The position numbers were made by a program, and so were the translations under genes. A stretch of DNA of 64,000 nucleotides from Xestospongia bergquistia (taxonomy: Eukaryota; Porifera; Demospongiae; Haplosclerida; Petrosiidae). Within the stretch, counting starts at the first letter, position 1. The number at the start of each line of letters is the position of its first letter. Below are positions 1-64,000 of the stretch, in pieces. The notes under the pieces are model-generated. The model saw nothing but the letters and a program-made list of their open reading frames with translations, was not told the origin of the DNA and made no database searches. Where the stretch lies: NCBI GenBank assembly GCA_963965975.1, contig OZ014421.1:5879001-5943000 (forward strand). The letters run 5' to 3'.

Positions 1-531
1 GGTGAGTGTTCTCTTTATCACGTGAAAGATTCAAGGCCACTTGTAAACAATCACTATTACTAATATCAGGAAAATGGATTTCTGAAGCCATTTGAAAACT
101 AGGCAGATTGTAAATTTTGACAGTACCTCCACAAAGACCAAGTGCTAAAAACCGATTGCCAAACATAGGCTGCTGATGAAATGCAGTCGATACAACCAAA
201 CCAATATTGTCCTGTGTCTTTGTACTAGATATGGGTTTACCATAGTCCCATATAGATGCACTATAGTTTGCCGATGAAGGGGCAGAGCTTTGGGTGAGTG
301 AAATCTGATCTAAATTGGCAGAAAGAGTTTCAACAGTTTCACTTGACACAGGAGCTGCTGTGGTGGTGCAAGTTGTTGTGACTGTGGGTGGAGCTTCAGC
401 TTGTGATACTTCACCTGTAGTTGTTGAAGTACCAAGAGAAAGAAGGGCGGGGTTTTCTTGATTAATTCCAACAGTAAGAAAAGAAGAAGTATCTAAAACA
501 TGAATATCTATGAGAGATTGAGAATAAGCCT

Positions 532-571
<40 letters not shown>

Positions 572-3500
572 AAACCTGTAGATAGTTATAACTCATAACG
601 TACTTGAAAACTATCTTCTAGAACTGGTTCTTGGCTTCTCATGTTCCACAGACACACTGAGCCATTGTTACTACCAGAAATAAGACAGCCACCTAAAATC
701 TACAGAGAACAGAAAGCATACATACACAATAACAAAAAGTGTTCAAAATCAATAGCGATGTTCAAGTACTCTTAGATTTACTAGCATTTTTTGTACCACA
801 TACAATTTTCTATTGCTATACCTGTAGAGATACTATTTTATGAGTATGTGCTTTGATTGATGAGAGAACAGTATATGTCTTCATTGGAGGTTGAGCTATA
901 TACCAAGTCACCTGACCTTGGTCATTACCAGCTGCTACTACCTGCGCACCAGCTATTGTGGTCACAAAGTGTACTAATGCTGTAATAGCTCCTTCAGGCT
1001 GAAAGGAGGAAGAGAGAGAGTTGGTTGCTATGATAATACAAACAAATTGAGCGCACGTATAATTTATTTTATGAAATTCTTAATAAATTTTGTCTTACCT
1101 CAGTGGGTTCATGAACAGACAAGATTGGAGTGTTTGAGGCTCCTTTCCTAGGATCCCAGCAGAAAATGGAGCCATTTTCCAAACCTACAATCACTACAAA
1201 TGACTGTAGCTTTGAACTGTGAAGACAAGTCACTTTTGCCTGAAATTTGTGCTCAACTGTCAAACAGTAGGAGTCACTGTAGTGTCTTTCTCCTCCGAAC
1301 AAAATACGATAGTCTCGTATCACTTGACCTAAACTAAGATAAAAATGATCAGCTCGTACAGCTAAACACGAAGAACCAGTTACAGCACATTCGCTAGTAG
1401 AGTCCCTAATTGTGACTTCAGAGAGGAGTCTAAAACGCAAAATCGGATCAGATATACTTGGTAACATCTGATGATTTTGAGGAGAGAAAAACCTCCCAGG
1501 AAACAATAAAGGTCTAAACATGAGGGGTCCTTGACCCAATGGCTGATATCCTGGTCGTACAAGGGGTAAAAATGGTGGTCGATTACCAACATATTGCCAA
1601 GATGGTGGACTGACCGGTACACCAAGGGGAGATTGAGGGGGAGTATATGGATTACCAAATTGATCAACTAAAAAACTTGATGGATGCCAGACCCCTTGGG
1701 GATGTACAGGTGACATGGGCGTGGTCATTACATCTCCACCCAGTAAGGGCTCACGTTGTTGAGATTTGGCGTCAAGATGCACAAACCAGCACTTCTCACC
1801 AAACGGACAGTGACCGTTGATAAAATAGTGTCTACAAAGTTCATTACGTCGGGGGTGTTGCTTATGTGTGTGCCCATGTGAATGGTTCTCACTAGTTCCA
1901 GAAATAGTATCAATTTGTGAGGTAGAAGACAGAATCCCAGACTCAGTAACTTGAACATGAGTCTGGTAGACATTAGGATTATAAACAGTAGAAGATTCAG
2001 ATGAAGTTGAGCTAAGAGCAATTGCTATAGGTTGAGTTATCATTTGATTCATGCCACCTGCAGTATTAATGGACTTCAGACCATCGACAGAGCCATCAAA
2101 AGAAATAAAAGCACTATTAGCAAGGCCACCTCTACCAGGAGAAGAAGGTGCTTGGACAGTTGTAGTTGTATTATCAACAGACAATGACCCAAAACCTGAC
2201 TGCTGCGATCCATGATTGTAAACTACTCCACCTATTTGATGTTGTTGATCATGTCCAGTGTAATCAGCTGCACCATAAACACCTAAGGGTCCATGAGGTC
2301 CCTGAACTAATGGAAAACCAGTTGGAACACCAGGTTGGTATTGTAATATTGGACGAGTGTTTTGATCATTTCCACCTGTAGTATGTTTCCAAGCTGTTCC
2401 TCCTGGTAGAATAGGTTGGTTTCTAGGAGCTAATAATCGAATGTTTGTTGAATTAGGAGAGCTTGTTGTCGTCGGAGGATAGCGTCTGTGACAGGCCAAG
2501 TTTGGACTGCGAGCTAGTAACGTTTTTAAGATATTCTCAGCATTGGTTTTTACCCAGCGAATCAGACCATGCTGTAAGTGACTGGTAGCAATGTTATCAG
2601 AATCCTAAGGAGATAGGAAAAGATACCTGTGTATCTGATGAAATGTGACAAGTATAAAGGAGACTATAAACAGAATAGTGACACAAAGTTAAGCAGAGCT
2701 ACACAATATTTCTACAAAACTCTACACTTACTGTAAATAAAAAAGTCTAACACTAAATACTATATAATAAATATTATAACAAAATAACAACAAAATAACA
2801 AAAATAACAACACTGTTTATGGTATACTACAAACACCCACTTTAATGGACAGATATAATCTGTATGATATCTTAAAGGTAAATATTTGCTATCTAATTTT
2901 TTTATATTTAGAAGACAAGAAAAAAAACTAAAAAGTTAATCTAATCAAAGTATATGCATTTGTCTCAATAATAGCGACATACACACGTACATGTAAATCG
3001 GCATTACTAACGATACTATACATATCACGTACATATATTACAATATTCATTGTGTAAAAGTCACTAAACAACAAAAGGAGAGTCCAGAAGTCCTACAACA
3101 ACCCTGTTCTCATTCATTGGTCAGCATTAGTATGGCCATAAATATTCTAAAAATGCTCATCAAAGAATTTTAATATCAAAAAAAGAGGAGGGACTAAGAC
3201 TTTTACTATATATGGTAAAAAGGATTGGAATAAAGAACATTATCATGTGATGTAATTGCGAGGAGGGTAGATCCGTGGGAACTGGGAACATAACCATATA
3301 GTTTGAGAGACAAACATGCGCTCATATATCATGTAACCATAGCTTAGGCAGGACAAAGGAACACATTATTAACGACAGTTAAAATCTGATTGGTACCATA
3401 AACTGTCATACACTACATAATAGTGTAATTGAATGGAAATTGTACTTCTTTATGACATAACAGTAGGTGGGAAATACTTCCCTATGATGTTATGGTAGGC

Positions 3501-4746
3501 AGGAAATAAGAATGTTTTTGGAACTAGAAGTAAAAACATTACTAATGGATGTAATGATGAAATGGTAGATAAGACAGTAAGTAGGTGGGTAGGTACGTGA
3601 GAACTGGTAGTAACGGTCATATATCATGTAATAGTATGATGTAAATGACAACCGATAACACAGGACAAGGAACTTTGTCACATGCTCTATAAGTACATGG
3701 GCAAGACAGGTATACTACTTATTAAATTTTACATAATAGAGGACAATACTGAATTATAAACATTGCAAGTTAGTTAACTGGGAACTTTAACGTATAACGT
3801 AATGATAGACAGCATAAGTATGTGAGAACTAGGAACTATGCTGAATGATGTAATGGTAAGCAGGATATAGGTACATGGGAACTAGGAATTTTGCAGTGTG
3901 ACACAATGATGGGAAGGATAGGTACATGGGAACAAGGAATTTTGCAGTTTGATGCAATGGTGGGGAGGATAGGTACATGGGAACATACTTGTCAATAGAA
4001 AGACACAGAGATAAAAGTATAATATATTTTGTACGATTTCATTCATTCAAAGTACTAAATATATAATTAAAACTATAGGATGTACCAGCAAAGACAGACT
4101 GTCTTTGCATATCTAACACTCCAAATGTTTGCAATATAACTTTAACAGTTGATAAAAGTAAAAATACCTAAAACAAAACAATAAACGTTTTGCTTTTTGA
4201 GTAGAGTAAAAGTAATTAGCGGTAATATATCTCTAAATACCAAATCATAGACACACCCTCCAATGAGCTAGATAGAACTTCAACCAGTTATAAGAACTGG
4301 ATTGGCCCACTTTAAACCACTAAGACTCCAAAGAGAATAATACAATACAAACTCAATGTACTATGAATACAGTCAAGAATTTTATTACTAAATTTTGCTC
4401 AAAACTATTGCTCATCTGGTCTAACTCAAAATAGGGCATGGCTTTACAGGTAACTGTAATAACTATAGGTAACATTAAGCACAGCTGGTATAAAAGAAAA
4501 GAGAGACCACACACATTCAACGTACACACCTATATTTTATACTTACATTTATAGACATACACTCTTCAATTAGAGTCTGTAGATCAACCCAACAAAATCC
4601 ATTAAAAGCTGGAAAGTGTCTAGATTGTAGAATGAGTTCTGTTGCAGTGGCATCTATCTCACCAGTGTGCTGGAGAGTTTTTGAAGGTTGCCACTGCAAC
4701 CATGATGTTGCTTCATTGTCTAAAACATAAACATGATAGAGAGTCT

Positions 4747-4795
<49 letters not shown>

Positions 4796-7720
4796 ATTTA
4801 CCAAGCAAGCAAACAATAATAGCATCTGCTAAGAGTAACAATATAAATAGAGGGAGGGTTCCCATTCCAGCTGTGAACGGTTCATCTACTATTGACACTT
4901 CTTATAATAATAAAACTATACTATATTCATAAAGCATAAAGTGCATTCATTAGTTTTCATTTACTATGGTAACAAAGTTCATCATAGGCTGAGAAGCCAG
5001 ACCAAGAAGATGACTATCTTTACAAATTACATTGAGTCTTTATCGTATATAGCAGATGTTTAGAACTAGATCATTATGATATAGTAGCCATTTTCAAACT
5101 ATCTTCAGCATGACTTAACAGAATAAAGTACAGCTGTTATGTGTGTGTGTGCGTCTGCTCTTTAAATAAACAACTCCAAGGCAAAAAAACTGAAGCCAAA
5201 TAGCTAGACACACCTGCTTTTAACAGTCATACAAACCACACAATCTGTAAACACATGCTCTTTCCTTTGACCACTGACCACTGCCAGGGGAGGGATAAAA
5301 CAAGGAGAAAAGGAGGATCTGTAACACCTTATAACTAACTATAAAATAAAACTTCAGGGCAAAAAGGAAAAGTTCTACAAAACTAGTCCTGTTTGCTGTG
5401 GTAAGTCAGTTCCATTCCTTAGGATGAAATCACCTTGAATAGTAAAATTTCCTCCGAACTTTATTACATTAAATGTGACAGCGATATATTAAAATATGTT
5501 AATTACATTAGAATTTACATATTGAGTAGCAAAGAGTATAGTACATTATAATAGCCTAGTATAATATTTTCAGACACCTGTAAATACTTACTCACACATG
5601 ACTCAAATTATGCTTAGTACCACAAGACCGCCCTCTATCAAAAGGGGCAGGACGATCTGACCTATATAATTGGTATGATCAATTTTGATACAGCTTTAGA
5701 AGAATTCATAAAACTTTTTAATAGCACGTCGTGGTTCTTAGTTTTTTATCACTAGTTAATTACTTGTATAGCGTATGTTAGGACATGATGTGTTGTTCCT
5801 GAATCTGATCACACAAGAACACGTCAAGTAGACACTATTAGACATAACACACAATACAACTTACTCCATTAAATGTTCTGAGGGCATTCAGCTAGCAAGT
5901 TATGGTTGAACAACACCCACCACAAAACCCTCAATCTGTTACTAAGTTAAACAGTTATCTACTGAAAGCAAACAATGAATAGATGACCCCTTTTAAAATG
6001 ACATAACTCAATTCCATAATACATTACATCATCAATTAAGCTTTTAACCTCTATACTCTATACAACAACTAACACAATACAATCAATGTAGAATACTACT
6101 CTACACTTTATGCATTATTTAAACTAGTAACTGTCCTAATTGTGACAGAATTAACTTATACATATAAATCCATTGAATTTTTAGTGAATAGTGTGTGACA
6201 CAAGCTAACTCTCTATTCATTCAATAGTGTTAACTATACAATACAATCATAACAACAACATGTCTGGATATGTACAAGGCTTAGAATATAAGATGTTGAC
6301 ATTTGTCTGCCTGTCTGTTCTCTCATCCTTCTCTTTGTATCAGTCTACTAGTACTCTAAATAGTCACACAAATGTAGGTAGCTGTTTGCAACTAATGGAG
6401 TTTTGTCTCCAGAATACATAATATTTGCAAGTGTATAAGACTTATTATTTGATTTATAATAACTATGGTATCTCTTAACACGTATGAATTAATGGCAAGT
6501 TCCTGTTAAATTTTATGTCACTATAATTGTGATCTACAATATGTCAAAATTGATTAAGCAATCATATTGAATTTGAAAGACAACTATTTCATTGATAAAA
6601 TGTGTTTAATTCAAAGGAGGTTTCAATATCAGATCTTGTACAAAGGCTAGACAAGAAACTGAGTATCAATACATTTGTTGTAATGCAATTCAATGTAATA
6701 CTAAAATGGCTCCTATTAATGACACTGAGTCAGCAGGAACTAGGAACATAGTGATAACAATATTTGATACATACAATACAGATATATGTTTAAAAGGATC
6801 TAAGTGGAGGTCAGAATGAAAGAGAATTATTATTAATAGTATTCAGTATACTACTGTATGCTAGTCAATCTTTTGACCAAAACATGAAAACATAAAAGGC
6901 CTCATTCACACAGAAAACAAGTTACAGCTGTTTAGTCATAAAGAAAGTTGTTTTTATGAAACATCATGCTGCCACATGGTTTACCCTCAAACCTCAAACT
7001 TTTAAGTCACCAAATGAATTAAATTACACATTCAAACAAGGTGGCTACAGTCTGACATTAAAAGTCACATGCAAGAGTGTAACATGTTATAGTAGTCAGC
7101 TATTCAAAGGTTATATATATCATAAGTGTGACACAACTTCATAGTGCAAAGGTGAAATATTTTATGCATGATCAAAAACTCATTAACACTTCAGGACTAC
7201 ATTGGTAATTGATCACAACAGATATATAGCTATGTGGATGGTGACTCTTACCCGTCCTGACTTGTAACATTCAATATGTATTAGTGGGGGGAGTCCAGGA
7301 GGTGTCCCTCCCCCGCACTCTTTTCCCAGTTCTCTCATTGTTCCTTTTTCACCATCGTCATCCAAGTCATCATCTTCGTCTAAACGTCCCCCTGGGAAGG
7401 ACCACTTGAATGGAGACACAAATTTGGGCCCACGTTTCAAGAGGAGACATTCCACTCCATATTTTTGAGGTTGACATCTACAAATTACTCCTAGTCCAAC
7501 TCTGGGTTTAGAGAACTGGTTATTGATTGCTGGATTGGTGAGTTGAGCTGGATAAAATGGCCCAGTAGGGGACATGGGCCACAAATTCATAGCTTGCATT
7601 GCTATGGACCAGTATTCAAAAATAAACTGGTCTAACCCGTTTAGAAAAGTGGTAAACTTTAGTTGATATTTGACAGATGATTGGGTTTGAAGAGAAGTAG
7701 TAATCTTGTATTCTAAGACT
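1..7720 (-). CDS. Nudix / CCCH zinc finger / WD40-repeat protein, 3' end outside window
   Basis: Multi-exon gene. Exons in transcription order: 7720-7252, 4744-4547, 2604-1099, 998-822, 699-604 and 529 to beyond base 1; every join after the first exon is phase 0. The first exon carries a Nudix core (strand with VECLLLKRG, then WSFPGG, an acidic insertion, then RELGKECG). The second exon ends the fold with FCWVDLQTLIEE, as Nudix proteins do. The third has a CCCH finger of spacing C-x8-C-x5-C-x3-H near 1778-1842 inside a long Pro/Gln/Ser-rich stretch. WD-type repeats follow (ENGSIFCWD, NNGSVCLWN, GTVKIYN). The Nudix box is degenerate: Lys replaces one metal-binding Glu and there is an acidic insertion, so catalysis is doubtful. 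RNA binding through the CCCH finger is a family expectation. The true start is not resolved: exon 7720 opens at a phase 2 acceptor, or translation starts at an internal Met. The 2.5 kb intron 4745-7251 is long for this locus, so two separate genes remain possible. Confidence 0.6.
535..569. repeat. (GA)n microsatellite
   Basis: About 17 GA units. On the minus strand this is a CT run that ends six bases before the acceptor of the 529 exon, so it doubles as that intron's polypyrimidine tract. Confidence 0.9.
2605..4546 (-). other. Intron of the Nudix/WD40 gene, with degenerate minisatellite
   Basis: No coding sequence is supported here. From about 3230 to 3990 the sequence is built from decayed copies of a roughly 55 bp unit containing GTACATGGGAACTAGGAA-like and GATGTAATGGT-like blocks. 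The last two copies (about 3870-3985) are nearly identical. The rest is AT-rich intron. Confidence 0.6.
4745..7251 (-). other. Long intron, no gene seen
   Basis: 2.5 kb between two exons that join in phase 0. It opens (minus strand) at the donor GTAAGAG near 7251 and closes with a CT microsatellite at 4746-4792. Small open frames on both strands show no domain, codon bias or splice logic. I see no RNA gene. Confidence 0.5.
4746..4792. repeat. (GA)n microsatellite at a splice acceptor
   Basis: Interrupted GA run. Read on the minus strand it is a CT tract leading straight into the acceptor of exon 4744-4547. Confidence 0.85.
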
Positions 7721-8442
7721 CTGCAAGTAAAAGTATCTTTAGAAATCAAATATAATTATTATATGAATATATTTATATCAATGTGGTTCTTACACAAGCT
7801 AGGGTATTCATAAGAGGTGTTATTAGGACACACACCTAAACCCACATTCCCTCACTTAAAATGAAGAAGCCTCAAGACTAGAAAAACTAGACTAGTCTTA
7901 TAAAGGTAGCTTGCAGTACAAAGTCGCTTAGCCTACAGCAATATGCCCTACAGAGACACTTACCTCTATCAACAGTTTTTACCCCTAAGGGTACAGTCTA
8001 AAAAGACTTATTTGGAGATGTTAAAAGTTACAAAGAAGACAGCTCATTAAACCCATCAAAACAAAGTGAGAGGACGAGTACGGCGTTCAACTGAGCAGAC
8101 GCTCAATTGGTTTATAGCTGATCGTGCAGACAACACTTGTTTAGTGGTCACGGCTTATGATGGCGAAGTTCACGTCCTTTCAAACGATTTCTTCCTGCAC
8201 TTTGCCCTTTTTGTCAATTATCATAATAATAATGTAGCGCGGACACAATATTGCATTACATCATCAAGTAATTGATTATTTTAGAAGCTGTTAATTAACT
8301 CACGTGCCTTTTAGGTAAATTCAAGGATATATAGCAATTTTTAAATAAAACCTACCCCATAGTATATCTCAAAAATAAGTACTGAGAGTCAACAATTGGG
8401 CAATAAAATGCAAAAATGCATACATAAATTAATAAATACTTT
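7721..8442. other. Spacer between KIFAP3 end and the Nudix/WD40 gene
   Basis: Should hold the promoter and any 5' exons of the Nudix/WD40 gene. A minus-strand ATG near 8055 opens a frame of eight codons before a possible GTAAC donor, but the phase does not match the acceptor at 7720, so I do not call it an exon. An open plus-strand frame at 8066-8275 has no family match I recognise. Confidence 0.35.
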
Positions 8443-15304
<6,862 letters not shown>

Positions 15305-15493
15305 TCTTTCGACTGATAAATAATCATATAAGCAGTTTATATTATGATACTTTGAGAACGTAGAGAATCTATCAGTTTTAGTGACTAAAACTTTCCATTC
15401 TTTGTTTACTTGCTTGTGGCATTATTACCATGGATACAGTTTAGTCCCGCCCTCAAGTTTAGAAGGTGTGGCTCACTGTTAGAAAAAGCAAGA
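15305..15493. promoter_or_regulatory. Shared upstream region of divergent KIFAP3 and WD40 genes
   Basis: Only 189 bp separate the KIFAP3 ATG (15304, minus) from the likely WD40 ATG (15494, plus). Both 5' UTRs and core promoters must fit here, so a bidirectional promoter is likely. I cannot identify a specific binding site. Confidence 0.45.
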
Positions 15494-16727
15494 ATGACCA
15501 AGCCATCACAGTTGGAGTTTACTAGAATTGTGTCATCTCGACATCAAATAGAATCTCTTACATTTTCTCTGAATAGTGACCTTTTATCAGCTTGTTTCAG
15601 TGATGGCTCAGTGAGATTATACAATGTTGAATTGACTGAAGATCAAAAGGGTGGAGCTAGTCATGTTTGTGCAACCCAAATAGCACATTTTAAAGAGCAC
15701 ACATCCAATGTCTGGTGTGTCTGTTTTTCTTCTGATGGTACTTATCTTAGCTCCTGTTCCTCTGATACACATGCTATAATTTATTCCCTCCGTACTCTCT
15801 CTGTACATAAAATACTCACACATCATCAGGACACAGTCTGGTGCTGCAAGTTCTCCAAACTTTCAGGCTCAGACTTGCTTGCAACTAGTTCCAGTGACTA
15901 CACTGTAAAACTAGTATCAGCTACTACTGGTCTAGTTCACCATACATTGACAGACTTACAAGCAGAATGTCTAGATTTTAGTGAAGATGGTAATATCTTG
16001 TGCACTGCATCAAAAGACGGTCAAGTATGTTTGTGGACTAATATATCATTGTCTCCTATATGTCATCTTGTCTATAATGGAACACAATCAGTGAGATTGT
16101 GTCAATTACTATTATCAGATAACATCAACTACCTTCTCTTTTCATCAACTACTGATCATTCTGTCTTTATCTTTGACTTACCACAATTTCTTCCTGACAA
16201 AAACAATGAAAAATTAATGTCAGTAGAACATAAAGAGAATGACACTGATAGTGGTGGAGCTATACCTTCATATATGTTAAAATTCTTAAAATATCATCTA
16301 AATGGACACTGCAATATCGTATGGGCATGTTGCATTGCAAAAACAACAGCTGATACAGACCTACTTGTTACATGTTCAGGAGACAGGACAGCTAGGTCCA
16401 TTACCCTATAAATAATTTCCCTTTAGACTTTTGTCATATTTATTACATACACATAATTATAACCAACTAGTACAGTGTATCTTGTATGGAATATTCCATT
16501 AAGCCATATACCATTAATCTGTTAATATTGTTTTCTGATATAGATTTTGGGATTTGACTTCTGGAAAGTGTGTACACGTTCTGAGAGAATTTTGCTGTAG
16601 TCTTGATCCAAACTCGCAAATCTTATCATGTGATTTCACTAAAGAAAATGAGAAACTTTTACTAGCTCTGGGAACATATGACGGCTGTCTCTATATTGCT
16701 AGATTGCCATATTTGATCAAAAAATGA
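15494..16727 (+). CDS. WD40-repeat protein, about 361 residues
   Basis: Two exons, 15494-16395 and 16544-16727, joined in phase 2 so that SGDRTAR runs into FWDLTSGKC, restoring a full WD repeat. At least six repeats are visible (for example SDGSVRLYNV, SDYTVKLVSA, KDGQVCLWTN, GDRTARFWDL, YDGCLYIARL), enough for one beta-propeller and little else. The open frame starts upstream at 15410, but the ATG at 15494 (MTKPSQLEFTR) lies next to the propeller and is preferred. The donor (AG/GTCCAT) is weak but is the one that keeps the repeat. A poly(A) signal AATAAA lies at 16790-16795. I do not recognise an ortholog; the role is probably scaffolding (inference). Confidence 0.8.
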
Positions 16728-16863
16728 CAAAAATCCATACATCTGTTTAAAAAATTCAAATAAGTTTACTATTGCTATGGTAAATATTCAATAAAAAAAT
16801 TAATAATTTTGGGTGAATATCTTAGACAACATATTGCAACAATAGACATTATATTGACTCAAT

Positions 16864-18438
16864 TTAAACAAGACAATCAGAATTCTCTTCAGTGCTACCA
16901 CAACACGACCAATGCCAACAGCCAGGATGACCATCGTGACTGTGACCACATCCAGTCTTCTCTGCCTCTCCAGGCATTGTAGCTCCACAGGCACATGGAA
17001 AATTCATCTTCCCTTCAGTAGAGCAAAAAGAACAACAATGAAAGCGTCCCTTATGTTTCTTCCTTGGATGTACTTGAACATTCAAAGGACTGTCTTTAAC
17101 ATGTTTGCCACCCAACAAAACGGACACACGATGTTCTCCATAGCTATCAGGAATAAAGATAAGTTCATAACTACCATCATTACCATCTAAAACATTCGTT
17201 TTAGTGTCAGAGCCAGTGGAAGACTGGACACGTAGCTCCACATGGTCACCTCCAATCAACTTACGAGTTCCTTCTTTATCGAACACAATGAGAGTAAGAG
17301 AAACCGGTCGCCGTTGTTTGGCCATTTTAAGTCCCTCATCACTTATTACTGAATTTAGAGGTGAAGGTGTCTGCATGTCCAGGACCCCTTTCATTTCATA
17401 GCCTTTCCTAAAACCAGCAAAAACATGAGGTAAATAATGTATGTAGTCGTCAGCTTGAGGTCGATAATCATAACGTATATCAGTTAATTCTTCAAGTTGA
17501 TTTGCAAGTGATAACTTCACAGAGAGAGAGTTTGAATGTTTATTTCCTGGAGCTAATACTTGACTAGTATGATCACAAGTAGAATGAATATTATCCAAAG
17601 CTTGTGTTAGAGATGTTAACTGACGAGACAGAATTGTAATTTTATTTTTCTTTATTTGACCCAGCTCTGCTAACAAAGCCATTCTATGCTCTTCTAGAGA
17701 TGAAATATGAGTGTCTATGATGTGACAAATTGTGTCTCCTATTTGCGATGTTTTTTCTTCTATATTATGAAGAAGATGTTCAATAGTATGAACTGAATCT
17801 TTTAGTGTAGAGATAAGTGGTTTCGTTTTGCTGAGAAGGTTCTGGAGCTTTTCAAAACAGTGTATGTCCATATCACTCATATTGATTGTTTGGTGGTCAA
17901 AGTGATCACTTTCTTTACAATTATGACAAATACATGTATAACAGTTTTCACAAAAGAAACTACCATTCTTGGCAGAATTAAAATGTGGGCATTCTGGAAG
18001 AGGTTCACTGACGTCATTAGTCGTTTGAAGGAGAACCTGATCAGGAAGATCTGGATCATTTTCTAAGAGTACAAGGTTGTGGTTAGCAGTTCTTTTTTGT
18101 CTGAAATGAGCCTGTTCACAGAATTCACATAAATTAACAGCACAATCTGTACAATATGAAATAGCATAAGCATCACTACATAAATGACACACAGGAGGAG
18201 ACAGACCACTCTGCTCCTCTCCGTGAGATATCATGTGATGCAGAGAAGGCTTAGAATCACATATTACACACCCAGTACTGGAGTTATTAGCCAAAGCAGC
18301 ATCTTCAAAACATCTTACACAGACCACATGATTACATGGTAATAACTCAACATCTGGTGTTTGACTACCACAAGCATCACATATATCACATTCTGGTGGT
18401 TCAATGTCCTCTAAAGAGTACCTTGATCTAGGATCCAT
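16864..18438 (-). CDS. TRIM45: TRIM45-like RING/B-box/filamin E3 ligase
   Basis: Single exon of 524 residues. In order: a RING finger (about residues 15-63, starting CDICDACG with LPCNHVVCVRCF), two B-boxes (CHLCSDAYAISYC and CPHFNSAKNGSFFC), a coiled coil (about 190-290), a filamin/Ig repeat (about 375-475, with GSYELIFIPDSYGEHRVSV), and a Cys/His-rich tail (FHCCSFC, CACGATMPG, GCGHSHDGHPG, HWSCC). Filamin repeat plus this tail and no NHL repeats matches TRIM45 rather than TRIM2/3/71. Family role: ubiquitin ligase. The first ATG is 18438; frame upstream of it opens only from a TTG, so I start at the ATG. The gene is divergent from the first MICAL-like gene. Confidence 0.88.
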   Translation of the reverse strand: MDPRSRYSLEDIEPPECDICDACGSQTPDVELLPCNHVVCVRCFEDAALANNSSTGCVICDSKPSLHHMISHGEEQSGLSPPVCHLCSDAYAISYCTDCAVNLCEFCEQAHFRQKRTANHNLVLLENDPDLPDQVLLQTTNDVSEPLPECPHFNSAKNGSFFCENCYTCICHNCKESDHFDHQTINMSDMDIHCFEKLQNLLSKTKPLISTLKDSVHTIEHLLHNIEEKTSQIGDTICHIIDTHISSLEEHRMALLAELGQIKKNKITILSRQLTSLTQALDNIHSTCDHTSQVLAPGNKHSNSLSVKLSLANQLEELTDIRYDYRPQADDYIHYLPHVFAGFRKGYEMKGVLDMQTPSPLNSVISDEGLKMAKQRRPVSLTLIVFDKEGTRKLIGGDHVELRVQSSTGSDTKTNVLDGNDGSYELIFIPDSYGEHRVSVLLGGKHVKDSPLNVQVHPRKKHKGRFHCCSFCSTEGKMNFPCACGATMPGEAEKTGCGHSHDGHPGCWHWSCCGSTEENSDCLV

Positions 18439-19130
18439 TGCACTGTTTCTCTCTCTCACCAACAGATCAACTGTTATAAAATATGGGTATGCCAAGAATG
18501 CTTATTAGAATACATTATTTAAATATTAGCGTGTATAAGTAGGTGTGTCGGGCAGAGCATGAATCCAGGGCCTCGCGAGACTAGCATTTTCCTACACTTA
18601 TTTAAGACCCTTCTGTGGTGATTGCAGTGGCTCCCCCAGGTCCAACATATCCTACATGAAAACTCAGAAAAGATTCCATGGAGTATTTCTTTAAGATATC
18701 CATTCTATATAACTAAACAAAGCATGTAGCCCTAACTCAGAGAGGGCCTGAAATGTGTTTGTTAGTTGCCTTGGAAATACATGTAAAATAGATAATACTT
18801 TTAGAAATAATTATGGTCAATGGTTTAGTGTTACAATCTATTTTTAGACTTTGTTTACATCCTAGACAATAAGTAATATCCTGTAGTCTATTTTTAGATC
18901 AACTGAGTTCAGGGTTCATTGCATTCACAACTTTGAATATGACAATACAAAAATTAAACACCTCTTAGATTTTACCATATTAGTACATAAACAAACTTAT
19001 AATTGCCATATATGGTAGAGAGTAATTTAGAATAAGTTCATGTACTTCCCTTATCAAATGGGTATATATATATGAGATGCCTCCTTTGACATTATAACTC
19101 AAAAAAAGAAATATACATTCCATACTAATA
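18439..19130. promoter_or_regulatory. Divergent spacer TRIM45 / MICAL-like A
   Basis: 692 bp between two divergent starts, so it must hold both promoters. About 18540-18660 is clearly more GC-rich than its surroundings. No coding sequence or known element is recognised. Confidence 0.35.
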
Positions 19131-20961
19131 ATGACTACTACAAAAGACGCTAAAGGTCTCAAGTTTGCAGCATTTTCTGAGGCTCAAGATCTTCCTGATA
19201 TTATCTTGAGTTTTACGGATTTATGTCATGAGATTCACTTAGATCCAGACCAGTGTGAAGACTTTTATACTTCGCTCAAACAGAAGATACAGGACTGGCG
19301 ATCCAAGACATTGTGGCAACTATTAGATTCTCGTGCAGCGTTGTCAGAGTATCAAGGTCAAACTGTTTGTAAGGGCAAACGAGTGTTAATTGTAGGAGCA
19401 GGCCCAGTTGGATTACGCTCAGCAATTGAGGCTGCATTACTTGGTGCAAAGGTTGATATTGTTGAAAAGAGGGACAGTTTCTCTCGTAACAATGTCGTTC
19501 ATCTTTGGCCATTTGCAATAAACGACCTAAGAGGATTAGGAGTAAAACTATTCTATCCTAAATTCTGTTCTGGAACTATTGATCATATCAGTAAGTTGTA
19601 CTATTTATTCTCAACCTAATTTACTATCATACACAAATTACATATCCTTAATTTTCTAGGCATCAAGAAACTACAAGGAGTGTTATTGAAAGTATGCCTC
19701 ATTCTTGGAGTGAAAATACATTTCCCAGTCACATTCCAAGATATCATTGAGCCTAAGGATCAATCTGATCATTGGCATGTCAAAGTTGAACCCAATTCCA
19801 CTCCAGTATCTTCTCATAGTTATGATGCTATTATCAGTGCTGATGGTAAACAGTACAGTCTACCAGGATTCTGTAGTAAAGAGTTCAGAGCTAAACTGGC
19901 CATTGCCATTACAGTTAATTTTGTAAATCATAGAACAACTCAAGAAGCAAGAGTGGAAGAGATTGGTGGAGTGTCATTCATGCACAACCAGTCATTCTTC
20001 AAAGATTTAGCTCAAAAACATGGCATTGACTTAGAGAACATTGTCTACTTCAAAGATGAAACACACTACTTTGTAATGACAGCTAAGAAAACCAGTCTTC
20101 TTGCTAAAGGAGTTATTAAAAATGTGAGATTGTGATTAAATATTTGTTTTAATTTGTTAAGACTTAAATAATTCTTTGATTACTATAGACCTCACATTAG
20201 ATGTACTATTTTAAATTTCTCTATAGGACTATAAAGATTCTGACTCACTCTTAGCAAGAAAGAACATTGACCAAAAAGCTCTAGAGTACTATGCTAAAGA
20301 AGCTGCTACTTTCTCTACAAAAGGAGGTCTAGGTGATTTGGAGTTTGCTCTTAATCACAGAGAAGAACACGATGTAGCCATTTTTGATTTTACATCAATG
20401 TTTATTGCAGAACATGCTTCACGTATTGTTGAAAGGAAAGGAAAGAGATTGTTGTTATGTGTAGCAGGAGATAGTTTGATAGAAGTAAGTTAGCAAATTG
20501 TATATAATAACAAATTTTACATTTCTTTCATGTAACAACTACAGCCTTTCTGGCCTACTGGCACAGGAATAGGTAGAGGATTTCTTGGAGCTTTTGATGC
20601 AGCTTGGATGTTAAAACAGTTTTCTGAGGGAATTCCTCCACTGGAGCTAATAAAAGAGAGAGAATCTATCTTTCAATTGTTATCTTCTATGGGTCCTGCA
20701 TCACTACAGAAGAAGATTTCAGCTTATACTATTGATCCATCTACTCGCTACCTCAAAGTTCCTCGTACGGTATCATCATCTTCTGTTTCTCACTTATATG
20801 ATCATCATGATGACAATCTCAGTTCATCAGAATCACATGTATTACATGTTGAGTCTGATGAAATATTAAATGAAATGACACGCCCCCAACAGGCCACTCT
20901 GGAGTTCTCAATGGAAATGGAAGATGCTGAAAATAGACGAGAAACATTAGAGACAATGTAA
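19131..20961 (+). CDS. MICAL-type FAD monooxygenase A, enzyme domain only
   Basis: Exons 19131-19590, 19660-20123, 20227-20484 and 20545-20961 sum to 533 codons including the stop. The protein is the MICAL flavoprotein monooxygenase fold: dinucleotide-binding VLIVGAGPVGLRS, then VEKRDSFSRNN and HLWPF, the DG motif ISADGKQ, ENIVYFKDETHYFVMTAKK, and the second FAD motif VAGDSLIEPFWPTGTG. In bilaterians this domain oxidises actin methionines. CH, LIM and C-terminal Rab-binding domains are absent; the frame stops about 70 residues after the enzyme domain. It is a tandem copy of gene B, with matching exon borders. LWPF and the substrate-side residues vary slightly from B (HLWPFAIND against HLWPFLIDD). 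Confidence 0.9.
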
Positions 20962-21142
20962 TGATTCATTTATAATTATAATTGATTATTTAAATTGTAC
21001 TGTAAATATCACTTAATTTTTTGTAATATTAATTTTAGTAATGTATTATTAATTGATTACAACTGCAGCCACACCTTCATTTTAACTCCGCCTGCAATCA
21101 GTCACGTAGTAACATCATTCTCGATTAATTTTATCTTCAGTA

Positions 21143-24100
21143 ATGTCAGAAGACGTAAGCGATACTTCACTAACCAAGTTTACAGCGTTTTCTGAAGCAC
21201 GAGATCTTCCTAATATTATCTCGAGTTTTACAGATTTATGTCATGAGATTCACTTAGATCCAGACCAAAGAGAAGATTTCTATGCTTCACTCAAACAGAA
21301 GCTACAACAATGGAGATGCAAAGAACTGTGGCAACTATTAGATTCTCGTGCAGCGTTGTCAGAGTATCAAGGTCAAACTGTTTGTAAGGGCAAACGAGTT
21401 TTAATTATAGGAGCAGGCCCAGTTGGATTACGATCAGCAATCGAGGGTGCATTACTTGGTGCAAAGGTTGATATTGTTGAAAAGAGGAGCAGTTTCTCAC
21501 GTAATAATGTCCTCCATCTTTGGCCATTTCTAATAGATGATCTCAGAGCATTAGGAGCCAAGAAATTTTATGGTCGATTCTGTGCTGGAGCTATAGACCA
21601 CATCAGTGAGTTATTGTCCCACCTTGTTATTACCTATGCAATGTCAATGTTTTTATATCTGGTTACTTGTTCTGTTTTCTATAGGTATCAAAATATTGCA
21701 AGAAGTATTATTAAAAGTGTGCCTCATTCTCGGTGTGAAAGTACACTTTCCGGTCACATTCCAAGATCTAGTTGAGCCTCGGAATCAATCCGATCATTGG
21801 CATATCAAAGTCCAGCCTGGTTCCTCTCCAGTATCTTCTCATAGTTATGATGCTATTATCAGTGCTGATGGTAAACAGTACAGTCTACCAGGATTTCCTA
21901 GTAAAGAGTTCAGAGCTAAACTGGCCATTGCCATTACAGCTAATTTTGTAAATCATAGAACAAACCAAGAAACATCAGTTGAAGAGATCAGTGGAGTAGC
22001 ATTCATATATAACCAGTCATTCTTCAAAGAGTTGGCTCAAAAGCATGGTATTGACTTGGAGAATATAGTCTATTACAAAGATGAGACACACTACTTTGTA
22101 ATGACAGCTAAAAAGAGTAGTTTACTGGCTAAAGGAGTTATCAAAAATGTAAGTATATCAACAACAGAGACTTCTATTCGTTTAATCAATGTAGTGACAA
22201 TGTTCCCTCTTTGTACTACATACAAATACTATGTGTGTGTTAATGGTTTGTATTATTACATTATAATTGTTATGCACCATTTTGTATGACAGATTAAACA
22301 GCATGGTAACAGTACTGCTACTATGGCAACTGTTAATACAATAGACAGTAGCAAACAATGGAGTATCCAATAATAGACTCATCAAATTTGACCAAATACT
22401 CAACATTCTTTGATTCAATTTTAACATTATACTCCAATTATAGTAATTGAATATTGTTAAGTAAGTAATTGTACTTTTTTAGGACTCTAATAATGCTGAC
22501 TCACTCTTAGCAAGAAAAAATATTGACCAAAAAGCTCTAGAGAACTATGCTAAAGAGGCTGCTACTTTCTCTACAAAAGGAGGTCTAGGTGATTTGGAGT
22601 TTGCTCTTAATCACAGAGAAGAACATGATGTAGCCATTTTTGATTTTACTTCACTTTTTGCTTCAGAACATGCTTCACGTATTGTTGAAAGGAAAGGAAA
22701 GAGATTATTGTTATGTGTAGCAGGAGATACTTTGTTGGAAGTAAGTTATGACTATAAGATTCAATAGGGGACAAGTATTTAACTTTTTTTGAGACTAAAG
22801 GTTTGGCAGTTTATGAAGTTCTTATTAGTAAATAAATTTAATAATTTTGCTTATGGTAGCCAATTGGTAACAATTAACACTCATAGTATATATATGTCCG
22901 CTATTTGTTATGAGCTGGTTAGTTTAGTTGGTATAACACAGAGTATACGCAAAGCATAATGTTGCTGGTTCAATCTCCTCATTTGTTGAGTTCCTTTTGT
23001 CTTCATCTTTTCTTCTCTAGCCATTCTGGCCTACTGGCTCGGGGCTAGCAAGAGGTTTTCTTGGAGCCTTTGATGCAGCATGGATGTTGAAACGTTTCTC
23101 TGAAGGAGCTCCACCATTGGACCTTATAGAGGAGAGAGAAGCTATCTTCCGATTGTTACCCTCTACTACTCCAGAGAGATTACAAAAAAAGACTGCAGCT
23201 TATACAATTGACCCCCACACTCGTTATCCCAATCTTAACACATTGGTCCCTACCACTGACGTCAATCACTTGTACGATAGTGACACTGTTCCGAAGATAC
23301 CAGCGATAGAAACTAAGAAAGATACAGACATAATTATAAAAGAAGCAGCTGGTAAGAAAGATACAGACATAATTATTATAAAAGAAGCAGCTGGTAATAA
23401 GTGGACAATTTCTCTCTATGTATCTATTATTAGTAAGCATGGTTTAAGAAAAGAGATGGATAAATTAAGCATTAATAATAACTACTAATTATGATCTAAA
23501 CCCTAACATTTGAATTATAAATAATTTGACAGCTGTTGGTTTCCTATTACTATATGTCAATACTAAATATGTACAGCTGGTAGTATATATGTGATGATAA
23601 AATAGTAGATAGGAGTGACTTCCAGTGTGAAAGTGTATTATAGTGGAAGCATTGTCTGGTTTAAGCTCATAGTACAAGTAAATAAAAGAGATATTACATG
23701 TAGAGCTAATATGATACACAATTGATCGTTGACCAAATAAGGAGATAATGACTGTTAATGTAAGCAAACATAATCTTTTAATAATATTCATAGTCATTAT
23801 GTAATCTCCTGTTATGATATTCATAGCTACTTGTGTACTGTGGTTGTTTGAATAATTTTTGAGTTCAGTAAGTTCAGTGACAGTGCAGAATCTACTTTTT
23901 CCTTGGAATTGACCATAATAGTATATAAATAGACTTTGAACTACTGTAAATGATATCACATTATCAATTAATAAGGTTATATTATTCATGACACTGTCTT
24001 AATTATATTTATAACTAACTATTTAATATTCATAGTTGACATGTAAATAATAACAATTATTTTTAATATCTATTGTCGTTCCTACAATATTGTTTTATGC

Positions 24101-26336
24101 TCCATATAAAGTACATCTAACAATAGATCTATGATGACTACCAATTGTGTCTAGATACTACAAATATAACAACAGATTCTTTTAGATAAATCTACTTAAT
24201 TTCATTTGTTATAGCTTCAAAAATGAAGCGGGTCTATTCTATGGAGTCACGTGACAAATATAAGGTGACACGCCCTCTCCGTCCTACACTGGAATCCATC
24301 AGAGTCTCACAATCACCTGAACCAATTAACAAAGGAGATACTGCAAACCGACAAGAAGAAATTGTTATTGAGGAACCAACACCTAAGCCAAAAACCGAAG
24401 CCTCGAGTGAATTTTCTCTGTTCAAATTTGCCAGATTACTATTTGGAAGGAAGAGCAAAGGAAGAGATAAAGAAATTGGAGAAGTAGAAGTCAAATCGAA
24501 AAAATCTCAAACTCCTGAGAGAAAGACGTCAAGTGGAAGTAAAGGTAAAGAGAAGCAAAAGGAGAGAGCTAAAGAGAAAAATCGAGACAAGAGTCCTAAA
24601 AAAGTAAAACAGGAAAAAAATAAAAATAAAGTAGAAAAGAAGAAGCTAGTTAGTGATCCCAAATCCACAAAGGAAAAACATCCACCTGTTGGAACAGCCA
24701 ACAATGACCACAAAAATGTCAGTGCAGTTCAACAGCTGACACAGCTGTATGAGACCAATGAGACACAGCCCAGTGGGATGAAGAAAGATATGGAACAGAC
24801 TGGAAATGTTATTGCTAAAGGTTCAGTTGCTAGTGCCATTAAAAGATTGGAACAGCATAAGAAAGGGGAAATTGAATCCACAGATTATGAATTAATAAGT
24901 GAAGAAGAGTGTGATGTTGGCATTGATCTTGAAAGAGAAGACTCAATTCAACATGAAATGAAAGAAGCTGAAATTGTTAACATTCAATCTCAAGAGACTG
25001 AACCAAATATTGATGCAAGTCATTTGGGATCTTTGACGTTTGAGACTGAGATGAAAAAACTCTCTGAAAGTTCACAACATAATGTTCAAGAGAATGTACA
25101 GGTGAACCCTGACTTGAAATTATTGGAGAACACAGAACTAAATGAGAATAAGGACTTGGAGCATAAGAATGAAGATATTGAACATGAGAATGAGAACTTG
25201 GAGGTTGAGAATGAAAGTACTGAACATGAGAATGAAGATACAGAACATGAGAATAAGGACTTGGGGCATGAGAATGAAGATATAGAACATGAGAATAAGA
25301 ACTTGGGGCATGAGAATGAACATACAGAACTTGAGGATGAGGGCTTGGTGATGGAGAATGAAGATATGGAAGTTGAGATTGAGGACTCAGAGAAAGCTGA
25401 AGAATTAGAGAGTGATCTAGAAGATGTTGAGATAGAAGAGAGGATTGAAGTGAAAACTAAGACATTACTTTATGATGTCCATCTTCCAAAGGAACAAACA
25501 CACATTACTTCAACTCAATTGTCATTACTTAACATTAACCAATCCACTGATGTCAGGGTAAGACATATGAATTTTTAACCCTTATTCCTTTGATGATTTT
25601 TTAGAGTGTTACACCCACTGGTTTACGTCAAGTAACTTCTCCTGAAAGACATTTTACGTAAGTATATTAACATCATTTGTCTTTAATAAATCATTCAATG
25701 AGTGATAATTTACTTAAATATAGTTATATATATTATTATTATTATATAATTGATTTTATTGACTAAATGGAATTATAGACTATTAATTTTGTTTCTTTTA
25801 CATAATACAGTTCAAAAGATGATAGCACTGTTTGTTTAAAATTTAGAAGTGCTAGTTATCGAGTGAGTTGAATGGATGTAAATATGGACTTGTTAACATA
25901 AATCATTGTTATAATGATCTTTGACAAACTTACATACTCTCCTTCTTCTATAGGGTCTTGTCACTCCTAAATGGTTACAAAACTTTACTACTAGTCTAAC
26001 AAATTGTTTGGAGACATTGAGAACAGAAACAATTAATCTTTATAGTTTGAAAACTACACTGGAAGTACTCAATTTTATTTTCAGGTAAATACTATTCAAT
26101 ATTATATTATTATTTTCTATATATCAGTAATTATTTTAAAATACTAATAGCTTGATTTCTGTAGTATATGTTGAAATGATCATGTTCTATTTTAGTAATA
26201 TTATGTGTGATCCTGATGAAGATACATATCGTCGTGTGAGAATCACTAGCGATCACTTTCATTATCATGTGTGGCAGTATAGCGGAGCTCAAGAGTTCAT
26301 GTGGATTTGTGGATGGATGGAAGTAAGAAATTGTGA

Positions 26337-26386
<50 letters not shown>

Positions 26387-28819
26387 ATTCTATTTGTTAT
26401 AATTAATAAATGTGTCGTATACAAAGTTAATTTCATAGCAGCTGTATTAATATCTTTTGTTTAGATCTCTGACTATTTAGTGTTACCAGTTGATCAGTCC
26501 CTAGATGTACCCAAAAAGGTATTAGACAGACAAATTGAGTAAGTCAATGGCATCAAAATGTGTGTATATCCAGGAGGTTTATAAGTGTTTGGGAACATTT
26601 GTTAAACCCTGGGCAAGATTGATATGATATTTATAAACCTGAAATTAAGCAATTACATTGGTTAGTTTATTTTGGTAATTCAATTGATCTAACCTATAGA
26701 ATTAGTGTGGTTCATATTTGAAATATTCTTTCATAATTCACTGTACTAGAAAACTGTTGTATCAATATTACATCTACTAGAACTAAAACTAAAATTAATA
26801 AAATACTAATTATCCTTTAAATACATCGTATCATTTGAAAGCCAATACCAAAACTATAACTGTAATTAACTTTAATATCCACAAGAGTTTGCTACAAATG
26901 ATAGAATTTATCTTCCTTTCTTAGAACTATTGAATTAATGATGCAATCTGAACACATTGATAATATCTTGTCTGGAAAAATTTCCCATCTTAAACAATCC
27001 AGTTCATCATCAGAACATTGTTACACAGGTAACAGTTACAAAATCACAAGACTTGTCCATCAAACCTAATAATTCATTCCTCCCATCTGTACTTCCATTC
27101 ATCCATCCATTTAATGATATCCCATATTCAATACATTTTAGATTCTGTTGTAATGAAAGCATTAAATAAAACTCGGAGAGATCATTCTGTTATGATGGCA
27201 GCTGCTTTAAAGGAGGAAATATCAAAGAGAGGGAAAGAAGAAGTAGAAAATGGACTAGATGAAACAGACCAGAGTAGAATTACAAAAGAAGTAACATAAT
27301 GGTTTCCTTAAACTATGCTACCTTCTCTTTCAATACTACAGGAGGAGACATTGATGATGTTATCCGCTTCTCAAGCTAGAGCATGGTGGGAGAGAAAGTT
27401 ACAACGTCATCCTAGTACATGTAAGTTAATACATGTAAACACTGTTTAAAATAGTCATTGCCATCACTTCTTATGATTTTACTATTGTTCATAATTACAC
27501 ATGTACATGTGTGTATTGATCTGGTATGTACATGTACATGTACATATACATGTACATGTATATATACATGTAGATGTGTATATACATGTACATGTATGTT
27601 GGTCTGGTATGTACATGTATGTACCAGATCATGTGCACATGTATGTTGGTCTGGTATGTACATGTACATATATATGTTTGAATGTCTGTAAATGTATTTG
27701 TGTTGGCACACATGTCTTCATATGTATGTTTATTGACATGTACATTCTTTTAAGTAAAAGTTGACAATATGGTAATACTTTTCTTTGTCGTAGATTCTCT
27801 TTATTTTCAACATGATGAAATAGAAGAGTTAAAACATATTGCTGATTATAACGGTGACTGGGAGGAGGAGTCCGTCAGGGGTGTGGTTGCAGAAAGGGTT
27901 AAAGTACTTGAAAAAAGTGCCAATTCTGATGAGGAGAAGTATCCTAATAATAGTTTGTTTGAGGAAGTGGGTGAAGCTAGGGAAGATGATAACAATGAAG
28001 GACATGTTGTGGAGGTGTGGCAACAAGCTATCACTTCTTCCTCTAGCAATGCTGGTGGCAGCACTGGAGAGAAAGTTTGGTCAACTGATGAACAGGCCAT
28101 TGTCCAGATTGCTAGTCAGAATGTCCGCCAAATATGGGATGAACGAACCAAAGGTATAAGAAGATGTATGTGAGTATTATATTATTCTATTTAAAGGTAA
28201 TAAAACTAATATTGAAGAAGAAAAGGATAGCAATGAGGTCAGTGTATCTGTGTGTGTGTATGTTATATTAATTTTTCTGACCTAATGGGAACCTTACTCT
28301 GTGTGTCCTTCATCATGATAAAATCTCAAATATAATTTTATAATAATTATGGTACTGATAGCTTTTCTGATCATTTATTTATAAATCATAGTGATAGGTA
28401 TTGTAGCATCTTTTTTACTTATATTATGACATTTCTCTCTATTGTTATAGGAAGACATTAACTCTACCAATATTGATGACATTGATGATCCTACACATTT
28501 AAAATGGCATTTAGCAACAAGTAAGTTTTATGTATGATACATTGTCTGTATATTATAGTTATATAATCAAGGTAATATTTAACCCTTTACCTCAAAAGAA
28601 ATTATTCTGAAATTTATCTTGCATACAATTCTGAATTACTATAAGCCCCACCCACTAACCCCTCCTTCTTAAAATATACTATCTTGTGGTTACACTAAAA
28701 AATCCTCCATATTTAATTAAATATAATTTACAGGAGCATCTGAACAATTCCTCCAAAAGAAACAGTTGTCTTTACAGTCTTCTAGTAGTGAACAGAAATC
28801 AGATCAAGATCATTTATAA
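21143..28819 (+). CDS. MICAL-type FAD monooxygenase B with C-terminal PUB domain (predicted fusion)
   Basis: The first four exons match gene A: 21143-21605, 21685-22148, 22483-22740, 23021-23351. Thirteen more follow in phase: 24215-25557, 25605-25657, 25811-25862, 25954-26084, 26196-26322, 26465-26538, 26925-27028, 27142-27290, 27342-27420, 27794-28153, 28197-28237, 28451-28520, 28734-28819. The total is 4185 nt, or 1394 residues. The long fifth exon is basic, then acidic with a heptad repeat. Exons 8-10 encode a PUB domain (NIMCDPDEDTYRRVRI, VWQYSGAQEF, YLVLPVD), a family known to bind the p97/VCP C terminus. No CH or LIM domain is seen. The join at 23351/24215 (phase 1) is the uncertain step. 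Read-through instead stops at 23488, and an ATG at 24223 could start a separate PUB gene. Enzyme part: very sure; PUB part: very sure; that both are one gene: about 0.6. Confidence 0.75.
22912..22984 (+). repeat. tRNA-derived element (SINE head or tRNA pseudogene)
   Basis: Lies in the third intron of MICAL-like B. It has a good Pol III A box (TTAGTTTAGTTGG) and, 45 bp later, a B box (GGTTCAATC). The D stem GTT/AAC pairs, but the anticodon and T stems do not, so it is not a working tRNA. Confidence 0.5.
23394..24214 (+). other. Putative intron of MICAL-like B
   Basis: 821 bp between the alternative donors (23351 or 23393) and the acceptor at 24214. AT-rich. The minus-strand open frame at 23489-23989 has no recognisable domain. 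Confidence 0.5.
25140..25385 (+). repeat. Coding 21-bp minisatellite (acidic heptads)
   Basis: Within the fifth exon of MICAL-like B. About eleven 7-residue units of the type NEDIEHE, NENLEVE, NKDLGHE, preserved in frame. The antisense open frame is a shadow. Confidence 0.9.
26338..26384. repeat. (GT)n microsatellite
   Basis: About 23 GT units just after a splice donor in MICAL-like B. Confidence 0.95.
27421..27793 (+). repeat. Intron filled with ACATGTAC palindromes
   Basis: Between 27485 and 27680 the words TACATGTACATGTAC, TATACATGTAGATGTG and TGTTGGTCTGGTATGTAC recur in both orientations. Open frames on both strands here come from the repeat and are not genes. Confidence 0.75.
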
Positions 28820-29047
28820 TGTAATTTGTATTACCGTCATTGTATCGTATATTTAGTCCAGCTGGTATATAAATATTGTATATTTTAATTCTTTTAAGTG
28901 ACACATTCAATAGAACAATTATAAATATTATGATTGATGTTAGAATGATATCACACAAGAGGATGTATATACCAATGTTGTTTAAATTACACTGTCCAAA
29001 ATAATTGTTATACTAGTAATTTAACTAGTATTGTTATATTAACAACA
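28820..29047. other. Convergent spacer MICAL-like B / DHPS
   Basis: Short 3'-to-3' spacer of 228 bp that must hold both poly(A) regions. AT-rich, nothing else seen. Confidence 0.5.
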
Positions 29048-32564
<3,517 letters not shown>

Positions 32565-32769
32565 TTAAAATTACCTGCGGTCGTAATAGTTTTACTTTAA
32601 TTAGAAATCCGTCTTACTTCCCGTCATATTTCCTTCAACTTGAAATCGTCTTGTATCGCTAAGTTCTCGCTACTGTCTAGATTGTGTTTAAATATTGTTT
32701 CTCTTAAGTGTCACCTCAAGTGATTCTACAAGTGTCGCTGTATCTCTCCGACAAACAAATATTGCGACA
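32565..32769. promoter_or_regulatory. Shared upstream region of DHPS and RTK1
   Basis: 205 bp between the DHPS ATG (minus) and the RTK1 ATG (plus). Less AT-rich than its flanks, as expected for a bidirectional promoter. No specific site is recognised. Confidence 0.45.
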
Positions 32770-35061
32770 ATGATGAATGGAGTGAGTAATTCAATATAAT
32801 ACATCTGTGAAATGAGAATGGCTAATTGTTGATATTTTAAACTTAATTATAAATATAGAATAGTCATAAATGTAGTATTTAAAGACGTCTGTTACTACTA
32901 GTAGATATAGATCTAGAGACTTGTTATAGCACAATATTATATCTCGTTTGTTAAGAGGTACAAGTATAAACAATTAAGCTACTACAATATAATAATAAAC
33001 CACTTATTTCAATTATAACAAGTTATTGGTAAAAAGAGTGAGTGGGCTTATAGTCTAGGACATGTCTGCTTAGAGTGAGCAATAAACCACAAGAGTACAG
33101 CCCTCATTTTAATTGGCATAGCTAACTAACAATGCAAAAGTGCATTAACAAATTTGTAGTTACTCCTTTGTGAAATAGTTGTTATTCAAAATACCAAATG
33201 ACAGACTGAGAGTTTAGAACTAATCATGAATTATTCATAGTAATATTTAGACTAAATTCATTAGCACATCATTTTTGGTCAATTAACACAATCTACTTTA
33301 TATAGTATTATATAGTATTCTTTAGATGTTATAAGTAAATTAATGATCATGGAGTCTGTCTGCCTTGGTCTATAAAATTGAGATATGTCAATTAATGTTT
33401 TGTCACCTGGAATATTTTAATCAACAATCTAAATATTTTATATTTCACTTTCAAAAACAACTATTTGTTGTATCATTAGTCTTCAACCCACACTTTATAT
33501 TATAATCTACACAATGTGGTAGATCAATGTGTCTCTTTTCTTACCATTTCATTTAATTTTGTTATGTTACACCCACTTGCTGATATTCCCTTAACACTAG
33601 TATTAAACTAACTGTATGATTGAGTAGGCGTCTTCTGTAAACCCACTTGTCTGGTCAGACCTTTATATATGATAACAATTGTTATACTGTACATTCTAAT
33701 TACATGTAAAATGTTTGCCGTACATGTGAAATAATGTCGTGGATCACTATCATTATATACTACACATATACCTGTAGAATACTGGAATATACTATACATA
33801 TACCTGTAGAATACTGGAATATACTATTATACCTGAGAATACTGGAATATACTGTAGAATGTATCACACAGTGTACATGTACTGTGTAGTACATGTATAT
33901 ATCATGTACCACATGATATGTACATGTGTTAATTTTGTTTATATTCTGAAATTCTAACAAAGAAGAAATAATTTGTTAGTAATTAGTCAGTTGTTAACTT
34001 TGCTGCATGTATGTGTGTGGGTGAGACATTTTGTGTCTGTCTGTTACTGGGCATACACTTTGAATTGCTCTCACTTGACAACAACAGTCTCCATAGCTAC
34101 AAAGTTTGCCAGAAATTGGCAAAATATTTTTCTAAAGATATGGTTTTCTCAGAGTTCTTATTGTTTGCTCTAGTATCCATGCATATTTAACGAAAGGTAA
34201 ATATCATATGATCACACGCTTGCATCTGTGTTGGTGTGAAAAGATTCTATACACGTGTCTTCATGAAGATTACTAGTATGAGGTAATTCTAAAATCAGAA
34301 GTTGTTGTCATTAAATCAGACGTCATCAAATCGAAAAGTCAAATAGACAAATACAACGCATTATGTGTTCACAAGTGACCACACCCACTTGTTCTTGGTG
34401 TATCGATAGTTAAGTTGTGAATAACACCTTATTAATGAGATTATGTACTTTAGTGTTTTTTATTTTAATGATGTTAATTTTACTTTGAGCTAGCCAAAAT
34501 AAACTGTTAGAGATAACGTACTTCCCATTTCATTTAACAATAACAGTATAATAATCATATTTATATTATTATATTAACAAAACAATAATACAATACCAAT
34601 ATTTTCCCGGCTACTTCAATTAATAAATGATAGTTTATTTTACTCAAACATAATAGTAAACATTTTATTGAATATATAGACCAGATAATGTCTTTCTTCT
34701 TCATTGTCTACCAATAAAGATACCTGATCTACTAGTAGTTGTAATACATGCTCTAGATTTGGTTTAGTTTGTACATTAAAATTTTCAAATTTTAAATTTA
34801 CACAATTTAAAACTTGATTTTCACAAAAGCAGCATTTTTGTCATATTTAAAATGTCCAAATTAAATGTTCATGCACGTTAATTTTCACAAATTTCGAGCT
34901 TTACAAAAATAGATGTCATCAAAAATAACCTGATTTATAATATTCTATCTCTTCTCCAGTTAATGAAATGTCTACTAGAACTACTACTAGAATATTATTA
35001 TATATATTTATTGACAATGTTTAATGTCAATATGTAATATAGTGACAGTATTATACCAGTA

Positions 35062-35119
<58 letters not shown>

Positions 35120-38100
35120 AATAGACACATTGTTAACTATTGCTAGTGTTAGTAATATTGTTTACATAAATGTTATAGATATTGTATAATGTTTCAGAAA
35201 CTGTTTGATCAATTGTATTAATAGTGTCTTTAAAATACATGAAAATGAAGACTTGTAAGAGTGTCTCTATCAAATTATTATTATAATATTTTTTGTGATT
35301 AGTACCTTTTTGTAACAAAGTACAGAGATATTGTTAACATATTATATTGAATAATACACTAAAGTATTATTATAGTACCAGAACAAAACATCCTAATATA
35401 TGTTATAGAGAGAGGAGATTGTTGATATAAATATCATTTGTGTTTGACTCTACTCCTTATCTCTCTACTCACTATTAACAAATATAATAATAACACAGTA
35501 TTAGTATTACTATTAACTCAGTATTGATAAGTACTCTTCTATAATAAATAATTACAATTGTTATTACTAATAATTACAATTACTTTACAACAACTGACTA
35601 TACCACTCCTAGTTGACATACTATTATCAGATAAATATGTTGTCTTTAGTAAAATACATGTGATGTTATAATCTCTTTGATCATTCAAGTAGTGATGAGT
35701 GGTTGATAATGGAATGTGTACTTTTTAGAATTGGCACATTTTTGAGGTGAATATAATTTATAACAGGTGTTCATTTACTAGGTTATAAAGGGTTAATATT
35801 GTGGATAGAAGATTTGATAGTTTGACACACACATGCACACACCTATAATGATGTATCTTATATAAACCTCTTATGATTTTCATTGTATATGTGCATTGTT
35901 GTTGATGTTCATAACTTTTTACAATAATTATATAATTTAATGTAAATAAATATTACTTTTTTTATTTTCTCTCTTTAGTTATCTCTGTGGTTGGTATTAT
36001 GTTTTATTCAAGTATCTTTACAAGTAGAGAGTAAGTCTTACTGTAATTAATCATTACAATATGATTAGAGGTAATGTAATTTAATACAGTAGTAAGATTA
36101 TTAAGATTAATACATTATCAAAAATTATGATAGTATATTTAAGACAAATCTAAATATATATTAATCAACATCACTATTAATTAATTTAAGAGCAGATAAT
36201 TATGATTACATCTATTATTTATCTATTATCCTTCCAACAGATATACCAATTAATTATCTGGTCACTCCACCAACTACTTATGAAGGTGGTATATTTATTA
36301 GTGACTGTGACCTGGGAAACAATAGAAATCTCACAAGATGTCCATCTAATGTCAGACTAACTAATAATGTCACTAATGAAGGGGTGACATTTGATGTTGC
36401 TAACTTTATGGGATGGAATGATAGCTTTAGTTTAGAATTTAATTTTGGATCACGATCATTTACATTCACTCAAGTGAATATTTACTTCTACAACAATCCC
36501 AGTGCTGGATATGGACTACCTGCCATTAGAACAAGTGTATCTTTTAGTGGTACTGAAGTAGATGATGCTATAATAGAATATTCATTTACTGATAACTCAG
36601 AGTTTTCTCAAACTGATGATCAAGTTCTAGTTATACCATTAATTATAACAACAAGTCCTGGCACTTTAAGTGAATACCAATTCTTTCGTCTCAATTTTGA
36701 TTTCACTTCATATCAAATCACCCAAACCTTTTTAAGTGAACTTACTTTCTTCTCTGGTACAAGTAAGTAATACATTATTATACTAAATGACAAATATAAT
36801 ACTCTACTCTCTCTAGGTACTAATGTTGATAATAGTCCTATTGAGTTTACAATACCATATCAGTCCTTACAATATGGTCCATCCACTCTACAGTCTTCAA
36901 TACAACTGAACTGTACAATAGCTAATAATGGATCATTTAGTTGGTCATCTTGGACTGGACCAGCAGTAACTAGTGGCAAAACAAAAGCCTTTTATGCTGA
37001 TACAACTCGTACTAGTATCCTATCTATTAATAGACTGAGCTCTGATGATAATGGAACCTATACTTGTACTGCTGAGTATAGTAACTCAGAGTTTACTAAA
37101 CATAGGACTTCTACTACCATCTCTCTAACATTAGATGGTAAGAATTATTAGTTATCCATATTAGTATGTGTAAAACACAGATCCTTTCCATAAATTCATT
37201 ATTTGTTATATAAGTTGTTTCTACAATAATCATTTGAATGTAATAACTTACCAATAATGTAGTCTTCATTCATATAAGTTCTCTCATTACTTTATGCAGG
37301 TATGGTATCTACTAATAGTCCAGTGACTGTACAGTCATCAAACAGTGCTAGACTACAGTGTATATTTACTGGTTACTTACCCACCTACTATGAGATAATA
37401 TGGACAGATATGACAGGATCTCCAATTAATGACTCCCTTGATCAGTATGATATTGATGAACGTGAAGGTCAAGGTCAATCTCAGAGAGGAGGAGATAATC
37501 TGGAGAGTGGTATTGTCAGTGAACTGACTATTATGTCACCAACTACTGATGATGAGGGTGTCTATACTTGTAGTATAAATGGTGGCACTCTAATAGGAAC
37601 AATACAACTGTTTGTACCAGGTAAGCTACCCATCTTTAGGCATAATTTACTAGTGTTATTTGTTCTATTGCTCCTTAATAAGCCACATATTCAATAATTC
37701 CAATATTCAATGCAATATAATTATTTTATAGTTACTCAACTTCTTTCTTTATTGAATATTATCAACACAAATGCTTGCACCTCTGTGTAAAGTGTGTATT
37801 AAATGTGTCTCTCTTGATGTTTTGTTAAAAGAACATGTGATTTGTCTTGACTAATTATTTCTACTCTATCATTGCTTCTCTAGCTCATTTTTATTTTTCT
37901 AAAGTAGAATTCTTCTGACTATAAACAATATTATAAATATTTAAAAAATTATCCTGTAGTTTATCATGAATCTGCTGATATTACTATAACATAGAAGTGT
38001 TGCTAAAATTTACAACTGAAGAGGCTACAACAATTGAGTGTATACATAATACTAATAAGTTTTTAAACATGTTCATTTTATTGTGTTAGCAATAGAAACT

Positions 38101-39950
38101 AAATTTGCTGGTTTCCATGTGTATTAGTAATTAATGTATGTGGTTATTATTTGCTATCAATAGTTATATATAACAATTATATAAAGCAATGTAGATGGAC
38201 ATATCTGATACACATTATATGTCAGGTATCAAATAAAATGCTTCATTATTCTCACTTTTATCTTCTCTTAGTGGCATCTACATCTACTCTGGTCATAACC
38301 ATACCTTCAACCACACCTTCAACCACACCCCCATCTACACCTACTGATAGGAGCAGCGGTGGTGTTTCAGGTGCAGTCATTGGTGGAGCTATAGCTGGAG
38401 TTATCCTGTTAATACTTATCTTAATTGTCTTTGTCCTCATTGTCATTTTTGTAATGATGAGTAGACGAACCGGCAGCAAAAAATTACCAAATGACTTAGA
38501 TGAACTTGGTGATCCCTTGTACACTGAAGTTGCTAAACCATCTCTTCCTCCTCTCCCCTCTCGTTTTGTCAACTCAGGTTATGCTTCCATAGATCTCCCT
38601 GGTAATGGCCACCCTTATCCCATGTCTGAACTATCTGGGTCTCCTCGTGCAAGATCACCACCTCAGAGCTCACCTGATCACCCCAAGCCTGCACAACTAA
38701 CTTTACGTCCTGACTTTTTGCAGAATAACCCGATGTATGCTTCAGCAGAAAATATAGACAGAATGCCACCTAATTTTGGTCTAAGACCAACTGGTAGTCT
38801 TCCCTTTTTGGATTCAAGTGACACCTTTGACATGGATTCAGAGTTCAATATTTATGCTAAACCTTCAATAGAGCCTCCCCCCGTCCCACCATATCGAGGT
38901 ACCCCTGATCCAGAAGAGGGTATCTTTACAGAAGAAGGTTTTAATCCATCTCTATTTAAACAGTCTTCTATGGATAGTAACAAAATTAGCTTTCATGGAT
39001 ACTATTCAGTATACAGTAACCCAAAGCCTCTGCAACGTTCCGACGGTCTGCTTCACGTTAAAGAGAAAAATATTCGCATCATTAAGGAACTTGGTATGGG
39101 ACAATTTGGTGAAGTTGTTTTAGCGTACACAGTTGGATTGACTCTCCAACAATTAAAATTAAGTGAAAGTAATACTGATACAATTAGTCTAATGGTTGCT
39201 GTTAAAAAATTAAAATCTGACGCTGACGATAAAATGCGAGAAGCATTCGAGAAAGAAGTCAAATTCATGGCTCGTCTTAAACACGAGAATGTTGTCCGTC
39301 TGCTTGGTGTATGTCTCTCTAGTAATGCTTTCATAATGATGGAATATATGGAGAGTGGTGATCTTAACCACTACCTCAGAGATAAAGATCTCATTACTGC
39401 CGAGTCTTACCCCCTGCCAGACAATGCTGTGACTGTCCCAGTACTTGTTTACATGTGTCTACAAATAGCAAGAGGTATGCACTATTTGGCGAGTTTGAGA
39501 TTTATCCATCGTGACCTGGCAACAAGAAATATATTAGTCGGGCAAGATTATAAAGTGAAGATCGCTGACTTTGGCATGAGTCAAAATCTCTATTCCGATT
39601 TCTACTATCGTATCCAGGGTCGTGCTATACTACCAATACGTTGGATGGCTAATGAGTGTTTTTATGGGCGGTTCTCTGAAAAGACAGATGTTTGGGCATT
39701 TGGAGTGTTAGTTTGGGAGATATTCACATTGTGTAAACAACAACCTTATGAACACCTCTCTGATCAAGAAGTTATCGACGATGCCGTTCGTGGGGAGGGA
39801 CGGATGCTCCTTAGTCAACCAGAACCTTGTCCCAATGAGGTATATCACGTTATGCTAAGATGTTGGAGTCATTCTCCTGATGACCGCGCCTCCTTTGAGG
39901 AAATTTATAATTTGCTTTCGAATATACATGCATATAATGAGATGTCTTGA
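32770..39950 (+). CDS. Receptor tyrosine kinase 1 (discoidin-like + 2 Ig ectodomain)
   Basis: Exons 32770-32781, 35979-36030, 36241-36762, 36817-37137, 37300-37620 and 38272-39950; 968 residues. A 12-nt first exon (MMNG) joins LSLWLVLCFIQVSLQVE to make a clean signal peptide. One beta-sandwich domain follows (FFRLNFDF, FLSELTFF end as in discoidin-like domains), then two Ig domains (LNCTI...YTCTAEY; LQCIF...YTCSING), a Thr/Pro stalk, a membrane helix after GGAIAGVILL, and tyrosines in FNIYAKP, SVYSNP and PVPPYR. The kinase has GMGQFG, VAVKKL, FEKEVKFM, HRDLATRN, DFG, the YxxxYY loop (LYSDFYYR) and PIRWM. The catalytic set is complete. The YxxxYY loop and overall sequence put it near the DDR/Trk/ROR type (inference). 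The ectodomain is the most diverged of the array, so this copy is probably the oldest. Confidence 0.92.
32782..35978 (+). other. First intron of RTK1
   Basis: 3.2 kb, very long for this locus. It contains tandem ATACCTGTAGAATACTGG units (about 33765-33855), TACATGTA palindromes (33870-33930) and an AC microsatellite at 35065-35115. No gene is supported inside. Confidence 0.55.
35065..35115. repeat. (AC)n microsatellite
   Basis: About 25 AC units in the first RTK1 intron. Confidence 0.95.
37621..38271 (+). other. RTK1 intron before the membrane exon
   Basis: 651 bp AT-rich intron, phase 1. In-frame extension of the last exon upstream of 38272 is not needed. Confidence 0.5.
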
Positions 39951-41038
39951 TATCTTAGTTAAATTTAATTATTGTGTGTTATTAATTTTCCTTTTTCTCT
40001 TGAAACTTTTATATGTTTGTTTGTTTGTGTGCAATGTTTTTTTATTATAATAATATGCTCATCTCTGTAACTTTTTTTAACTAACGACTTAACAATCCGT
40101 TAATACATGTTCCTATTTCTATAATAATAAATATTAGAGCAGTTTTTTGAAGAAGAAATACGTTTATAGAAGGGGGCTTGGTTTTCTGATTACTCTCTTC
40201 AATATCCTCTAGGTGTAGACCCTGAAAATGAATTTTTGCCCTCCTTTGTTCAGAGTTAATTACTATTGTGCTGTACATTTTTCACACAGTGAACAATACT
40301 AGATTACTAAAACCCTAACCACATACCTCAGTATTTACTAACTAAATATCTAATGTCTTAGATAATCTCTTTACTAGCATATAATATAACACAATTATAA
40401 TAATTTAGTGTTAACAATTTAATTAGTTTGTTATAGTATTCTAGTGGTACTCGACAACAGGTGGTTTTGGGAGTAGTTAAGACCACAACTATGTAATACG
40501 CACTCCAGTTTATTTAACAATATAAACAAATAACCAGACCCTTAAGGTATTATTATAATACAAGTTGTAGTCTATAATACATTAATATACATAGCAATAG
40601 CAACGTAAAAAACCTACATATTATCAGTCATTGGCTATATCATTTATATACTCCTTAAAGTGTATAATTACCACAAACTATGATAGTACGATCTTCTGTG
40701 TGTGTAAAGATACATTGCGTACAAGACTTAACAGGAAGAGACATCAGTCAATGATAAATGCTACATTCCAAGAAGAGGAGGAGTCGTTACTACATTCTTT
40801 AAGAAGCCTTTGAAAACTAGCTTGTTTTTGTTTGCAACATTGTCTCAACTAAACTAGCTGCTCTATTGGAATACTTGACTACACAACTATTTCAAAAGAT
40901 CAATAATTTCAAGGTATCCAGCTGGTAATATATGTATATATTTTTATATTGATTTCAGTAGCTTTGTCTCGTTTTAAACTAAATGTTGTTGTTGTTGGTT
41001 TTACATTTCTGATCTATACCTTCTGATTACAGGTCAAG
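39951..41038. other. Spacer RTK1 / RTK2
   Basis: Holds the RTK1 3' UTR and RTK2 promoter. The RTK2 ATG is preceded at once by an acceptor-like CTGATTACAG, so RTK2 probably has a non-coding first exon within about 40,400-40,990 that I cannot place. Small open frames at 40081-40278 and 40631-40813 look random. Confidence 0.4.
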
Positions 41039-43059
41039 ATGTTGACAGTCTTTACTGCTGTGTTCATACTATTTAGTAACACTGCGTTGTGTCAAAATCA
41101 AATAAGTAAGTAGATCAATAATTTTCCTCATCATAATTCTGATATCATCTCTTGTACATGTAGATCCAATTCAATACAACATATTTTATTCTGTCTCCTT
41201 TGATGGTTCTAACCTCACTAACACTAGTTCAGGATGTATAGTAATTGAATCTGGTGTTCGTTTGAGATGTTTAAATAATAATGGTAAACTAGTTGATGGA
41301 GACATTGGTCCAATGAACTCAATATCTGATAACCTGGGAGAATTCTTTGCTTTTAGTAGACACTCAGTAGATGGTATTGGAAGAATTACATTTGTATTTG
41401 CTGTTGATGTATCAAGAGTAGTTATCTATTTCTTTAACTCACCTAATGACTCCATTGGATTACCTATGATCAGTCTTTATGGTGAGGGTGAACAACCTCT
41501 TAGCTATGTCTTTGACAACAATGATGATCTCAGACAAAGTGACTCTCAACTGAGAAATGTCACTCTCAATATACAAAAATTAACTGATACAGTTCAACTT
41601 GATTTTATCTTCAATACTAGTATAATTGACTGGTTATTAATAAGTGAAGTCAAGTTTTATAATAGTAAGTTAATATATAAACTATTGATATATTATTAAT
41701 ACATTATCCTATATTAGACAATCCAATATCTCCTTCATTGGACCCTATTGTCTTCCAGGATGGTCCCTCCCTAACTATGACCTTAGGACCAGACAACATT
41801 CAGTCTTCAGTCAATATCTCCTGTACAGTAGTCAATTTTGGTTCTTTTGAGTGGCAATGGCAATATAATGAGAGTATCATGAATCTTCCTGATCGTTCAC
41901 AAATATTAATAGGAGATGCTACAAGAACCAGTATACTAACTATTAATAAACTCAGATATAGTGATACTGGAAATTATAGTTGTCAAGCAAAACATTCAAC
42001 CAGCAGTATTAATGAAACTAGAAAGATTCAACTATATTTAACAGGTATTTCAAACAGATGTTCATAATATTGTTGTCAAGTGTGAAATGAGACACTCTTG
42101 ATTTATATCTAAGCTATCAAAAGTGATGATAGCATCAACAGATTATAGTGATATATATTACTATAGAATACTACTTACTATATTATATCACTGTTTTTAT
42201 TGCATGAGTACTCTCATATTGTGAACATTCCTCAGTTAGTGTGTAATGTTAATATATTGTCTAGTTCTTTGATGATGTTTACATGTATTACATGTGTATA
42301 CAGATAATAGGAACAGATATCTCACATGAAATATATAAAATGTAGATATAAAACTTATAAATAAATAAAATATTATATCATATTGAGATTAATAACAAAA
42401 CAATATGTAATACCTAATGATAAACAGATCATTATTAAGTTATTTTCAATTAGTAAACCACACACAATCAGTAGCCGTCTACAATTGGGGGTTAAAATTT
42501 ATCAATTATTAACTGTATAACAATGTAGTCAAGTTCTCATTTTATTTTCTGAATACAATATCATAAAACAATCAGTTTAATTGTTGCTATTTTTTCTTTC
42601 TCCTATATAGTTGGTCTAACACCTTTATCATCATCTATCAATAGTACTATCAATGAGGCTGTTAGTTTGAGTTGTGAGTTAACTGGTTACCTGACTATGT
42701 CATCAGATATACAATGGATAAGAGACAATACTATACTAACTAATACTGGCAGTAAATATATGATCACTAACAAATTAGGCAGTGGTAATGCTATTAATAG
42801 CAGTGGTATGATGACACAGAGTATTATTAGTCAACTTACTATCTCAAACCTCAATCAATCAGACAGTGGATCTTACATATGTACTGTACCTGGTACAGGA
42901 ATACAACAGACCATTACTGTGACAATAAGTAAGTCTATATATTACATAAAGTTTTCTAGTTAATTTTATTTAAAGAATGTAGATTGTATCTTAAAATTGT
43001 ACCTACCTTTGATACACTAGTGTATATAACAGCCTCAAAACAAAAATAATAGGATGTTA

Positions 43060-43122
<63 letters not shown>

Positions 43123-46100
43123 GAGAAGGAAGTAAAAAGGAGAGAAGTCCATCTATTGTTTGCCTTGTGATTTAAGGGGGAGAGTAGCTATTGACTCAAT
43201 CAGAAATGAGATCATGACATAATTACCACCTGATAATGTATGTATTGTAAATACTATAATGTACATATCAAAAGCATTCTATCAACTATAGTTTACCACA
43301 CATATGTTATTGTAGTACTTATATGGATGTATAATAGGATGGATGGATAGATGGATCAATGAATGAATGGATGGAAAGATAGATGAATCGATGGTTGGAT
43401 ATACAGATGATGTGGGTGCTTGTTGTTACCATGGATACATGTATTGATTTAACAATAAAAGAACAATGTTGTTAGAATCAGTTTACTTTCTATTTTGGCA
43501 CTATTTCTCTCCTATCTTATATCATTGTTTACACTCTTATAAAGCCTCACTATTTTACTGGAATGCAAGCCTCCCTGGAGTAGGAAGAAACATGGCTTTT
43601 TGTGCTATTAAGTAATATTGTTACTGGTCTCTTTGGGAAGTCTCTATTAGGAGATAGAGGATATGGTTAATATCATTATTATGTTAGAAATATAACCAAA
43701 TCAAGTCTTAATTCAATGAAATTTTATGCTACCTTTCAAAATAAAAGTTGATTATAATGGATTAAATTGGTTGACGTTTTTGGTAACACTACCCAATTGA
43801 TACCATGTTTAAAACCATTACAACTACATATATGGACATATATATGTCCATATATGTAGTTGTATGTGCACATGTTAGAGTTGATATTTGGACAATACAC
43901 AGAAGAGTATTTGATGTTACTAATCTTATTATAAATCAGTATATTTTAAGAGATTATTGACTATTCTAAAGAGAGTTAGCTGAGACTAAATCTTATGATC
44001 AAATCTTAAGCAAATCTAATAGCAGTTTATTATGACATGTCAAATTCTAGGAGATGTTATATGATCATATGTTCCAACTATGTCATGTAACTTAGATCAG
44101 TATCTTTCTGTTGTATTGACGCTGGCAAGTCCCTTTACTACTAGAAAATCTATAATGATGGTTGTTTTTGTGAGTCTTCTTTCTCAACAATCAAATTTGG
44201 TGTTGTGTTTACATTATGATGTCACTGTAAAGTCTTAAATATTATGGTTATGTGTTTATAACACTTCTATGTGATTTCAGTAATGATGTAACATTCATTC
44301 TATGTAATGGATGACTCCCTATTATATTACCTTGAAAGTTAACTCAAATAGACTGTACAGATGGATGGATGATTGGATGAATGGATGGACAGGTGTTTGG
44401 ATTAATGGATCTATAGATGGATTAATGGATAGACAAGACAATTATGAAATGTGTCACAGAAAAAAAACTAACACAGTCAAGTTTCAATGTTATTGCTGTT
44501 CAGTAATTATATTTGTTTGCTTTCATAGATGTTGTGAATGTAATATACTCATATAGCTTGGTTACTTTATATCTTAACATACCATACACACATATTATGA
44601 TAATGTTTATGGTTTAACTGCCTTCTGTACTCTTAGAACTCTACTAGTTACATCAATGATAATTGTTAACTTATGTTTGATGTGGAATGACTATAGTAGT
44701 AAAAATAATTATGGTTAACAGTAATACATATAATATAGAGCCGTATGAAGGAACAAAGCTTAAAACATTTTTGTGGTTTTCTTTAGTTGTATGAGTGATC
44801 TATAGTGTAAAATGCTATTTTTAATGCCCTTGTCACAAACATGTCACAGTTATATGGTTATATCTATAGTTTTGACTCTTATGAGTGAAATGTTGACTTT
44901 ACAAGATATACACAGTTTTTGGTAATTTGTTCTGACTATGTCATAAATGTCTAGGTATCAGAATACCTATAGGAAGATCCTATGCTTTCCATAATCAATA
45001 GTCCCATATTTTTATGGAATAATACAAAATGGGACTGTGGGATTCCGTGGGACTTCTGATGACAAATCTGAACAACGATGGACTACATTGTCTTTTGTTG
45101 TTTGACATCATGTTGTTGTCATTTCATTTCTATTACATTATTAATATTAATTTTATTACTGTTTACTCAATTTTCTGTATTTTATGCCGTAACCAATTTA
45201 ATTTAAAATACATATATTTCTTTACTGATTGGCTAAGAGTACATATATACTTTTCCTGTACACATGTACATGCACATGAGAGACATGTGTACATGTACAT
45301 CATGTACATGTGCCCACAACATATACATAAAAACATATACATCATGTACATGAGCCCACAACATATACATAAAAACATAATTATACATCATAAACACACA
45401 TGTACATGCACATGATGTACATGTGATAGTAAAGATACCATATTTCCTGACATGTGTTTATTCATGTAATTTCACAAATTGAGACTGACAAGGTTTATAT
45501 GTTCGTAACTTGTATTCAACATTGTTTCATTTTGTGTTTAAAAACTATGCACATTGTCTCTATAGAGTGTCATAATTTAATAAGACATTAATACTATACT
45601 CTAGACCCTAAACCTTAAGCCTCAGAACCTATGTATGTATTAATTTCACATTATAGTATGGTATTCCTTACTGTGTAGTAGAATAGATACTAACTAGGTA
45701 TGTCAAAACTTTATTGACTATTTTTTAGTCCCTACTGTAGAATCTGTTTCTACAACTATGGTAACTACAATAACCACGCCCACTATGACTGATACCTCAA
45801 GTTCAGCAACAATGATATCAAGTAACTCATGATAAAATATATTAGTCATATGATAGGTCACATGATAGTTTTGTTATGATACTAATGTTAAAGACTGTAT
45901 AGTTCGTATGATAGAAGTGGGACAACCAGTCTTTATCAATTGCTATAGCTCTCATTATGTAGATAACTAACTTGTTGGTTGCTCCAGTGCATATTAGCAT
46001 TTATGATGTCATAGTTTAATATTATTGTTTAAATGCAATGGGCACATTACAAAGAGAATATTATGTATGAAATGTATGTACCAGAGTATGTATATTTTGT

Positions 46101-48663
46101 TGTCCCAAGTAATTATAGATAGATATTAACTGAGTGTGTCAAGAATGTACTGACTATCTTTTAGTCCTTACTGTAGACTCTACTTCTACAACTATGATAG
46201 CTAGAATAGCCACGCCCACTATGACTGATGCCTTAATCTCAGTATCAACGACATCAAGTAATTCAAAATAAAACAAATTAGTCATATCTCACATGATAGT
46301 TTTATTTTGTTACTTGGCTTACTAATACTAAAGACTATATAGTTATATAGTACAATCGAAGTGGGACGACTATTTCTTTATCAATTGCTATAGCTCACAT
46401 TATATTTAGATGACTAACTTGTTGGTTGCTCCAGTGCATATTAGCATTTACAATGTCCTAGTTTGATGTTGTTGTTTAAATACAATAGTCAGTCACATTA
46501 GAATATTACAGTAAATAAATGAATGAACCAAAATATTTTGTTGTCCCAAATAACAATAGGACTGCTTGTTAGTGTTGTTACTAAGTGTTGTTGTTATATT
46601 GTGACTGTCAGTAGCTGTCTATAGTAACTAGATTATAATAACAATGTCATATTATAGTTTAAAAGATATTATAAACACTTCTTTGTACTTTTATGATTTA
46701 ATTTACATTTGTGAATAAATTGTATATTAGGAATAGTAATTGATAAAGGTGGTTTTAAGGGCTTGGCTACATACTCAATTTATATAGTGTATATATTATA
46801 TTATTGTTAACGTAATAAAATAATTAACAAGTCTATAGAACTTTACACCTTTATATTTGTCCTGTTGTCTGTCTGTAAATTATTTTTTCAGGTGTGATAG
46901 TTAATTATTCCATTAATTAGTGGACACAAAAATTGTGAAGATAATAAGTTAAATGATAATATTAAAAAATGCAATTCAAATTAAGTAGTCATTTTATATT
47001 TCATTATCCATTAGATCCTTCCACTGTCACTTCATTGTCACCTCAAACCACATCAACATTTATACCAACTAATCCTTCTATAAGCGCCTCATCTAGCCCC
47101 AATTTATTACCAATCATAATAGGCATTGTAATTGCCTTCATAATCATCCTAGCAGTGGTTATTGTCATATTTATTGTCATAGTCTTGTGCCTATATAGAA
47201 GAAAATCCTACATTCCACCCACCAGCCCTAACTCCAAGGAACTAGTGCAGCCTGAAGTCTACTATTCATCTATTAACAAGACAGTTGGCTCTAACTCAAA
47301 AACCCCAATCATCGCTCCGTACTCTGAAACTGAGTTTATATCAACTGAAAATTTGGTTAACAACAGTTATTCAAATGTTAAGCAAAGTAATTCAATGGAT
47401 AACATGTATCAGGAGATACCAGATCCTCCTCCACCACGCCCAATTCGATCAAAACAAAATGCCATCCTAGTAGAGAATGCAATGTATTCATCAGCCGATC
47501 AGCTAAACAATATTAACGCTGCTGTGTCCAATCCTCCATTGAATTCAACTGACTTTAGCGGTTCAGCTTTTAATATCTATGCAGAACCAAATAAGGTACT
47601 TCCTCCACCTATACCGGACTTTAGAGCCTCTCCTTCGATGTATAGTATAGATCTAAACCCATCTCATTTCCGATCACAAGAACTCTTATCACAAGAGGAC
47701 TCCTCTTCACTGCACCCATTCTCCTCTGTTTATGCCGATCCTTTACCCATCCTTAGATCAGATGTGTTAGAGGTCACTGAACAAAATATTAGTGAAATCA
47801 AAGAGCTTGGTGTTGGTCAGTTTGGTACAGTCATACTTGCAAGCACAATCGGTTTGAGTCTCAAAGATTTGGGTCTCGGGAATGTGAATACCAGTGTGAG
47901 TATTTTAGTGGCTGTAAAAAAGCTGCATTATGATGCAGATGCTTACGAGAGAGAAGCCTTCGAGAAAGAAATCAAATTCATGTCTCGTCTGAAGCATGAA
48001 AATGTCGTACATATTCTGGGAGTGTGTCTGAATACAAACGCTTTCATTATGATGGAATATATGGAGAATGGAGACCTCAATCAATACATACAAAAATTTG
48101 AGTTCTCTCCAGACTGTGAGACATCTGAGGCAGATAAATTTATAAATGTTGCTGTTCTCATATACATGTCACTTCAGATCGCTAGTGGAATGCGGTATTT
48201 AGCCTCAATGAATTTTGTACATAGAGATCTTGCTACTCGAAATTGTCTAGTCGGTCAAAAATTTATTGTAAAGATAGCTGACTTTGGTATGAGTCGACAG
48301 TTATACGATAATTCATACTACAGAATTCGTGGAAAAGCTATGTTACCAATACGTTGGATGGCCAAGGAGTGTTTCTACGGCCGGTTCTCTGAGAAAACAG
48401 ATGTGTGGGCATTTGGTGTCGTTATGTGGGAAATATTTACACTCTGTAAGCAACAACCATACGAACATTTATCAGATCAGGAAGTCATTGATGATGCTGT
48501 CCGTGGGGAGAACAGGTCTCTTTTGCAACAGCCTCATCCATGCCCTGACGAGGTCTATCAAGTTATGGTCAGATGTTGGGCACCACATTCAGAGGAGAGA
48601 GCAACTTTTGAAGAAATTCATGGTTTATTAGCTCAAATACATGCTTATAGTGATATGGCGTAA
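41039..48663 (+). CDS. Receptor tyrosine kinase 2 (discoidin-like + 2 Ig, duplicated stalk exon)
   Basis: Exons 41039-41105, 41164-41664, 41718-42044, 42611-42928, 45729-45821, 46165-46257 and 47015-48663; 1015 residues, all ectodomain joins phase 1. Signal peptide MLTVFTAVFILFSNTALC. The discoidin-like domain spans one exon, from DGSNLTNTSSGC to DWLLISEVKFYN. Ig1 has NISCTVV...WQWQY...NYSCQA; Ig2 has SLSCELTGY...YICTVPG. Two 93-nt Thr/Ser-rich stalk exons are copies of each other. The membrane segment (IIIGIVIAFIIILAVV) is followed by Tyr motifs VYYSSI, FNIYAEP and SVYADP, and by proline-rich stretches. The kinase is complete: GVGQFG, VAVKKL, HRDLATRNCLVG, DFGMSRQLYDNSYYR, PIRWM. The kinase is very close to RTK1, including the WEIFTLCKQQPYEHLSDQE block. 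Ligand unknown. Confidence 0.92.
42045..42610 (+). other. RTK2 intron between Ig exons
   Basis: 566 bp, AT-rich; nothing further seen. In the sister genes the matching intron is only about 45-56 bp. Confidence 0.5.
42929..45728 (+). other. Long RTK2 intron rich in repeats
   Basis: 2.8 kb containing a GA microsatellite (43067-43110), GGATGGAT-type tetranucleotide stretches (43325-43400 and 44360-44435), a perfect 42-bp palindrome (43821-43862) and a cluster of TACATGTACAT words (45250-45425). No exon is supported. Confidence 0.55.
43821..43862. repeat. Perfect 42-bp palindrome
   Basis: The 21-bp arm that begins CAACTACATATATGGACATA is followed directly by its exact reverse complement. Confidence 0.95.
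45690..46510 (+). repeat. Tandem duplication carrying a stalk exon
   Basis: Two copies of a block of about 385-430 bp (45690-46075 and 46128-46510). Each includes a 93-nt phase 1-1 exon plus flanking intron with shared landmarks such as GTTGGTTGCTCCAGTGCAT and ATTAGCATTTA. Confidence 0.88.
46258..47014 (+). other. RTK2 intron before the membrane exon
   Basis: 757 bp. It includes the rest of the second copy of the duplicated block; the remainder is AT-rich with no feature seen. Confidence 0.5.
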
Positions 48664-50694
48664 TGTATTTTACATACTAATAATGTTTGTATAATGTATT
48701 GATATTTTAGTTCAATAATGTTTTATCAAAAACAAAATTTTAAATATTAATTATTATACTTTGTATGTCCACAATCTTATTGTATTAATGTAAAAGTTAA
48801 TTTTTTATGCATATATATAATTATATAATTCTGTTAACAGTTAACATAAATTTTTATGGCGTTACTATCTTCGGAATATCTCCAGCCGCACCTTTATTTT
48901 GTATGGCTTTCTTGTTGTAGTTCTACCCTCCCACAAAGGGAAGTTAATGCACCTTCTGTGGTCTGCTCTGTTGCTCGAATGTGTTTCTAACTTCAAAAGA
49001 ATTTGCTTTCTCTCGAGACGTGATATCTGTTACTAACTGGTCACTGACTAACTAGTTAACGTGAAGGACGTAGCAGTCTCTTTATCGGTGAGTATTGCTA
49101 ATACTAAATTGTATAGTTTGTTCTAGAACGTACAATAACATAGTTTGTGCAACCAACGTAATTAGTGAAAATAAGAATAACACTTTATAATTGTAGGTGT
49201 GTAGTATTCCTTTTAGTAATTTCATTCAATAATAATTATCTACTGAAGATTATAAGTTTACTTGTTAAATATAAATGGTGTGTGTGTTTTGATGATTTAA
49301 AATTAGCTGTCTATAATCAAAGTAATATTATTATATTTTATATTGTAATAACCAGCTTACATTGAAAGTTTCCTATACATTATCCCCCTATATTATGTAT
49401 TCATCAGTTTTAATTTTCTTATTGATCCTGAATTCTAACTTTTAGGAAATTGTATTTTATATTTCATTACCATATTGAATTGAGATAAGGTATCACTCTT
49501 CCTCTTAATATATAGTAGAAAGTTACGTTGTTTGAAAGTTCTTTTCTACATAGATAGAACCATAGTAAACAATACTAAATATAGTTGTCTTTGTTTGTAA
49601 TTGTACAGTAAGAAGTACTTGTGAATAACCTTATTTAGAGAGACTGTAATGTCCCTTCTTAGTTAGAAGTACTTTGTCTACAACTTGAAATGAAGTCATA
49701 TCAATGTTGACATATTGTCTGCTGGCTAGATAAGGAAATGATTTCTTAATATTTATATTATAACTCATGATTTAACTACACTGCTTTGTGTAAAAAATTC
49801 TATAATGACTGGTCTACATAAACACATTTAGAGTGTTATGTAATTTGAACTCTGCTTCATTCAATAGTCTGATAAGTGTTCTGTCAACAAAATGTTAGAT
49901 CATATAATATTATACTGAAAGATATAGTACTTAATGTGTTAATAATATAGTATTATATTTAGACAATAGTCTTGCTCAAAGACAATGTGGTGATTTGATT
50001 TATGACAAGTGTACATAGCATATTATGAGAATATTATTAACAGTGAGTAGGAGTTTTACCGATAAGACTTGTTATAAATTAAATCTTACTTTTTCTATTA
50101 GTTTCATTATCAATGTTGTTAACTTTTGTAAATTTTAGTAGATAATTGTTTGTATCTCTATTAGTGTGTGTGTGTGTGTGTATCACTACTTCTCCTCACG
50201 TGTAATTTTATAAATTACACAGTAATCTTTGCTCTATTAAAAAAATAACTATTGGGAATTAACAAATAATATCAGATTGTGGTTAGCCTAATCAATTCTG
50301 TAACATCTTACTATAGTATTAATAACTGGAGAGCATATGATGACTATATTTGGTATTTAGTTCAACTTATGAGTAGATATGATTATTATCACTAGTACAA
50401 TGCTATATGTGTGTATATGTCATAATAGTCAGTACCAATTTTACTATTGTTAAGTACTGTATGTATAATGTATTATATTAATAAGTGGTATATGTCACTA
50501 ATAACTATTACTATAATGTTATGATATGCTTAGTGATAATATGTGTTAGTAGTATGGTATATAACACATATACTGTTTTGTATGTGTTAATGTGGTGTAA
50601 AATAATGATATGTCAACAAGTAATAAACCATTTGTTCATAAGATATCATATTTTGTAAAGAATCTATTAATACTGTAGACACCATTATGTACTA

Positions 50695-51245
50695 TAGTTT
50701 ATATATATAACACTTTGTAATATAATTTATGTATGCACCCCTATGTAATATAATTTATGTATGCACCCCTATGTAATATAATTTATATATGCACCCCTAT
50801 GTAATATAATTTATGTATGCACCCTTATGTAATATATACACCATTATATATATAATTTACATATGCACCCTATGTAATATAATTTTTATATACACCATTA
50901 TGTAACATAGTTATATATACGCCCCTATGTAATATAGTTTATGTATGCACCCCTATGTAATATAATTTATGTATGCACCCCTATGTAATATAATTTATAT
51001 ATGCATCCCTATGTAATATAATTTATGTATGCACCCCTATGTAATATAATTTATGTATGCACCCCTATGTAATATAATTTATGTATGCACCCTTATGTAA
51101 TATAATTTATATATGCACCCCTAATTTATGTATGCACCCTTATGTAATATATACACCATTATATATATAATTTACATATGCACCCTATGTAATATAATTT
51201 ATATATACACCATTATGTAATATAGTTTATATATATCATTATGTA
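50695..51245. repeat. 28-bp minisatellite
   Basis: About 20 units, several imperfect, built on TATGCACCCCTATGTAATA followed by TAATTTATG. Some units are shortened or have ACACCATTA in place of GCACCCC. Confidence 0.9.
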
Positions 51246-51249
51246 ATAT

Positions 51250-51250
51250 A

Positions 51251-51292
<42 letters not shown>
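51250..51292. repeat. (AT)n microsatellite
   Basis: About 20 TA units directly after the 28-bp minisatellite. Confidence 0.95.
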
Positions 51293-51297
<5 letters not shown>

Positions 51298-51648
51298 CCA
51301 CGTGTCCCAAAGGACCACTACATGTCAGGTAACAAAAACGATTGGATTTAATTTTTACATTACATTAAAAGTGATAAGACCTACTGTATTAAGACTATTA
51401 TCAGATTAAGTCATTACTTTGAATTTAAATTTATACTCCAGAAAATTTAACAATATATATATTTGATGTCTTCAGTTTGTGTGTATCATGAAATTTGTGA
51501 AATAGACTGTTCTTCTCTAGAAACAACCATTATTAATAATTATTATATATTTTATATTAATTCCACTTACCATTTACTTTTTGTATCAAGTAATGATCTA
51601 TAATTATAGATGATTATAAAATTTCTTTTTCTTTTACTACAGGTCATC

Positions 51649-54600
51649 ATGTATTTAAAGCTGTCACTTCTTGTCTGTTATATTATACTACTTTATCATA
51701 TTGTATCATCACAAACTCAGATTGGTTAGTAAATATAGTTATTACATATTGTTCTAGTATCTTTCTCTATAGATCCAGTTCAATACAACATATTTTATGC
51801 TGCCTCATTTGATGGTTCTAACCTCACTAATACTAGTTCAGGATGTATAGTGATTGGATCTGGTGTTCGTTTGGGATGTTTAAATACTAATGGTAAACTA
51901 GTTGATGGAGACATTGGTCCAATGAACTCAATATCTGATAACCTGGGAGAATTCTTTGCTTTTAGTAGATACTCAGTAGATGGTATTGGAAGAATTACCT
52001 TTAACTTTCAAACTGTTACTCCTGTATCAAGAGCAGTTATCTATTTCTTTAACTCACCTAATGACTCCATTGGACTACCTATGATCAGTCTTTATGGTGT
52101 GGGTAATCAACCTCTTAACTACACCTTTGACAACAATGATGATCTGAGACAAAGTGACTCTCAACTGAGAAATGTCACTCTCAATATACAACAATTAACT
52201 AGTATAGTTCGACTTGATTTTATCTTCAATACTAGTATAATTGACTGGTTATTAATAAGTGAAGTCAAGTTTTATAATAGTAAGTTAATATATAAACTAT
52301 TGATATATCATTAATACATTATCATATACTAGATACTCCAATATCTCCCTCATTCGACACCATTGTCTTCCAGAATAGTCCTCCACTAACTGTGATCATA
52401 GGACCAGACAATATTCAGTCTTCAGTCAATCTCTCCTGTACAGTAGTCAATGTTGGTTCCTTTGAGTGGCAATGGCAATATAATGAGAATGTGTTAGATT
52501 TTCCTGGTCGTTCACAAATATTAATAGGAGATGCTACAAGAACCAGTATATTAACTATTAATCAACTCAGATATACCGATGCTGGGAGTTATACTTGTAT
52601 TGCAAAGTATTCACTAGGAACAGTAAACAATGCAAGTACAATATTATTAGGTAAGAAATAGTAAGACCACTATTCTTATTAATTATTTATAAGCAGAATT
52701 TATTATATACACGATAATAAAGCTTCATAATCTCATTGATATTATTATCTGTTAATAGAATAGCATGTAAACTGACACATATGCAGACTATGAATAAATA
52801 CATAATAAGTACAAACCTCTTGTTATGGCTGATAAAACCCACTCAAATGCCCGTAGTATTTTACATCACTTGAACCAGTACTATCAAATAATTTTAGGAC
52901 ACAGTTGTAATTTTGTTAAATAAATAATTTTAGATGAAGTTATTCTTTTTACTTTTTAATTAGTTACTCAACCAGTTTCTCAACTAACCTCATCAAGTAC
53001 TATAATTTCTTCATCCACAATAGTCACTAACCTCCCATCAGTATCCAGTACTTCATCAATTACTAGTTCTAGTATATTATCATCATCGTCACAGACTCCT
53101 AGCCCTCCTCCTTCTTCCTCTAATATTGCTATAATAGGAGGCATTGCAGGAGCTATAATCATCAGTATTATATTACTTGTCGTTGTTATGGTGATATTAA
53201 TTATTGTTGTCATCATTTGCAAACGGAAACAAAAACCTGTCAGTGATTTGCGTAGCAGAGGAAGCATCAAGTACACCATTAGTCAAGACAAGGAGCTGGA
53301 AGTTTCTCAGAATCAACAACGAAATGATTATGCTTTTGCTAAGATAGAAGATGAAAATGAACTGACATATTCTGTTGTTGTGAAAGACAAAGAAGAACCA
53401 CCTGCTATACCACCTCAAAATTTTGTCAACGAGTATGATCATATTACACCAAAAAAAGATCCTATATCATTTGATTTAGAATGGCGGAAATCTGCTCCAC
53501 CAAAATTAGCTAAAGTCAGTAACTTAAATGGATATAAGTTAGTAGATAACCCAATGTTCAGAGACACTGATAGCCCTATAGAGGGTTACTCATCTTTACC
53601 TATGCCTGTTTATTCTGAGGCAGTGGATCATCCAACTGCTAATGGCTCACCTATCTACGACCAAGCAAAGACTCCAGATGATATTTACTCTGAACCTCAA
53701 TGGAAAAAGGAACAGAACCCATTTGAAGTCAATCTGGATAATCCTATCTATGAAGATGCTGATAACGATCAGCCTTTTTCATTTGTACAATCTGATCTTT
53801 ATAGCGAAGGTGCCATATATGCTGAGCCTCAAAAACTCCTTAATCCACTCCTTGATGTCACTCAAGATAACATCAATGAAATAAAACAACTTGGTATTGG
53901 ACAGTTTGGAGAGGTTGTCTTAGCTGAGACTGTAGGTCTCAGTCTTAAAGACTTACGAATGAGTCCTTCAGATGACGATAAGTCAGTGTTTGTTCAAGTT
54001 GCCGTTAAGAAGATGAAAGAAGATAGTGACCCAAAATCATGGGAAGCTTTTGATAAAGAAGTCAAATTTATGTCTCAACTAAATCATGTCAATGTCATTC
54101 GTCTTTTAGCTGTTAGTCACTCTAGCTGTACAGAACATTTCATAGTAATGGAATACATGGAGAATGGAGATCTTAACCAGTTTCTGCTGAATCATCATTT
54201 TTGTAGCCAACATCCTCCACCTTCACCTAATCAACTATCACCTCAAATCCTTCTCTCTATGTGTATTCAAATTGCCAATGGTATGACATACCTTGCCTCT
54301 AATAACTACATTCATAGAGATCTTGCTAGTCGTAATTGTTTAGTAGGTCAGAACTATGTGATTAAAATTGGTGATTTTGGTCTAAGTCGTAATTTGTATG
54401 ACTCTGTTTACTATCGTGTGAAAGGCAAAGCAAAGATGCCAATACGATGGATGTCAACAGAATGCTTTTATGGCAAATTCTCAGAGAAGTCAGATGTTTG
54501 GGCATACGGCATAACAGTATGGGAGATTTACACAATGGGACGAGAACCACCATATGCAACGCTCTTAGATCAGGAGATTATTGAAGATGCATTAAAGGGT

Positions 54601-54756
54601 CCCCATCGTATGCTATTACCAAGGCCTCCTGGATGTCCTCAAGGAGTTTACACTGTGATACGAAAATGTTGTTGGGGAAGCAAGCCGGATGAACGAGCTC
54701 ATTTTAATGAGATATACTGTCAGTTAGTTGAAATTGAGAAGACATTAGATAATTAA
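51649..54756 (+). CDS. Receptor tyrosine kinase 3 (discoidin-like + 1 Ig)
   Basis: Exons 51649-51724, 51773-52279, 52333-52650 and 52964-54756; 897 residues, phase 1 joins. Signal peptide MYLKLSLLVCYIILLYHIVSS. The discoidin-like exon is nearly identical to that of RTK2, but only one Ig domain follows (NLSCTVV...WQWQY...SYTCIAKY). Then come a Ser-rich stalk, a membrane helix after AIIGGIAGAIII, and a juxtamembrane region with YSVVVKDKEEPPAIPP, DNPIYEDADN and IYAEPQ. The kinase has GIGQFG, VAVKKM, FDKEVKFM, HRDLASRNCLVG, DFGLSRNLYDSVYYR and PIRWM, and looks active. The kinase is more distant from RTK1 and RTK2 than they are from each other (WEIYTMGREPPYATLLDQE). The KDK...PP block recurs in the kinase-less genes downstream. 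Confidence 0.93.
52651..52963 (+). other. RTK3 intron
   Basis: 313 bp AT-rich phase 1 intron, nothing else seen. It stands where RTK2 has its second Ig exon. Confidence 0.5.
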
Positions 54757-55327
54757 ATTTCAATATGTAATGGCATTGTTTTTTTCTTATTGTTAATAAT
54801 GTTGTTTACACTTTTAACACTGTATCAATTTGTCTTGTTATTGTTTAATAGTTGTCAATATAATGGATTTGTACATGTGTGTTCATTGTGTTTATAATAT
54901 AATATTCTTAGTTTTATTATTTCAACAAGCTATTAAACTCAATTTATATATTTAATTGATCTAGATACCTTATTTACAATAACTACTGGACCTTCTCTTG
55001 CCACTATAATAATAAATAGCTATATGGCTGTTATGATACTTAATTAAAAGAGTCTAAAGAAAGTTTATTCATTAATACACCTCTTGTATATGTTGTGTAT
55101 GTACACAGAACTCATATAGATATTGTTACTTCTTTAACAATCACAGTAAGTGCAAGCTTGCAGCATAAGGTCATCTTTTGAATGAACTGCCTGTAGTAAT
55201 ACATCATCTATACTGATGCTAGCATAAACCTTATGTATTTGTGTCTAATAATAAAGCAGCCGTATATCTTCAAAAGCTATATATTAATTCCACTGCACTT
55301 ATTTGTAAGCTGTTTTGAAGTAGCAAA
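54757..55327. other. Spacer RTK3 / receptor 4
   Basis: 571 bp with the RTK3 3' UTR and the promoter of the next gene; no specific element recognised. Confidence 0.4.
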
Positions 55328-57528
55328 ATGCAGATTTTTCATTTTACTGTCATAACCTGTTTATTATTAGCAGAATCTTCTTTGGCTAGTAAGATCAGTA
55401 AGTAGCTATAAATAAACTTTAGATAGTATCAGCATTATTCCTTTAGGTCCTCTCCAATATAACATATTTCAAGTAGTCTCCTTTGATGGTTCCACTCTCA
55501 CTAACACTAGTTCAGGATGCACTGTACGGTCTAATGTTCACTTACAATGTATAAATGGTAAACTAAATAATGGAGACATTGGTCCATTGAACTCAATATC
55601 TGGTAACCTGGGAGAATTCTTTGCTTTTAGTCGGCAATCAGGAGACAATACTGGAAGAATTACATTCACATTTGCAGTTGATGTTTCTATATCAAGAGCA
55701 GTTATCTATTTCTTTAACTCACCTAATGACTCCTTTGGATTACCTATGATCAGTCATTATGGTGTGGGTAGTCAACCTCTTAGCTATGTCTTTGACAACA
55801 ATGATGATCTCAGACAAAGCGACTCTCAACTGAGAAATGTCACTCTCAATATACAACAATTAACTACTGTAGTTCAACTTGATTTTATCTTCAATACTAG
55901 TATAATTGACTGGTTATTAGTAAGTGAAGTAAAGTTTTATAATAGTAAGTTAATATATAAACTATTGATATATCATTAATACATTATCCTATACTAGACA
56001 CTCCAATATCTTCCTTATTGGACACTATTGTCTTCCAGGGTGGTCCTTTACAAAGTGTGACCTTAGACCTTGACCAGTCTTCAGTTAATCTCTCTTGTAC
56101 AGTAGTCACTACTGGCTCCTTTGAGTGGCAATGGTTTTACAACAAGAATGCATTAGATGTTCCTGGTTGCACTCAGGTGTGGATAGGAGATACTACAAGG
56201 ACCAGTATACTAGCTATTAATAAACTTGATTTTATTGATGTTGTTGGTAACTATAATTGTGTTGTCAGACATACACTAGGAACAGTTAACTCTACCAGAA
56301 CTATAGACTTGAGACTACAAGGTATTATAAATATTCCATTATGAACCATTTAAATATGTCATCATTGTTGTATTCAGGTGATCGTAATGTCACTGTTCCT
56401 AGTTCTGTGATTTCTGCTTACATTGGAGATAATGTTGTTCTTACTTGTCACTTTGAGCTACATGGCTGTTTAACTCATTACACTTCTGTACAATGGAATC
56501 ATACAAGTAGTGTGGTACAAAATGATGAAATAAAATATGTCATTGTAACTAACCTCACTAACTCAAATTTTATAATCAGTCAATTGACAATTAGGAATGT
56601 CAGCAACAGTGATATGGGGGATTACAAATGTAGGGTTCTTAGAACACATTTAGAAAAGAGGATTTCCTTGAACAGTAAGTTATTATTGTTATTCTGTTTA
56701 TATGCAAATGTTTATAAATAAACTATTTACTATAGCATCTTTTCCCACATTATCATTGATGTCAATTAACTTTTCCTTAGTATCACAACATATACTAATA
56801 CAAAACACACACCTAATGTACTATCAGCTATATCAAGTATAACATTACCTACTAATACATTAACAATCACTACAACATCTACTAATATAAAGCCAACATC
56901 TAGTATGAAGTCAATGAGTACACTGTCTATTGATCCAGTATTCATTAGTAGGCCATCAATTGGTACAACATCTTCAATAATGTCATTAAATAAAACTTCT
57001 ACTAATACAATATTGGTATCAATTAATACAATACAGAGTACACTGTTGATTGCTACAACTTCTACCACTATGCCTACAGCTAGTGAGGCCATAAGACTTG
57101 ACATTGTAATAGGAACAACTATAGACATACTAGTTGTAATAATACTACTCATTTTAATAGTCATTACACTTCTGTTGATAATAATACATCAGAAGAAGAA
57201 ACAAAAAATTGACACTTGGATTGAAGAAGAATCAGAACATGATGTTGCTACTATTAATGAAGACACAGTGTACTCGATTATCAACAGAGACAAAGATGTA
57301 CCACCTGAAGTACCACCTCAATTTTTTGATGATATTGATGAATATGATAGTACTAGTGACTTGTACCAATTGAATGATCATTCATATGATTATGTTATAG
57401 CTAATAATCAAGTAGTGTTTGACATATTGGATAAACCTAGTAATAATGATAACTCTACAACTGTGTATTATCTTCCTCATTATGAGTCTGTTAGTAATGT
57501 TATCGAACTATTATATGATCAAACTTAA
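55328..57528 (+). CDS. Kinase-less receptor 4 (discoidin-like + 2 Ig + TM + Tyr-rich tail)
   Basis: Exons 55328-55397, 55447-55944, 55998-56321, 56378-56674 and 56828-57528; 629 residues. Signal peptide MQIFHFTVITCLLLAESSLA, a discoidin-like domain matching RTK2/RTK3, two Ig domains (NLSCTVV...YNCVVRH; VLTCHF...YKCRVLR), a Thr/Ser stalk, and a membrane segment (ILVVIILLILIVITLLLIII) followed by HQKKKQK. The tail of about 120 residues has YSIINRDKDVPPEVPP, EYDSTSDLYQL, YDYVIANN and LLYDQT, and then stops. There is no kinase, nor space for one. The last acceptor is the uncertain step: 56780 (TCCTTAG) looks better but shifts frame by one, while 56827 (TACTATCAG) restores it. The tail carries possible SH2 docking sites (inference). 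Confidence 0.82.
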
Positions 57529-58116
57529 GATATTAATTCTCAAATATGATTATATGATCCAAACACAAAATATTAATCTTTTAATATCACAATATTATGA
57601 TATTATTACTAACATGATTGAATCTCCTGTTACTTTTGATAATACAGAAGTAGTTTATGATTGTTGTTAATAAAAATAGTGTGGTCTTTTCTTTTTTAAG
57701 TTTTATATCTTTATGTTTACTTTATTATTAGATTAATAATAACAAATACAAATTTATTATCATTTTATCGCTCAAAGTTATAGACAAAGTTAAGTTAATA
57801 TTGTTAATGATTATTAATACTATTCTTTAATAAAGGTCTAATTATTAAAAACTAAAACAATAAAATACCAATTAAAATAATTCATAATTATTACTTCATT
57901 AGTTCAATGTATATTTGATTACATTAACTTAAAATGTTATTTAGAACTTAAGTACTTAACTAAAGAATTAACAAGTTGTATTTTTATTAATTAGTCATAA
58001 ACAAACTAAACACCCACATCATGCATTGCTTGTATTTTTATTACAAAATAATATATAAATTACTATAGTAGTAAGTTCTCATACACTCGACTATATTTGT
58101 TTTATATCAAGTCAAG
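57529..58116. other. Spacer receptor 4 / receptor 5, copied at 63190-63737
   Basis: Begins with a ghost of a longer tail, then a poly(A) signal AATAAA at 57669-57674. Almost the whole spacer recurs nearly base for base upstream of receptor 8. It holds the promoter of receptor 5. Confidence 0.6.
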
Positions 58117-59867
58117 ATGTTGACAGTCTTTACTACTGTGTTCCTACTATTCAGTAACACTGTGTTGTGTCAAAATCAAATAAGTAAGTAGATCAATATT
58201 TTCCTTGTCATAGTTCTGATATCATCTCTTGTTCATGTAAATTTGACTCAATACAACATATTTAATGCTGTCTCTTTTGAAGGTTCTAACCTCACTAACA
58301 CTAGTTCAGGATGTATAGTGATTAAATCTGGTATTCATTTGAGATGTTTAAATACTAATGGTAAACTAGTTGATGGAGATCATAGGACCAAACAACCTTC
58401 AGTCTTCAGTCAATATCTCCTGTACAGTAGTCAATGATGGTTCCTTTGAGTGGCAATGGCAATATAATGAGAGTATTCCTGATCGTTCACAAATATTAAT
58501 AGGAGACGCTACAAGAACCAGTATACTAACTATTAGTAAACTCAGATATAGTGATACTGGAAATTATTCATGTATTGTAAGACATCTACAGGGAACAGTG
58601 AACTACATAAGACTCATAAAATTAGAATTAACAGGTACTGATTATTAATAATATTAACTTTAATTATCACTAATTTTTAGCTAACATTACTGCTATATCT
58701 AATAGCATGACCTCAGCTAATATTGGACATAATGTCACCCTATCATGTGAAGTCTATGGATATCTGCCACCTAATGTTACTATAATATGGAACTATGATA
58801 CTGGAGTGATTAATAATGGAGAACATTATAAGATTACAACAAATACTGGATCATTAATGGCAATTGATTTCAATGGCAATATTACCAATAGTATTGTCAG
58901 TAATCTTACAATATATAATGTAAATAGCAGTGATAATAGGACATTTAGCTGTACGATATTAAGAACATTGCTACAAGCAACAATCAGTTTAAATGGTAAG
59001 TTTATTTATAGTTAAAATAACATTATTATGTGTCTTTTTATGCCCACATTTATGCAAATGTCACTGACACAAGTCATCAGTGTTACTACATCCATTAGCA
59101 CACTGTCAATTGGTACAACACCTACAAACATTAATACACCCACTAGTGATGTAACTCCTATTACTTCTATTAGTGGTACTAGTTTAACTCCTTCAGCTGA
59201 TGTAACTACTACCGCTAACAATATACCAATTAATCTTGAGATAATTATAGTAGCCATTGTGATATTTCTAATGCTCCTTGCTGTAGTGACCATTGTACTT
59301 CTTTGTTGGTTAATAAAACAATACAAGAAGAAACAAAGACATGATACTCATGTCTTACAGGAAACAGAGACAAACAAAAACAAACAAGCTGCAGACATTG
59401 ATGATATTGATCAGGTGTACACAGTTGTTATGAAAGACAAAGCTCCTGAACTACCACCTACATATCTCTTGTCAGAAGACACCATTGATCACACTAAAAA
59501 CACAAATCAACAAGAAGAATATCACATTTTAAACAATCCATTGTATGTAAAACAAGATGAAGTCACTGAAGTATATTCTCTTGCTTATCATATCTATGAT
59601 GAAGCTCAAGGGGTAACTCATCAAATACCAGTAGTTTATGACAGTGTCGTTGATATGACTAATCTTAATGTTATTAATGATGAAATGGAATATCATATAC
59701 CAATTAAGCTTCGTCATACCAAAATGAATGAAGATATTTTTATAACAGATGATACTGATGAAATGGAATATGCTATACCTACTAAACTGTTATTGAACCA
59801 TTATATGATCAAACACAAAATATTAATCTTTAAATATCACAATATTATGATATTATTACTAACATGA
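58117..59867 (+). pseudogene. Kinase-less receptor 5, damaged 5' half
   Basis: The signal-peptide exon 58117-58183 is intact. The next exon has lost its acceptor: sister genes read TGTAG/ATCCA where this copy reads TGTAA ATTTG. The discoidin-like exon then breaks off after KLVDGD and runs straight into the middle of the Ig1 exon at about 58380, a deletion of roughly 0.5 kb that also shifts the frame. Downstream parts look sound: the rest of Ig1 to 58634, Ig2 58681-58995, and membrane/tail exon 59074-59867 (YTVVMKDKAPELPP, HILNNPLYVKQ, two EMEY motifs). Because junctions are phase 1, splicing from the signal exon to Ig2 (392 codons with stop), or to a cryptic acceptor at 58409 inside Ig1 (467 codons), would still give an open frame. 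It may therefore be a remodelled gene rather than a dead one. The last acceptor lost its pyrimidine tract. Confidence 0.75.
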
Positions 59868-60468
59868 TTGAATCTCCTGTTACTTTCGATAATACAGAAA
59901 GTAGACTATGATTGTTGTTAATAAAAATTGGTATGGTCTTTTCTTCCTTAAATTTTATATCTTTATGTTTACTTCATTATTTGTTAAATAACAAGAAGAA
60001 AGTTAATGTCACATTTCTCATAGTTATAAATGCAGTTTTCAATTTAATATTACTAGTTATAATAAATATTATTCCTATGAGAAAGTTCTAAAATACTAAA
60101 ATAATTAAAATACAAATCAAAAGAAATCAAACTATTGAACTGCTTGCTCATTATCACTGATAAAAACTATAGATGCAGTTAAGTTAATATTGCCTAATTA
60201 TCTAATACTAATATAATAAAAATACCAATTAAAATAATCAAATTTTAACACTGTATAAACTTCAATGTACATTTGATTATAGCAATGTAAAATTTATTGA
60301 TTAGTTAACTGAAGAAATGACAAGTTGTAATGTTTATTTACTATTCATAAAGACACACTAAACTGCCACATCATCCATTACTTTATTATAAGTATAGCTG
60401 TAAAATATAAACTAGTGCAGTAGTAAGCTCTCATATACTCTAATATGTCTATATTATATGAGGTCAAG
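59868..60468. other. Spacer receptor 5 / receptor 6
   Basis: 601 bp. Poly(A) signal AATAAA at 59920-59925. Related to, but more diverged than, the spacers at 57529 and 63190. Promoter of receptor 6 presumed. Confidence 0.5.
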
Positions 60469-62473
60469 ATGTTGACTGCCTTTGCTGTGTTCATACTATT
60501 CAGTAATATTGTGTTGTCTCAAGTACAGATTGGTAAGTTAAGTGAGGCTATGTTTATAATTCTATTACCTTACTCTGTACAGATTCAGTTCAATACAACA
60601 TATTTTATGCTGTTTCTTTTGATGGTTCTAACCTCACTAATACTAGTTCAGAATGTATAGTGATTGGATCTGGTGGTAGTTTGAGATGTTTAAATGGTAC
60701 TGGTAAACTAGTTGATGGAGACATTGGTCCAATGAACTCAATATCTGATAACCTGGGAGAATTCTTTGCTTTTAGTAGATACTCGGTAAATGGTATTGGA
60801 AGAATTAGCTTTAACTTTCCTAATTCTACTTCTGTATCAAGTGTGGTTATCTATTTCTTTAACTCACCTAATGACTCCATTGGACTACCTATGATCAGTC
60901 TTTATGATGTGAGTAGTCAACCTCTTAGCTATGTCTTTGACAACAATAAAAATCTCACACAAAATGACTCTCAACTGAGAAATGTCACTCTCAATATAAC
61001 ACAATTAACAAGTACAGTTCAATTTGATTTTATCTTCAATACTAGTATAATTGACTGGTTATTAATAAGTGAAGTCAAGTTTTATAATAGTAAGTTAATA
61101 TATAAACTATTGATATATCATTAATACATTATCATATACTAGACACTCCAATAACCTCAATGGACAACATTGTCTTCCACGGTGGTCGCACACTAAATGT
61201 GATCATAGGACCAAACAACCTTCAGTCTTCAGTCAATATCTCCTGTACAGTAGTCAATGATGGTTCCTTTGAGTGGCAATGGCAATATAATGAGAGTATT
61301 CCTGATCGTTTACAAATATTAATAGGAGACGCTACAAGAACCAGTATACTAACTATTAATAAACTCAGATATAGTGATGCTGGGAATTATACTTGTATTG
61401 CAAAGCTTTCAATAGGAACAGAGAACAATACAAGAGACACAAAATTAGAATTAACGGGTAATGATTATTAATAATATTTAAATTAGTAACACTAATTCTT
61501 GTTTTAGTTGACATTATTGCTATACCTAACAAAATGGTATCAGTTACTATTGGAGATAATGTCACTCTATCATGTGAAGTCTATGGATATCTACCACCTA
61601 ATATTACTATAATATGGAACTATGATACTGGAAGGATTAATAATGGAGAACGATATAATATTGCAACAAATACTGGATCATTAATGGCAATTGATTTCAA
61701 TGGCAATACTACCAATAGTATTGTCAGTAATCTTACAATATATAATGTAAATAGCAGTGATAATGGGACATATACTTGTATGATGTTAGGAACATTGCTA
61801 CAAGCAACAATCAGTTTAAATGGTAAGTTTATTTATAGTTAAAATAACATTATTATGTGTTTTTTTATGCCCACATTTATGCAAATGTCACTGACACCTT
61901 TTCATAGTCATCAGTGTTACTACATCCATTAGCACACTGTCAATTGGTACAATACCTACAAGCATTAATACACCCACTAGTGATGTAACTCCTATTACTT
62001 CTATTAGTGGTACTAGTTTAACTCCTTCAGCTGATGTAACTCCTACCGCTAACAATATACCAATTAATCTTGAGATAATTATAGTAGCCATTGTGATATT
62101 TCTAATGCTCCTTGCTGTAGTGACCATTGTACTTCTTTGTTGGTTAATAAAACAATACAAGAAGAAACAAAGACATGATACTTATCATGTCTTACAGGAA
62201 ACAGAGACAAACAAAAACAAACAAGCTACAGACATTGATGATATTGATCAGGTGTACACAGTTGTTATGAAAGACAAATGTCCTGAACTACCACCTACAT
62301 ATCTCTTGTCAGAAGACACCGTTGATCACACTAAAAACACAAATCAACAAGAAGAATATCACATTTTAAACAATCCATTGTATGTAAAACAAGATGAAGT
62401 CACTGAAGTATATTCTCATGCTCATCATATCAATGATGAAGCTAAAGAGCTAACTCATCAAATACCAGATTAG
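60469..62473 (+). CDS. Kinase-less receptor 6 (discoidin-like + 2 Ig + TM + Tyr tail)
   Basis: Exons 60469-60532, 60583-61089, 61143-61457, 61508-61822 and 61908-62473; 588 residues, all joins phase 1. Signal peptide MLTAFAVFILFSNIVLS. The discoidin-like domain runs from FDGSNLTNTSSEC to DWLLISEVKFYN; Gly of the usual SSGC is Glu here. Ig1 has NISCTVV...WQWQY...NYTCIAK and Ig2 has TLSCEVYGY...TYTCMML. The stalk is Ser/Thr-rich, and the membrane helix is VAIVIFLMLLAVVTIVLLCW. The tail contains YTVVMKDKCPELPPTYLL, EYHILNNPLYVKQ and VYSHAH, and ends at QIPD. A poly(A) signal lies 32 nt later (62505-62510). No kinase. It is the intact sister of receptor 5, whose tail is longer. Function unknown; a co-receptor, substrate or decoy for the nearby kinases is possible (inference). 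Confidence 0.88.
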
Positions 62474-62659
62474 ATCTGATTGGATTTAACAAAAGTATAA
62501 AACAAATAAAGTGATAACTATTTTTACATATGCTGAATTCATTTCTTTAAATTTGTTAATGTATTTTTAAAGGATGTGCCTATAGGTCTGGCTGAAAGTA
62601 ATACATTGCTGTGTATGGTTAATAATTAGGGGGTGGGGATCAGTTTAATTGCAACAAAG

Positions 62660-63189
62660 TACAAAGTACAATATTGGTATCAATTAATACAATACAGAGT
62701 ACACTGTCCATTGCTATAACTTCTGCCATTATACCTACAGCTAGTGAGGCCATAAGACTTGAAATTCTAATAGGAGCAGCTATAGCCATACTAGTTGTGA
62801 TAATACTACTCCTTTTAATAGTCATCACACTTTTATTGATAATAATACATCAAAAGAAGAAACAAAAAAATGATACTTGGATTGAAGAAGAATCAGAACA
62901 TGATGTTGCTACTATTAATGAAGACACAGTGTACTCCATTATCAATAGAGACAAAGATGTACCACCTGAAGTACCACCTCAATTATTTGATGATATTGAT
63001 GAATATGATAGTACTAGTGACTTGTACCAATTGAATGATCATTCATATGATTATGTTATAGCTAATAATCAAGTAGTGTTTGACATATTGGATAAACCTA
63101 GTAATAATGATAACTCTACAACTGTGTATTGTCTTCCTCATTATGAGTCTGTTAGTAATGTTATTGAACTATTATATGATCAAACTTAA
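62660..63189 (+). pseudogene. Orphan membrane/tail cassette, copy of receptor 4 exon
   Basis: Open frame almost identical to the last exon of receptor 4: stalk end, membrane helix (ILVVIILLLLIVITLLLIII), YSIINRDKDVPPEVPP, YDYVIANN, LLYDQT, stop. It has no signal peptide, discoidin-like or Ig exon of its own. Homology to receptor 4 starts near 62668 and continues past the stop into the spacer. An AG at 62658-62659 would open it in phase 1, so it could serve as an alternative last exon for receptor 6, but the tract before it is poor and receptor 6 has its own poly(A) signal first. Confidence 0.7.
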
Positions 63190-63737
63190 GATATTAATCC
63201 TCAAATATCACAATATTATGATATTATTACTAACATGATTGAATCTCCTGTTACTTTGATAATACAGAAAGTAGACTATGATTGTTGTTAATTAAAATAG
63301 TGTGGTCTTTTCTTTTTAAGTTTTATATCTTTATGTTTACTTTATTATTAGATTAATAATAACAAATACAAATTTATTATCATTTTATCACTCAAAGTTA
63401 TAGACAAAGTTAAGTTAATATTGTTGATGATTATTAATACTATTCTTTAATAAAGGTCTAACTATTAAAAACTAAAATAATAAAATACTAATTAAAATAA
63501 TTCATAATTATTACTTCATGAACTTCATTAGTTCAATGTATATTTGATTATATTAACTTAAAATGTTATTTAGAACTTAACTAAAGAATTAACAAGTTGT
63601 ATTTTTATTAATTACTCATAAACAAACTAAACACCCACATCATGCATTGCTTGTATTTTTATTACAAAATAATATATAAATTACTATAGTAGTAAGTTCT
63701 CATACACTCGACTATATTTGTTTAATATCAAGTCAAG
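63190..63737. other. Spacer before receptor 8, copy of 57529-58116
   Basis: Near-identical to the spacer between receptors 4 and 5, with a few substitutions and small indels. The AATAAA present at 57669 is altered here to AATTAAA. Confidence 0.7.
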
Positions 63738-64000
63738 ATGTTGACAGTCTTTACTGCTGTGTTCATACTATTTAGTAACACTGTGTTGTGTCATAGTAAG
63801 TAGATCAATATTTTCCTTGCCATAGTTCTGATATCATCTCTTGTACATGTAGATCCAGTTGAGTACAATATATTTTATTTTGTCTCTTTTGATGGTTCTA
63901 ACCTCACTAATACTAGTTCAGGATGTATAGTGATTGGATCTGGTGGTCGTTTGAGATGTTTAAATACTAATGGTAAACTAGTTGATGGAGACATTGGTCC
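63738..64000 (+). CDS. Receptor 8, 5' part only (runs off window)
   Basis: Signal-peptide exon 63738-63795 (MLTVFTAVFILFSNTVLCH), then exon 63853 onward beginning the discoidin-like domain (VEYNIFYFVSFDGSNLTN, RCLNTNGKLVDGDIG). Here the acceptor TGTAG is intact, unlike receptor 5. Whether a kinase follows cannot be seen. Confidence 0.85.

Follow-up and report, generated by a model that had tools for sequence, protein, structure and literature searches.

A tandem row of receptor genes mixing kinase and kinase-less members is confirmed in the window, i.e., the whole stretch of 64,000 nucleotides of Xestospongia bergquistia DNA that was analysed, and is larger than first described. The array measures about 130 kb, the window carrying its left 28 kb, and its right end lies at about C11:6,074,300. 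On balance, we consider it probable from the sequence features that this is a paired-receptor array whose kinase-less members would bind the same ligand as the kinase members, those with a tail serving as substrates in trans and the short ones as decoys.

Gene content of the array

The array holds 14 genes or pieces of genes with a DDR-like tyrosine kinase, plus many kinase-less sisters. In the gene models, a frame open from the signal exon to the stop was found in 13 kinase-less and five kinase genes of the array, and an additional gene on C1 brings the complete kinase-less genes to 14; 26 of the 44 DS-bearing units are without such a full frame. Open models were obtained in 20 of the 21 cases tested, K1 being counted without exon 1 and K11 having failed. 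Since GT/AG sites and phase 1 were demanded in model building, they are not independent evidence for the models.

Within the window (Table 1), the three receptor tyrosine kinases reported as complete in the preliminary description are all present and K2 and K3 are indeed complete, whereas the first exon of K1 was searched for and not found. The same description had at least two intact kinase-less receptors, which correspond to A60, a clean gene, and B55, open only when the downstream acceptor is used; its damaged copy is A58, with most of the DS exon and part of Ig1 gone, and its tail cassette is the type-B one. A gene start is present where a partial gene had been placed, but the gene is not partial, as A63 is complete and ends beyond the window.

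Table 1. Genes, tail features and shared ectodomain blocks, in window positions (nt) unless otherwise stated.
Feature	Position	Strand	Description
K1	exons 36241-36762, 36817-37137, 37300-37620, 38272-39950	+	DS-like, Ig1, Ig2, then single exon with stalk, TM, juxtamembrane and kinase
K2	41039-48663; exons 41039-41105, 41164-41664, 41718-42044, 42611-42928, 47015-48663	+	complete, 953 aa
K3	51649-54756	+	complete kinase gene, 897 aa, without Ig2 exon
B55	55328-57528	+	kinase-less, type-B tyrosine-rich tail (YSII, PPEVPP); 592 aa given acceptor 56939
A58	58201-59867	+	damaged, parts of DS and Ig1 absent; in the tail, a kinase-gene juxtamembrane joins the 3' end of a type-B gene
A60	60469-62473; exons 60469-60532, 60583-61089, 61143-61457, 61508-61822, 61908-62473	+	complete kinase-less gene, 588 aa, all joins phase 1
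Type-A deletion junction region in A60	62466-62473	+	in-frame kinase removal, ends in stop codon
Type-B tail cassette	62626-63189	+	B-type gene remnant, open frame, without own ectodomain
A63	63738-64000 within window, to position 65746	+	complete kinase-less gene
K1/D184m shared block	36237-37623	+	94%; D184m is C11:6061774-6063707, minus strand
K2/C181m block, Ig2 exon	42575-42931	+	97.8% identity to kinase-less C181m
K2/C181m second block	41059-41977	+	89%; most of signal exon, DS, most of Ig1
K3/A116 block	51780-52602	+	96%; DS and most of Ig1; A116 is kinase-less

Kinase class and ectodomain architecture

In the kinase genes a single exon carries the stalk, the membrane span, the tyrosine-rich juxtamembrane region and the kinase. 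Judged by its PDB matches, the kinase tested, that of K2, is of the DDR class, DDR2 being the best match (E 7.3e-85, 288 bits), with DDR1 at 279, TrkB at 222 and MuSK at 189, which narrows the generic label "RTK" used previously; the remaining kinases of the array align with that of K2, the only one scored against PDB. The DFG motif is changed to NFG in the K4 kinase, and the kinase frames of K5 and K8 are broken.

The ectodomain consists of a DDR DS-like domain, resting on a weak profile match, and two Ig domains, all four scanned Ig exons scoring above the cut-off for one Pfam Ig family or more. The DS-like assignment of the first ectodomain exon is weak: PF21114 was matched by 17 of 19 DS exons at E values up to 0.1 (best 6.3e-5; member 1 under the curated cut-off), no DDR match was retrieved when DS exons were compared by sequence with PDB, and the AlphaFold model of the domain was poor (pLDDT 54.8). 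A genome search with PF21114 gave no match, the control likewise matching nowhere. No discoidin (F5/8C) domain was matched in 10 scanned stretches or in the 19 DS exons, the Ig domains coming next instead.

Cytoplasmic tails and loss of the kinase

The kinase was lost by at least two structural routes. The first, in type A, would be an in-frame deletion within the kinase exon, the type-A tail being equal to the last exon of a kinase gene minus about 1.03 kb in frame, kinase included. The junction is present in 15 copies, 13 of them matching by at least 91% across 90 nt and two by 88%. When seven of these 15 copies were compared with K7, the last exon showed 94–96% identity up to the deletion, with the alignment resuming at the 3' end, and the K7 membrane span is nearly identical to that of type-A members. 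The last exons of the other kinase-less genes differ from type A; the second route (A58-type, C and D) would have left last exons either recombinant or unrelated to those of the partner, while the source of type B is unclear. According to the preliminary description, splicing of the tail exons to a distant kinase exon would speak against its reading; such splicing appears unlikely, since a single exon encodes both membrane span and kinase and the type-A stop codon matches the stop of the K7 kinase exon.

YTVV is retained in the type-A tails, as are PELPP and NPLY in most of them, the NPLY tyrosine being lost in three of 13 and the first proline of PELPP in one; no strict ITIM was found in the A60 tail. 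D184m is the only one of the 14 complete kinase-less genes with just about nine residues beyond the membrane span, none of them tyrosine. It has an ectodomain and an anchor without a signalling tail, as a decoy would, and is predicted to be one. The same short tail suits another explanation, to our mind improbable, by which the kinase-less members would act purely in adhesion or as decoys, binding a ligand or adjacent cells in competition with the kinases, their tyrosines being inert leftovers. The absence of NPxY from the type-C, type-B and A112t/A147t tails points the same way, whereas the recurrence of a YxxV...PP module in type A, in the far diverged type B and in K3, K4, K7 and K10 argues against inert tyrosines. 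As regards D184m, this explanation and the paired-receptor one overlap.

It has further to be considered whether cassettes and neighbouring last exons form a repertoire spliced in phase to several ectodomains, so that the kinase-less state would partly be a splice choice. In its favour, phase 1 makes the exons mutually compatible, and the B cassette contains a potential acceptor (62741) ahead of its membrane span. Against it, a last exon belonging to the gene itself follows Ig2 within about 100 nt in A60 and in every other complete type-A gene, and most of the cassettes are frameshifted; we regard such a repertoire as very improbable. Most homologous cassettes being frameshifted, we do not favour the B cassette as an alternative final exon for A60.

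Ectodomain exons common to kinase and kinase-less genes

The earlier proposal that kinase and kinase-less members have the same ectodomain holds at the sequence level. Indeed, the two labels are intermixed both in the DS tree (23 rows; 362 of 500 shuffles as low) and in the Ig2 tree (30 rows; 500 of 500), and ectodomain exon blocks are common to three compared pairs. K1 and the kinase-less D184m lie on opposite strands, 146 kb apart, and their block is the only BLAST match between both gene stretches, its edges lying 4 nt upstream of the first ectodomain exon and 3 nt downstream of the third. K2 and C181m are also in opposite orientation, and neither the intron between their two blocks nor the last exon matches. 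Similarity is confined to the exchanged exons exactly in K1/D184m and less exactly in K3/A116 and K2/C181m. K4 and A147t match across the whole gene as far as the tail, and K4 is the sole kinase gene with an upstream region 98% like that of a kinase-less gene, here A147t, K7 reaching just 76–79% there. Since a K2/C181m block enters the signal exon and the K4/A147t match runs through the gene, sharing is not always exon-confined. The dS between K1 and D184m is 0.17 in the DS exon and 0 in Ig1, so that the DS exon is older than Ig1 and the exchange was not a single recent event. Blocks were best compared by BLAST, the pairwise identity table having free alignment ends with unrelated flanks reading 0 to about 60%.

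Location in the same gene cluster and very similar ectodomains, by which paired receptors are recognised, were both found. The layout resembling paired or decoy receptors, as first suggested, is borne out in these terms by the shared blocks and by the predicted decoy.

Selection and frame retention

Omega analysis used DS 21 of 23, Ig1 29 of 33 and Ig2 26 of 31 exon rows and seven of 14 kinases, K1/D184m-type exons, short Ig1 exons and, for Ig2, K2, C181m and K13 being excluded; a further exon comparison was additionally run without B55, B92 and K11. Omega was 1.12 (CI 0.65-2.30) for the type-A tail, 0.87 (CI 0.46-2.03) for its cytoplasmic part and 1.45 (CI 0.98-2.48) for A60/K4. The type-A tail and A60/K4 values are compatible with relaxed constraint; no amino-acid constraint on the type-A tails was seen by omega, and strong purifying selection on them is unsupported. 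Reading frames are nevertheless kept: the type-A tails show no nonsense change among 111 substitutions vs 3.6 expected (P 0.03), and no frameshift in 13 tails vs at least eight distinct ones in 17 type-B tails (P 0.01, not corrected for the tree). Between C1b and C181m, both kinase-less, an omega of 0.47 (CI 0.37-0.62) points to purifying selection.

An omega of about 1 in the type-A tails is also what debris of birth and death would show, that is, a fast tandem array where copies lose the kinase by ordinary decay and those without it are recent relics, neutral for the most part. The restriction of full open frames to 18 of the 44 DS-bearing units, frameshifts in 13 of the 17 type-B tails and the broken K5 and K8 kinases fit with this too. 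We hold it unlikely all the same, in view of type-A frames kept in contrast to the array's type-B tails, of the selection between C1b and C181m, of more than one route of kinase loss and of ectodomains common to kinase genes and kinase-less copies.

Discussion

As a paired-receptor array, the locus would descend from an ancestor with a DDR DS-like domain, two Ig domains, a membrane span, a tyrosine-rich juxtamembrane region and a DDR-class kinase, which was tandemly duplicated. Exchange centred on the ectodomain exons, for which we infer gene conversion, would keep both classes alike, and kinase and kinase-less members would probably meet the same ligand. Kinase members or Src-type kinases would then phosphorylate type-A members in trans, and the type-A tails would recruit SH2/PTB adaptors, the sign of the signal being likewise inferred. 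D184m, with its short tail, would serve as a decoy.

In paired receptors, according to excerpts of PMC5112662, conversion is limited to ligand-binding exons and opposite orientation occurs. Like the vertebrate CEACAM, Siglec-11/16 and KIR, the sponge genes are clustered, with highly similar ectodomains and differing signalling tails; exchange is centred on the exons for ligand binding, and K1/D184m and K2/C181m are oppositely oriented. The sponge genes differ from these vertebrate receptors in having a receptor tyrosine kinase as one partner and a DDR DS-like domain in the ectodomain.

The preliminary description did not name two precedents, DDR1d/e and the trans-phosphorylation of kinase-dead DDR1. 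In excerpts of the sources, a DDR1 donor trans-phosphorylates signalling-dead receivers, which requires the membrane span and not the receiver's kinase (PMC5489314), and DDR1d and DDR1e are kinase-deficient splice isoforms of the one human DDR1 gene (PMC4789497, PMC5489314). A DDR-class kinase and C-terminally truncated receptors are common to both systems, trans-phosphorylation having been shown for DDR1 itself, whereas here the receptors are encoded by dozens of distinct genes, they carry Ig domains, and a discoidin (F5/8C) domain was not found.

GSAML and GSAMS are adhesion molecules of Geodia cydonium. The same sponge has an RTK with Ig domains (Schacke 1994, cited in PMC12018476), whose gene bears introns outside the kinase domain (PMC5793068, in excerpt). 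Ig-like ectodomain and intron placement are as in our genes, but the excerpts mention neither a tandem mixed array nor sharing of ectodomains. Eph receptors without kinase domain occur in sponges, cnidarians and ctenophores (PMC6485061, in excerpt); they too are kinase-less members within an early-animal RTK family, although a different one, and the excerpted descriptions found hold no paired array. Among the open-access literature matches listed, no description of such a mixed array was retrieved.

The paired receptors of the cited literature are, in the excerpts at hand, vertebrate immune receptors. A partnership between an RTK and its own kinase exon minus the kinase would, if true, be a second independent origin of the paired-receptor principle. 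More tentatively, and less likely than not, an early animal may here possess a locus for recognising microbes or for telling self from non-self. Paired receptors comparable to KIR or CEACAM would have been invented independently on a DDR-class RTK, trans-substrates and decoys without the kinase would have evolved repeatedly, and gene conversion of the ectodomain exons would keep them matched to the kinases. Direct tests are possible, given one locus, 18 complete gene models and the clear ectodomain pairs K1/D184m, K2/C181m and K4/A147t. The array could represent a paired-receptor-like system built on a collagen-receptor-type kinase and, if true, would single out one concrete locus as a candidate for recognition receptors in an early animal.

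Extent and composition of the array

Profile search of six-frame ORFs over 231 kb retrieved 56 matches to the N-terminal domain, 44 to each of the Ig domains, 65 to the tails and 16 to the kinase, the latter representing 14 genes (K1–K14), two of them split. All matches span 36 to 195 kb (array positions, i.e., position on contig C11 minus 5879000, with the window, C11:5879001–5943000, filling 1–64000 and the numbering continued past 64000 into the stitched right flank). Thus, the tandem array of receptor tyrosine kinases (RTKs) and kinase-less sisters, placed by the preliminary description at 32770–64000, is present there, but forms only the left-hand part of a ~160-kb array. When the genome (146 Mb, 21 contigs) was searched with the N-terminal domain of the kinase-less gene A60, a query missing the diverged K1 type, 48 places were found, 46 in the array and two on contig C1; a query with the type-A tail (initial letters of kinase-less genes denote last-exon type) gave 41 matches, 40 in the array and one on contig C2 at the E-value edge. 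The right end of the array is occupied by K12–K14, three kinases that are diverged but still belong to the group; no DS-like exon was detected for them by profile search.

An open frame was found in 20 of the 21 gene models that looked complete, GT/AG sites and phase being conditions imposed when building the models, and B55 being counted as open with an alternative acceptor. The K1 model is open without exon 1, which was searched for and not found, and the K11 model is broken at the exon 1/2 join; both are among the 26 of 44 DS-bearing units that are damaged, fragmentary or unresolved. The copy first described as damaged, A58, is indeed so, while the supposed partial gene, A63, turned out to be complete.

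Features of the array and of related or neighbouring loci (array positions unless a contig is given)
Feature	Position	Description
Open kinase genes (n = 5)		K2, K3, K4, K7, K10
Open kinase-less genes (n = 13)		B55, A60, A63, A66, A69, A89, A95, A112t, A116, A120, A147t, C181m, D184m
C1b	C1, outside array	kinase-less, open
K2	41039–48663	kinase gene
A60	60469–62473	kinase-less gene
K4, K5, K6	~85.6, 98.8 and 101.7 kb	NFG kinases, outside window
K12–K14	175989–195310	diverged kinases
K1/D184m match	36237–37623	94% identity
K2/C181m match	41059–41977	89% identity
K2/C181m match	42575–42931	Ig2 exon, 97.8% identity
K3/A116 match	51780–52602	96% identity
TRIM-like open frame	16864–18501 (-)	weak RING, B-box, filamin repeat
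Monooxygenase-like genes	19098–20961; 21113–23488	FAD-dependent, in tandem
Kinase-less relatives	C1:1335001–1365000	one intact, one with broken Ig2
Tyrosine-kinase matches	C6:1621395–1696864 (-)	ten within 75 kb

Gene anatomy and domain identity

The typical gene has five exons with phase 1 joins. The first four encode, in this order, the signal peptide, the DS-like domain, Ig1 and Ig2; the fifth and last, in kinase genes, encodes everything from the stalk through membrane span and juxtamembrane to the end of the kinase. In a PDB search the K2 kinase matched DDR2 best (E 7.3e-85), followed by DDR1 and then Trk and MuSK, and is thus of the DDR class; the other array kinases are alignable with it. 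Of 19 DS exons, 17 matched Pfam DDR1-2_DS-like with E no higher than 0.1 and 6.3e-5 in the best case, the displayed member scoring 22 bits, under the 27-bit cut-off, and only one stray match to one other family was obtained. A PDB sequence search with the K2 DS exon retrieved no DDR (best E 0.75), a whole-genome search with DDR1-2_DS-like gave zero matches, as did its control, and no discoidin F5/8C domain was found in 10 stretches scanned or in the 19 DS exons. By its kinase the array is DDR-related, yet not canonical DDR. NFG replaces DFG in K4, K5 and K6, DFG being retained in the remaining kinases; these three may be inactive, possibly pseudokinases between active and kinase-less forms.

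Routes to kinase loss

The kinase-less state arose more than once, as three kinds of tail show: a type-A deletion, an A58-type fusion and the non-matching last exons of D184m and C181m. Seven type-A last exons compared with the K7 kinase exon are 94–96% identical over up to 560 nt, and then jump to the last coding bases of K7 and its 3' flank; the GAT-TAG end of K7 is identical in type-A tails, except for a minus-strand copy at 128 kb (one of 13) in which this stop is gone and the frame closes two codons further on. Both sides of a 90-nt deletion-junction probe were matched by 15 copies, with an identity of at least 91% in 13 of them and of 88% in A112t and A147t, and only one side by kinase genes. 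The A58-type tail joins a kinase-gene juxtamembrane to a type-B gene 3' end, and its fusion probe found five copies, two with one open tail frame. No BLAST match was obtained between the last exons of D184m and C181m and those of K1 and K2.

Selection and frame retention

Omega was 0.34 (CI 0.26–0.41) for the seven kinase domains compared, 0.73–0.87 for ectodomain exons and 1.12 (CI 0.65–2.30) for type-A tails, in which, therefore, no amino-acid constraint was detected. Despite this, type-A frames are kept: among the 111 substitutions seen in 13 tails none is nonsense, against an expectation of 3.6 (P 0.03), and the internal indels number three, with lengths of 3, 3 and 51 nt. Indel events amounted to 23 in the flanking 3' stretch and 21 in the flanking intron stretch, counts that include effects of alignment ends. 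Of 17 type-B tails, 13 are shifted, through at least eight distinct frameshifts; the difference in frame retention from type A gave P 0.01, or 0.03 if two truncated type-A copies are added, with shared ancestry uncorrected. C1b and C181m, kinase-less type-C genes on different chromosomes, show purifying selection (omega 0.47, CI 0.37–0.62), part of their divergence being possibly older than kinase loss.

Ectodomain sharing between kinase and kinase-less genes

Kinase and kinase-less labels are scattered on exon trees like shuffles, changing seven times both in the DS tree (23 rows; 362 of 500 shuffles as low) and in the Ig2 tree (30 rows; 500 of 500). BLAST partners were chosen as close DS, Ig1 or Ig2 neighbours. 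K1 and D184m gave a single match, ending within 4 nt of outer exon borders; K2 and C181m gave one taking in most of the signal exon and another at Ig2, with the intervening intron unmatched; K3 and A116 also matched. For K1/D184m, exchange in pieces is likelier than functional conservation alone, since introns of the block are 93–97% identical and Ig1 has no synonymous difference, while the DS exon has a dS of 0.17. In contrast, the match of K4 and A147t starts 400 nt upstream and runs as far as the juxtamembrane, with divergence at the tail deletion. Exchange of ectodomain exons presumably occurs by gene conversion.

In vertebrate paired receptors, gene conversion limited to ligand-binding exons is described as keeping these alike, with opposite orientation said to be required (PMC5112662); K1/D184m and K2/C181m are likewise in opposite orientation. 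Conversion of this kind, under relaxed constraint, is reported for Siglec-11/16 (PMC5701461).

Neighbouring loci

The C1 relatives lie close to a GTPase ORF (MMR_HSR1, with AIG1 slightly below cut-off) and to a leucine-rich-repeat ORF, in what looks like an immune neighbourhood. Left of the array, a TRIM-like open frame and two monooxygenase-like genes were noted; the first exon scanned in the latter matched FAD/NAD-binding families (Pfam), and we take them to resemble MICAL.

Novelty and proposed mechanism

Among the matches listed from open-access literature, none showed RTK genes interspersed with kinase-less sisters in one tandem array. Geodia GSAML and GSAMS are further sponge comparators. 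Precedents exist for RTK isoforms and genes that lack a kinase, among them Eph receptors of sponges and other early animals (PMC6485061) and the truncated, kinase-deficient human DDR1d and DDR1e (PMC4789497). The sponge Geodia has an RTK with Ig domains (PMC12018476), whose gene carries introns outside the kinase domain (PMC5793068), as the array kinase genes likewise do.

YTVV is present in 13 of 13 type-A tails, PELPP in 12 and the NPLY tyrosine in 10, with counterpart modules in K3, K4, K7 and K10 and also in type B, there without NPxY; the membrane spans of A60 and K7 differ at one of 21 residues. On the minus strand of contig C6 a cluster of tyrosine kinases was observed; the one checked is Src-family (PDB best match Fyn), and such Src-type kinases could phosphorylate receptor tails. 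Upon ligand binding, an active DDR1 donor is reported to phosphorylate signalling-dead receivers between dimers, the membrane span being required and receiver kinase and ectodomain dispensable (PMC5489314). By analogy with DDR1, type-A proteins clustered with kinase members would serve as trans-substrates and adaptors, and D184m as a decoy. Kinase and kinase-less members would presumably have a common ligand and opposed signals, and the array may, by analogy, work like a paired-receptor system.
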